DNA from: Isoetes taiwanensis
Taxonomy: Eukaryota; Streptophyta; Lycopodiopsida; Isoetales; Isoetaceae
Direction: 5' to 3'
DNA length: 64,000 bases
Assembly (NCBI GenBank): GCA_021234155.1
Contig: JAJEKV010000049.1
Location: forward strand, 4,523,001-4,587,000
The stretch's first letter is position 1. Each line of letters begins with the position of its first letter. The notes below the pieces were generated by a model, which saw only the letters and a list, made by a program, of their open reading frames with translations, was not told the DNA's origin and did no database searches. Position numbers and translations under genes: made by a program. This document shows positions 1 to 64,000 of this stretch, one piece after another.

Positions 1-2024
1 AACCTTGTCTGAGTTGAATGGCCAAATCCCAGTTGCTCTAGACCCAGCCTTGATGTTGCTAGGTGTCAACCCTGATTCAATGGCCTGTGAAATGAGCTCT
101 GCAATGTCCTCCCTCTTCGGCTCTGTCCTCCCTTTGCTAACCATGTAAGAAGATCTCAATCTTTTGAAGGCTGCCTTGAATGGTGCAAAACATGCAACAT
201 CCAAAGGTTGCAACCTATGTGATGTGTGGGCTGGAAGCAGGGAAAAATGTATGCCCATTTCCTTAGCTGCCAAAATAACCTCCAATTCCACATGGTTGCA
301 ATGGCCATCCAATATTATCAGGTGTGGCCTTGATGGAGATAGTCCACCAGAAACCCTAGCAACAAAATGCGACAACCAAGACTTGAACAATTCTGTTGTC
401 ATCCAGGCCGAGGGCTGGACAGCTTGAATTGCCCCTTCCTCACATCTGGCAATGTTATCTTGCCTCATCCGAGTACCCTTGAAGATGTATAAATTAGGTA
501 TCTTAAACCCTTCAGCATTTACACATACCAGTATTGTAACTCATTCCCTATTGTTCATGACAACCTCATTTACCCTGTTCTCCCCTTTCCTACCTATGAT
601 CTTCATTCCCTTCGCCTTCCCAGCTTGAATGCCACCAGATTCTCTTGTGTCATAGCACGAGCCCGAGCAATATCTAATGTCTCTGCACTCCTTAATGCAA
701 CCTCTGAATGCCTTTGTTTGAACAGCTTCCACCATTTACTCCTAGGAACCCCGCAAAAGTTTGAGTTGCCCCCCTCCATAGCCATCTGTGCTGCCCATTC
801 TTTTACAACCGAGAGGGTAACCCCCATTCCCTGCTCGGCCCTGGACAGTGCCCAGTTGACTAACTCTTCCTCTTGTAGAGTCGTTAGAATTTGTGGATTA
901 CCAGTCTGCTTATGAGTTATACGGCCATACAGCTAGTTTCTTATTGTTGACTCTAGGATTTCAGACCTTCTAGATGAATCCAAGATGTCTGCCATTTGAT
1001 CTTCAGTCCACTACCCTCGTTTGCTTGGCCTCCTTGGCATTGTGGGAGATGCAGCACTGATTTGTGGTGCCCGATGCTTCCTCCTTGGCGCAGTGACTCG
1101 TTTCCTTGATGTAGGTACTCTATTACTGGCTTCACCATCGTCCCCTCTCCGACCTCTTGTGGAAACCATGTCTGATATCATGCTCCTCACAGCCTGATAT
1201 CGATAAGCTTGAAATTTGGAAGGTGAAGTTGCCTTTTATTCTGTTGGGAGCCATAGCGGGAGCTTGGTATTCAAATTGGACTTCGGTAATCGAGTGCTCT
1301 GGAATGGGCGTGAATTCAAGCAAGGGGCATTGAATTCTACTTTCAAATCGATATGATCAGGTTTCTTAACACAGGCATGAGTGTGAACATCTGTTCCACA
1401 ATTGTGGCACCAATTACACGATGGCGGGAAGCAGGGGTTCACGCAATGCGGAGCTCTGTTACACGACTATGGAGAACAGATGCACGACAACTGGCAACTG
1501 GGCTAACGCATCGCGTAGCTCTGTCGCAGTTGCAGGCACCAGTTGCACGACATCGGGTCACAGGACTAACGCATGACGACCAGGCCATAACAGTCACAGA
1601 ACGTCCACATAACGTCAACGGGTCACACACGTGGTGAAGCCGAGCCTCCATCCCACGGTAGAAAGGCTAGTCGGCATGACACATGGCGATATCGCGTGGG
1701 AAGCGACGGGGGGGTGAATCGTGCTGCGAGGGACAGTCACGATAGGAGGCAACCATACCCTAAGTGCGACCCTTTGTATTTTTTAAAACTTGTAACCATT
1801 GTTAAACCATTGAATTATCACGTATAAACAATGAATACACCAAAATGTGCAAAGACATGCACAACTCAGTGGTTCGATGAAGCCAGAGCCTGAACCTGAT
1901 AAGCTCTGGCAAATGAAGCACCTGCAGATAAATCATATGCAGTGGCAGCTACAGCACATGCAATGTCCACAACCAAAAAGCGAGATTCAGAGGTACAGAA
2001 ATGCAAGAGGAATGAAAACTGAAT
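1..2024 (-). mobile_element. pogo/Tigger-type DNA transposon, copy 1 (5' half only, dead)
   Basis: This stretch matches 4131-6262 almost base for base at an offset of 4,130, so it is a second copy of the element there, entering from beyond the left edge. Reading on the minus strand gives the N-terminal half of a DDE transposase. Compared with copy 2 it has lost 79 bp near 635-637, which removes the NADETG block holding the first catalytic Asp, and about 34 bp near 976, which removes part of the helix-turn-helix. It shares three in-frame stops with copy 2, at 541-543 (TGA), 933-935 (TAG) and 1011-1013 (TAG). The similarity ends close to 2024. I could not define terminal inverted repeats. Confidence 0.85.
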
Positions 2025-5000
2025 GAAAGGGCTCGTTGTGATAAGGGCTCGTTGTGATACTGATTTGATCCACTGTCAGATTGTGGTCACTGAAGAAGAC
2101 ATCGTTTTATTTCAGAGCCCTGTTGGTCCTTGATTGCTTCCACTCATCTATGCAATGGCGCCACTGGACGACTTCGCCTTCCACTCTTTTCCTACTCTTT
2201 TTGGCTGATCTCCTACTCTTTTTTACTTCTCCTCTCATGCCAATGGTGATCTAGATTGTGGCCTGCGGGTCAATATTTTTTGGTGAACATCTTTTGTATC
2301 AGCCCTCGGGCCATCTTTTGTATCAGCCCTCGGGCTTATTTTAAAATGAAAATGAGTTATTGACTCTTTAGTATTCGTCTGAACACTTGCAAACAATGAA
2401 CTTCAGTTTTGGTCTTAACACAGTTGTTAATTACATATAATATCTGTGTGTGTGTGCTTAGCATGATCTGATTGAAACAGAACTTCAGAGATTGGGCTGA
2501 TGCTCCCTTTTATGGTAAAGACCACTGTTTGCTATATTACATCCCAGAGATTTGATTTTTATGTTAACAAATATATCAAACTTAAATATACAATGCAATG
2601 AATGTAGGGTTCATTTCATAGTTAATATTGTGTTGCTGCTACATATGTAGCTACCTTAGTTGTCTATGGTCTCGTCACTGTCTTCAGATACCTGCCAACA
2701 ACAAATGTTAGTATTGTATCACGAATGCCAGAATCCTTTATGCCCTTGCTGTATACTAAACGCACCTGGTTAATGAAAGAGTTGCCCTCCTCGAATCTTG
2801 GTGTTGGTACCGACCCTTCAGACATATTTGCCCTCCAAGTCTTTGCAAACTCCACATCCATTCCTCTGGCCTGGGAGATTATGTCCTTGTCCACACCTAT
2901 TTCGACCATTTCTTGAATGATCCTAACCTTGTCTCTAGCCTTATCCATGTCATGCTGAGGTCCAGAATGTGCTGCTGCATAATTGACCCAACCTTGTATG
3001 TCCAATCTCATGGAATTCCCAGGGCCAATATCAGCGTGTGGCTGTGACTCACCCTCCCTGTTGACCAAGTCCCATGTCTTCAATGGTGACCTGATTGTAC
3101 TAATGGAGTTTGGGACAGGTCTGACCAGAGGCAGGAAGCCTTCTATATCCTGCACACCAGCAATGTCTCCCGAGCATAAGTGGGTGTCTTCCAAGCTGCA
3201 CATGACATGCACTTCCTCTTCAATGTCATGGGCAATTGCATGATTACTCATGACAGGTGTGGTCAATCCACTAACCTGCTGACCTTCAGGTTCCATGGTA
3301 AATGATGTTTTCACTATTGGATCCCTGATTGGACTCAACCCTTGCCTTATTCTCATTCGGTTTCTAACCTCTAACCTTTTGCTTCTCACCTCATCACTCA
3401 TTGGCCTCTGGAAGCTAAAGACTGCAGCCACTCTTGAAATGCCCCTGGGGTACATGAGTGCTCTAAGTCTAGCAGTAGAGGCTTCAAATTCTGCTTCAGC
3501 CTTCTTCCTATTTTCGCTTTCTATTCTGTTGAGCTCTCTTGGCAACCTCTTGCCTTTCCAATTTCCTTCTTGCAATTTTGAGTTTCCTGGCAGCAACTTG
3601 CTCATTCTTAAGTTTTGCAGCCTCAACCCTTCTAGCCATCTCAGCAGCCAAGGCCTCACAAAAGCCATCACTAGAGATGTGCACCCTTCCACTCAGGTCT
3701 GGGATTAAACCATGATTCCTTGCCCTCGTGGTCTGAGACTGTTGCATGTAGGCCTGTGATGTCCTCACGTCTGTAGGGAACTGCACACATGCATGTGCTG
3801 TTCCCATGTCACCAGATGGTACCACATGCTAGGGTCTCAAGGTTGCATCAATGACCTCACGATCCCCATCTCGTGTGCCTTCATCGTGAGAGGGATGCAC
3901 ATCATGGCTGATAATATCCACATGGTCAGGTACATGTTCATGGCCACCAACTGGCTGCTGCCCACCTTGCTCGCCAGCTGGACGTGGTGCCTCCCATAAC
4001 TGTTGCAAGTCAGCCATGTTGAATTGCTCCAATTCCTCTTCCCCCAAGTTGGCTGCATCTTCTTGGCACAACTTTGCATAACCTGCTCTATGGGCACTCT
4101 ACCAAACCTGCCACTTTCCTGGCCTGGCTTAACCTTGTCTGAGTTGAATGGCCAAATCCCAGTTGCTCTAAACCCAGCCTTGATGTTGCTAGGTGTCAAC
4201 CCTGATTCAATGGCCTGTGAAATGAGCTCTGCAATGTCCTCCCTCTTCGGCTCTGTCCTCCCTTTGCTAACCATGTAAGAAGATCTCAATCTTTTGAAGG
4301 CTGCCTTGAATGGTGCAAAACATGCAACATCCAAAGGTTGCAACCTATGTGATGTGTGGGCTGGAAGCAGGGAAAAATGTATGCCCATTTCCTTAGCTGC
4401 CAAAATAACCTCCAATTCCACATGGTTGCAATGGCCATCCAATATTATCAGGTGTGGCCTTGATGGAGATAGTCCACCAGAAACCCTAGCAACAAAATGC
4501 GACAACCAAGACTTGAACAATTCTGTTGTCATCCAGGCCGAGGGCTGGACAGCTTGAATTGCCCCTTCCTCACATCTGGCAATGTTATCTTGCCTCATCC
4601 GAGTACCCTTGAAGATGTATAAATTAGGTATCTTAAACCCTTCAGCATTTACACATACCAGTATTGTAACTCATTCCCTATTGTTCATGACAACCTCATT
4701 TACCCTGTTCTCCCCTTTCCTACCTATGATCTTCATTCCCTTCGCCTTCCCAGCTTGAATGCCAGTCTCATCAGCATTCCAGATCCTAGAGGCCGGGAAA
4801 TCGAACTCGTCATAGATTTGTCTCAGACCAGCATAGAAGTTATCTAGATTCTCTTGTGTCATAGCACGAGCCCGAGCAATATCTAATGTCTCTGCACTCC
4901 TTAATGCAACCTCTGGATGCCTTTGTTTGAACAGCTTCCACCATTTACTCCCAGGAACCCCGCAAAAGTCTGAGTTGCCCCCCTCCATAGCCATCTGTGC

Positions 5001-6262
5001 TGCCCATTCTTTTACAGCCGAGAGGGTAACCCCCATTCCCTGCTCGGCCCTGGACAGTGCCCAGTTGACTAACGCTTCCTCTTGTAGAGTCGTTAGAATT
5101 TGTGGATTACCAGTCTGCTTACGAGTTATACGGCCATACAGCTAGTTTCTTATTGTTGACTCTAGGATTTCAGACCTTCTAGATGCCTCTCTAACAGATA
5201 TACCATACTCACTTACCTCATCCAAGATGTCTGCCATTTGATCTTCAGTCCACTACCCTCGTTTGCTTGGCCTCCTTGGCATTGTGGGAGATGCAGCACT
5301 GATTTGTGGTGCCCGACGCTTCCTCCTTGGCGCAGTGACTCGTTTCCTTGATGTAGGTACTCTATTACTGGCTTCACCATCGTCCCCTCTCCGACCTCTT
5401 GTGGAAACCATGTCTGATATCATGCTCCTCACAGCCTGATATCGATAAGCTTGAAATTTGGAAGGTGAAGTTGCCTTTTATTCTGTTGGGAGCCACAACG
5501 GGAGCTTGGTATTCAAATTGGACTTCCGTAATCGAGTGCTCTGGAATGGGCGCGAATTCAAGCAAGGGGCATTGAATTCTACTTTCGAATCGATATGATC
5601 AGGTTTCTTAACACAGGCATGAGTGTGAACATCTGTTCCACAATTGTGGACGCCAATTACACGACGGCGGGAAGCAGGGGTTCACGCAATGCGGAGCTCT
5701 GTTACACGACTATGGAGAACAGATGCACGACAACTGGCAACTGGGCTAACGCATCGCGTAGCTCTGTCGCAGTTGCAGGCACCAGTTGCACGACAGCGGG
5801 TCACAGGTTTAATGCATGACGACCAGGCCATAACGGCCACAGAACGTCCACATAACGTCAACGGGTCACACACGTGGTGAAGTCGAGCCTCCATCCCACC
5901 GTGGAATCGGCATGACACATGGCGATATCGCGTGGGAAGCAACGGGGGGTGAATCGTGCTGCGAGGGACAGTCACGATAGGAGGCAACCATACCCTAAGT
6001 GCGACCCTTTGTATTTTTTAAAACTTGTAACCATTGTTAAACCATTGAATTGTCACGTATAAACAATGAATACACCAAAATGTGCAAAGACATGCACAAG
6101 TCAGTGGTTCGATGAAGCCAGAGCCTGAACCTGATAAGCTCTGGCGAATGAAGCACCTGCAGCTAAATCATATGCAGTGGCAGCTACAGCACATGCAATG
6201 GCCACAACCAAAAAGCGAGATTCAGAGGTACAAAAATGCAAGAGGAATGAAAGCTGAATGAT
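2025..6262 (-). mobile_element. pogo/Tigger-type DNA transposon, copy 2
   Basis: This is the fuller copy of the repeated element. Its right end is placed where similarity to copy 1 stops (6262 here, 2024 in copy 1). The left end is not defined: 2025-2660 is AT-rich, non-coding and contains small tandem duplications (for example a 23-bp unit repeated at 2286-2336). If the pair arose by head-to-tail duplication, the unit would be 2025-6262. The right part, 5,300-6,250, is CpG-rich and is the 5' leader of the transposase on the minus strand. No clear TA duplication or terminal repeat was found by eye. Confidence 0.7.
2664..5282 (-). pseudogene. DDE transposase of pogo/Tigger type, inactivated
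   Basis: A DDE_1 superfamily transposase would bind the element's ends and cut and paste it in the nucleus. From the probable start at 5282 the order is: a basic N-terminus, a psq/CENP-B-like helix-turn-helix (WTEDQMADIL onward), a second DNA-binding region (GMGVTLSAVKEWA), then the catalytic domain with NADETG (first Asp, near 4770), ILDGHCNH (second Asp, near 4420) and LQPLDVACFAPFK (third Asp). After the catalytic core comes a Lys/Arg-rich helix, ending at a stop at 3508. An overlapping frame stays open to 2664, which suggests a frameshift near 3525 and a C-terminal extension of several hundred residues, long for this family. In-frame stops at 4671-4673, 5142-5144 and 5253-5255 make this copy dead. 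The family call is secure. Confidence 0.85.
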
Positions 6263-7665
6263 CGATTCTACCTGCTCTGGATGCAGACAGTAAGTTTTGA
6301 ATCACAAAGAAGGGCACGAACTAAGCTTTGCATTTCTTCTGGCTATGGCAGATATGACAACAAAGACTTTTAAGAAACTTTGAGAAGCGATTTCTGCGAC
6401 CCAGCTGTTGTGCGACACAGCTGTTTGCCAGTTTTGCAGAACCGGAGCTCAAAGGGCAGCCCTATGACCCTGTGCCAAAAACCTAAACTTGCCACAACAC
6501 CTGCTCTGCTCTATTCCACGCAACAAATCTTTTGCGCTGCCAGAGACGGCCAGAGGTAGCCGGATTAGAGAATCCTTGGGTAGTTTGGGTCTGAAGGATG
6601 CCGGAGCTAGCGGATTAGAGAATCCTTGGGCATTTGGGTATGACAGATGCAAAGGAAACCCATGTGACTCTCTAAAAATAAACCTTCGAACTTACACCTA
6701 ATAAAAACAAAAACAGAAAGAAAAAACATCAAGCAACCTACCCAACCTTTAAAAAACGATGGGAATCATCTATAGCAAACCTTATAGCTCCTAGAAAATT
6801 TGCCACCACAAATAAACTTCTACTGAAAATTACGAAATTAAACCAGAAACCGTTTTCAATTTGAATTAATCAGAAAAATGCTATCAAATCCAAAATTTTG
6901 AAGGCTACAACATATTACATATATGACCAGCGAAATGCCATCAAATTTAGAGTTTCAATTTCAAAATTTTGAAGCCTGCCTCTCTGCTATTTGGGGGCGT
7001 CCTCCTTCTCCTCCCTAACAGCAGCCTACTCGATTCCCTGCATCCCTATGAATCGATCCTCCTCTAGCTCTTTCCCTTCCTCGCCGGTTCCCGCCTCATG
7101 GTTGCCTATGGTTCTGAATCCGATCCAAGGAACTCCAAGAAAGAAGGAAAAGAAGAAAGGTTCGACGGTTTAGGATCCCATGGGCAGGATTTAGTGCTAA
7201 AATAAAATTTAAACATTCAGTTACACCTCGTTAATTAGCGTTATTATTTAGGGCTAAAAATAGCGTCATTTATGCCATCCGCATGCAAGGACCCATAAAC
7301 ATCATGCCAAACAAAGAAAGGGAAGTGGGTGGTCCCCTCAGTCATGTGTAAGAAAACTGAATCTAATTCTCAAGAGATGGTCAAATAATGGCTCCAAAGT
7401 GCACTATGAATGATGGAAGTGAATGAAGAGTGTGTCATGTGTTAGTGCATGGTTGTGAGGGATGTGATGGATGAATTTGAAGTATGGATATAGTGAATGT
7501 GAATGAGATGACTAGAATATAGATGGTAATGGATGAATTGAAGTATGGATATGGTGAAAGTGAGCCAAATGACTAGAATGTGATGGATGAAAGAGTGAGT
7601 GTGATGATTATGTTATGTGAAGGTCGTGATATGAGATGCATGATGCTATTGTTGCCTCTTTTCTG
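6263..7665. other. No gene seen; AT-rich, partly repetitive spacer
   Basis: No convincing gene is visible here. At 6560-6640 a stretch of about 50 bp containing GGATTAGAGAATCCTTGGG is present twice. At 7390-7630 the sequence is built from diverged copies of GAATGAATG/TGGATGAA words with phrases such as GAAGTATGGATAT repeated, a decayed tandem array. The last five bases, 7661-7665 (TTCTG), form the flank of the copia LTR that follows. Confidence 0.5.
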
Positions 7666-8289
7666 TGTTACAAAACTAGTTCTTCTAAGAAAACTAATTC
7701 CTATTCATGCAATGAGATATCTATGATCAACTAGTTTTAGTATGCAATAGACCATATGAACAATAAAGATATTATTCATAGTAAACCATTGGATATTTTT
7801 TATCGGAATCACTGTAGCAGCATATATTTAACCAAATAATCACGAAAGCCCAAGCCTCAACTCAAGTTGTGCTTAATATGGATCGGAATGATCCTTCTGC
7901 CTTCCGGAATGCTCCCGCCTGCATCTATACTTCTTAGAACTTATCTTTTATCTGCGTCAATCCGGCCGACTTGGAGTCGGCAATCGGCAGATGCAATCAT
8001 GTCTCTTTCAAACACAATTTGGCTCCCAATATGGCGCCTAAACCTCCTCGTCTATACTCAGAAACAATTTATAAGGATAAGATAAAAATAACCCCAATGG
8101 TCATCTTTTCGTTTAATATTAGCTTAACCACTAAGCTATTATAGTCTTCCTTTTCTATAGTCAAGATCCACATGAAAGATCATGTATATCCATTATGCCA
8201 TATTCTAAGTGATCAAAGTCTGCTTGTTCAGGATCTTTCTGCTATGTTACTGCTCCCAATATGTGATGATTAATTTTTCCATTCTTACA
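7666..8289 (-). repeat. copia 3' LTR (minus strand), 624 bp
   Basis: On the minus strand this begins TGTAAGAATGG directly after a purine-rich tract (GAAGGAGGAA, the likely polypurine tract) and ends TTTTGTAACA, giving TG...CA ends. It directly follows the RNase H end of a copia pol. A second LTR of exactly the same length lies inverted at 43511-44134. The flank just outside this LTR, read in element orientation, is CAGAA, identical to the flank outside the other LTR. By eye the two LTRs differ by a few percent, mostly transitions. Confidence 0.9.
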
Positions 8290-9295
8290 TTCCTCCTTCA
8301 TCACATATCTGTGTAACATTTATATCATTCCTGAACTCTACAAACTTGGATTCTGTCAAGGCTTTTGTAACCACATCTGCGATTTGCTTTGCAGTATTTA
8401 TGTACTCCATTTGAAGATATCCTTTCCCTGCCAAAGTCCCTGATGACGCTGTATATTCAGCCTCTGCTGAAGACATGGCAATAGCCTTTTGTTTCTTGCT
8501 TCTCCATGCTATTAGCCCTCCACCTAGGAAGACAGCATATCCTGAGGTCGATTTACGTGTGCTCAGGTCGCCTCCCCGCATCACTATAGGCATAAAGCTT
8601 TAAATTTTCATTATTGTAGGTGATTCCATACTCTGCAGTTCCCTTTAGATATCTCAAAACCCTTTTGCCTGCTAACTAGCGCGCTTTGCTTGGATTGTGG
8701 CACCTTCGGCTTAACACATTAACTATGTAAGCTATGTCCGGGCGTGTATTATTTGTCAGATATAGCAAGCAACTGATCAGAGCCCTGTATGGTACCTTTT
8801 CCATTTCCTTTTTTTCTTCATCAGTAAGTGGAACATCATCAGTCAATTTATGTCCTGGTACTGCTGGAGTTTTAACAGGATGCGCATCATTCATGTTAAA
8901 TCTCTTGAGCATGTTCTGGATATGCGTACATTGCTTTAATTTCAGAATCTTCTTTGATCTATTTCTGATTACTTCAATGCCAAGGAACTGCTTTAATTCT
9001 CCCATATCTGTCATGCTGAATCTTGACATCAGAATATGCTTGCATTTGTTTAGGCAGGTCTTGCTATTGGCAGCCATGATGCAATCGTCCACATATAGGG
9101 CGATTATACAAAAGTCTTCCCCTGATTTAAACCTATATAGGTTTCCATCGTTCTTCAGTTTTTCAAACCCCTGCTCCCTGAGAAAATTATCAATGCACAT
9201 GTACCATTCTCTCGGGGATTGCTTTAGCCCATACACCGCCCTATTGAGTTTCTAGACTTTGTTTTCCTGTGCTTCTATTCCATTTATTGTATCAA
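8285..9295 (-). pseudogene. copia pol remnant: RT C-terminal part plus RNase H
   Basis: This encodes the end of a Ty1/copia polyprotein. Reading down the minus strand gives KLNRAVYGLKQSPREW, the active-site LYVDDCIMA, then FSMTDMGELKQFLGIEV and the link to RNase H, with STSGYAVFLGG, IAWRSKKQKAIAMSSAEAEY and the C-terminal tail ending at 8285. An in-frame TAG lies just before KLNRAVYG near 9253, and the reading breaks between the RT and RNase H blocks (8594-8675). Homology stops abruptly near 9295, so integrase, protease and gag are missing. The end abuts a polypurine tract and LTR. This is a dead fragment, with the family assignment certain. Confidence 0.92.
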
Positions 9296-9697
9296 AATTT
9301 AAAAAACTTGAAAGTGCAATTTTAAGCAACTAAATGATGAAACTAGTGGTTTAGATTGCTTATTCTCTTGTAGTGATAGGAGGGAGATCACTAGATCAGG
9401 GAAATCTAGGGAATTTATTCCTTTCAACCTTCAAGGCCTGTAATAGAACCACAACACACTGCCGATAGTAGTAGATCAGCAAGTGAAGAAAGTCACATGC
9501 TATTGGAGTGGGAGACGCAGGGTCTTCAGGGAAAAGAAGAGCTAGTGATGGCAGTTTCTCTTTTAACAAAAACAATGGCAGATAATAACAAGCAGCTTGT
9601 TACTATGATGGATGTGCATTTTGCAAAAGGTTTGGAGATAGAAAGGGAGAAACTTCAGCTGCAGCAAACTCTGGTTGGTTCATTTAGTGTGATAGAA
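9296..9697 (+). other. Unassigned segment with a possible exon-like open frame
   Basis: Between the copia break and the inverted repeat there is a plus-strand open frame from about 9497 whose reading (GKEELVMAVSLLTKTMADNN, then GLEIEREKLQLQQTL) looks like a coiled-coil segment of a genuine protein, preceded by a possible acceptor at 9530 (TCTTCAG). I do not recognise it. It may be an orphan exon. Confidence 0.25.
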
Positions 9698-9900
9698 AGG
9701 CATTCAAGAAGATGGGGAATTATTTTGCAAGCAAGGTTGCCCTGCAAGTTCCACTCAGGGATAGGTTCTGTACGTACAGAATTATTTTCCTGTACGTATA
9801 AAGTCCAAAAATATGTACTTTTAGGTAAAAAAATGTATTTCCCGTTTTTTTCCCTCGCCGACCGGAAATTTTTTTTTTGCGTAGTTTAAACCTCGGGCCG
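9698..9900 (+). repeat. Left arm of a dispersed inverted repeat (partner 49020-49206)
   Basis: The sequence from ATTCAAGAAGATGGGGAATT through TTCTGTACGTACAGAATTA to the run ending near 9900 occurs as its reverse complement at 49206-49020, with few differences. It contains its own palindrome, CTGTACGTACAG. The arms are about 39 kb apart and enclose the copia 5' LTR. Confidence 0.8.
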
Positions 9901-10330
9901 CTTATTTGAAACGTTTTTCGCTGGTGAAGCAAAATGAGGTTTCGCTTTTGTTTTAAAATAAAAAATAAAAAATAAAAAATATTTTCGCAGTAGTTTAAAT
10001 AGTCGTTTAATTTACGCGAAAACCTGTTTTCGCGATAAGCAAAAACAGAGTTTTTACGAAAAAAAAAAAAATCGATTTTTTTTTTCACGTAGTTTAAATA
10101 GTTGTTTTCGCCACGCCGGTTCAGCCAAGAAAAGCAAAGAAGCGGCTTACTAAAAAAAAAAAATTTCGAATTTTTTTTTTTCGCATAAGCGAAACTGCTA
10201 TTTCGCTTAAGAGATTTTTTTTATTTTTTTTTAATATATATATGTTTAAATGCTCTCTGGTAGTTGGCATAGAGTATTATATTAATTAATTTCTTTAAAG
10301 AATCAAATGAGACATGCAGATACTAGGTAA
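9901..10330. repeat. AT-rich palindromic GCGAAA repeat region
   Basis: Runs of A or T are interrupted by GCGAAAC/GTTTCGC words in both orientations, like those at 48953-49030 on the other side of the dispersed inverted repeat. (AAAAT)n is present near 9955-9980. No gene is visible. The mobile element that follows begins right after AAT at 10329-10331. Confidence 0.6.
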
Positions 10331-10331
10331 T

Positions 10332-10506
10332 CGCATCGATCCGCGACAGCGGATCGGCATTCTAGAATAGGGCGAGCATGCATGTCTTGCATGCATGCGG
10401 GCGGCGCATGCCCTTTCTGGCTAGGGTTTCGCTATTTTAGGGTGGTTTCAGATCTTCGATCTCATCGGCGCTTCCTCTTCTCTCAGCAGTACCTTATTCT
10501 CTTTGA
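10332..10506 (+). repeat. Direct repeat A1 of the miniature element
   Basis: This matches 10689-10863 at equal length (175 bp) with a small number of differences. It opens with CATCGATCCG, six bases, then CGGATC, a short hairpin, followed by ATTCTAGAATAGGGCGAG, which pairs with the end of B1. Confidence 0.9.
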
Positions 10507-10688
10507 TTTATTTCCAGGCAGGGGAGGGGCTTCTTCCTGCCTGGTTTGGCCAAGTTGGCGTTTCTTTCTTGCTGTCCTTTTCCGGCCTTTAGCCTTTGTC
10601 CTGTGACCTTCGTCCTCGATCCTAGTTTGGAAGGAAGTTCTCTGGTATTCGGGCGGTTTGTTGGTTCATGCGAGCCCTATTCTAGAAT

Positions 10689-10863
10689 CACATCGATCCG
10701 CGACAGCGGATCGGCATTCTAGAATAGGGCGAGCATGCATGTCTTGCATGCATGCGGGCGGCGCATGCCCTTTCTGGCTAGGGTTTCGCTATTTTAGGCG
10801 TGGTTCTGCATCTTCGTCTCATCGGCGCTTCCTCTTCTCTCAGCAGTACCTTATTCTCTTTGA
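10689..10863 (+). repeat. Direct repeat A2 of the miniature element
   Basis: Second copy of the 175-bp A block, directly abutting the B1 end at 10688. The B1-A2 junction forms an inverted repeat (GCCCTATTCTAGAAT against ATTCTAGAATAGGGC) around a spacer that itself folds into a hairpin. Confidence 0.9.
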
Positions 10864-11085
10864 ACCCACCCTCCCCCCCTTCTTTGTTTATTGTATTGTG
10901 CATAAATTTTTGTTTATCATGTTCTTCTTCCACCCGCTGGGTGATGCTATCCTCTGGTATGTTTGTGTTGTCTCGTTTGTTGTGTTGGTGATGTGCAGGT
11001 TCAGGTTGGCGAGCGGCATCTGTTTCGACTTCTCCATGCGGGGGTTTTTGGGAGCGATTTTTATGCCTTCCGTTTGTCTAAGCCC

Positions 11086-11170
11086 CTTGCCGAAGGCTTA
11101 TCACTAGGGTTTTTCCTCGAAAACCCGAAAGGGCGGGGTTTTTTAATCCCGGTGATAAGCTTTCGGCAGG
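11086..11170 (+). other. Structured element, copy in miniature element (outer stem, core, tetraloop)
   Basis: The flanks TGCCGAAGGCTTATCAC and GTGATAAGCTTTCGGCA pair over 17 positions with one wobble. They enclose the core GGGTTTTTCCTCGAAAACCC, loop GAAA, GGGCGGGGTTTTTT and CCCGG. The same core with different outer stems is present at 55412-55494 and, on the minus strand, at 12136-12218, 24461-24535 and (decayed) 20281-20350. Confidence 0.8.
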
Positions 11171-11246
11171 TACATCAGCCACTCATCTATTAGCATTGTA
11201 TTTTTTGGGGTCCAAATGATATAATTGGATTTCCCCTTTATTTTTT

Positions 11247-11277
11247 GTGGATAGTTCGCATGTGTGCGGCTATCCAC
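11247..11277 (+). other. Second hairpin with bulged T (miniature element)
   Basis: GTGGATAG, a bulged T, TCGCA, a short loop, TGCGG, CTATCCAC. The counterpart in the large element (55524-55560) has the same bulged T but a different, still paired, stem sequence. Confidence 0.65.
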
Positions 11278-11300
11278 TGTCCACCATTGTAGAAAATCTG

Positions 11301-11533
11301 TGAAAGTTTTCCAGAATGCATTGCATGGTGCTAAATGGTGTAGATGGGCACTTATGGACCCTAGTAAATATTATCCCCATGATATTAAACTGATGGGTAT
11401 ACCTTAGATAAGTCGAATATTTCCTTTAACTAAAAAATATAGTGGATTCTTCATCTCCACATCAAGTGCCAGGGTTAGGGTACCGACGGACAGAGGAGCT
11501 GGTCGCTCCCGGTTTGGTCCACGGCCCATGAAT
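11301..11533. other. Short flank with target-site duplication TGAAT
   Basis: No gene seen. The last five bases, 11529-11533 (TGAAT), are repeated at 28793-28797 immediately after the giant LTR retrotransposon and form its target-site duplication. Confidence 0.8.
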
Positions 11534-12058
11534 TGTAACGGACCTAGCAACCTAGCACCAACATTAAGATGTAAGTAACGTTGCCATTATATAAGAGTGC
11601 ATTTTCAATGGTACAATAAATGATTATATGCTAGGAATACATGCATGCAATGTGTCCATGCATACAGTGTGTGCATGCATGCGTGCAAGGGCATTGCTAG
11701 GTTATATAAGCGCAACAATATTATTCTTGAATTCTTGGGAAGGAGTTTTCCATGGGAAAGAAGTCTTTTATGTGATGGTGAAGCATTCGGAAGGAGATAG
11801 ATTGCAGATGGATTGCTGAAGGAGCGAGTTGCGTGCAGAGATCTGGGAGCGTTGCTGGAAGTGCAGAAGAAGCAAGCGGGATTTCCAGGTGGGGATCAAG
11901 CCTTACACCTGGGGTTTTCTAGTGTTTGTATATAGCTGTGTTGATTTAATAATGATTGCTTTGAACGTAGTATAATTGCCCTATGTAATGCACGCCAGGG
12001 TTAAGAAATAAGCAAAAATGTTAATATTTAGTTAGTAAGGTAATAATAAAGTATAAAG
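11534..12058 (+). repeat. 5' LTR of giant element, left part
   Basis: This aligns with 26948-27435 of the 3' LTR apart from about 40 extra bases after 11603. It contains two TATATAAG boxes near 11588 and 11702, plausible LTR promoter elements. It is interrupted at about 12058 by the 3' tail of the minus-strand LINE. The remainder resumes at 17794. Confidence 0.85.
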
Positions 12059-12135
12059 TTAAGAATAGAATAGAATAGAATAGTTTTTTTATCGTCCACT
12101 GAGACCAATCGGCCTATGGGACCCAGAAGGAGCGC

Positions 12136-12218
12136 AGCAAACTTATTACTGTCCGGGTTAAAAAACCCCCGCCCCGAAGGGTTTTCGAGGGAAAAACCGT
12201 GGCAGTAATAAGAATGCT
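12136..12218 (-). other. Structured 3' element of LINE copy 1
   Basis: CTTATTACTG (12142-12151) pairs with CAGTAATAAG (12203-12212), and AGCA/TGCT extends the stem beyond an internal loop. Read on the minus strand the core is GGTTTTTCCCTCGAAAACCC, loop TTCG, GGGCGGGGGTTTTTT, ACCCGG. The TTCG loop replaces the GAAA of the recombinase-element copies. Confidence 0.8.
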
Positions 12219-12790
12219 GTCAAACTGTACAAGTATACATCATCATGAAATAAATGTGTATGTATATGTCAAGTGCGTGCCCGAGGACATAGCTGATCTC
12301 GCATGTCCATGACCTCCTGAAGGTATGATCCTAGCATCCGTACGGATGCCGTGCTCAATGTCACATGTAGCGGCCGGCCGTGCCCCGACCAACTCAAAGA
12401 TAGCCGTCCGGATTTGATCATATCTTTGGGCAACTTTGAAGGGTATGAGATTCATCCTCAATGACTCCCATTTGGCAAAGATTGACAGAGCTCCGGCCCC
12501 GACGCGGGCTCACCAATCCATCCGCTCGTCTCAATTCGAAGATGATGTGCCCCTCGTGCGAATGGAGGCAATGAGTCCGCGTCTTTTCATGGGCAAGTGG
12601 GTGCGCAGTAGCATTGTGGGCCTCGTTCCAATGTGGGATTTATGTGGCGCTGGTAGTGTCTTTGTCTTGACCTGTTCAAGGGCGCCGGCATCCCAAAGCT
12701 TGCCGATGAAGCAAGCGCCAAGATATTGCCTCAAGCTATGGCGATCGCCTCTGTTTGCACATGTATGCACTGTGCTCTCGCACATTCCAT

Positions 12791-15611
12791 CTAGCCATCC
12801 ATTGAGCTCTCTTTTTTCCCTCCAAAGCAGCCTTGAGGCGTTGTGGCCCCATTGCCATGATATAAGCTAGTTTTGGGAGACGAAAGCATCGTCCATGTTG
12901 ACCACCTTCCGAAAATAGACAATGTGGCGATCAAGGGCAGCCCTATGAAGAGGCAAGAATCCCGTTTCCCAGTAGAATTTGATATGGGACTGTGGACTTC
13001 ACCCCTAGTGCTCGCATTACCAAGAAGGCTTTTCGACCTGCTCCAAGTCATTCCAAGTAGCGAGGGATACCATCGGGCCCCATACTTCCACCCCATTATA
13101 AAAAGGACAGGCTCCACTAAGACTTTGAACAGGTGTGATCGATGGGTCCAATCATACAACTCGCTCTATGACTATTGTTTTGCATTGCATATAGTGCTTT
13201 CCAAACTGCCAGTAACTCGTAGTCGTATGGATGTGTCCCAAAGTGCATAGTAGACGGAAACTCCACTCCCAAATATTTGTATGTGGATGCTACTTCCACA
13301 TTCGCGCCTCGATAGAATGAAGGAGGGGATCCTCTACCGTCGGAAGATGATATGAAAACCACCTTAGTCTTGGCCAAGTTGACGCCAAGATATCACGCTT
13401 GACAAAATGTGTCCGGGGCATCAAGAGTGTCGTTGCATGTCTGGCGGGTGTGTAAGCTAGAGGTCCACATCATCAAGATATATTAACCGCTTGATGATCC
13501 GGTAGAGAAGGTGAACCCCCGCCCCCCATTATCGCAAGCCGCCTCCAATTGATCAATGTAAAGCCCAAACAATGTTGGGGAGAGAGGGCATCCCCTGGCG
13601 AACCCCAATACTACTATCAAATGGTTGGTTTGTCTACCGCAACCGACCCGAGCATCTTTCATAAAGCTCGCATTAATCGTGATTACGCAAATCCACGGAA
13701 CCCCGGTACCGCCGCAATCTTGCCCATAGTTTTTCCCGAGGCAATTGTCAAATGCCTTTGCAAAATCCACGAAGCAACAATATAGATCCCGACGGCGGTT
13801 CCTGGCTGTCTTCAACCGTGAGCTCGCAATGTGAAGATGTGGTCAATGGTTGAGTGTCTGGTCTCAATCCCCGCCTCGGGTGAGGCCCTCAGATCTTCGC
13901 CGCTTTGCCTCGCCGACCAATAACCGCTGCTCGAGAATCCCAAAGAAGCAATTTTGCAAACACCGAACCCGACCATGATTGTTCGGTAATTGGTCAAGCA
14001 AAGCTAAGGGTCACCCGCCTTATAGATGGGAACAACTCGCTATTGGTCCATCGTGATCGGAAGCCTTCTCGTAATGCCTTGTTGAACAAGGCGGTCAAGA
14101 TCGGGTATTATGGACGGCCCCCGCCCACTTAAGCAATTTCGCCCGCATGCCATCCAGTCGGGGCTTTTCCATTGGCAAGACGTTGTAAGCCTTGTTCCAC
14201 GCCCCGAATGCGGATTTCCAAAGACCGGGCCTTCTTGCGAGGGGTAATGCCGCATGTGCACCCCGAGGGTCGATAGCTGTTGCAAGTATTGCCTCCACCG
14301 CCGGGGAGTGATGTTCCCCGTGGGTCATGATCGCTTTCTAAGAACCCTTCGCGGAAGGTCCCCGGGTGACGCTTCGAGGAGATAAAACATTTCCCTTTGA
14401 TGTGCTGCAATGTACGGCTTTCTTAGCTTTAAGGAAGACACGGTGATTGTCCGGACGGCATGTGGGCGTAAAAATGGTGCGTGGACTTGGCGGAGCGGCG
14501 TTTGTGTTCCTTGCACTCGCATCAAACCATTGATTACGTGGGAAGGTTGTGTTCCCGAGGTCCGTCGGGCGGCTTATCCCAAAGCATCTCTCTCGCCAAG
14601 CAGATCCTAAGCACATCGGTCACCGGCCGGGCTCATTTGCTCTAGTGTAGGATATTGCAAAATTTTGCCGTGTCATCTATAAGCATCGGGCATAAGCTCC
14701 CGCGATGTTCATAATCCAATCGCAGCTGAGGCATGTGAGAAATCAGGGTGGCACGGGGGTTCGCACAACCCGCCAAGCCAACTTCAAGTAAAGTGGTAAG
14801 TGGTCCGAGTCGATCTCTTCATCCCTATTAGTTGTTCCCACGGAAGTGCTTGACGACATGCATATCCCGCTTCGTGCACCAAAGACATAGTCCACCACAC
14901 TAGATCCTCCCCCCGGTTTTCCCGCCTACAAGTGCTTTTTGGTGGGTGGGCCGGCCACCGCGCCTATCCATTGCAGATTACCGTGTCAAAGATACCACAG
15001 AGCAAAAGCAATTGTCTACCATAGCGTGTGACCTGATTGTCATCCGATGTCCGTGGGCTGCCGCTTCGCAGGACGCAGCCTGCAATATATCATCACCAAG
15101 GGATCAAATCTCATGGGTTGTTCTACCCCGGCGGCGCATTGAAGTCTCCAAGGAGTATGACATCGCCTAACCGCTTATCTTTCGGGCCAGATGTCATCAT
15201 ATAGATCGACATAGGGGTCCAGCCTATCCACATCCGAAAGTGGGTGTGATAGAAGTTGCTTTCTCGCGATGTGGAAAGTAGCAAGCCGCCACAAAGAGGG
15301 GTCTCAAGCATCGCAGCTTTTGCACACGCACCCACAAGTACCGGTTGTGCTTTGTCCGCCTTGAACAAGGAAACCGACCGCGCAAGGCCGCTCGATAGTA
15401 GCAGTAACTCCCCCATGCCCCCGCTTCGTGCAATCATTGAAGATTGAGTAGCGCGGTATCCCCGCAAGTCGGGTATCCCCGTGGTCCCGCGATGCTCCCA
15501 TGTTTCCATAAGGAAGATCAGATCCATATCCGCAAAGAACAGAGTTGAGACTATCTCCCTTCGCCATATGGGAAGCCCCCGACAATTCCGGGAGACCGCG
15601 CGGAGGCACAA
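12791..15611 (-). pseudogene. LINE ORF2: APE endonuclease and reverse transcriptase, decayed
   Basis: This would nick target DNA and copy the LINE RNA in place. The endonuclease part (15611-15123) shows the N-terminal NCRGLP motif, the DLIFLMETWEH block and the C-terminal VILLGDFNAPPG typical of exonuclease-endonuclease-phosphatase folds. The RT part shows LYCCFVDFAKAFDN (palm, first Asp), GCPLSPTLFGLYIDQLE, and an IYLDDVDL active site near 13475, followed by TKVVFISS and YKYLGVEFP further on. The C-terminal part has VLVEPVLF and a diverged WGP block. Frame shifts lie between these blocks, and 13820-15100 is badly eroded. The second copy at 24463-26943 reads ICDDVDLLAYTPTDIQRHLD at the active site. 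Confidence 0.85.
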
Positions 15612-16188
15612 TTCCTATTTGTCGGCAGGGGCAGCTTGGGGATTCAAAGGGTGGCAGCAGAAGGGGGGATGGCGTAAGTAGAGGCAGCCCGAGATGTGCG
15701 AAAGCAAATGTAAGGTGAAGCAACTTGAGCAGGGCGCAGGCGGCTGTAGCAGGCTAAGAAGTGGCATGGTCGAGCTGCTGGAGGGTTAGCGGATTCGCAG
15801 CAAAGATTTGGCGGCTTGAAAATTTGCATCTTACCCCTAATCGGGCCCCCGCACTCCTCCCCTCGCTTTTAATGCTTTTAACTTTGGCCAACTCGCGGCT
15901 CGGTCTTCTTGTTGGGCTGGGGTCGTCTCGTCAACATACAAGGCAGTTCCCTTCACCGCTTTACCCCGGGCGTAGGATAGCCGCTTTCTCTGGCATCTCG
16001 CATCTTTGGAACGTGACTACCGTGGCGGTTTGGTTTGGGGGCCAAGCCATGGCGCTCGCCCTAATAATATGTATCGCACGGGGAATGTCATTCGAGCAAG
16101 AATCAACATTTGGAGCCGGTTAACGAGGTCCTCCCTGGCTCTTCTCGTCGGGCCACGTACCACCACATTGTGGCTTCTCCGCCTCGGC

Positions 16189-16851
16189 TCACGGAACTCT
16201 CGATTTTTGGGTCAATCCCGCCCGCACTTGAGGAGTTGTTTGTTGTCGGTGGAGCATAGGCCGTGGCCTACGTTGGGGCGGGGTGGCATAGAGTGGCTTG
16301 GGGTGCGATGTGCACGGTCTGGGCCGACACCTTTGCGGACTCTTGGGCGGGAGGTGGGGATCGCCGTGGCGGTGTATAGCGGTCTCTCCTTCTGGCCGGG
16401 AGCTTAGCTCCTGCTGAAATTGTTCTTGCCTTTTCAATTCACACATGCACCGCTGCAATTGCTCATGAGCCCTCGCATTGAGGCCCTTGCCTTGTTCGGT
16501 GATGGCTGCCCCGGCTCCCCGCACCTTTCGATCTCGAGCTGCGGAGCTATGCTCCAGATTCTGCAAGCGAGAGTCCAGCATAGGGTTGATTGCAGAGGCC
16601 ACTTCTTGTGTCTCAACCCTAGTTTGAAGGGCTCTCAATTGTGACTGGCTCTCTTCAAAAGCGACCTGAACTTTTCGCATCACAGTAGCAGCCTCCTCAG
16701 CCTCTGATTGAAGGCGGGAGATGGTTGCCATTGTCTCTTGCTCAACACATTGCTTTTCCTGTGTCATGGTTTCAATGGCGGTGGACATGGAATCCATGCG
16801 GGCCTGCATGTCAGCAAGACTCTTCTTGTCCTTCTGCCTTTCAGAGTGCAC
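16189..16851 (-). CDS. LINE ORF1-like coiled-coil protein
   Basis: A 220-residue open frame upstream of the endonuclease on the same strand. Residues 1 to about 130 are almost entirely charged and helical with heptad spacing (MQARMDSMSTAIETMTQEKQ and onward), a coiled coil. The rest is Pro- and His-rich and basic. Position and composition fit the RNA-binding, self-associating ORF1 protein of LINEs. I see no CCHC knuckle or RRM. The true start may lie further upstream, as the frame opens only 5' of a shift. Whether it was ever expressed in this copy cannot be told. Confidence 0.6.
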   Translation of the reverse strand: MHSERQKDKKSLADMQARMDSMSTAIETMTQEKQCVEQETMATISRLQSEAEEAATVMRKVQVAFEESQSQLRALQTRVETQEVASAINPMLDSRLQNLEHSSAARDRKVRGAGAAITEQGKGLNARAHEQLQRCMCELKRQEQFQQELSSRPEGETAIHRHGDPHLPPKSPQRCRPRPCTSHPKPLYATPPQRRPRPMLHRQQTTPQVRAGLTQKSRVP

Positions 16852-17417
16852 TAGGCGAAGGCCATCTTCTAGGTCTTCAGATCACGGGTCTCCATGCCAG
16901 AAACACGTTGTTTTTCAGTAGCCAGCTGCTTCTTGAGCAATTTGGGTGTGGAGGCCTGCATTTCCTCTGCCAAGTAAGCAATTCGAGCTTTGTTGCCCTC
17001 TGCCATTGCTTGAACCTCGTTTCGGTGCTCCTCAACCGCCACGGTTTGGTGGTGGTGAAGCCCGGATACGGCTTGCCGCTAGGCTAGAGTATCCGGTCAT
17101 AGGCCCTGTCGAGCTATATTTGTTGCACGAGACTTTGCCCCCTTCTCTTTTCAATGTGCACCTATCAATTTTGCCGGTGTCATCTGGTTCCGCGATTGGG
17201 GATGGCATCTATGTACTCTCCCAATAGAAGTTTTTTTGCCATATCTGCGCTTAGGTAGAGGGGCTAGCAGATCGCGCACCATCCACATGTATATCCGTGG
17301 GGTTGGATGAAGGGACGCAGGCTCGTCAAACTCTTCTATCACCGGAGTTGCCATGAATAGGGTGTCACCCCTGAGGCAGCTTGTCCGAAAGCCTCCAAGC
17401 ACTTTGATCACGCACAA

Positions 17418-17793
17418 CCTCTGTCCCTTTACGGGACGCGGGTCCGAAAGCTTCCACGTGTCGGGCGGTGCGCGGGCTTCCAAGTGCAAGAAGCAAGTGC
17501 AGGGGCTCTTTCACCTTACGGACACACAATGCGAAAAGTGTTCAAGTGCATAAATCAAGCGCAGCCTCAAGTTCAACCTCTACCACCTTACATGACATTT
17601 GTGCGAAATGAAACCTCTGTCCCTTCTGGGACGCCTTCGTCCAAAGCTTCCCGCGTCGGCAGCGCAGCTTCCAAGTGCAAGAAGCAAGTGCAGGCTCTTT
17701 CACCTTACAGACACCTGTCTGAAAGTGTTCAAGTGCATAAATCAAGCGCAGCCTCAAGTTCAACCTCTGCCACCTTACAGACACTTGTCTGAA
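17418..17793 (-). repeat. Tandem 5' monomers of the LINE (period about 196 bp)
   Basis: CCTCTGTCCC at 17418 recurs at 17614. Following blocks such as AAGTGCAAGAAGCAAGTGCAG, TTCAAGTGCATAAATCAAGC and CAGCCTCAAGTTCAACCTCT occur twice in the same order. They lie at the extreme 5' end of the minus-strand LINE, where some LINEs carry promoter monomers. The second monomer is incomplete. Confidence 0.75.
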
Positions 17794-19090
17794 AAGCTAA
17801 GGTTATAGGTTTAAAATAAAATATTAAGGGTTAGTTTGGATCAAGGAATTGGGCTAGTGATTTATTTAGGATTAAAGGCTAAGTTAAGGAGGGGTATGCT
17901 ACTGGGTAAGTATTTATGATTACGGGATGTGTAGTTTAACAAGATAGCTAGTTGTATATCTAAACCCTTTGGAAATAACTAAATTAGCAAAGGGAAAATA
18001 TATGCTAGGGGTATTACTAGTTGGGAATGGGTGCAGGAATTAATAAACTAGTTAGCAGGGTTATGGAAGCCACCGTCATTAAGGTTATAAGTAGTAATTT
18101 GAAGGAAGTTGATCTAGTTAAAAGTAATAAGATATTAGTGAAGGTTATATTTTGCTTGAGCACTGGGCATTGCATGTTGCATGGTAGAGGTAGTAATGTT
18201 TATACGAGCGTATAACTGGATTTCATTTGTTGCATGAGGTGTAAATTATGGAATTTCTAAGGTAAATTTGATATGGTATTGTGATCTATGTGTAGTATAA
18301 TTCTTTGATATAGACCTCTGGGGCCGGAGTCTAGGTGCGATGGTCTAGACTCGCGGTTATTGCACAGTGCTATGTAAATGGTATTATTTGAACATCGAGC
18401 GTTGGTACCGTATGGTACAACGTCATACACAGTTAAGTGGTCCTCCAATGTTGGACGCAGCGTGGATGGGTGTGTACACACGTGGTTACCCCGCCTCTAT
18501 GTCACTGGCCTGATCAGCCGAGTTGACCATGCTCAGACCCAGAGGAATATTGGTTGCAATGTAATATGTGGTCTTCTTTGTTGGAATTAAGTTGCATTGG
18601 TCATGCTTGCTGGACTAGTTACTTGGATTGCAGGGGCGAGGCTACGGTAAGGTTAGGTTGTTGTTCTAGGTTAACGCCTTGTATTGTTGAAGCTAGATAT
18701 GTCCTAGATCCCCGATCCCCACTTAGTCCGTGCGAATAACCCCATGGTTGATGGTGTAAGCAGAGGTGCGAGATGCTCCGGAAAGTAGCCAAGCTTCGGA
18801 AAGGCGAGAGTAGAAGTGTGTGATTGCTATTCAATAAACTTGATTATTATTACCATTATTATTATATATGGGCTTGAAGCTATAATTATTAAGAACAATC
18901 ATTGTGTGCGGGGATATTGCCGAGTAATGGGCAAGTATATGTTTGGGACCTTAGAATATGTGTAAAGATTAAATTCTTTACCTAAGTATGCATGCATCAA
19001 TTTCTTGAGTCCCAGAGGTTAAGTAGTTCCAACGGTAGAGATCGATGGGATCTCCAGTTACCGAGAGGTTAACTGGCCGGGCCCGTCACA
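17794..19090 (+). repeat. 5' LTR of giant element, right part
   Basis: This aligns with 27436-28792 of the 3' LTR, which has two extra segments of about 30 bp (near 27920 and 28239). It ends GGGCCCGTCACA, directly before the primer site. Confidence 0.88.
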
Positions 19091-19092
19091 GT

Positions 19093-19104
19093 TGGTATCA
19101 GAGC
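19093..19104 (+). other. Primer binding site, initiator-Met tRNA
   Basis: TGGTATCAGAGC two bases after the LTR end is the complement of the 3' end of plant initiator-Met tRNA and would prime minus-strand cDNA. Confidence 0.9.
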
Positions 19105-20202
19105 ATAGTTGGATCCTTGGATGTATGATAGCGAATTTTAGATTCAAGTTGAGATTGTGGATTATGATAATAGTATTCAATTGAATATATGTGGAGATGA
19201 CGGCCTCAGAGGAGGCGTGACAAATTGTTTTATGAAGGTATGTGAAATTGATTACATGGTATTTCTATAATCTTGGTTGATTTTCTATCCTACAAAGCAG
19301 ATAAGCTAGAAAAATGTACTTCATCAAGGGGCTAACTTTGATTTAGGGTTGCCAATGTGCGCATAGCATGGAAGTGATGCTTGAGGGAGATTAAGTTACA
19401 GGTATTGCGTTTCACTTTGGTAACCACTTCTTATAATGTAGATGTGATCTCGTAGTAGCATACTCTGATGGGAAGAAAATTTGGAATAAGTAGTGCATGG
19501 TATATAATGCCTATGATATTCAGGGAAAGTTCATCTCACCATATCGGATGAATAAGATTCTTGATGTGATTTTACGTGCATCCTTTTGAAGCTAAAATTG
19601 AGAAAACCAGGCAGCATCCATATATCGATTTCCAGTAGTAAAATAACAATAAGTTTCTAAGTTGATAGCATTCAGGCTATGGTTGGATAAGGTTACAACA
19701 CGGTGGTTGTAAGACAAATTTTGAGAATGCTTAGATATGGTTATAAAATAAGATTGACATGATAGTCGGATTGAAGCTCATGTGTAAATAGCAGATGTGT
19801 GACGTAGAAGGAAATGTCATGATTACATCATGGTCCTACTTGAGGTCTATAAAGTTGTTGGCCTTAGGGTCGGTGATAGCCTTGAAAAAGTTCTTGGCCT
19901 TGAAAAAAAAATTCTTGGAGTATAAGAAAGCACTTAATGGAACAAAGTGGTCAGGTTACGATATTTAGAGAATGATATCCACTTAAATTACGGCAGATTG
20001 AAGAATTGATTGGCCAAGATTGAACAATGTTATCCATCTTATGGATAAGGAAGAAGAAGACGATGAATAGAGGAATAACATATTTAATCGTGGTAGTAAG
20101 TAAACCATGAAGTTGAACGAAAGAGTTGTCAGATAAATCCCAGATATGAGATAAAGGCAGACGGGAATGTATAGACATGGGGAAGTGCCATTTTTTGAAA
20201 AT
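19105..20202. other. Non-coding interior of the giant element
   Basis: About 1.1 kb of AT-rich sequence without a recognisable open frame or domain. It may be relic gag-pol too decayed to read. Confidence 0.5.
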
Positions 20203-21327
20203 CTTAGAATAGAATAGAATATGATTTTATCGTACACGGAGACCAACTGGCCTATGGGACCCAAGTACAAAGAGAGAGAAAGCAAGCGATACTACCGGGA
20301 TTAAAAACCCTCACTCGGGGTTTCGGGGAAAAACCTTAGTAGCAATAAGGATGCCGACATACCGCACGCTTATATACATAATCACAAGTACGTGAGGTTA
20401 ATGCCTGGACAGGGGGGCATAACCGAAGTCCGCACAGATCCATTACCTCCCGGAGGTACGATCCCAACAAGCCTACAGAGGAGGCGGCTCGAGAGCTCAT
20501 GCAAGGCCCGATGGGGGCATAACTAACCGAAAGCATACCGAGCCCGGATATGCTCGTGACACGGACAGGCCCGGAGGGCGTGACTTTCATCCTCAATGGC
20601 GCCTCGCTGACAAAGATCGACGGACTCTATCCTCACGCTGCTCCCCGAATCCATCTCCCCGCCTCAATGCGGAGGTGGTGTGCACTGCGCGAATGGAAGC
20701 AATCACCCCTGCTTTTTTCATGGGTAGATGGGTGCGCAGTAGTGGTGTGGGCCCCTCGTGAGCATGGGATTAACTCGCCGCCGATAATTTGCCACCTTGA
20801 CATGTGATGGGGCCTGATCCCAAAGCTTGGCCATGAAGCAAGCATCCAAGCATCGCTTCAAAGGCCAAGCGTTCCTTCGGTGTATGCACCGGTCCACATC
20901 CGTGCCTCGCACATTCCATAGCGAGAACCACCGGGCTTGCTTGTCTTTCCAGCAGGCTTTGAGTCGCCCGGGCCCATCGCCACCGCCAAAGCAAGGTTGG
21001 GCAGCCGGGCTTCATCCATAGCCACCACCTTCCTCGGAAGTAAATAATGTGACGTTCCAAATGACCCCCTCAGAATGGAAGGAAGCATGTCTCCTGGAGC
21101 AAGATCTGATATGGGACCGTGGATTTCACTCCCAGTGCCCGGGCCAAGAAGGCCTTCTGTACCTGCTCTAGATCATTCCAAGTGGTGAGGGATATCACTG
21201 GCCCCCACACTTCTGCCCCATAGAGGAGGACCGGTTCAACCAATGCCCTGAACAAGTGTGCCTGGTGACCCCATGCATACAGCTCTGCCTTGTGACTGTT
21301 AATGTAATAGAAGAGTTGTAAGCACAT
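20203..21327 (-). mobile_element. LINE copy 3, 5'-truncated
   Basis: On the minus strand the 3' tail of GAATA units lies at 20203-20222. Before it come the GGGTCCCATAGGCC box and a decayed version of the structured element (20281-20350). Further upstream a C-terminal ORF2 segment reads LVEPVLLYGAEVWGPVISL near 21245. It is homologous to, but more diverged from, copies 1 and 2, so it is a different subfamily. It is truncated at about 21327. Confidence 0.8.
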
Positions 21328-22319
21328 CTAGTAATGGTGCTTCCATGTATCATAATTATTTTGCATGCTAGAAGTGATTGTAGATTAAAGGAGGGATGGT
21401 GATTGCATTAGTTGATTAAGGATATATTCAAAGGATTGAAGTTGTGAACGAAATACATGAAGTAAGAGCTTCATTGAAATTAATGGCAATTGGTGCCTAT
21501 AAAATCTTGTTGAAAGACTAACCAGTGTATAGAAGTAGGCTAAATATAGAGGCCAAGTGTATATCCTAGGATACTTCAATGTCATTGGATGAACTCGTAG
21601 AGGAATTCTCTATACCATGGGTTATAATTCTTATGGGATCCCTTGTATCCACTTAAGTATGTTACCTAGCTATAAGATACCCAGACTGGGGGACTTGATT
21701 ATGTATTTTGCTTGTTACTTTTTGGATTTGGCCACCCAAGAAGTCTCGAGAGATTACATATCTAGTTCGACCTGAGTATCTCTTTGGAATGGTGGGTTTT
21801 TTTCTATGGCACGTACCTTCTTTATGAAAAGTTGCATTAACTGCATTACGTTTATTATATTGAATTGGATATGTATGTTCCTCTTTCTGATGCATAGAGT
21901 ATACTCATAATATTTGAGTTAGTTCTAGACTCGGCGGTATGTTAAATTGAATGTTAGAAGGGTCATGCATTGGAGCTATCTAATATGTATCTTTCCTTTA
22001 GCTTAAATTACTTGTATGAAGCTAGCTTTGAACTTTCAAGTTGGAGAGGCATCATCTTGGATTGGAAGGCTAAGCAATTGTGTTTGACAAGGATGGGTCA
22101 GTTCTGGGGGACAAAATTGTATTCATTTGGGAGTATGTTGAATTGAGGATTAACATGTGAAGACATAAAGGGAAGAGACCCGGGGAATTAAGGAGGCAGA
22201 CTATAAAAAAAAAAATTTAGATCAATGGTTGGGCTTGTTCCAAGGAAGATGTCGCAAAGGGAAATACAAACTGGACTTTTCATGAGTGCTCTAAGATGCA
22301 CCCATGAGGACATGGGTTG
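21328..22319. other. No gene seen in the giant element interior
   Basis: AT-rich, with scattered short frames only. No domain was recognised. Confidence 0.4.
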
Positions 22320-22410
22320 AATTTTTGGAGAATGAGAATGAGAATGATTTTTTATCGTCCACTGAGGCCAATCGGCCTATGGGACCCATAAGGAGCGCAG
22401 CAAACTTATA
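22320..22410 (-). mobile_element. LINE 3' tail remnant (copy 4)
   Basis: GAGAATGAGAATGAGAATGA followed by TTTTTTATCGTCCACTGAGG and the CCAATCGGCCTATGGGACCC box is the reversed 3' end of the same LINE family, with only about 90 bp retained. Its tail unit is GAATGA, a variant of the GAATA unit of copies 1 and 3. Confidence 0.8.
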
Positions 22411-23666
22411 ACCATCATTCAATTATTTTGGGATTATGTCTATTCCAAAATCGCACCAAATAAGCATTATTTTTAGAGCATTTAGTGTTTTTCAATTCTA
22501 TTTTTTGCATTTCGAAAAGTGTAGTTTATGTTGCATATTTGGTTAATTATTTGTATTTACTTCCAATAAGGCACATGAAGGACTTCCAATAAGGCACATG
22601 AAGGACTTATTTTCTTGAAATTACATCGATAGATCATAGCATTAAAACAACAAATATACTTGAAATAACGATTTTTTACAAGAAATAGTAATTTACTTAT
22701 CGAAATCAAGCATATATTTACAATATATAAAAATAAAATTACTCCAAATATTCACATAATTTTAACAATCTTAAATTTAAAGTTATGATATTTTAGGCAA
22801 ATAGCCTTGAATATCTGTACAACTAATAAAGGAGACGTCCTCTAAAATGCTATTTGCCTTGAATATCTGTACAACTAATAAAGGAGACATCCTCTAAAAT
22901 CCTTTGAAATAGAAAAGTCTGATAAAATGAAATCGCCCCACGCGCGATTTCGCAAACTGTAGACAACAATAAAGCTCATAACTGCATCCCCAGTTATCCT
23001 CCATCTGCACGGCTGGGCAGCTTCTTCACTAAGCTTGGCTCCATATCTTCAACTGCAGACGTTTCAGGCTAGTTTCCATAGTTGCAACAATAGATTTTCA
23101 TTTAATTGTCAGCCAATATACTATGGCATGTGTTTTGTTTAATAACTGTACCAAGACCTTCCAAAGAACTAAAGCACTAGCAGTTTAGAATTTAGCAAAT
23201 CACAGAGAACATTTTGTCACAATTTAGCAACCACAGAGAAGATTTTGTCATAATTCCATGATAATCTACTCCAACTAGCAATTTAACTTTTGAAGAAACC
23301 TGTTGTAAAAGGAATTCACAGCAAGGCCTCAGTCCTGTTATGCCCACAAGAAACTCCAAATAATTCCAGCATTCCAATAAAAGAGAAGCTCCTTGCTGTT
23401 TCGATGCACAATAAGCCAAATTCAATAACCTAAAAGTGAAAGCAGCAACAAAACTTGTAGATAAGACCCAAAGAGAAGGCTTATACCATTCTGAATTGAT
23501 AAAGAAGCATCCCTATTTGGCATGCACAACAATCGATTCTCTTGCATCCAGAATAAGTAAGAACTGCTCTGTCTTTTGCACTGAAATATGATATTGCTGC
23601 TTCTGTATCCTGCATCCGAAATAGATAAGAGCTGCACAAGCCTTAGAAAGAGGCTAAGCCACGAAT
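22411..23666. repeat. AT-rich interior with two short tandem duplications
   Basis: A 24-bp unit (CTTCCAATAAGGCACATGAAGGA) occurs twice at 22561-22610. A unit of about 58 bp containing GCCTTGAATATCTGTACAAC occurs twice at 22803-22918. No gene is seen. Confidence 0.6.
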
Positions 23667-23885
23667 CTATGGGTAAACAAGGCAGCAGGCAACATTAATT
23701 GGAGGATTTGCCCCGTTGTGCAGATATTCTAGTCCACATGCAATCTGAAAGGCAATTCCCATGCGCAGTTGCCAATTTTTGAGTGATTCTTGGTCATGAA
23801 GCTGCTTTTGCAGATTTCCGTTACACATATACTCAAACAGGAGTATGTGTTCTTCTGAAACAATTGGAAGAACAGAGTTTATCAA
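23667..23885 (-). pseudogene. Receptor-like kinase fragment, captured
   Basis: The minus strand reads EEHILLFEYMCNGNLQKQLH, then LKNWQLRMGIAFQIACGLEY and LHNGANPP. These are kinase subdomains V to VIa of a plant receptor-like kinase. The HRD catalytic loop that should follow is absent; the sequence ends at what may be an old exon boundary. No other kinase segment is nearby. It lies inside the giant LTR element, so it is probably a captured host gene fragment. Confidence 0.7.
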
Positions 23886-24460
23886 GCAAGGAAGTGTTTA
23901 GACACAAAGGAAATCTGTCTAGACTATAACTTACCTTTCTCATCACAGAAGCCCAGATATCCTTTGTATCCTGTCTTCTTTATTACCTCCTTACCGGAAT
24001 AAGCAGTACCTTAGGTCAACTAGAACTTATCATCCTTTCTTGCCTCAGTCGAAATGGGCTGGAATGTGCCTCAGCCTCTTACCTCATCCTTCCTTAGTCT
24101 TCCTTAGGGTCGAAATGGGCTAAGCAGGCGCCATAGCGTGAAGAGACCATAGCCTGAAGAACAGGCGCCATAGCCTGAATGAAAGGCCTTGAGTTGGCTA
24201 CCGCCGACGAGGGGCGCAGCAGAGAAAGAGAAGGAAAAGAGAGGGGAAAAGCAGCGATAAAAAAATGAAAAAAAAGGGAGTGTGAGGAAAATGAAAAGGA
24301 CGAAGAAGGGGAAAGTGGAAAAATTAAGGGGAAACTGGCGGGCGGGCGGGAAGAGAAAAAAAAGTGGCGGAAGAAAAAAATGCCTTAAAGCAACGGAAAC
24401 TGCGCAAAAAAAAAAAAACTCCCAAAATTAAGACATATTTTTAAAATAATTGAATGCTGG
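23886..24460. other. Purine-rich segment, no gene
   Basis: At 24190-24420 the plus strand is strongly purine-rich (GAAAAGAGAGGGGAAAAG-like), with GGCGGGCGGGCGGG near 24339. It could be the relic of a polypurine tract region, but it is 2.5 kb from the 3' LTR. Confidence 0.35.
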
Positions 24461-26943
24461 TTTTATTACTGTCCGGGTTAAAAAAACCCCCGCCCCGAAG
24501 GGTTTTCGAGGGAAAAACCGTAGCAGTAATAAGAATCTTTGTCCAAACCGCACAAGTATACATCAATGTTTATATACATGTCAAGTGTGTGCCCGAGGAC
24601 ATAGCTGATCTCGCATGTCCATAACCTCCTCGAAGATATGATCCCAAAGACCCGCACGGATGTCCGTGGCTCAATGTCACATGTAACGGCTGGCAGGGCG
24701 ACCAACTCAAAGATATCGGTCCGAATTTGATCATATCTTTGGGCAACTTTGAAGGGTATGAGATTCATCCTCAATGACTCCCATTTGGCAAAGATTGACA
24801 GAGCGCCCGGCATGGCTCACCAATCCATCGCCTGTCTCAATTCGAAGATGATGTGCCCCCGTATGCGAATGGAGGCAATGAGTCCGCGCTTTTCATGGGC
24901 AAGTGGGTACCTTGGTAGCATTGCGGGCGTGCTCCAATGTGGGATTTATGTGTATACCGGTAGTGTCTTTGTCTTGACTGTTCAAGGGCATTGGCATCCC
25001 AAAGCTTGCCGAGGAAGCAATCGTCAAGATATTGCCTCAAGCTATGGCGACCGCCTCTGCTTGCACATGTATGCACCGTGCTCTCGCACATTCCATCTAG
25101 CCAAGCATTGAGCTCTTTTTTTTTCTCCAGCAGACCTTGAGGCGCTGCGGCTCCATTGCCATGATATAAGCTAGTTTAGGGAGACGAGCATCGTCCATAT
25201 TGACCACCTTCTGAAAATAGACAATGTGGCGATCAAGGGCCGCCCTCAAGAGGCAAGAATCCTGTCTCCTGCAGTAGAATTTGATATGGGACTGTGGACT
25301 TCACCCCTAGTGCTCGTACTAAGAAGGCTTTCTGGACTTGCTCCAAGTCATTCCAAGTAGCAAGTGATACTACTGGGCCCCATACTTCCACCCCGTATAA
25401 AAGGACAGGCTCCACTAAGACCTTGAACAAAGTGGATCGATGGGCCCAATCATACAACTCCCGCTCTATGACTATTGTTTTGCATTGCATATAGTGCCTT
25501 CCAGCCTGGCCACTGTGAGTCGTATGGATGTGTCCCAGTGCATAGTAGAAGGAAACTCCACTCCCAAATATTTGTATATGGATGCAACTTCCACATTTTG
25601 GCCTCGGTAACTGAAGGAGGGGACCCTCGGTTGATGTGAAGATGATATGAAAACGACCTTAGTCTTGGCCGGGTTGACGCGCATATCGCCGCTTGGCGAT
25701 GTATCGTGTCCGTGGCATCGAGATGTCGTTGTATGTCCGTTGGTGTGTAAGCTAGGAGGTCCACATCATCGCATATATTAACCGGCTCGATGATCCGATA
25801 GAGAAGGTGAGCTCCATCGCCCCCATTATCAAGCAAGCGGCTCTCCAATTGATCAATGTAAAGCCCAAACAATGTTGAGAGAGAGGGCATCCCCGACGAA
25901 CCCCGATCACGCTATCAAATGGTTGGTTTTGTCCGCCGCGAACCGACCCGAGCATCTTTTCGTATAGCTCGGCATTAATCGTGATTCGCAAAATCTACAG
26001 GGAACCCCTACCAATTGCGGTCTTACCCATAGTCTTTCCCGAGGCACGTTGTCAAACGCCCCGCAAAATCCACAAAGCAACAATATAGATCCCGACGGGC
26101 GGTTCCGGCCGTCTTCAATCGAAGTTCGAAGCGTGAAGATGTGGTCAATGGTTGAGTGTCGGTCTGAATCCCGCCGGGGAGGGGCCGCACCTCTCGCCGC
26201 CTACCTTGACACATCAAGCCGCCTTTCGAGAATCCCAAAGAAGCAATTTTGCAAATACCGAACTGACCATGATTGTTCGATAATTACCGGGCATGCCTTA
26301 TATATGGGAACAACTCGCTATTGGTCCACCGCAATGGAAACCTTCTTGTAATGCCTTGTTGAACAAGGCGGTCAAGACCGGTATTATGGACTGGTATCCG
26401 CCCTCGGTTTTCGCCGCGCAAGTGCTCTTATGAAAGTGGAAGGCCTTTGTGCTAGTCCATTGCGATTACTGTGTCAAAGATACCGCAGAGCAAAAGCAAC
26501 TGGTCGACCATAGCTGCGGTGACGATTGTCATCCGATGTCCGCGGGCCAAGCTCCTTCTCGCGGGGATGCAACCGCAATATATCATCGATCAAGGGATCA
26601 AATCTCATGGGTTGTTCTACCCCAAAGGCGGCGCGATTGAAGTCTCCAAGGAGTATGACAACGCCTAACCGCTTATCTTTGCCGTATGTCATCATATAGA
26701 TCGACATAGGGGTCCAGCCTATCCACATCCGAGTGGGTGTGATAGAAGTTGCTTTCTGCATGTGGAAAGTAGCAGCCTGCCACAAAGAGGGGTCTACTAC
26801 TGCAGTTTTGCACACGCATCCACAGGTACCGGTTGTGCTTGTCTGTCTTGAACAAGGAGATTGATTGTGCCAAGGTTGTTCGGTAGTAGCAGGCAACCCC
26901 CCCATGCCCCCGCTTTCCTGTACAATCATTGAAGATTGAGTAG
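24461..26943 (-). mobile_element. LINE copy 2, with internal deletion
   Basis: This is homologous to 12143-15460 of copy 1 on the same strand. The structured element is at 24461-24535. RT blocks include ICDDVDLLAYTP (near 25760) and YKYLGVEFPSTMH. The endonuclease C-terminus VVILLGDFN lies near 26665. Relative to copy 1 about 0.8 kb is missing at about 26400. The copy stops within a few bases of the 3' LTR (26948) and has no tandem tail at 24460, so both ends look cut rather than produced by normal insertion. Confidence 0.82.
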
Positions 26944-26947
26944 AGAC

Positions 26948-28792
26948 TGTAACGGACCTAGCAACCTAGCACCAACATTAAGATGTAAGTAACGTTGCCA
27001 TTATATAAGAGTGCACATGCATGCAATGTGTCCATGCATACAGTGTGTGCATGCATGCATGCAAGGGCATTGCTAGGTTATATAAGCGCAACAATATTAT
27101 TCTTGATTTCTTGGGAAGGAGTTTTCCATGGGAAAGAAGTCTTTTATGTGATGGTGAAGCATTCGGAAGGAGATAGATTGCAGATGGATTGCTGAAGGAG
27201 CGAGTTGCGTTCAGAGATCTGGGAGCGTTGCAAGTGCAGAAGAAGCAAGCGGGATTTCCAGGTGGGGATCAAGCCTTACACCTGGGGTTTTCTAGTGTTT
27301 GTATATAGCTGTGTTGATTTAATAATGATTGCTTTGAACGTAGTATAATTGCCCTCTGTAATGCACGCCGGGTTAAGAAATAAGCAAAAATGTTAATATT
27401 TATTTAGTAAGGTAATAATAAAGTATAAAGTTAAGGAAAGCTAAGGTTATAGGTTTAAAATAAAATATTAAGGGTTAGTTTGGATCAAGGAATTGGGCTA
27501 GTGATTTATTTAGGATTAAAGGCTAAGTTAAGGAGGGGTATGCTACTGGGTAAGTATTTATGATTACGGGATGTGTAGTTTAACAAGATAACTAGTTGTA
27601 TATCTAAACCCTTTGGAAATAACTAAATTAGCAAAGGGAAAATATATGCTAGGGGTATTACTAGTTGGGAATGGGTGCAGGAATTAATAAACTAGTTAGC
27701 AGGGTTATGGAAGCCACCGTCATTAAGGTTATAAGTAGTAATTTGAAGGAAGTTGATCTAGTTAAAAGTAATAAGATATTAGTGAAGGTTATATTTTGCT
27801 TAAGCACCGGGCATTGCATGTTGCATGGTAGAGGTAGTAATGTTTATACGAGCGTATAACTGGATTTCCTTTGTTGCATGAGGTGTAAATTATGGAATTT
27901 CTAAGGTAAATTTGATATGGAAATGTGCCTAGTTGATATTGGGTGGAATTCATAGTATTGTGATCTATGTGTAGTATAATTCTTTGATATAGACCTCTGG
28001 GGCCGGCGTCTAGGTGCGATGGTCTAGACTCGCGGTTATTGCACAGTGCTATGTAAATGGTATTATTTGAACATCGGGCGTTGGTACCGTGATGGTACGT
28101 CATGCACGATTAAGTGGTCCTCCAATGCTGGACGCAGCGTGGATGGGTGTGTACACACGTGGTTACCCTGCCTCTATGTCACTGGCCTGATCAGCCGAGT
28201 TGACCATGCTCAGACCCAGAGGAATATTGGTTGCAATGTTGATGCTATGAATGCTTGGTTATTATATATGTGGTCTTCTTTGTTGGAATTAAGTTGCATT
28301 GGTCATGCTTGCTGGACTAGTTACTTGGATTGCAGGGGCGAGGCTACGGTAAGGTTAGGTTGTTGTTCTAGGTTAACGCCTTGTATTGTTGAAGCTAGAT
28401 ATGTCCTAGATCCCCGATCCCCACTTAGTCCGTGCGAATAACCCCGTGGTTGATGGTATAAGCAGAGGTGCGAGATGCTCCGGAAAGTAGCCAAGCTTCG
28501 GAAAGGCGAGAGTAGAAGTGTGTGATTGCTATTCAATAAACTTGATTATTATTACTATTATTATTATATATGGGCTTGAAGCTATAATTATTAAGAACAA
28601 TCATTGTGTGCGGGGATATTGCCGAGTAATGGGCAAGTATATGTTTGGGACCTTAGAATATGTGTAAAGATTAAATTCGTTACCTAAGTATGCATGTATC
28701 AATTTCTTGAGTCCCAGAGGTTAAGTAGTTCCAATGGTAGAGATCGATGGGATCTCCAGTTACCGAGAGGTTAATTGGCCGGGCCCGTCACA
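26948..28792 (+). repeat. 3' LTR of the giant element, 1,845 bp
   Basis: An uninterrupted LTR with TG...CA ends, containing TATATAAG near 27003 and 27073 and followed by the target duplication TGAAT at 28793-28797. Its continuity across 27435 demonstrates that the LINE at 12059-17793 is a later insertion in the 5' LTR. Confidence 0.9.
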
Positions 28793-28932
28793 TGAATCCA
28801 TATAAAAGCATTGAGAATACTGATTCTACATATAGCATCTTTTCTGGCATGCTCGGACTGTGGCTTAAAGGTATTAATAGCTGACATGAATTTGACCATA
28901 GTTTAGTGTCTTATAGTAAAAATAGATTTCAG

Positions 28933-29394
28933 AAATGGAAATGTTATTAATAACCTAGGCCAGTGCTACGATTGCAATGGATTCTATAGATTGGTTCACA
29001 TGCCGGAAGGCTGGCAAATGAGCTGCACTTTATGCACACAATGAGAGGGAATAAATGCCCTAAGGATTTAGCATACGAAGACTTCATGTTTGCTGATGAG
29101 TATGATTCAGAAGGATACCCAATAAGCTCATACAGTGAGGAAAATTTGAAAGAAGAGTGGTTTTCTGTCGAGTTTGAGGCCTGCCTTGACATTAATCCGG
29201 CTAAGATGGATACTGGAGGGAGAGCTTCCAGTAAACGCCCCTGGCAAAATCTTCATGGGTCTGGTGACTACAAACAGAGATTTGTTGGTATACAAAATGG
29301 TGATGGGAGAAGATATGCTGGCTCTAACTCCTCATACCATAGGAACAACGTCCCTAAGGATGAGGATTCTGAATATGAACTTGAAGACATGCAG
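28933..29394 (+). pseudogene. Candidate host exon with Cys pairs, unrecognised; frame broken
   Basis: After an acceptor-like ATAGATTTCAG the frame reads GQCYDCNGFYRLVHMPEGWQ and then SCTLC, two Cys-x2-Cys pairs about 23 residues apart, and hits a TGA at about 29040. Shifted by one base it continues open, acidic and Ser-rich (DLAYEDFMFADEYDSEGYP, later KDEDSEYELEDMQ), to a plausible donor (ATGCAG|GTTTGG) at 29394. I do not recognise the protein. It could be a zinc-binding exon of a host gene that has taken a one-base frameshift. It lies directly downstream of the giant insertion. Confidence 0.4.
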
Positions 29395-30868
29395 GTTTGG
29401 ATTAATTCTAATATTAGAAATGATTGTTTAATATGGCTCATGCTATGGCATACTATTGCTAAATGAGAACTGATATGATATTGACTGATTCACATGAAGA
29501 TGATCGAGTTTTTGAGTTCAAGCTTCATGTGTACTAATGCATCTTTAGTTGGTTGAATCTACCATACTTCCTTGCTGTTGTATTGCTATAATATGTATGG
29601 TAATGTGATGCTTAAGCGATATTTGCTTTAAAAGTTCTAGTATCTGGTCTGATACATCTCTTATTTTTAATCTTTTATTGCTGGTAGTGATTTGAGGGTA
29701 TAAGGGCTACAATAGGTGATCAGCGAAGAGCTGAGAAACCTAATGTACCTTTTAGCCCCTCACTCATTACCATTCTTATGCTACTGTTGTGTTGGTTGGC
29801 TGCAGATACCGGTTTCTACTCTTATTGTCGTCTTTATGCCTTCAAGTTCATGATCTGGCTATAAAAGAATGATTTTGCAATGGAGTATTCAGGGGAACTC
29901 GCTCATATCGAGTGTTTACTTCATGGTTTTGTATAAGAAAAGGGAGAACTACTGCATCTGGATTTCAATTTTTTTCTTTTCTGCCTACACGAATACATAT
30001 GTGTACTTAATGCATTTTGTACCACAAGATGTTGTGCTGTTTTGCTGTTTTAAGTCTACATATCTCAGACTTGGTATTTGACTATACTCCTAACTTGCTG
30101 GATAACAGGGCAGTACTGCTGTATTTCTGTTATAATGTGGGAAAATATCTCAAAACTCTGTTTTAAAGCATATCCGAATTCTATGGAATTATCCTTTGAC
30201 TTCGTCTATCTTTATATGATCCTATCTTCATGATAATAAAACAGCATCAGATTCTGGAATACATCTTATTGTTACATTACTGAATGCCTAATAAATGTTA
30301 TGCTGAATTATTATGGGAATATGGGATAAGTGTTAAAGGCATGGACTATGTGTGAGTAAATTGCTAAATTGTCTGCATATAGTTGTAAATGATCATGCTT
30401 AAAATTGGTATTATCCATGGGTGTGATATAGGATAAATACTTAAGTTTTAATTCACGCCTGAAATGACTATGACTTGTTCTAGTTGGGTCTAGAAAACAA
30501 ACGACATGGGATGGCCATGCTTGAAATATAGGTAATTCTACAAGTTAAATAAATCAATAATGGCTTGTGAGGATACTTCTGCTCATAACAGTATTTACAG
30601 CCAGGATAACATTCTAATTCTTGTCACAGTACTCATGGTATATCTTGATTAAAATTTAATTCATGGCCGGGTTTTTTTGATCCACTCAAGTTGAATGGTT
30701 TAGGCATACGGCCTGGTTTCCTTATGACCATTCTCAGTTAGTCTGCTAAGAATAATCATTGGCAATTGTCCCATTTAGACTAGTCTAGTCGACTTATTGA
30801 CTGTCTGATTGTTTATTGTTATGGACTAAGTACATATTGTCAAGATATATGTGATATCAAGATCACCA
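29395..30868. other. No gene seen
   Basis: AT-rich, intron-like or intergenic sequence of about 1.5 kb. No domain was recognised. Confidence 0.4.
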
Positions 30869-31177
30869 TGTTGCTCTTGACAGCACTGACAGCACTCAGC
30901 ACATAGGTGCTGACTATGTGCTGAATCAGCACTCCATCAGCACCTACACCAGCTCATCCACTTGCCTTAATTAGCTATGGCATCCACTTGCCTTAATTAG
31001 TTACGGCATAATTAGATGTGGTTGGTAATGGGAGCAGTTATTATTCACTGCCCCTTTTTATATCTTGTATTCATACTTACGTTCAATACAATTCCATTTT
31101 GCCTTTGTTTTGGGAGCTTGCGCTCTCGGATATTGGTGTGCATCCCCCTCTCTCCCTTTCTTGGTGCAACCTTGACA
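30869..31177 (+). repeat. copia 5' LTR (second copia family), 309 bp
   Basis: It begins TGTTGCTCTTGACA and ends ACCTTGACA, directly followed by TGGTATCAGAGC (31178-31189). Inside, GCAC/GTGC words form a possible stem (AGCACATAGGTGCTGACTATGTGCT) and CTTGCCTTAATTAG is duplicated. The left end is inferred from the TG and the usual LTR pattern. No 3' LTR is seen. Confidence 0.7.
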
Positions 31178-31189
31178 TGGTATCAGAGC
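31178..31189 (+). other. Primer binding site, initiator-Met tRNA (second copia)
   Basis: TGGTATCAGAGC immediately after the LTR. Confidence 0.9.
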
Positions 31190-31227
31190 ACTAGGTGTGC
31201 TGAGATTGATTCAAGATCAACACAGCA

Positions 31228-31816
31228 ATGGAGAAGGATGCAAGCTACAACCACATTACCTTCCCTGGCGGTCATGCGATTCAAATCTTTGTCGGCACAG
31301 GTTTCTAGCAATGGAAAAGCAGAATGATCTTCATTCTCAAGGATGAAGGAGTTTGGGGAATTGTTAATGGCCAAGGACCTGTACCGGATGCCAAGAATAT
31401 TGCTGATTTGCATGCTTGGCAGCGCCGAGATGACAAGGCAATGGCATATATCGGGCTCTCCTTAGCTGACTCTATCCTTGATGAGTTCCAGCAAGAGAAT
31501 AGCCACGATTTGTGGCATGCTCTCATTGAGAAGCACGACCAAAAGACCCATAAGATTGGGCACTTGTATGCAGAGGTGATGGATATGTGTTGGGACTAGA
31601 CTGCTGAGTCTTGACGAGTTCTCAGATCACATGAAGCACGCCTTCCAGCAGATTGAAGTTTTTGGAGAAGAGCATCAGATCTCACAGTCGATGCAACTAT
31701 TTTTCTTCCTCAGGTCACTACCTAATGCATTTGATTCTTTGTGCAGCAGCTTCATTCAAGACAAAGATATGGGCTTCCATCAAGCAATCACTTCTTTACG
31801 ATGGAAACCAAAGTAG
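31228..31816 (+). pseudogene. copia gag fragment
   Basis: From the ATG at 31228 the frame reads through a nucleocapsid-precursor-like region. There is an in-frame TAG at 31300-31310 just before QWKSRMIFILKDEGVW, then WQRRDDKAMAYIGLSLADS and a stop at about 31597. A shifted frame continues with LDEFSDHMKHAFQQ and LFFFLRSLPNAFDSL. This is the gag order of plant copia elements (UBN2/DUF4219-like). The element is broken off near 31950, where an unrelated LINE segment begins. It has no protease, integrase or RT. Confidence 0.75.
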
Positions 31817-31959
31817 TGTTCTTTACGATGGTATTGGAAAAGTTAAAACCGGGGGAGGGAAGGGAGGGGGGAGGGGACGCTTGGATAAACAAAAGGACAT
31901 TGAATAATTCTTCTATAAATAATATGCAAAACTCTTTTCTGAGAGCAAAGTCGATCTAG

Positions 31960-32410
31960 TTGACATGCAAACTTTCTTTAAAGACATCCCTGCATCACAA
32001 AGCATTAAGGACGAGGAGATACTTGTTGTCCCCTTGGAAAAGGAAATCTGGGAAACCTTAAAGTGAATGGCAGCTGGCAAAAGCCCGAGTCCGGATGGCG
32101 TTCCCCCATAATTCTACGTTGAGTTTTGGGAATTTATGAAATTTGATGTGACTGTATTCATACAAGGAGCATGGAAAGCTAGCAAACTAAACCCGACTAT
32201 CGATGTTGGCCATATTGCATTAATTCCTAAGGTGGATCATCCTAAAGGTCTGGGGGATTGGAGATCCATCTCCCTTACCAATACTACATATAAGATACTT
32301 GCAAGGATGCTGGCCAACAGAATCAAGTGTGTACTACAACAGGTGATCAACCCCTGCCAATCTGCTTTCTTACCTAACAGCAGTATCCTCGTTCCTATAT
32401 AATAATATTT
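31960..32410 (+). pseudogene. L1-type LINE reverse transcriptase fragment
   Basis: It reads MAAGKSPSPDGVPP, then GHIALIPKVDHPKGLGDWRS, ISLTNTTYKILARMLANRIK and INPCQSAFLPN. This is RT block 0-2 of plant L1 elements (the ALIPK and P-SL-N-YKI motifs). Stops occur after WETLK and VPP. It is a different clade from the monomeric LINEs at 12-27 kb. The fragment is truncated at both ends. Confidence 0.85.
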
Positions 32411-34668
32411 TAGCGTGTGTCCATTTTCCATCATGCCCTAGATCGGAGGGCCCATCTTTCAAGCCAAGATCGGACGGTTTGTGTCATTTTTAGGGTTCAA
32501 TGGTGATGCGCTAGATCGAATTCTGTTGACCGCGAGAACCCTGTTGTTGAACAAGAACGAGAGCTGCCCGGTTGCAATCATCTGCGGGTTCGAGAAGCAT
32601 GATTGGCAAGTCTGCAAGTCTGCGAGTTCGGGATCTGTAGGCTACAGAGACTATGGCATTTATCATTCATTTAAGTGCTTGCCCTGTCTCCATACTATTC
32701 CAGCCTATTGTATCTTGCAGTCTCAGAGATGTCCTCAGTCTGGGCTATTATGATTTCCAATCTAGAAATTTCCTTCATAGTATATTGAGGATGCTTGACC
32801 AAATGCAGACCACACTTATGTTGTATGTGACAATAAGATGGCGTTTATTTCAAACTCAACTAAGGTATAAGGTATGGTAAACCTTGGATTTTCCCAGCTT
32901 TATCTCCGCTGCACTATCGTTCCTGTGGCAAGAAGGGGTTAAGGTTAAGAAGGAATTCGGCCAGTAAGCATATCACGGTGTGTAAATTTTGAACTGAGCC
33001 AACTACAAGAGCCGTTAATTTGTCATTTTCAACTTCTACTTTGGCTTTTCAAATGTCTATTAGAACATTTCAAGGAGATTGCAACTATTTATAGCCTTTG
33101 CATCTGCATTTCTTGCTAGAGTGTTAAGCCAGATTGAGTATAGGTTAGATCTTTTTAGCAAATGTATATTAGATAATTTAAAGGGGATCTTTGCAGCTAT
33201 TCTTGGTCTTTGCAGCTGCATTTCTTGCTCAAGCATCACGCCCCAGTTTTCTATTCACTTCAAATCCTTTGCACATGCAGTATGGGAATAGCCTATATAA
33301 TGAGATGTTTTGCAAGGCCTTTCAAGAAACAACACCTATCAGACGTCGGCATGCAAGTATATGTTTGGAGTAGGCATAATCCTTAGGTTCACATGAGTTC
33401 TCTTAGGTTATTTAGATTCATAATACCATACCACATATTTTTTAGCAGCATACAATTGAAGCTGGCTGCGTTCATATTCTCCGGCCCTCAAATTAATCAA
33501 GTACTGAGTGAAGGCTTCTCACTCTGTGGGTAGCAAAACGCTCATTCACCTGCTACCAGACTCGACCTTCTTCCAATTGAGCCCCGGATCAGGAATCTCC
33601 CCTGTTCTTAGATGAAGCATGGAATCATGCCTCTCTGTGCTTCGAACCTCCTCTTTTGGATGCAAGATGTAGGGAGATAAAAAATTTTCTAGCACCCAGA
33701 TCTGGCTCCTGAAAGGATCGGATGTCTTGCCCTACAACATCCTCAAAAATATAGGCAATGGACAAAGGCAGGGCTTTGCAAGTTTGAAGACTTGACACAT
33801 GCAGAGGGTTGGCTTATTTGGGAGGACATAAAAAGCAAAACCAAAAGCTCTAAGCTTGATAAGAAAATCTATCTCAAGATTATAGGGGTTGCGAGCCATG
33901 GTGTCAAACCAGTGGAGTCTTAATAATACAGAAACATACACGGTTAGGGAGATCTATGCAACTCTGTTGGACACTAGCGAGAGATCTCGAAGCAAATGTT
34001 TTTTGGCCAAAGTTTTATCTTGAACGCACTCCAAAGCCACCGCATTAAATAGAAACTGCCACTTTGCCTACCCAAGAGTTCGATCCTTTGCCTACAAAAC
34101 TTTTTCTAGGTCATCCTTAACTAAACCTCCATATCCACATCATATTCGTACGATTTGTGCATCCAATACAACTTTTCAACCTTTAGACTTTCTTACGTAA
34201 CTCCCTCCCATTTCAATGCCTTCCCCACATTCTAAATACCCTGCTTCGAAACTTTACCCACGTGCAAGATGCATTCCTATTGTGAAATGAAAAGATAAAG
34301 CATGGCATTAAACTTCTACCACATCCTATCATTTTTGCCTCCAACATTTCTAAAATCCTTGTAGCCACCTACACCAACACCCTCACCATTTTGAGAGGCA
34401 TTACCAACGTGCATGTGACAAGGCTCGCTATAGCCTCTTAGTGCTTACATGGCAGCCAATAGAGACCCTAGCCATAAAGATGCTTATCCATTATCAAGTT
34501 TAGTTATCTTATGCCAATTGCAGTTGAAAAGACACAAAAATGGAGGGCAGCTGAAGCGATTTTATGCTTCATCAAATAGCAAATTGCAATAATTATGACA
34601 TCCTTTATTCCAATGTAGAAAGAAAGGCATTTATTGAATGGCGGAGGCCATTGCCTTCACCGCAAACA
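32411..34668. other. No gene seen downstream of the hydrolase gene
   Basis: About 2.2 kb with no convincing coding segment. A few repeated phrases occur (TTTGCATCTGCATTTCTTGCT and TTTGCAGCTGCATTTCTTGCT near 33095 and 33207, an imperfect duplication of about 110 bp). Confidence 0.45.
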
Positions 34669-37600
34669 TTAATATCTGGAATGCAATTTTCTCTTCTCTC
34701 GTTCTCGCACTGGGAGGAGTAGGCCTTGTTCCCCTTTTGGCAATTCAAAGTAGCTGTTCACCATATCTTTAGTAACATCTTCCAAACGCGCAGGTTTCCA
34801 CTGAATCATAGAGATAAACATTAAGTCTTTAGTATCTACCATCAGATTTCTTCTCCCATTTTTTTTCCTTATAAATGAATAAGTACCTGTGGTTGATTGT
34901 CCTTGTCTATCAAGATGGCTCTACACCCCTGTAAAGCAACAATCAGAATGTGAGTAACATTCAGAAAACGGAAGAAAATGTATTAAAAATCGGTACCTCA
35001 TAAAAGTCCATTGAAACATCACCAATGACAGCACGGACACTCATTTTATATTCTCGTATTAAGCACTCCTGGAGCGTCTCCCGTCTACCCTTCCTTATCT
35101 GGACAATAATATAGCCGTGGACCATCAACATATGCACTATCCACCAAATGATCAGGCAAGTTATTAATATAACCTTTCGAATTTAATTCTCCAGCAAAAG
35201 ACAATTGGTCAAGACCATTATCAAATACAGAAGTCAGTAATCTGACTCAACTTCTCAACTCCTCTTCTCTCAGCGGGCACAACTGCCTTCCAAATACTGT
35301 TCCTTTTGAACTCGAAACCTATTTATGCGCTTTTGTCAACTTCATTTCAATATATTTTCTACTCGAGTTCCCCAGATGGTTAAATCAACATGAGAGAAAA
35401 CGCAGAAGGTGCTCAGACATAATCATCAGCTAGACCAAGACTGAAGGACAGTTTGAAAATGTGTCATGGCGATAATATATACTGGTTAGCCGAAGGGGCA
35501 AATATAATTAGCAGATTCAATGACCACTGGCACATTCAGCAAACGCCACAATCCATACAAGACCATATAAAATGATCAATTTGGTACAATGCGTTTACAA
35601 GTTGCTATTAAGGAGAACCTGATACGAAACTATAATCAATAGTAGGGCTCAGCATTCTGAAAACATCCTGTAGCATGGATCAATCCAGATGTGCATAAAG
35701 GACAGCAATAGCTAACATGTACAAATGTACAATGTATCGCGCCTGATAAATACTAATACAGATATAATCACATTCGTGTAAAGATAAATTTTGGATCCTT
35801 ACCGATTCCAAAGTTATCTTGAGACTTGTGGGGGATGCATTCCGTAGCTTAGTAAGAGTCCCGACATACCATGTATCATTACCACTTTCCTCCTGCGAAG
35901 TTAGGTGGTATGACTTGAATTACATACGTTACAAGAACATCAACCAGGACCTAGTGATTACCAAAGCCTTCAAGATATCTTCCACACTGTCCTTTGAAAA
36001 GCATGCATTTATAGCATCTGATCTGAAAACACATACCAAGAATGTTATGACAAATAGTGAAGAAGAGTCACCATCCTCTAGACTTCTAATTAACACAACT
36101 GGATGGAGTTCGGTACCAACTTAGGTGGTGCCAGATTAATCATTTATGAGAACATAGTGGGCTATAATATCTCAAGAGAGAAAGTAGAGCTTCCCAGATA
36201 TACCATGTCAGCATAATTTATGTTTGTTGATAGTAAAGAAAAGAAATGCTAAGTATAAACCTAATAGCTGCCCAAAGAACTGGGTGGATACCTGTGCAGT
36301 GGGCTCACATCACGAGGCTGGACCAATTCTGAAAATTGATCTAGCATTGAAGCTACCTTTTCGGCCGTTGCATGTTCAAGCTCACGAAGTTTCCCCTCCA
36401 ACAACGGTAATTTCTGCAAACAGTTTTTTCTATTGTTTATACAAGCAAACAAAACAAAAACATGAGTTCTCTTTAAGAACAAATGCCTAAGAGCCAGGCC
36501 CAACAACGGAAGCTGCGCTTCCATTTGAAAGTTAAAATCTTACTTTAACTATAAATAAGCTGCGAGCATAAATCTGGCATTTTAGTACCAGTAATAAATC
36601 CCCAGTTATAGGCTATATCTTAAATCTGTTCCTAAGAAATGGTTTTTCCGTACAAGTAGATAGAATGCCTAGATTAAAGGCATGCATGTAAGCATGTTTA
36701 TGATTAAAGGGGTGCCCTTTTGGACTTTATTTAATGAACACCACGAATTCTTCTTAACATGTGCACTGAACATAATATACCTCTGACGTAACATAATGTG
36801 TGGCAAGCTTAAGGCCAAGCATATCTGCTCCATCAAGCCGCTCCCCAGTAAGCCCTATGTATTCACCTATATGCATGCATCATTGAAATCGTATAAAATC
36901 CAACATGCAAGCAAATTAGTGTAATTAGTTGAGTATTACCCATGTGACCTGGCAGATGAGACAAGAAATAGGATGCACCAACATCGGGGTGGAGCCCTAG
37001 AGCAGTTTCCGGCATAGCACACAACTGTCAAAGAAGGCTGCTATGCATTAAAAGAGAAGAATAGGAAACCAGTAAAAAAGGGACTGTTTTGTTTACTCCA
37101 TATAGGCATGGCATGGTTGATTGCATTCATAAAATGACACCACAATGACTCAACATGAAAAGGTCCCTGAAGTAAACAAAGGATTACATGTGGTTAAACC
37201 CTGAGGTTCTAATAGAAGGCAATGGGAAACAGCCTGCAGAGAAAGCCTAAGGTCGTTTTTGTTTCAGTTTATATTGGAAAGATGAGACTCCCTTGGCAAT
37301 TTCAACCCATGGGAACTTTATGTTAGTTGCTATGAAAAGTAGTCTGGAATTGGCAGGTTGCAGAATATCATGACCCCAATATGCACCGACAATGGTATGG
37401 CTTTCAGAAGTAGGTTGCCTTCCCAATCATCTGGTGTCTCATTTCTCAATAATGCATTTTAGCTCTTACAGTTTTCTCTGTTGCAACGCGAAATGTTCCA
37501 TGAATAGAGATACCACAGCCACCACCCATAACTACACCATGCAACAAAGCCACCTAATAAACACCAAATATTATCAAAAAAAAAGTACACAAAAAAACAT

Positions 37601-38714
37601 GTATGTTTTCTGCTGATATAACTCACGTGTGGTTTGGTTAAAGTTGCAAGAGTAGAATTCATTAAGTACTCGTTATAGAAGAAGCTCTTTCCTTCTTCAT
37701 AATTTCCTGAAAAACATGTATTCATCCCTAAACACTGTTGCTGCAAATAACTCAAGTGTGCTTGAATAAAGAAAATTCTCGAAAATGCTGAAGGTCGACG
37801 AGTCCACCAAATATACACATCACCATGCATATAGCTCATGAGTCACTAAAGATAGGTCCAGCATGATGATCATCAAAATAATGGATGTATTAAATAGAAG
37901 AAATTTAGCCTTCTGCTAATTTTGCATTTACTGCTTCACCAAATGCGAGAAAAATCATCATTGCACTAGACTTAATTACCATTTCTTCCAGCTGCACATA
38001 CTTTTGCAACATCACCTCCTGCACAAAAAGCTCTTCCATTGCCCTGCAAAACCATAACGTGACACATTTAGCAATTAAATCCATTTAGCCAATATTATTT
38101 TGCACCATATAGAAATCCAGCGTCATAATGTTTATGAGAATTCTGAAAGAATTCAACCACGTGGAGAACGATAAGCTAATGAACTGCACGTTTAAGGCTA
38201 AACAGAACGAAAAAATTTAGACAAAACGAATGGCAGTAATGAAGCAATGAAATTTGACTGTTTCCACCTTCAATATGACTGCCCCAACATTGTCATCCCG
38301 TTCAATCTCTTCATAAAGCTGTTTTAGCCGAGTAACCTGCACATCTATTTCCGAAAGTTGTCTTCATACTAACCCCATGAAAGAGGCTGAAATCTTCAGA
38401 AATCAATTAATTACAATGGAACATCCTTTTCGTGAAAATCTAAATGCATTGTCTGTCCGTTTTCTATGTTTACCATGTATTCTGTGAGAGAATTGAGCTT
38501 TTTGGGCCTATTCAACACTAGAATTTGAACAGACTGTCCTTTCTCGACTAGAACCTGGAAATTAAAGAAAAAATATGAGATAAAAAGACAAAGCACGAAT
38601 TATCTAGTAAGAATAAAATGGTCGGACCTCGTCATCAGCAGACGCATGGGCGGAGGATGCCATTCGTGATGCCGTGAAAAATGGACGAAGGGAAGGAAGC
38701 TTACATCGAAGCAT
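34669..38714 (-). CDS. 3-hydroxyisobutyryl-CoA hydrolase-like protein, 14 exons, intact
   Basis: It hydrolyses 3-hydroxyisobutyryl-CoA in valine breakdown (crotonase superfamily). Exons on the minus strand: 38714-38628, 38554-38474, 38336-38268, 38043-37980, 37706-37627, 37553-37470, 37024-36940, 36866-36781, 36413-36292, 36022-35962, 35892-35803, 35098-34997, 34928-34887, 34800-34669. All junctions are GT-AG, phases match, and the total is 1,185 nt, or 394 residues plus TAA. Visible motifs are [13 protein letters not shown] (near residue 40), [10 protein letters not shown] (82-91, oxyanion hole), GVVMGGGCG (133-141) and [18 protein letters not shown], where Glu161 and Asp169 correspond to the catalytic pair. 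The first 20 or so residues ([17 protein letters not shown]) are basic and hydroxylated like a mitochondrial presequence. The C-terminus is SRY, not a peroxisomal AKL/SRL signal. Introns are short (about 70-700 bp) and free of obvious transposons. Confidence 0.93.
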
Positions 38715-38842
38715 GCTGCTTTTATACAACACTCCCAAATAATGTGCCTTTTTTTCCATATTACAAAGAACAAGGGGTGCCCTGTTACTACTGGCTCGAT
38801 ATATTTATTATATTATATATTAAATATTAATGTATAAATATG

Positions 38843-39110
38843 GGTTGCCCCGGGCAAGCCCTCGTCCATGTGGGGTTTATGGCATATTCCAGGTATATGC
38901 TAGTATATGCCAGGAATATGCCAATGACTGCTCCAAACTTGCTATTGGGGGTAAATTGGCGGTGGCCGCTGTGCTGGGCAGCCATTTGGAAACTGGCTAA
39001 CCGGTTGAAGCGGAAAAGCATCGAGAGCTCTAGCTATGGCGGCCAAAAAGACGGACTATGCAGACTACAAAATTGCTTTTTATGACCCGAAACATAGGTA
39101 GTGAGTTTCC
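38843..39110 (+). repeat. Direct repeat, left copy (partner 42473-42750)
   Basis: The stretch from GGGTTGCCC through CTCGTCCATGTGGG, ATGCCAGGAATATGCC and GCCAAAAAGACGGACTATGC to TTTATGACCC is repeated at 42473-42750 with perhaps 10% differences. The two copies bracket the exonuclease pseudogene at 39.3-40.6 kb. Identity unknown. A short frame beginning MAAKKTDYADY lies at its right end in both. Confidence 0.75.
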
Positions 39111-39354
39111 CTCTCAGAAATTGCAAGATTGTGTTTCTTTGCAATGGGTTCCACCCTATTTTTAGCATCAAAGCTGCAGGCTCCGGGTGGCCATAATGAT
39201 CCCAGTTTTGATTATGTTGTCATTCTAGTATACTTGGCTCATCTACATCAGGTGTTAGGTCAACGTACTGGTTATATCTAATTCCTTCTTCTTCTAACTT
39301 ATGATGGTAGCCAGTTCTTTAACATAAACGGCATTATTTGCATAACACATACGT

Positions 39355-40551
39355 CTGGAAATGCAGCTCCGTCAAAATGCAAGATTCCAACTTTCCGGTT
39401 CAAGGGAAAGATAGTGTATAGTAAAACTCCTGCTGAAGTCAGTGTTGCATCATATGAAATAAAACAAATTTTATCTTTTAGAAGGAATTCTGCAGACTCA
39501 GCTTCATCATTAGGTTTCGACATTGAGTGGGGAAAGCCTCCTTCCAAAGAGATAAAGCAGATCACACAGGTCTACTATAGTCACTGGATTTTGCATTGAA
39601 CAATTTTAGTTTATGCAGATATTGTTACAATTCTACAGGGATTCCATAGGGAAAAGCAGTTGTCCTCCAGATTTGTATTGATAGAAGTCCGTGTGATGTA
39701 ATGCATATCTTTCATTCTGGCATTCCTGCTCTAGCACATTCTGGATGATGCTAGTATTTACAAGTTATTTTCTCCCATAGATTTTTAAAAGGTGGATACT
39801 TCACCCTTTATAATGTGGTCAGATGAGGTATAAAGTTCTTGATTGCCATATCCAAATGTTCTGAACTCTTTTAAAGATTAGAGTATGTTCAAGTCTATAC
39901 CTTAGCCTGCCTTTGACGCATAAGGTTTGGATTCCATCAGTTAATTGATACAGTTCTGTGAAAGAACAAGAAAGTCGATAGCTGGAAGAATTACAAAGTC
40001 TTGTACAGCAGTTATTTCTTTTTCTCTGACGGTAGAAACTACCCAAAGCTTCTAAGACATGTCAAGAGCTTTCAAACAGCTCTCAAACAAGTGTCACCTT
40101 TTGTCTGTTGTTTATTCCATGTCGAATCTGCTTGCAGGTTGGTCTAGGCGCAGCTTGTACAGAGATTATCAAGTAACTGTATTATTAGTTGTGGATTTAT
40201 CGGCCTTAGCAATAGAAAATTGCAGGCCAGCAAAGGACAGAGACTCTCTTCTTTATGCAAAGAGCTAACATAAAAGGAGGTAATAGATCTTATGCCTGCC
40301 CCAAATAATTCGTCTTTATCTCTCCCCCTCCTCGGCTTGTGGGAGGGTCCTTCATGAGTTATCTGTAACAAGTTTAAATTAAATAGTTTTTGTAGATAAA
40401 TAAATGGTTTCTGGTATGACTTCCCCCTGCTCCTCTTTGACAGGTAGATAAGAAGAACTGCATTAGAATGGGCAACTGGAAATCCATTATTTGCGCCACA
40501 ACTACGATATGCTGTCATTGACACATATGTATCATTGCACCCATATGAGGT
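39355..40551 (+). pseudogene. WRN-type 3'-5' exonuclease (WEX-like) pseudogene
   Basis: Four exon-like blocks in order resemble plant WRN-like exonucleases of the DEDDy class. (1) 39361-39556 has GKIVYSKTPAEVSVASYEIK and GFDIEWGKPPSKE (first catalytic Asp and Glu). (2) 39638-39772 has VVLQICIDRSPCDVMHIFHS and GIPALA with an in-frame TAG before GKAV and a frameshift before HILDDASIYK. (3) 40137-40268 has YRDYQVTVLLVVDLSALA and, after another shift, NRKLQASKGQRLSSLCKEL. (4) 40443-40551 has IRMGNW and PQLRYAVIDTYVSL, the last motif holding the Tyr and Asp of the DEDDy site. Several shifts and a stop show it is dead. It would have degraded DNA 3' ends in the nucleus. No complete copy is in the window. 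Confidence 0.82.
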
Positions 40552-41600
40552 AAAGGTCTTACTAGCATTTTGCAAGCTTTAGAACTATTCTCTAGTATTT
40601 ACATCTAGCTCATATGCATGCCTACAAGGGTTACACATGGCTCCTTAATAAAGTCCAGCTTGAAACCAATAATAGGATTGCCGATGTGATACATGGCAGG
40701 TTGGTATGTTGAGATATTTTTTTGAACTAATGAAGACGAAATGTTTTGCTTATGCATTTCTGGAGGGCATCAAGAGGTTGGGGAGATGCTCCTTAGCAGG
40801 CCTCTGGTATAATGACATTGTTTGTGGCCAAACAATAAGATGAATCAGCAGATTTTGCTTTTATTCAACTTTGTAGTTTAAATAGGCGCACTGGATGCAT
40901 ATATATCAGCTTCAAGTGGGTATCTGCATGGTGTTTGCCAGATCGCAACCACATGCCAAGAGATTTTATGCAATAGTTGTGAAGACGCAGTTTGATAATA
41001 GAAATCTTGCAGTGACAGAATCTTAGTAGCTATTTACACTTGACTTGAAGAATCTAATTTTGTATCCTCGGGATGGCAGGGTTGCCATGGCCTTTTGTTC
41101 ATTGTCTATTCCTCGTGCAAATCTCACATCCAATTGATTTGTTTGATGTTTTCTCGCTAATAATTTGCATCCACTTCCAGTTAGACTAACTCAGGGAAAC
41201 CAATGACCAGATGCATTATTGAAATTACTTTTTTTGAACTTCTCCAATTGCTTCTGTCAAGCTTTTTGATAAGACGTGTAGATTTCCCTTATTATTTGGG
41301 AAAGATAATGACTATTCTTGTGCATGTTCTTCAAAATAGCTTGTCCATTAAAACAGAGTCAGCTCATCCTATGCCTCTACACGCTCAACACTCATGCATA
41401 GCACCTTAACGGAGAGTACAAACTTTTGGAGATTTTGTTAGTGTGCTTTGTATTGTCCTAACTATCTTTAAATCTTGGCCTTGCAAGTTCTATTAAGTTT
41501 TCCAGACCGTATTGCTGACAAGGAAAGCGCTAACCATTGCACACGCAGTGGAAGTACTGAAGTGCATCCAGTCAACTAAGCTTCATGCTATTCTGATATT
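40552..41600. other. No gene seen
   Basis: AT-rich sequence of about 1 kb with no domain recognised. It may include the decayed 3' end of the exonuclease pseudogene. Confidence 0.4.
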
Positions 41601-41763
41601 GTGAATAGATTGAAGACCTCGATTTATTTATTATAAGGAAATTTCGAGTTCGGCATATCTGGCAGTGTGGAAAATCACACTTGTGAATAGTTTGAAGACC
41701 TCGATTTATTTATTATAAGGAAATTTCGAGTTCGGCATATCTGGTAGTGTGGAAAATCACACT
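41601..41763 (+). repeat. Tandem duplication, unit 82 bp
   Basis: GTGAATAG..TGAAGACCTCG at 41601 recurs at 41683. The units are nearly identical, differing at a handful of bases, so the duplication is recent. Confidence 0.9.
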
Positions 41764-42122
41764 TATAACTGACTTTATGCCACAAAGTAAATTGTATAAT
41801 ATAGTATGCAAGGCAGGATTGTTCACATTTTGAAATCTAGACGAAATTCTTGGAATATATTTTGAAATTATCTTTTCTTCAGGATCATGCCATAACTTGT
41901 TGCAACTACTGTCAAATAAACTAATGAACATGATAGCAGCTCAGTTTTTCAATTCTTCTCCGGAGACAATAGTTTCTTACAAATTGTAATAACAGTAAAA
42001 AAAATAAATGATTCCCTTTGACCCAAGAGCTAAGTACTCGGGTTTCCCATGAATTTAGAGCCTTAAGTAATGGTAGTTTCCCATGAAACTGCGGACCTGA
42101 AAATATCTTGTGGCTGCAAGGT

Positions 42123-42258
42123 CCAAACTAAATGCATTGAGGAATATTTCAATTCAAGTCAGAAACTTGAGTTCTTCAAGGTTGGGCGCCCAAACTAAAT
42201 GCATTGAGGAATATTTCGATTCAGGTCAAAAACTTGAGTTCTTCAAGGTTGGGCGCCC
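42123..42258 (+). repeat. Tandem duplication, unit 67 bp
   Basis: CCAAACTAAATGCATTGAGG at 42123 recurs at 42190. Each unit ends GTTGGGCGCCC. Confidence 0.9.
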
Positions 42259-42472
42259 ACACGCCAAGAACTTGACCTCCAGAAAACCTTGAGGCTGAAG
42301 GCCCATGGGAAAGCACCCTAAACCCTAAGGCGTATTTGGGCAATAAGGTTTTTGTCAACATATTGTATTCATGTTGGTATGACGATGATGTTGGCAGAGT
42401 GGAAGGCTTGTGTGTCTAATTTTTGTTATTTATTTTCTTTGTAAAAAGGACTCTTTTTAGACCCTTTTTGGG

Positions 42473-42750
42473 TTGCCCCTAGGGAGTAAGCCCTCGTCCA
42501 TGTGGGTTTATGGCATATTCTAGGTATATACCAGTATATGCCAGGAATACGCCAATGACTGCTCCAAACTTGCTATCGGGTGTAAACTGCTGGTGACCGC
42601 TGTTGCTGGGCAGCCACTTTGGAAACCAGCTAACTGGTTGAAGCGGAAAAGCATCGAAAGCTCTAGCTATGGTGGCCAAAAAGACAGACTATGCAGACTA
42701 TGCAAAGGCTAAGAAATTGCTTTTTATGACCCAAAACATAGCCCATGAGT
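42473..42750 (+). repeat. Direct repeat, right copy (partner 38843-39110)
   Basis: Second copy of the unit described at 38843. Here the frame beginning MVAKKTDYADYAKAKKL stays open to 42872 (HLHSLIVYKVFKKRAMKLAF). I do not recognise it. Confidence 0.7.
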
Positions 42751-43510
42751 TCCCTCTATCTATGAAGTTTCAAAGGAAGATGTTACAATCAGTCTCTCCA
42801 CATCTGCACTCATTGATAGTATACAAAGTCTTCAAAAAGAGAGCGATGAAGTTAGCCTTTGATTCATGGTAGGAAAAACATTTTCATTACGGCCAGATCA
42901 TTCGATTTGCCAATGCTTATTTGAGATTTTTGTATTAATAGGGTTGCAACAACAGCTTATTGAGACTCCGGTAAATCACAACTGGATCCTCGCCACTCAA
43001 CTGGATTTCAAATGACTTCTACCATCATTCTGAGTAATGGCTTCTACCATCATTTTGAGTTTATTGCATCTCTTGAAGTTGCTTGGCTTTTCTTTTTTGG
43101 GCTAGGTTGTTATCCCATTCATTGTTTCACGAAAAAAAAGCAGCTCTTTTAAATATCAATTGTACCTCTATTTGAAATACTGATTCTGGCAATATTGTTT
43201 CTCAAAAGCAAACAAACATGGAGAAGCTACTCAAGTTAACCTGGAGCAAATACATCCATTTGAGTTTAGAGCCTTGAAAATGCTATGCAAGCAACATGCA
43301 CATATCATGACACTCGGTATTTTCTGCTTTTGAGTTTTTTTTTTTTTCTTTTCTTTTCCTGAAAGACCAAGTTTGAGAATCTATGGGAGGGTCCCTTTGA
43401 AGTCACATCTCCAAGTGGCACAAACTCTTAAAACATGACTATTCTCCATTCATACCTTGATTTTATTCCACCATTCCACATAGCCCAAGCTGCCCTTCAT
43501 ATCTTCAGAA

Positions 43511-44134
43511 TGTAAGAATGGAAAAATTAATCATCACATATTGGGAGCAGTAACACAGTAGAAAGATCCTAAACAAGCAGACTTTGATCACTTAGAATGT
43601 GGCATAATGGATATACATGATCTTTCATGTGGATCTTGACTATAGAAAAGGAAGACTATAATAGCTTAGTGGATAAGCTAATATTAAACGAAAAGATGAC
43701 CATTGGGGTTATTTTTATCTTATCCTTATAAATTGTTTCTGAGTATAGACGAGGAGGTTTAGGCGCCATATTAGGAGCCAAATTGTGTTTGAAAGAGACA
43801 CGATTGCATCTGTCGATTGCCGACTCCAAGTCGGCCGGATTGATGCAGATAAAAGATAAGTTCTAAGAAGTATAGATGCAGGCGGGAGCATTCCGGAAGG
43901 CAGAAGGACCATTCCGATCCATATTAAGCCCAACTTGAGTTGGGGCTTGGGCTTTTGTGATTATTTGGTTAAATATATGCTGCTACAGTGATTCCGATAA
44001 AAAATATCCAATGGTTTACTATGATTAATATCTTTATTGTTCATATGGTCTATTGCCTACTAAAACTTGTTGATCATAGATATCTCATTGCATGAATAGG
44101 AATTAGTTTTCTTAGAAGAACTAGTTTTGTAACA
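43511..44134 (+). repeat. copia 5' LTR (plus strand), 624 bp
   Basis: It begins TGTAAGAATGG and ends TTTTGTAACA, the same length and sequence family as the minus-strand LTR at 7666-8289. It is preceded by CAGAA (43506-43510) and followed by a primer site. Only about 30 bp of internal sequence beyond the primer site look like copia (ATGTCCATTCGTTTCGGAGC). This is the missing 5' end expected for the pol and 3' LTR half at 7.7-9.3 kb. Confidence 0.9.
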
Positions 44135-44135
44135 G

Positions 44136-44147
44136 TGGTATCAGAGC
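44136..44147 (+). other. Primer binding site, initiator-Met tRNA
   Basis: TGGTATCAGAGC, one base after the LTR end. Confidence 0.92.
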
Positions 44148-44174
44148 AGGAAGATGTCCATTCGTTTCGGAGCA

Positions 44175-44700
44175 AGCAAGATATATATCGTCACTTTTAG
44201 CATCACCAATAATAACAGTTGTAGTATCATATTCTATAGCATTGCAGTGGCATAATAGTATCATTTGTAGCATCATTTATATCTGCACTTATAATATCAT
44301 GCATTTTGTCCTTGTAATGCTATAATAGTGTTAGCTATAGGATCACATGCATTGTTATAAGTAAACCATCCTTCATGTCACCATGAGTGCTATAACAGTG
44401 TTAGTTGTAGCATCACCGGTATACATGACTCATAATATCAACACGAGTGTCATCCTTTGTATCATTCTTTCTAATCTGATTAGTATCAGATGTAGCGTCA
44501 TTGACAATGCCACATATAATATCACGTGGAGGTTGTGATTCTATCATTATTATCATCAAGTATAATGTCACGTATTATATAAGTTAGACCATACTTATAT
44601 CAAATATAATTTCATGTTTTCGAGCACCTATAACACCTGCTATAAAGCCAATTTTGTCTTGTCATTAAACTTATAGTGTCAATCATAGCATCATAAGTCA
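44175..44700. repeat. Degenerate TATCAT/GTAGCATCA word array
   Basis: Right after the copia break the sequence is composed of diverged copies of TAGTATCAT, TAGCATCA and ATAATATCA at irregular spacing of about 20-40 bp. A similar but reverse-oriented style (GATGATAT, TGATACTA) is seen at 47640-48070. It is non-coding. Confidence 0.5.
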
Positions 44701-47700
44701 CACATAATGTTAACTATCTATTAACATTGTGTACATGATTTGCGTTAAGGCATCGATTATTTCTATAATAGTATATTGCAAATATAAGAATAATAAGTAC
44801 AAAAAGCATATATTAAGAAGATTCAAATATTCAAACAAAGATTTCTCAAAGATGCAGAAGATCCCAGCAAAAAATCTTGTCATTGTATCTGACAATGATC
44901 TTCATATAATCATTCCATGTTTCAAATACATTCAACTCTTGCCATTTAGACAGTGTAATAAGATTTAACCCGAGACATCTCCTTTACTACTAGTCATATA
45001 TTTAGATTTTGTAGCATATAGGAGAAGCATGTTGCTGTACAAATTAAAACCAGGTTTGCATATGTCTGTCCAATAAAAAGCACTTAAATAAGTGTTACAA
45101 CATAAATCGAAACCTGCAACTGAAACCATATTGGATCAAGTATAAGCATGCAGCAGCATGAAAGAGAACAGGTCGAATAAAAGTGCTGCCACTATGGCTT
45201 ATCAAATGCATTAGATCATTGGTAAACAACTAAGATCTTAGAATTCTTTTCTATTTCCAATAAAACAGGTCCATCATATAAACAACCTTCCCTTTTCAAA
45301 GGGGAATTATATTAGTTCTATTACTGGCCTGTGATAGTATTGAAACTCCAAGTTAAAGCAATAAATCCCAACCTGATTAGGCGCCTTCTGCAAACACATT
45401 TGAATTTTTTAGGTGGAAACCCTGCATTCGAACTTCTTAGCTAGCATCAGAAGTCGTTTAAGGCCTTAAAACCCAGGTCATTGCATTATTGGCAGGGGAA
45501 CTATTAGTATCTCTGCACATTCGACACAATACAATTTTCGGCCAGATAAGATGCATACAGCTATTTTATTTACTCTGTTATCAATATAAGCAAGAAATGA
45601 TAAAATCGATGCTAAAAATGTCTGAAACATCACCGTATATCAGGTTGACCTGCCAGCATCTATATCTGGGATCGACTTCACCGTTGCTAACTGCAACAAG
45701 CAAATCCGAAACATTCTTACCTTTTGCTGCTCTTGTGTGACCAAGTACAGATCTTCAAGGAGTCGCATTTCAATGAATGACCAGAAATCTCCATTTCTTG
45801 TAGCCGACCACGCCACTGTGGCCAGAGGCTCTATAGCCGGTCGAGATATCAGAACAATAGCCCTAATATTTGCATAACCCTATTTTCGCCTTGCTTAATG
45901 TGGTCTTTTCCATAATTATTTTGCCATAAAAATGTTGAACAAGGCCACTAATAAATCTAATCTTGTCCTAAATGTCCTTTATAGAAAGTTATGCCCCCAA
46001 GCGTTTGGGAAGTTCCCAGGGAGACGACAATCCTACCGTCCTCGATGGACAATTTTTTGTATTATGTGGAAACTTGACGGATCCCATCCTGCCCATACTT
46101 TGACCTATTCGGATTCTCGCCGCCTTAGAGAATAGAGGACGGCATTTATAGGTCCGTTTCTATACAATCATAACCACAGGCTATGGCAATTGCTTTGGTT
46201 TTAGTCTTCTCCTCGAAGCACCATCTTAGCGCCTAAGCACTGCTCATGTAATTCCTCGCATGTGTTAGCATCAAGACATAGAAATCCAGCCCCCAATATT
46301 CTATAGCAGGACATTTGGCAGCCCGATTCTGCAGCCATGATTTTTCACCCAGGCACCAAGGGTTTGGAAGAGGCTTCTTGTTGATTGGTTCCCCAGCATC
46401 TCCAACCGGTCCGCTTGTCTTGGTCCCCTCTTGGAATCGATCAAAAAAGGCCCAAGGCCCAGGTCTTCACTCCAATGATCATGTTGGCCAGTTTCCCTCA
46501 AGATTTGTTAATTGGATTTATCTGCAGAGCCCAAAATTTGACAGGCGTAATACAGGTTGCATTACAGTTCTAATTTTCTTGTGATCAATATACAGATCTG
46601 CACCATTAGCTCGGCATGCTATAGGGGCATAAACATCTTAGTTTCAAACTAGTCTATCTTGCTCGCTCTCATACAACCTACACTTTCCCATACTGGATTC
46701 AGGCTGACTTGGTATTTCCAAGCTCAGTTTCTTCTCCCAGATCTATTGCTACGCATCCCAACCTTCCTTGCCAGATCTAGTTTTCCCAAGTGGGTTCATC
46801 CCCTTAAGCTAGCCCTCTTTTCCTTAGCTCAGTCCCATCGACCCCTTGCCATGACTCGGCAGGCCAAGGATTTGGAAAGAAAGGCTGCCCAGACTAAGCC
46901 CTCCCTGCCACCTACACTAGCAACCCAATCGACTCTAATCAAACCTTTAAATTTTGTCGAAGCCTCTCTGATAATAGAATCTCATTCTATTTAGGTCCAT
47001 CTGGACTTTGGCCTTTCGCTCTGTATCGTTTCATGGCCCCATGGGGGTCTCCGTGGACGTAAAAACAGGTTATCATATCTTATCTTCTTGTTGCATTTTC
47101 TATTATGCCAAAGCATTCCAAAAGCACTTTGATACTAGTTCTGTTGTCGCTTCTATTGTTAGCTTGCTTCAGATTTGTGGACATGGGTGGAATTCTTAAC
47201 ATGAGTTATGTGCCCTAGTATTATGCTCAGTTAAGCATGCAAACGATATTTTTTTCCCTTCTGCCACTATTTTGGATTGTTTTTGAGGTTTTGGCTTGCG
47301 TTTCTTTGCTTTCCGACTTCTACAACCCATGGAAGGAGGATTCTGAAATGATTTAATTTGAAGAGGTTCTTTCCTGGTCAAACTGGTGACTTCAAGACGA
47401 TGAACATCACTTTAGTATGCATATTATAGTCCTCATAGATGTTTGCAGGGCAAAGGTGCTTTTAGCATGTCATTATGTCAATTTGTCTGCTAGCTAAACA
47501 AATAGCGAGCATATTTTTAATGATCTAAATTGATCTTTGTTTGCACTCACAGATCTTAGACTATTTCAAATATGGCAGATGATCAAGTAGAGAATCGTGC
47601 TTCAAATGAGGAGTTCGTAGAATCGTTTTCTTTCTTTTCAAATAATATCATTATGTGTGCTTTGTCCATGGAAGTTTGAAGAAGGTAGTGCCATTACAAA

Positions 47701-48196
47701 TGATATATAATTGTCATAAGCATTAACACTTGTATTATCATTATCAAAATTATAAATAAGTATTGATAGTAAGAGTGATGCAAGTCGTGATATTATCCAT
47801 GATGCTATTATCGACATATATAGTATCATATGCTAGCACTAATGTAGTATTATCAATATGTGATACTATAGATGAAGCTATGGGTGATATGTAACTGGCA
47901 TAAGCTATAACACTTAAATATTGTCATTAACACAATTGGACTAAAAAATGGTGGTAAAGATGATGCAATATGTGATATTATTCATGACGAGTCATTAATA
48001 CTACTGATATAATTGTTGACCAAATTTATGACGATGCTAATGATGGTATAGATGATATAGTCTTGTCATTGGTAGTGGCACTGTACCTTGAATATCATTA
48101 TTTATATCACTTGGTACTTTTTGAAATTTTAAGTGATATTAAAGTGATGAAAAATGGCTATCCTCTTGTAGTGTATCGGCCTAGTTCCTTGTTGCT
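44701..48196. other. No gene seen; AT-rich with a second TGATA-word region at 47640-48070
   Basis: Several short frames exist but none shows a domain or splice context I can support. The 45.8-47.0 kb part is less AT-rich and may be an old retroelement too decayed to name. Confidence 0.4.
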
Positions 48197-48550
48197 ATGG
48201 GGAGAAAGAAAGGTGACCTCAATCTTGCTACTAGAAAGAAGATTGAGGATGAGAAAAGACAAAATGCTAAACGCAAGAAAGTGTTCGATTTCCATGTTCC
48301 TGTGTGCTCTGCAAAAAATAAGGCAGATCTGGCTACAATAACTCCTGCTGCCAATGCTCTGGAGAATTTGGGGGTTCCTGATGGTAGCAAGGATGCTGAT
48401 GCAACTCTCCATGACAACATCATTATCCCTTATGCTGAGGTAGAAATTATTGATTACAGGAGCATCCTGGCTCCAAGCAGTACTCCTACCATGGAGACCA
48501 GCAATCATAAGGCAAATCTGGAGGCTTCTGGTCCCACTCAACCATCTCAG
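48197..48550 (+). CDS. Putative first exon, MGRKKG family (partial gene)
   Basis: From the ATG at 48197 the frame gives 118 residues and ends at a phase-0 donor (TCTCAG|GTAACA). The N-terminus, MGRKKGDLNLATRKKIEDEK then RQNAKRKKVFDFHVP, is very basic and clearly matches the exon at 63779-63456 on the other strand (MGRKKGGLNKATVLKLQMEK, then KSLFDYH). In both, the rest is polar and poorly conserved and the exon ends in Gln at a phase-0 donor. The Lys/Arg-rich start suggests a nuclear or nucleic-acid-binding protein, but that is inference. No downstream exons are found before the repeats at 48.9 kb, so this copy is probably truncated. Confidence 0.55.
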
Positions 48551-48886
48551 GTAACATGATCTTTTGGTCTTTGCACTGATATGTTCTTGTTTAAAAACTG
48601 TGGAGCGTCTCGCACATGAAGGCTTTCTTCAAAAATCTGTGGAACATCTACTTGTCCAATGTTTTTCTACATTTTAAACAAGTTTTGATTTAATTTGTTT
48701 TTGATTAACTTTCTGCCCTTATGATAATGAAAAAGGTTGTTACCATTTTTTACTACATGATTATGATTATGGTACCAATTCAATGCTTAGATATGCACAC
48801 CAATATTGTCTAAGACTGCTAATTGAAGACTAAATTCTCAATTGAGTTTTTGGTTTTAATGTCTTGACTTGTCTCGACAAAGGTTT

Positions 48887-48952
48887 TTTATTTTTTTATT
48901 TTTTTATTTTTTTATTTTTTTATTTTTTTTATTTTTTTATTTTTTTATTTTC
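48887..48952 (+). repeat. T-rich microsatellite, (TTTTTTAT)n-like
   Basis: About eight units of six to eight Ts plus A in a row, ending at TTTTCGC. Confidence 0.9.
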
Positions 48953-49019
48953 GCTTAAGCGAAACCTCTGTTTCGCTTACGCGAAAAACGTTTCACGTAA
49001 GCGAAACTGAGGTTTCGCT
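48953..49019. repeat. Palindromic GCGTAAGCGAAAC/GTTTCGCTTACGC cluster
   Basis: GCTTAAGCGAAACC, GTTTCGCTTACGCG, CGTAAGCGAAACTG and GGTTTCGCTTACGC follow one another, so both orientations alternate and several hairpins can form. Related words are scattered over 9901-10210. Confidence 0.85.
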
Positions 49020-49206
49020 TACGCAAAAAAAAAAATTCTGGCCGGCGAGGGAAAAATACGGGAAATACATTTTTTTTCCTAAAAGTACGTATTTTTGGAC
49101 TTTATACGTACAGGAAAATAATTCTGTACGTACAGAACCTATCCCTGAGTGGAACTTGCAGGGAAACCTTGCTTGCAAAATAATTCCCCATCTTCTTGAA
49201 TGCCCT
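49020..49206 (-). repeat. Right arm of the dispersed inverted repeat (partner 9698-9900)
   Basis: Reverse complement of 9698-9900 with few differences, including TTCTGTACGTACAGAA at 49121-49136. Confidence 0.85.
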
Positions 49207-49299
49207 AGGTGGGGATTTTTTGCCGATCTATCGACCTATTTTGCAAAATACAGAAATAATTTGCAATATATCTATAACCATCATTGTTCCTCATTAAAT

Positions 49300-49427
49300 C
49301 CCATCGATCCGAGCCATCGGATCGCCATTCTGGGAAAGGACGAGCCCCTATATTAGGCTAGTTCCATTCGCAGACCGGTTATCGGCGTCTTCTCACAGCA
49401 GCATTTTCTTCGTTCTCGTGGCTTCCC
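49300..49427 (+). repeat. Repeat A1
   Basis: It starts CCCATCGATCCG, then GCCA-looped hairpin GATCCGAGCCATCGGATC, then ATTCTGGGAAAGGAC, an inverted match to the B end (GTCCTTTCCCAGAAT). The shared block runs to GTGGCTTCCC. Confidence 0.9.
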
Positions 49428-50064
49428 ATGGCTCTTCGATCGATGGATTTCTTCTGGAGCTTCTCCTTCGGCTCATGTCTCCACGTCCTCGCTACCGGCA
49501 TCTTCTTCGCAAGTTGTCTTACCATTCTTTGGAAGGTACGCCTTCGTCTTCTCTTGTTGATTATGCCTGGAATTCTGGATCGGTGCTAGCGTAGATCTTG
49601 TTTTTCTATTTGGCTTTCGCTTGCAGTGGGTGCTTGCATGAGGAGTTGCTATGATTCTTATGGATTTCGTGATTCTATTGTTTTCGGGTTTCGCATGTTG
49701 GATCGCCATTTCGTCTTGCAGCTTTTGTGTTAGTTTGTTGTTTTCTCCTTAGTGCAGCGTTCGCATGTTGAATTTCCCATGCATTTTCTTGGTTTCTTTG
49801 TCTCTTGTTGGAGGTTTTCTGTGGAGTCGGGCCTCTGTTGCTGGCTTTTGGTTCAGGAATTGCTGGACTCTTGGGCCATTTATCATTTTTCCGTTTGCTC
49901 TCTCGCCCATTTTGCATCATAGACGGCGATAGGTTTTCGTCAAGGAGCCCTTCGGTTTTGGCACAGGCATCCGCTTCCGGCCATCCTAGCTTGGAAATTG
50001 ATATCTATGCTTGGGCATGGAGCCCGATCCCAGCCCTGGTGGTATGCCTTCGCTCCCCTGTTCG

Positions 50065-50230
50065 CCCCATCCCAGCCACATTCCTCTGTTTGCCCGATCC
50101 CGGCCATGCTCCTCTTGGTGGGTAGCTCCCTGCTCCATCCTTGTCTGCCCCATCCTAGCCACGCTCCTCTGTTTGCCCGATCCCAGCCACGCTCCTCTTG
50201 GTTGGTTCGCTCCCTGCTCCATCTTTGTCT
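50065..50230 (+). repeat. Tandem duplication, unit about 83 bp
   Basis: CCCCATCC at 50065 and 50148 starts two similar units containing CTGTTTGCCCGATCCC and CTCCTCTTGGT. It lies in the long leader of the recombinase element. Confidence 0.8.
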
Positions 50231-51359
50231 CTGGGTTCTGTGCGGCGGATTCATCCTTAGCTATGTGTTTTCTGGATTTTTTCTCTGCTGTGCACTTGGG
50301 TCTCTTATTGGCGCTCCTCCTTCCGATCTTTTCACCGTTTCTCTTCTTTCCTGATTTTGTTTTTCTGTTAGCGACTGGTTTTTTTTGGCATCATCCTTTG
50401 CTTCATCACTTCTTCTTGTGCTGGCTGGTGAATAGGGTTGGCATCGTCCTTTGCTTGCTGGCTGGTTCCGCTCCAGGGGCTCTTAGTCTATTTATGCTGT
50501 TCTTACCATGTCTTTGCTGTATTCTGCGAGGTTATCTTAGGAGCATCTATTTTCATCAGGTTTGTGGCAGCCCCTTTTTTTGCTTGTGCATGTTGTTCTG
50601 TCCATTCGCTGCTGCATGCGTTTCTAGCCCTTCAATCGGCTCCTCTGTTCCTTGGTACTCGCTGTTGCATGCTTTTCTACCCATTCGTCTGCTCCTTCTT
50701 TTCTACCCATTCGTCTGCTCCTTCGTCTCTTTTTAGTCTGTTCTGCTCGGTTTTCTTTTCTTAGTTCTTGTTCTTCATTCTTGTTGCTTCCTTTGCTGGT
50801 CTTCTTAGCCGCCATGCCGTTTCCTTGCCCCCTTTGTTCTGCTCAGATGTTTCCTCTGGGATTTTTCCCTCCCTTTTCACCTCCGGAGATGGCGATGACT
50901 TCCCACCATCTTCGTCTTGCATTTGGCGGCGTTGCATCCGGTGCTAGCAATGCTTTTCTGAGTTGTCGGGAGGACATCGTTCGTCTGCGGAATACTTTCG
51001 GACGCTTCGCCTTTTCTTTGCTTTTTAGCCCGGTTCGTCGGCGTATTCGGGCTTATCCGGAGGCTTGACCCGGCTTCGTGCTTTCGTTTTTTTCTAGGGG
51101 ATGTTATTTTGTTGTGGGGTTTTTCGTCTTTGCGTCCTATTCAGCTGAAGGAATACTTTTTCATCATGACGGAGTATCCCCCTCAGTTCCTTCCAACTTA
51201 TCCGGCTCTTTCGTTGGGGTTGCTCGCGTGAGTATCTTTGTTCCGGGGCGTCTGTCACCTCTGTCCTTGGGCACAATAGTGCGGTTTCCTTTTTTTGTTG
51301 AATAATATGCTCTCAAGCATTTGTCTTGTGTTTGTTTTTCATCTTTTTTTTGGATATTT

Positions 51360-51850
51360 AATAAGAATGTGATTTCTCTTGGGGACTTATTATGGGGTGC
51401 TCTTTATAAGTGATTTCTTCCAAAGCGTTTTTGATGGGTTCCCTCGTTATTTGTTGTTTTCTCTTGTAAGGTTATTTGTTGTTTTCTCTTGTAAGGTACT
51501 TACGGATTTATCATGAGGTGCTCTTTATAACTGATTTTTCTTCCTAAGTGTTTAATGGCTCCCTTTTTTGTTGCTTTTTCTTGTAAGGTACTTATGGATT
51601 TATAATGAGGTGCTCTTTATAAATGATTTTTCTTCCTAAGTGTTTCGTGGGTTCCCCTTTTATTTGTTATTTTTTCTGGTAAGGTACTTATGGATTATAA
51701 TGGGGTGTTCTTTATAAGTGATTTTTTCTTCTTAAGTGTTGTTCACGGGTTCCCTCTTTATTTGTTGGTTTTTCTCGTAAGGTACTTATGCATTTGTAAT
51801 GGGGTGCTCTCGTAAGGTACTTGTGGATTTATGATGGGGTTATTATGCGA
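51360..51850 (+). repeat. Tandem repeat, unit about 92-98 bp, four to five copies
   Basis: AAGGTACTTATGGATTTATA-like starts lie at 51493, 51585, 51681 and 51779, with a shortened unit at 51814 and a degenerate one before 51493. Each unit contains GGTGCTCTTTATAA and CCTAAGTGTT. It is internal to the recombinase element. Confidence 0.9.
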
Positions 51851-53038
51851 TTCGAGCTACTGTGTTTTCATCTTTAGGATTCTTTTCCTTTTTTCGTTTG
51901 GTATTGTGCTTTAGAACCTGTTGTGTTTTTACGGCTATTCTCGTTTCTGTTTTAGTGGCATTATCTCATGAGTTGTTTTTTGTCCATGTTTATCTATTTT
52001 TTTGCCTTTGTTATGGGTTTGTTCTTTTTTCTTTTTGTTATGCAAGTGGATCGTGGGTTGCTATTGTATTTGCGAGGGTTTGATGGGTTCTACCTTACAT
52101 GTGTTCTATTCTTTTATTTCTTCTCGTTTGTCATATTCTGTTGTGAGTTTGATATCTATTTCGGTTTATGCGTTATTGGCCTCATTTGATGGGTTATGCT
52201 TTGTCTTTTTGTGTTTACCCAATTTTGTATGTTGTTATGTGTTCCTTGTTTTTTTGGTATTTTGATCATTCCTGACATCTTGTTTGTCGGTTCTTGAATG
52301 CCCCGTCGCACTTTGTTTTTCGGCAATCTATGTCCGATTGCATTATCTTTTTTCTGTCTATGCATTTTTATGTTTCTATAGGTCGCTTTTTTCTCTTGGT
52401 CATATTATTTCCGTTACTTGTTACTTATGGTTTATCGTGATCGTTTTTCTTTTCGGGCTCCCTGTTGCCTTCCGCTGGGGTCTTAGCGTCGTTCACGGGC
52501 TTCGGTCCGTCGCCATTCCTTCGATTCCTCATTAGGGCGGCGTGCCTTTCTTTACGGTTATTCTTGTTTTCTAATGTTCTTCTTTTTTGGTCATTGGCGA
52601 TCGGAGTCCCCTCAAAGCACTTACGGCTCTTCTTCCGTCGCTTTCTCCGCGTAGCGGCTAGCGGCTTGGCGGTACTTCGGCGTCAACGTGAAGCTTCCCT
52701 TTCACTCGAGCCTGACTCTTCGGACCCGGGTTCCCTTTCTCCTCCTGCTTCTCCGATTTCTGTCGCATCTTCTTTCTCTTTTTGGTCCCCTCGGCCTTTC
52801 TTTGCTCAGTCCCTCTTCTCGATTGGTCCGCTTTTACGTATCTCCTACTCGGATGGCTCCTCTGTTTTCTTCTCTTCGCATGTATTTTAAAACGGCCCAT
52901 TTTGTGTCTTCAGCGCTGTTTCTCTCCTCGAGTTCACTTTCGGTTTGCTACATGAGCTTCAGGCGACAACGGGCTACACTCCGGGCTCTCCGGACTTGAT
53001 GGCCGCCGGTTGTCGGTCGGACTTCGGCTTGAGCATTT

Positions 53039-53655
53039 CCAGCGGGACACCCGGGGGGGCGGGCCGCGCGTCCTACTCCTTCTTTTGACCGCGACTCCAT
53101 GCGGCATTATTACGAGTTTGCGTCTGCCATGGACACTCGTTTTCGATGGATTCATGGCCGTCTTGCGATGTTGGGGGTTGCCATTCCAGATGATGTGCTG
53201 CAGATGGTAGAGGAAGGTAAGCGTTTGGCGGATCAGGAGATGAAATTTGTTCTTATCGCTGATCAACATGGTTATGACGTCGCCTTGCACTTTAGTGAGT
53301 CCCCTAGTCTGAATTTTTCTTCGGAGGAGTCCAAGCGCTTGCATCAGGCTAAAAATTAAGCCGGGGGAAGCGTCTATCTTCTTCTCGCCCTTCGCCGTAC
53401 CCTTCCTCTGCTTCTTTTTCTGCTTCTTCCCCTGCCACTTCTTCTACTCTTCGTTGTACTTTTTGTGGTCGCTTTCGCCACACTGCCGACAATTGTTTTC
53501 GTCGCCAGTTCTCTCATAATGCCGTTCCTCCCCTTTCCAACCCTTATTTTTCTCAAACTGTGCCTCTCAATCCTACTCCTTTGTTGGCCGTTCCTCCGCC
53601 ACCTCACAATTCGGCCCTTTCTCCGCCTGTGTTGCCTCGGCCTTGGTCTTCTTGA
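53039..53655 (+). pseudogene. gag-like protein with CCHC zinc knuckle (recombinase element)
   Basis: A frame running through 53099-53359 (MRHYYEFASAMDTRFRW and onward) is followed, after a frame change near 53360, by a Ser/Pro-rich linker and a Cys-x2-Cys-x4-His-x4-Cys knuckle (CTFCGRFRHTADNC, 53455-53496), then a Pro-rich end at about 53655. Gag proteins of retroelements package the RNA, and the knuckle binds nucleic acid. The frame may start further upstream: 52465-52890 is open and Ser/Pro-rich but in another frame. The knuckle spacing is canonical. The frame change makes this copy non-functional. Confidence 0.7.
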
Positions 53656-53665
53656 GTTGTTTTAG

Positions 53666-54700
53666 TTGTTCTGCAATATCTGTTGTATTTGGTTTTTGAT
53701 CATTAATAAAGCATTTTTGGTTTTTTATGTTGTTGTGGCAGCTACTTCTCGCTTGCTCACCCCCCAGGAGGTTCCTTTTTTCTTTGCCACTTTGCCTTTA
53801 GTTTTTTCCTCTCGTGCTCCGTCTACTCTTTTGGCTTATTTTGCTATGTTCCGCCGCTTTGTTGCTTGGTGTCGTCTACATGCTGTTCCTTCTCTTCCAG
53901 CTTCTCCTTTTGTTGTTGCGGCCTTTTTTGCTTCTCTTCATCATCCTCAGATGTCAGCCTCCTCCATTTCTTAAAACCCCGTGACCATATCCTTTTTTCA
54001 TCAACTTTTCAACCTTCCCTCCACGCCATTTTACCTTTACCCTCGTTGGCTCGTCGGTCTACAACCGATCCACGCTTCGCCCTCCTCGTACCTTTCTTCC
54101 TCTCACTGCCTCGGCATGTTCGGCTCGATTGTTCTCGCTTTGCGCATCCACGCGCTTCTTTTTCCTCTCGGCCCGTGGCTATCGTTTGTAGTTTCCTTTG
54201 CGCTTTTTGCGCATCTCGGAGCCCTTGCCCTCAATTGGCGTGATCTTTCTTTTTCCTTATCGCATGTGGATCTTCTTATTCGTCATTCAAAGCGTGACCA
54301 ACTTGCCCTCGATCATCACGATTTCTTTAGCCAGCTTGCCGCCGTTCGCATGGCACGCTTCTATCCTTGGCGCTGATTTCTACCGGTTCTTATCATCTCC
54401 TTGATCCTCCATCCGGCGGCCCCCTTTTTCGTTCATCTCCTTCTTCTTTGCGTCCTTTGTCTTATCCGACTGCTCGGGGGTGGTGGCGGGAGTGTCTTCT
54501 TGCTATCGGCTTGGATCCATCCCGCTATGGTACTCATTATTTCGTCGGTGAGGAGGGCTGCGGCTTCGGGGCGTTCCACATGATGCTGCGCGCACTCACG
54601 GTCGTTGGCGCTCCTCTTCTTCTCATTCTCGCTATGTGCTTCGCGATCCTACTCAACACTTGGAGGTTTCGCGGCGCTTGGGTTTATAGTGAAGGAAGTC
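53666..54700 (+). pseudogene. Tyrosine recombinase of the split-repeat element
   Basis: It would integrate a circular DNA intermediate by strand exchange. The N-terminal core-binding part reads RAPSTLLAYFAMFRRFVAWC and VPSLPASPFVVAAFFASLHH (53810-53950), typical of the SAM-like domain. After a frameshift the catalytic part shows NWRDLSFSLSHVDLLIRHSK and RDQ (Lys motif near 54290), and then, in broken frames, THYF and RRAAASG (His-x-x-Arg region, 54532-54575) and HGRWRSSSSHSRYVLRDPTQ (54597-54650), which carries the Trp/His position and the nucleophile Tyr at 54633-54635. The first catalytic Arg region (near 54215) is itself out of frame. At least three frame shifts are present. The family is secure; the copy is dead. 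Confidence 0.85.
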
Positions 54701-54709
54701 CTTTGGTAG

Positions 54710-54750
54710 TCGGCCGGTTTTTGTGTCTCTCGCGAGTCCTTTCCCAGAAT
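54710..54750 (+). repeat. Repeat B1 (41 bp)
   Basis: TCGGCCGG...GTCCTTTCCCAGAAT, identical by eye to B2 at 55613-55653. It ends directly at A2. Confidence 0.9.
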
Positions 54751-54873
54751 CCCATCGATCCGAGCCATCGGATCGCCATTAAGGAAAGGGCGGCTATATT
54801 AGGCTAGTTCCATTCGCAGACCGGTTATCGGCGTCTTCTCACAGCAGCATTTTCTTCGTTCTCGTGGCTTCCC
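54751..54873 (+). repeat. Repeat A2
   Basis: Second copy of A1, with the TCTGGG of the terminal inverted arm replaced by AAGG, so its match to the B end is partly lost. Confidence 0.9.
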
Positions 54874-55411
54874 TCCCTTCCCGCCCTGCTGCTGGGGCGT
54901 GTATGTCTTTTTCATTTGTATTGATATTGGTTCTTGCTCTTTTTGTTGTTTTTCACTTATGGGTGTCCTTTTTTCTTGTTGCTATTTCCTTGGCATTTTT
55001 CTGTGTTTTTCTAAAACTTGCGGTGGTCTTTATTTATTTCCACCTCGAGGGTGATGCATCTTTATAGCTTATGTTTTCCACCCGCTGGGTGATGCTTTTT
55101 CCACCTTCTCGGTGACGCGATATGCTCTTTTCCTGTCTATTTTTATGCCTTATATTTTCCGGCTTTCTTGATGCAGATTCTTTTTATGGATGGGCTTGTT
55201 TCTCTAACTCTTTACGGGTGTTCTTTTTGGAGTTTTTTGTGTATTGCAGGATTTTGCTATCTTCCACCAGCTTTTGGGGTCCTGGTGTTTTCCATTCCTC
55301 ATTCTCGTTGTTCCATGGGGTTTCGCGGTTGTTTGGGGTCGTGCTTTCGGTTTGCCTTCGCGCTCGTCTGGTTTCTCTGTTCTCTAGGCAATCCATTCGA
55401 GGTCGGTGGCG
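54874..55411. other. Unique 3' region of the recombinase element
   Basis: Pyrimidine-rich and non-coding. It contains TTCCACCCGCTGGGTGATGC (55077-55096), which also occurs in the miniature element at 10929, showing that the two share a 3' region beyond the A repeat. Confidence 0.6.
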
Positions 55412-55494
55412 ACCATTTCTCATTAGGGTTTTCCTCGAAAACCCGAAAGGGCGGGGTTTTTTATCCCGATGAGAACTTGTCGCCATTGCCCTCT
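55412..55494 (+). other. Structured element (large recombinase element)
   Basis: TGGCGAC, a 3-by-3 internal loop, and TTCTCAT pair with ATGAGAA and GTCGCCA. The core is GGGTTTTCCTCGAAAACCC, loop GAAA, GGGCGGGGTTTTTT, ATCCCG. The outer stem sequence differs from the copy at 11086-11170 but keeps pairing. Confidence 0.8.
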
Positions 55495-55523
55495 TATACT
55501 GCCTTAGCACAATTTCTTTTTTG

Positions 55524-55560
55524 GGGGTAGTCCGATATTGTTCCTATGTTCGGCTACCCC
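55524..55560 (+). other. Second hairpin with bulged T (large element)
   Basis: GGGGTAG, bulged T, CCGA, loop, TCGG, CTACCCC. Confidence 0.7.
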
Positions 55561-55612
55561 TCTCTCTCTTCTTACACATTGTATACTGCTGCTGTGATGA
55601 ATGACAAGCCTA

Positions 55613-55653
55613 TCGGCCGGTTTTTGTGTCTCTCGCGAGTCCTTTCCCAGAAT
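55613..55653 (+). repeat. Repeat B2, right end of the recombinase element
   Basis: 41-bp copy of B1, ending CCCAGAAT before the flank AGCAAAGG. Confidence 0.9.
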
Positions 55654-55702
55654 AGCAAAGGCAAATGAAATTAAACTTAGAAAAGTATTTAAAAAAAAAA
55701 AA

Positions 55703-58700
55703 AAAAACCATCAGCAAAAACTTCGAAGGGTTTATAAAGCTTATCCCTTAGCTGATCCAGGTATCTCCAGCCAAAAAGAGTATTATCTAAAAGCTCACCA
55801 GAAAGATCCGGAATAATTTCTGACAGTACCTCCTTGAAAAGATTTCTTATGCTAAAATTCTCCAGTGATTTGGAAAAAAAAGGTACTGTGGACCACTTTA
55901 GTCCTGGTCTTACTCTTTTCAGTAATAAGGTGCCTCCTTCTATTGCAATCTTTCACTATAGATCTTGAGCTATGAACAACCTAAAAAAAGTTTAATTGGA
56001 TTTCAGTGACACGAATAATACAACAAGTATAACAGCTTGAAGGTTAAAAGGAATAACAACTACACCCAAGATATGAATAGGAAGAAGTTGCCTGTAACTG
56101 GGTAGATTACAGTCAACCGAAAGGTATAAAAGTTTTTTTTGAAACAACATCACACCAAGGGAAAACTTTTTTCATAAAAAGCCTTGGAGGATATAAAGAT
56201 TCATAACGTCATATAGAACAAGTAGCTAAATAATATAAATAAGCAAGAGAAATGTAGAACACATATACAAAAACTTTGAAGATTTAAAATGCAATAAAAG
56301 GACCGACCTGGTAATATCCGTATAGTCCAGCTTCATTGGATCAACCTTTTCCATGGTAAGGTCCCTGTTTCCACCTTTAGTGACAGAGTAATCATCAGCA
56401 TTAAGTCCATTCCTGGGTCGATTGTCATTCTTGTTCTCTGTAGTATTGCTACATTCTACGAGTCGAGGATCCATAGTGACTCTCGGAGGACGTTTAGGAG
56501 AAAAAACATTTGATGACATACTGCTGTTAGAGTCGGCCTTCTTATGGACAGGCACATTCCTTTTTCTTGAAGCCTGGTCAAGCCTGAAGGAGATATGTCT
56601 CAGGGTCTTTTCAGCAATATCAGCCAGTTTAGTATTTCCAAAAGCAGCTTTAAGGTGATTCTGCATATAGCAACGTCATGCTGATAAAAACTCTTCTAAC
56701 CTCCAAATAAGACAAATAAGCCAGTACTGCAGGTTTGAGAACATTGTGCAACATTTTAGTAAGGCCAACCATCTTAGCCATAGGAGAAGAATCCGGAAAA
56801 ACGGTATCCAAGTTGTTCAAAAGAAACCAGACAGCCTGGTCAATCCATACAATACCACTTCTGCATTCTGTTTTATCACCCTTTTTGGGATCCTTCTCAC
56901 AAGCACATGTAAGAAACGGGCAATGGGTCCTCCAGATTTTTTTGAAAAAGAATCCGTCCCTCTTATCATTGGAGAATGCCATGTTACCTTTTTGGCTAAC
57001 ATTTAAAGGGGTATCATTCAGGCAAGGGTGTCCAAAGAAATCAGATTTAAACAGTAGGGACACTTCTTTCTTAATGAAGTATTTCTCAAGCTTAGATGCT
57101 TTGGAAGTGGCATTCCTGATTTCATCATCAATGATACCAGTGAGAGCTTTCCAGGTGTCTACACTGATAGGGGCAATGGCACCAAAATTCTGACTTTTCC
57201 AAATAGCATGGTTCCAAGCAGCACCATAGCATTCAACACTCTGTTCCGGAATGATGGGAAATTTAGAGGAATTCTGCAAAGTTAAGGTAGGGACAGACTC
57301 ATCAATGTCATCTTCATTTCTACACTTGTCATCAGGATCTTCATCCAACAGATCTTCTTCAGAGAATAAACAGTTCTTCACATCATTATTCACAAAACCA
57401 TCAGAACTTGATTCAGTCATACCATCAACAAGGAGGGAAGGTTTCATGTCATGAACATTTTCCAAATGGGAAAGGCCAATAAGAAACTTCCTTCCTAGAT
57501 CATCCTCCATACATGTTCTAGCAAATAATACTGCTTCCATCTCAGCATAAACTTTAGAAATTATACTTTTGCACACTTCAAGTTTAAAATTTGCAAGTTT
57601 CATCTTTTGGAATGCGGCAAACCACCCATTAAATCCAAAGTAACTTACAGGGGACTTCTCCTTGTCAATCAGGCTTTTTTCTTTGAAAATAATGAATTCA
57701 TGTATTTCCTTGTTCCTAATACACGCAATCAGAGACTGTACAGCCAGATTTGGGCTCGAAATGTTGCACTGATCATAGTTCAAAGTCAACAGCTCCTTCA
57801 ACCAAACATTGTTCAGATCAGAATTACTCTTATCAGGTTGGACGTTCTGTACATAAGAAGATAACACTGTAAGAAGAATAATAAGGAGCACCATAACCCA
57901 ACTCAAGGTCCCAAGTTAAACTTGGAAGCTGAGATAACATTAAAAAACCAAAAAAGCCTGAAATATACTAGATATACAGACATTTAAGACTTAAGATTCC
58001 CTTTGGAATAACAAGCCTTTGAAAATGCAGCCTTGGATAAATTTAGGTGCGACAACTCATCCAAGCCTTGAGAAGGGTAACCAAATTAGAAAGATAAAAG
58101 ATGTAAAGGAAAATAAAACTTAAAGAAGTTCAAATAACAAATCATGGGACAGATGTATTAAATAAATTGAAGACAAAGAGGAACACAATGATTAATAACA
58201 TGGAGACTACTAATAGCCACTAGACAGTAGGGCCAAGAAAAACATGAAACAAAATGAAAGTAAAATATAACTAGACCAAAGGATAATGTTTATACTCATC
58301 AATGCCAACCAAGATAATCATGTAGACGAGAGTTAAATTGACCACTTAAGATTAATAAGCTTATATTATTAGTATATATGATGAAGTCTGGTATTTGAAC
58401 AGAATCTAAGAAATCACCTAAACGATGTATAGTAGAAAGTAATAAAACATCCTATAATATGTAAACATGGCATTTATAGATGTCGGGATATATGCCATCC
58501 ATGTAAGATCCAAAAACATTTAAACATGTTGGGGTCGTCACCACTCACCACACCATTCACCACTCACCACACTTGTCACCACCCACCACACTCATCATAT
58601 ACCGTATATCGAGTGATAGACGCGCATGCACGCGTGCAGGATATTTGCACGTATGCATTATGGAGCCATTATCACCACTGTATTATCTGAGCAGTGGGAG

Positions 58701-61700
58701 AGAGAAGAACAGAGAGAGACGGTGTATTGAGAGTATTTTTTGCTTGATATAGCTATGGAGATGATGATTCTTTGTGTTGTGCATTGCCTTATTCTGTTAG
58801 ATTGAGCTTGGATTGTTGGGTTTTTCATCCTTCTTGCAAGGTTAGAGTTCTGGCTCTAACAATTTGGCGACCACGGTGCTCGACAGACCATTGATCGGCA
58901 AGAATTTCCATTGAAAAAGGAGTTGTTACCATTGGTATTGGTGATCGTCGGTAAAGAACGGCACCATTGAGGTAGGAGCAATTTCTTGGGTGAAGGGGAT
59001 TTTGCCGTAATTGATTTGTGGGGTAGAATTTGACAAAGGGAGCATAGTTTTATGCCCAAGAGAAGTAAGAAGGAGATCCCACTCAGCTCCATCGTAACAA
59101 GAAGGGGACCGATGAGTCAATCTTTGGGCTCAAAATTGCATCAAGATTCAATTTCGTTTTCAGATTTGGGAGCAGTCACGGGGTTTAATTCTCGAGATCC
59201 GGGAGGTTTTGATTCCATTTACCAATCTAGAAGGTAATCCAATTTCGTTTTTCAAATTGAAGGGAGATTCAATTTCGTTTTCCAATTTCAAGAAACCCAA
59301 GAAGAGATGGTAGATGGTATTACCACCCATGGTATGGGGGTTTCGAGACAATGGGGATTCCAAAGTTTGATGATCCGGTATATCGGGATCCTTTGAAGCA
59401 TATTGTGAAGTTTGAGAGGTATTACCCAAGCAATGTAAGTTAGAGCTGCTGATTACTTGCTTTGGTTTCATAGTTCTTTGCAAGATTGGTGGAGGAATGG
59501 GCACAAACTCAAATTGGATACCATGATATATCAGGAATTAAAGGAAGCTTTCATTGCTAATTATCAAGAAGTTCATGGTAAGGATAAGACTATGGAAAGG
59601 TGGACCAATTTCACACAAAAGGAAGATGAATCAATTAGAGAGTATAATCAGAGGTATATTGCGGTTCTCAAAGCCGTGGTTCATTGGAAGATTGCAAGGA
59701 ATGATGAAATGGATATCCAATGGTATGTGAAGGGGCTGAAACGAGCTATTGCTCATAAGGTGAAGGCCAAACAGCCTACAACATTACTAGAGGCACAAAA
59801 GTATGCTCTCAAGGCTGAAGATAAGCTGGGATACATTCATGAAGTTGCTGCTCCAGAGCATATAAAACAGAGGATGTTGCAGCCAAGATTTCTAAGCTTA
59901 CAATTGGTGAGAAGCCAAGGGAGGTTCAGTTTCTTACTTGTGAGTATTGTGGGTCTATTGGGCATTCTGATAATACATGTAGATTGCTGAAATTCTGCTC
60001 AAGATGCCAAATAAAGGGCCATAATGATCAAGAATGTAGGGAGAAGAGATTCTTTGAGAGGGCCAATCCGGTCTTTGCTGTTATGCAACAAGCACCATCT
60101 ATTTCTATTCAACCAATGCAAGCAGCACCTATCATACCACAAGTTCCAATGATGCCACAAGCTCCAATTGCCCAACACGTTCCAATGGGTTCCACATCAA
60201 TGGTGCAACCAAAACAGGGATGGTATCCAAGTAAGGCTCATTTGTATTGCAAGTTATGTGATAAATTCAAGCATGATGAGACTACTTGTTGGAAAATCCA
60301 TGGGAAACCAGAATGGGCAACCAACAAGTATCCACCAAAGCAGCAGGTGTTTGAATCAGTACCTCTTCCTAATAATGATGTTCGCATTCAAGATGCAAAG
60401 TACATTGATAATCCTCAAGTTAAGGCTCTTATTGAGGAGCTTAAGAAGCAAGAGAAGGCAAAATCAGTAGTAAATTGTGGATTTGTGGAGGTAGACAGTG
60501 ACCCATTTCAGCAAGAATAAGAAATTGGAGAAGTAAATGCGGTTACAAGATCACAAAAGGTAGTGCAAGAACCAAGAGTAGTGCCAATTGCGGAGAAGAC
60601 TAAGACCTCTTTTCCAAAGGCTTTGAAGGAACAAGCTTTGAAGGTGTCAGCACCTAAGAAGGTGCAATTCAATGTGCTGCCCACAGAACAGTTTCAGTCT
60701 ATAGAAGAAAATCAGCCCATAGTGATGCCTCCTATGGTGGATGAGGAAATTCAAAATGAAGATGATGTGATCAGCCAAGTTTTGGCCACTAAAGTTACAC
60801 TTACTCTTGAGCAATTGATGCATTATTCTCCAAATTTGTTGCAAGAGTTAGGGGGAAGAACAAAATCAGAAATTTCAGTCCAACAAATCATCTCAAATGA
60901 TACCAATAAGAGTAGAATGGAGTCACCAGCCTGGCAGTCCAAGGATCCAGGGTCATTTCTTTGCGATGTGAGTATCAACGAGTATTTAGTCGAAGGAGCA
61001 AACATAGATACGGGCAGGGAGTGACTATAGATTATTCTCTGAAATCAAGCATGGATGGGACAAATAGAAATCAGGTAAATCTAATCACATCTCACATGGT
61101 TGAAGAGTATGAGCATGTTCTTTTATGTGAAAATGATAAGTTTGAACATTGTCATGAGAAAGAAAGGGATGGGTGCTTGAGCAGCCCTGAGTTTGAGACT
61201 TTTCATATATGTGACACATTTTTGGATGATGATGAACCATTATTATGTGAGTTAGAAGTGGAAAGCATGGATATTTTAGCATTTGACCACTCTGGAGATA
61301 TGTTACATGCTCTTGAAATTAGTGACAGTCATGACAGCAGTCCTCTTTATGAAACTTTCAGATTTGAGACATGTGTACCAGCTGAACAAGACTGTTACAT
61401 GCCTCAAATGGAGAAATTTGCTCGCTTTGATGATTTGGCACTAAATCGTGAGCTAGAATTGCTAATGTTTTATGCTTTGAGCAGTCCGAAGAAGTCTAAG
61501 AATCAAGGAAAATTAGTTCCTTTCATGTTTGACCATGGAAGTGTGGAAGAGGTGAGTAAATTTGAGCATGACTATGTGATAAAGGATGGGAAGTTGGACA
61601 TGAGCAGCACTTTATCTCAATGTGTAGCAGCCAAAGAGGCTCCTAAAGGTTTGTTTGCACTATTTGAGACTAATAAGCTACCTAGAATATGTCAGTTTAG

Positions 61701-63779
61701 CAAGTTCTATTACATTACATCAGATTTGCCACATTGGTATGCTGGTGCAGTAATATTTGAGCAGGTTGTTGGACTGTGGCTTGTTCTTTGGCCACACTTT
61801 TTGTTGTTACATGTTATCTGCATTCTCCTATTTGGAAGATGCTTACTTGATAGGGTTGGAGTTGGTTGATAATTCCAGAAGGGGAATTGTTGTTAATCCT
61901 AGAAATGGAGAAGACCTCAGGCCTAGACAAGTGCTTTTCTAAGGGATTCAGATTTGGCATAGGTCCAATTACAGAGAATTTGTGGAGACTTTTTGGGTTA
62001 CAGCAGGTCGTTTTTCTGTAAAAACAGGTGGTGACAGTTCCATAATACATGATCTATCCTACATCAAAAGATGTGTTTCGGTGATACGAATCCAACGAGC
62101 TATGGTGCAGGTCAAATGGAGGTCTGGAGCTCAAGATATCAGCTTTCAACGTTTGCCACAGTTACAGCTCTGTTTCGTCACTGTATTTTTGGACCAGTTT
62201 GTTTGTATTAGTCATTTGGATTTGAGAAGGGTGTAAATGGGTCATTTGGGGACATGTCCCAAGGACCATATGAGTTTGTTTTGTTGTGGGTTCTCCGCCA
62301 CGGAGTGGCACATTTTCCCACTGTGGTCGCCACTGTTGGGGTCGTCACCACTCACCACACCATTCACCACTCACCACACTTGTCACCACCCACCACACTC
62401 ATCATATACCGTATATCGAGTGATATACGCGCATGCACGCGTGCAGGATATTTGCACGTATGCATTATGGAGCCATTATCACCACTGTATTATCTGAGCA
62501 GTGGGAGAGAGAAGAACAGAGAGAGACGGTGTATTGAGAGTATTTTTTGCTTGATATAGCTATGGAGATGATGATTCTTTGTGTTGTGCATTGCCTTATT
62601 CTGTTAGATTGAGCTTGGATTGTTGGGTTTTTCATCCTTCTTGCAAGGTTAGAGTTCTGGCTCTAACAAAACAGCAAGCTTTTTGAAGTTCAAAACTACA
62701 TTAGCCATTTAATAACCACTAAAGTGGTCTACAGAATAAGGCCAGATTACACCAAAGTTTTTAGTAAAATATCACCGCTAGGAGGAAAATGCAGAATTGA
62801 GCAGTCATTACGCTCATAACGAAACCAAGATACCACATGGAGGGTTCAGTCCGGTTACCTGCACCACAAGAAATTAGACAAGCATTAGAATGGTTGCCAA
62901 TAACAGGGTAACAGGTAAGCAATGGACAAAACCGGCTTATCGCCTTTCACCACAATAACTCGGTTAACAACCTCTAATAAGTTAAACCATCAGATAAAGA
63001 GTGTACAAAATACAAGCATAAGATACTATGCAGGGATCAGAACAAAGTGCAGAAGTGACAACAAAAATAAAAGTAAAAGAGGACTATAAAATATGTTACC
63101 ATAAGTGAGACAACAATCTAGACTAAATCACAGAATATTGACAGCAAATATAACAGGCTAGAACACTTAAGAATTAAGTAGACAATGATATAGACTCATC
63201 TAACCACCCGAAATTAAAGCCATACAAGCTTAAAATATCGGGTGTTCAGATGTATAGTCCAAGTTCTAAATATACTAGAGACACAATAGGGTAAATTATA
63301 ACGAGAGACAGCAACAAAATAAACGGTAGAAACAAGGTTAGGAGATACAATAAACTATAAACAAATTAAAACTTTAAAGATACAGAACCTGTAGTAAGGA
63401 GAATTACAAAGCCAGTGTAGAAAACAGGAGCAATGAAAAGAAGGGGCTCAAAGACCTGAATGGAAGTTTTTGCGTGTTCAGAGTCTTCAACCAGATCAGC
63501 ATCAGAAATAAGAGAATCCGTAGTAGTAATTTGCTCATCCGAACCAATGATAATGGGTGAACTAATATTAGAAGCCAGATTTTTAGTAGCAGAACCATGA
63601 TTATTCTGGACAGAGCTGCTCCCTCCTTCTAGGTTAGGCAAATTCCTGGTCACAGGTTTGGTCATAGCCTTAGCGGGCTTATGATAATCAAACAAGCTCT
63701 TCCTCTTTTCAGCCAACCTTTTTTCCATCTGTAATTTAAGTACAGTGGCTTTGTTTAAGCCCCCCTTTTTCCTTCCCAT
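55703..63779 (-). CDS. Unrecognised multi-exon gene of the MGRKKG family
   Basis: Proposed exons on the minus strand: 63779-63456 (MGRKKGGLNKATVLKLQMEK onward, donor ATTCAG|GTCTTT, phase 0); 57846-56701 (acceptor TGTACAG, 382 codons, phase 0); 56660-56308 (donor ACCAG|GTCGGT); and an open segment at about 55955-55703 (GLKWSTVPFFSKSLEN, LFGWRYLDQLRDKLYKPFEV) whose in-frame join I could not settle. The exon 2 reading has several aromatic and Cys-rich stretches (WRTHCPFLTCACEKDPKKG) and an acidic linker (LFSEEDLLDEDPDDK). I do not recognise the family. The start is basic and may be a nuclear signal. Intron 1 contains the LTR element 58527-62668 in antisense. The right end of the recombinase element (55653) lies 50 bp past the last coding segment and may have cut the gene. 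Confidence 0.5.
58527..58861 (+). repeat. 5' LTR, 335 bp
   Basis: It begins TGTTGGGGTCGTCACCACTC with a CACCAC-rich head and ends GGCTCTAACA. GCATGCACGCGTGC inside is a near-palindrome. The following TTTGGCGACCACGG is the likely primer site, not initiator-Met. Confidence 0.95.
59353..60520 (+). pseudogene. gag with three CCHC zinc knuckles (young LTR element)
   Basis: The capsid-like part (PKFDDPVYRDPLKHIVKFER, then WFHSSLQDWWRNGHKLKLD, MYQELKEAF-like helix, ESIREYNQRYIAV) is followed by three knuckles: CEYCGSIGHSDNTC, CSRCQIKGHNDQEC and CKLCDKFKHDETTC. Frame changes occur near 59435 and 59915. Because the LTRs are almost identical, these breaks may predate the last insertion, meaning this element moved with a broken gag. 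Confidence 0.8.
60521..61020 (+). CDS. Protease-like remnant after gag
   Basis: The frame from about 60563 ends with SFLCDVSINEYLVEGANIDT and G followed by RE and a stop at 61021. INEY...DTG resembles the start of a retroviral-type aspartic protease, cut off immediately after its catalytic Asp-Thr-Gly. The protein would therefore be inactive. Confidence 0.55.
61021..61869 (+). CDS. Additional open frame with a C-terminal hydrophobic segment, unrecognised
   Basis: About 280 codons stay open in the place where RT and integrase would normally lie. The protein is acidic with many Glu, Asp and His (HMVEEYEHVLLCENDKFEHC, SDSHDSSPLYETF), and ends with a strongly hydrophobic stretch (GLWLVLWPHFLLLHVICILL) that would suit a membrane anchor. 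It resembles no gag-pol domain that I know. An env-like or transduced frame are both possible. Confidence 0.45.
   Translation: MTIDYSLKSSMDGTNRNQVNLITSHMVEEYEHVLLCENDKFEHCHEKERDGCLSSPEFETFHICDTFLDDDEPLLCELEVESMDILAFDHSGDMLHALEISDSHDSSPLYETFRFETCVPAEQDCYMPQMEKFARFDDLALNRELELLMFYALSSPKKSKNQGKLVPFMFDHGSVEEVSKFEHDYVIKDGKLDMSSTLSQCVAAKEAPKGLFALFETNKLPRICQFSKFYYITSDLPHWYAGAVIFEQVVGLWLVLWPHFLLLHVICILLFGRCLLDRVGVG
62334..62668 (+). repeat. 3' LTR, 335 bp
   Basis: Matches the 5' LTR (one difference seen). It is preceded by GTGGTCGCCAC, the inverted counterpart of the GGCGACCAC just after the 5' LTR, with no obvious polypurine tract. Confidence 0.95.
62674..63455. other. Intron 1 sequence, no gene
   Basis: AT-rich; intron of the MGRKKG gene, continuing at 57847-58521 on the other side of the LTR element. 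Without the insertion the intron would be about 1.46 kb. Confidence 0.5.
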
Positions 63780-64000
63780 ACACCAGTAACAGCAACAAGC
63801 AAACAAATTGAGCAGCAATACTAAGGAGAAGGAGGAAAACTCTGAACATACCAACAGGTTTAAATACAACAATAGGAAGTCGGCAAAGATACTGCCAGAG
63901 GAGATCCGTCCGTTGATCTCAGAACCGTGAAGATGTTGCCAACTTATGCATGCTTGAAGAAATACATCTCCGGCCATCATGTGCCGGAATAGGTTAGCAT

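Follow-up and report, generated by a model that had tools for sequence, protein, structure and literature searches.

An ENE-like RNA fold shared by LINEs and split-repeat tyrosine-recombinase elements of Isoetes taiwanensis

Introduction

The element for nuclear expression (ENE) forms a U·A-U triple helix with poly(A) or an A-rich tail and thereby protects the RNA from decay; an AAAA bulge is not known as a part of the minimal ENE. ENEs reportedly occur in plant and fungal transposon RNAs, as described by Tycowski, Shu and Steitz in 2016. The A-rich tract of MALAT1 and MEN-beta is encoded. As for other structured 3′ regions, UnaL2-type 3′-tail hairpins of LINEs are common to LINEs and SINEs. 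Split direct repeats are a feature of Ngaro elements.

The ENE loop of MALAT1 and MEN-beta is described as able to take a DNA-encoded A-rich tract, according to an excerpt of the source (PMC11411715). For Evade (Copia93) of Arabidopsis, the excerpted report states that the triplex needs U-rich loops and adjacent G-C pairs, and that deletion of the motif lowered both RNA stability and copy number (PMC12501189). Split direct repeats are described for PAT elements, likewise in an excerpt (PMC3266345). Among the titles listed by our literature searches, none dealt with an ENE in a LINE, a recombinase element or a fern, and we make no claim that such a case is unpublished. Here we analyzed a structured element in a 64,000-nt stretch of the Isoetes taiwanensis genome (contig JAJEKV010000049.1, positions 4,523,001 to 4,587,000), hereafter called the window.

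Results

A sequence-only reading had placed five copies of one structured element in the window, and the positions and strands were borne out for all of them. Two are on the plus strand in tyrosine-recombinase elements, at 11086..11170 in element 1 (YR1; MFE −48.7, z −8.17) and at ~55404..55488 in element 2 (YR2; z −4.98), and three are on the minus strand in LINEs, at 12136..12218 (L1a; z −5.61), 24463..24534 (L1b; z −2.88) and, as a diverged copy, 20286..20350 (L1c; covariance-model E 1.4e-13). For YR2, the bounds 55412-55494 proposed earlier were right in position but not in extent, with a z of only −1.28 against shuffles; the z of −4.98 was obtained with the outer stem at ~55404-55488. The 3′ foot of the outer stem of L1b is truncated by a DNA transposon. 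The L1c copy retains both U-tracts and the adjoining G-C pairs, with its apical part altered; folded alone, it prefers a different fold, and the segment 20281-20350 is at chance level in this respect (z −0.16). Every copy (5/5) lies in the sense orientation relative to its host element, and in the four elements with a known 3′ end the fold lies close to it, ~76 nt away in L1a and ~168 nt away in YR2. No right end was found for the element at 11086.

In the better fold, two U-tracts are opposed in an internal loop with G-C pair borders. Specifically, the U-tracts of YR1 are 11110-11114 and 11139-11144, its upper stem pairs 11115-11119 with 11134-11138, the AAAA bulge is 11120-11123, the apical CCC-GAAA-GGG is 11124-11133, and the outer stem is long; the U-tracts of YR2 are 55429-55432 and 55457-55462. 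The tracts comprise 4-5 U and 6-7 U in 4/5 copies, and 5 and 5 in the diverged copy, and the pairs bordering the loop (17-61, 18-60, 25-48 and 26-47) are G-C in 5/5. Above the loop is a C/G-rich stem (CCUCG/CGGGG), and below it G-C pairs are followed by a long variable stem. All four intact copies retain the AAAA bulge and the apical CCC-tetraloop-GGG hairpin. The core had been thought constant; the literal GGGCGGGGTTTT, however, is present in both recombinase copies only and not in the LINE copies, and it has no counterpart in 20281-20350. Relative to this string, two LINE copies have an extra G with an extra C opposite, that is, a matched insertion which adds one pair to the upper stem. Of the tetraloops assigned to the two families, GAAA was found in 2/2 recombinase copies and TTCG in 2/3 LINE copies but not in the third.

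The core pairing of AAAACCC with GGGGTTTT suggested by the earlier reading was not upheld; when forced on the four intact copies, it was 3.0-4.9 kcal/mol less stable than the ENE-type fold, and its covariation was no better than that of shuffles (102/500 as high). The MFE fold had the ENE layout in 3/5 copies at the bounds as given. In the RNAfold prediction, AA pairs with two U of the 5′ tract (GGUU/AACC); the loop as drawn, without an A-tract, is therefore smaller than the ENE triplex loop.

Similarity between the LINE and recombinase copies is limited to ~40-60 nt. A covariance model based solely on the LINE copies matched the recombinase copies at E 5e-10 and 1e-7, the next best match being at 4.5. 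A five-copy model recovered all five copies at E 1.9e-24 to 1.4e-13; its other matches with E <1 were only the reverse strands of two copies (0.35 and 0.43), followed by values of at least 1.1, and the reverse strands of the copies scored at most 13.6 bits versus 56-93 for the sense strands. It had also been proposed that the outer stems differ in sequence while each pairs with its own partner, and the former was confirmed, whereas the latter held for the most part. The covariation claimed for the outer stem was reproduced, with double changes in 10/22 pairs (0/500 shuffles as high) and a score of 0.405 versus 0.203 for shuffles (again 0/500 as high) and at most 0.159 when slid, in a sample of five copies from which the tested structure was itself derived. 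Further pair types were not above shuffles (14 versus 12.8; 186/500). The three apical pairs and 3/5 upper-stem pairs never vary, so that covariation is uninformative for them; conservation as RNA structure was thus found for the outer stem only, the core helices being too invariant among five rows. The U-tracts and the G-C pairs touching the loop are retained while the outer stem changes. The model matches and the outer-stem covariation together support the earlier view that one homologous structured element is common to LINEs and tyrosine-recombinase elements.

A descriptor of the ENE (two U-tracts in an internal loop plus G-C-rich closing pairs), written after the copies had been viewed, matched solely the four intact copies on both strands of the window, and it gave 2 matches in total in 20 resampled windows. 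We also considered that the fold region might be more strongly conserved than other parts of the LINE, and rejected this, since its identity is not exceptional among 1122 upstream windows: identity was 0.93 for L1a/L1b (72/1122 as high) and 0.58 for both L1a/L1c and L1b/L1c (660 and 637 of 1122 as high). Rfam gave no match in the window at gathering scores, and just five chance-level matches (E 2.7-9) when 55300-55600 was searched alone. Exact-pattern scans of prokaryote genomes and viral contigs returned 0 matches, the expected outcome for an element of plant origin; a tRNA scan also returned 0, and a search for relatives of a 421-aa frame found none.

The long L1a copy (12064..17792, minus strand) has a coiled-coil-like frame and endonuclease and RT pieces, both of these pieces as weak matches that are sub-threshold in broken copies (PF00078, 20.3 bits with a cut-off of 29.6; PF03372, 18.8 bits with a cut-off of 24.5). 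Comparison with an uninterrupted target copy at 26948-28700 revealed that L1a was inserted without LTRs and with a repeat tail, (TATTC)n; a target duplication was not evident. Its conserved 3′ terminus (12066..12139, minus) comprises GGGTCCCATAGGCC.., CGATAAAAAAA and pentamer repeats, and the L1c terminus (20205..20285, minus) has the same anatomy. L1b had been considered 3′-truncated, which we rejected after its terminus (22329..22412, minus) was located 2 kb away, parted from the ENE-like fold by an inserted transposon. The terminal GGGTCCCATAGGCC.. with short repeats at the insertion end was found in 3/3 LINEs and 0/2 recombinase elements, and is perhaps the recognition end for the LINE RT. 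The LINE terminal hairpins are no more stable than shuffled sequences (z −0.30 and −0.97), and we therefore infer RT recognition there only from conservation and place. Near each LINE 3′ end there is a run of A4-A7, followed by the short tandem repeats. The DNA copies end in these repeats (3/3 LINEs), not in poly(A), so that poly(A) on the LINE RNA is presumed only.

YR2 has, all on the plus strand, repeat A1 (49297..49427), gag-like frames (53033..53652; a zinc-knuckle-like CxxC..H..C stretch seen by eye, no Pfam match), broken tyrosine-recombinase frames (53735..54690), the B1-A2 junction (54710..54880) and B2, its right end (55613..55653), downstream of the fold. The recombinase identity comes from one match (E 6.7e-4), in which the N-terminal part has 43% identity over 75 aa to a PF00589-bearing protein; a Pfam search with the separate frames gave no recombinase match. 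The element thus has the PAT/Ngaro-type arrangement of split repeats (A1..B1-A2..B2) and a tyrosine recombinase, the latter on that single match. YR1 is an internally deleted copy with A1, B1 and A2 repeats at 10329..10863 (plus); B2 was sought and not found.

Discussion

The position, orientation, shared homology, outer-stem covariation and U-tract/G-C anatomy observed here, together with the modeled fold, make it likely that the shared fold is an ENE carried by LINEs and split-repeat tyrosine-recombinase elements. The sequence-only reading had offered a host-read signal (3′ processing, export), which was close but not exact, as the anatomy matches that of a stability element that acts in cis by clamping the tail. 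By analogy, the ENE probably stabilizes the RNAs of both element kinds. The expectation of a triplex, of protection and of greater mobility is carried over from other ENEs: a downstream A-rich stretch would dock in the U-tract loop as a U·A-U triple helix. That stretch would be the poly(A) tail, although LINEs might instead use their encoded A4-A7 run beside the 3′ end. With the tail docked, deadenylases and exonucleases would be kept from the 3′ end, so that element RNA, and hence transposition, would increase.

Another RNA signal at a similar position, either an export/3′-processing element or an RNA that alternates between the ENE and a two-hairpin fold, appears unlikely to us. The AAAA bulge kept in the four intact copies would suit such a signal, as would the two-hairpin fold, which is nearly isoenergetic with the ENE-type fold in both recombinase copies (in YR1 it is less stable by 0.7 kcal/mol; in YR2, at the wider bounds, it is the best fold, with an advantage of 0.3 kcal/mol). 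However, the two-hairpin fold is 5.8 and 4.8 kcal/mol worse in L1a and L1b, respectively, and is therefore not the fold common to all copies, and a U/U loop bordered by G-C is the signature of an ENE. The earlier proposal that the fold serves as a tag through which recombinase elements lacking an RT borrow that of the LINE, in the manner of SINEs sharing LINE 3′ ends, now seems very improbable. The fold is indeed common to both element kinds and near the 3′ end, and YR2, a broken copy, has 19 plus-strand frames of at least 90 aa, of which 12 were scanned and gave no RT (RVT) match; nevertheless, RT borrowing is not supported, because the conserved insertion-end terminus of the LINEs is absent from both recombinase elements. 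In addition, the fold lies inside the L1a end and is not terminal, YR2 terminates in its own split repeats and not in LINE repeats, and an RT-bearing relative could serve in place of the LINE RT.

We give hardly any credence to the recombinase copies being LINE 3′-end insertions, or to the fold being a DNA-level palindrome such as a recombination site or a MITE. LINE flanks were looked for around the recombinase copies and not found; the similarity between the element kinds stops at the fold edges, which argues against a LINE 3′-end insertion. The YR1 outer stem does resemble an inverted repeat in DNA, but the strand that bears the U-tracts is the sense strand of its host in 5/5 copies, reverse-strand covariance-model scores are near noise, the stem has compensatory changes, and the fold is away from the termini of YR2.

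Returning to the ENE reading, an extension that we regard as rather doubtful is that the ENE is a portable ~60-nt cassette passed between LINEs and recombinase retroelements, working in LINEs without a copied poly(A). The LINE ENE might then clamp the encoded A-run beside the 3′ end; alternatively, it might fold poly(A) away and so make the short tandem repeats the starting point of target-primed reverse transcription, in which case RNA protection and the selection of the priming site would be linked. It is notable that retroelements of two orders share the fold, and that the LINEs carrying it have DNA copies with short-tandem-repeat ends. If the ENE assignment is true, the tail-clamping stability device extends to LINEs and recombinase retroelements, and unrelated elements carry one and the same module, which would point to exchange between transposons or to strong shared pressure from host RNA decay. 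For LINEs with repeat tails and an ENE, the question of which A-tract it holds would become directly testable.

The element resembles the UnaL2-type hairpins in being a structured 3′ region common to different element kinds; however, the common part here is not terminal, and the sharers are not SINEs. The 3′ end of MALAT1 is buried in its own triplex, as the excerpted source has it, whereas the LINEs here have a short encoded A-run (4-7 A) and then tandem repeats (PMC11411715). Compared with the Evade ENE as described in the excerpted report, the element likewise has U-tracts with G-C flanks in the 3′ region of a retroelement, but two U-rich tracts in place of four; it keeps an AAAA bulge and an apical CCC-tetraloop-GGG in the intact copies, and its host elements differ (PMC12501189). 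Finally, it is like the transposon ENEs of Tycowski, Shu and Steitz (2016), as others describe them, in its U-rich internal loop, its G-C borders, its place near the 3′ end and its occurrence in a plant, and differs, on those descriptions, in being carried by LINEs and split-repeat recombinase elements.

Transposable Elements Carrying the Shared Fold

The window looked transposon-rich and plant-like in sequence. All five copies of a structured element that the sequence-only reading had named were real, with two on the plus strand in tyrosine-recombinase elements (YR1, 11086-11170; YR2, about 55404-55488) and three on the minus strand in LINEs (L1a, 12136-12218; L1b, 24463-24534; L1c, 20286-20350, diverged). 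YR2, the better-preserved recombinase element (49297-55653, plus strand), has split repeats, namely A1 (49297-49427), B1 and A2 (54710-54880) and B2 (55613-55653), all on the plus strand. Its broken recombinase, when read through, gave one integrase match (E 6.7e-4; 43% identical across 75 N-terminal aa), and the frames taken separately gave no Pfam recombinase match. YR1 is internally deleted and starts at 10329 (plus strand); its right end was not found in the window. A second stem-loop lies 3′ of the fold in YR2 (55523-55561, z -4.72) and YR1 (11247-11277, z -4.26). The stem sequences differ, and by eye a TAGT..CGGCTA core is common; this stem-loop may mark the 3′ end of the recombinase-element RNAs.

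The LINEs, all on the minus strand, occupy 12064-17792 (L1a), about 22329-26945 (L1b, with a transposon inside) and 20205 to at least 21300 (L1c). A second, uninterrupted copy of the repeat into which L1a inserted lies at 26948-28700 and defines both ends of this LINE. At its 3′ end L1a carries (TATTC)n and lacks poly(A). Comparison with the uninterrupted target revealed no evident duplication of the target; judged by eye, one base may be missing at the junctions (site 27435-27437). Tandem repeats (CAAGTTCAACCTCTRCCACCTTACA..), perhaps promoter monomers, seem to lie at the L1a 5′ end (17360-17792). The L1b terminus (22329-22412, minus strand) is split from its fold by a ~2.05 kb DNA transposon (22413-24462) with ~35-nt inverted ends (AACCA.. 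/ ..TGGTT), which interrupts the 3′ foot of the stem and seems to have duplicated an ATAA target.

Elsewhere, two near-identical pogo/Tigger-type transposase copies lie about 4.2 kb apart (1-6243); among the best 120 of 407 relatives, those named were Adiantum ferns, which ranked highest of these, and some animals, which suggested a fern-like genome. At 58527-62633, gag-like frames with zinc-knuckle-like stretches are flanked by direct repeats (300 nt or longer) separated by 3.8 kb, perhaps an LTR element. A 627-nt inverted repeat pair (7666-8292 and 43508-44134; 97% complementary) is 35 kb apart.

Structure and Covariation of the Fold

RNAfold gave one common layout in 3 of the 5 copies: an outer stem, G-C pairs, two opposed U-tracts, CCUCG/CGGGG (CCCUCG/CGGGGG in L1a and L1b), an AAAA bulge and CCC-tetraloop-GGG. 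The two U-tracts stand in a G-C-bordered internal loop, in sense orientation and, in the four copies whose element end is known, close to the 3′ end, which is the anatomy of an ENE (element for nuclear expression), whose U-rich loop clamps an A-rich tail as a U.A-U triple helix. RNAfold also placed two residues of the 5′ U-tract in pairs with an AA beneath the loop, pairs that an entering A-tract would have to displace. With wider bounds, a two-hairpin fold of the YR2 copy (55412) was better by 0.3 kcal/mol, and the diverged L1c copy (20281) preferred another fold (-14.0 vs -11.7 kcal/mol with the ENE layout forced).

Covariation was tested on a five-row alignment, in which 91.4% of cells pair, against 500 shuffles and slid structures. 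Double changes occurred in 10 of 22 pairs (shuffles averaged 5.7, with 0/500 as high; slid structures, at most 2), a result to be read knowing that five related rows are few, that the tested structure was drawn from them and that, by the tool's own warning, relatedness inflates such controls. Further pair types in this alignment were not above shuffles (186/500 as high). The ten double-changed pairs all belong to the outer helix, with little variation in the upper and apical ones. The earlier claim of covariation is supported for the outer helix; the core it had proposed, AAAACCC paired beyond the tetraloop, was worse than the ENE fold by 3.2 (YR1), 3.0 (YR2), 4.9 (L1a) and 3.7 (L1b) kcal/mol.

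Origin of the Shared Fold

A model built from the three LINE copies alone found both recombinase copies (E 4.7e-10 and 1e-7; next match E 4.5), bearing out the proposal of a single element common to both groups. The five-copy model found no sixth copy, its other matches with E < 1 being reverse strands of two copies. The four intact copies have in common an AAAA bulge and an apical hairpin that a minimal ENE can do without, and on this ground we read the LINE and recombinase folds as probably homologous rather than convergent.

In local alignments of the recombinase and LINE 3′ regions, the fold itself matched over 41-60 nt (E 1.4e-4 to 3.9e-8), and all other matches were of 11-24 nt (best E 0.003). 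No LINE flanks therefore accompany the fold in the recombinase elements, which led us to reject simple LINE 3′-end insertion. It was also suggested that the shared fold is a tag by which recombinase elements borrow the LINE reverse transcriptase. However, the terminus common to all three LINEs (GGGTCCCATAGGCC..; 3 matches vs 0 in 100 shuffles), which is the best 50-column window between L1a and L1c (0.86, next 0.76, of the windows shown across the final 1060 columns), is absent from both recombinase elements, making such borrowing very improbable.

Comparison with Known ENEs

ENE anatomy and homology of the fold are well supported; the control on pair types and the alternative folds weigh slightly against the ENE reading. 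Its weak step is the A-tract partner in LINEs, whose DNA copies end in pentamer or hexamer repeats with only A4 to A7 just ahead. The partner in LINE RNA may be poly(A) beyond the repeats or, alternatively, the encoded A-run.

According to PMC12501189, the motif of Arabidopsis Evade melts in two steps with A20 in vitro, mutating its loop or G-C borders abolishes this, and when the motif is deleted, RNA stability, extrachromosomal DNA and copy number all fall. The device is also described, in PMC12846552 and PMC11411715, from plant and fungal transposons and MALAT1. From these precedents and the ENE anatomy, we infer that the fold would stabilise the RNA of its host elements. We thus consider it quite probable that the fold is a new occurrence of this known RNA device, its function assigned by analogy; as in the Evade ENE, U-tracts lie in a loop with G-C borders.
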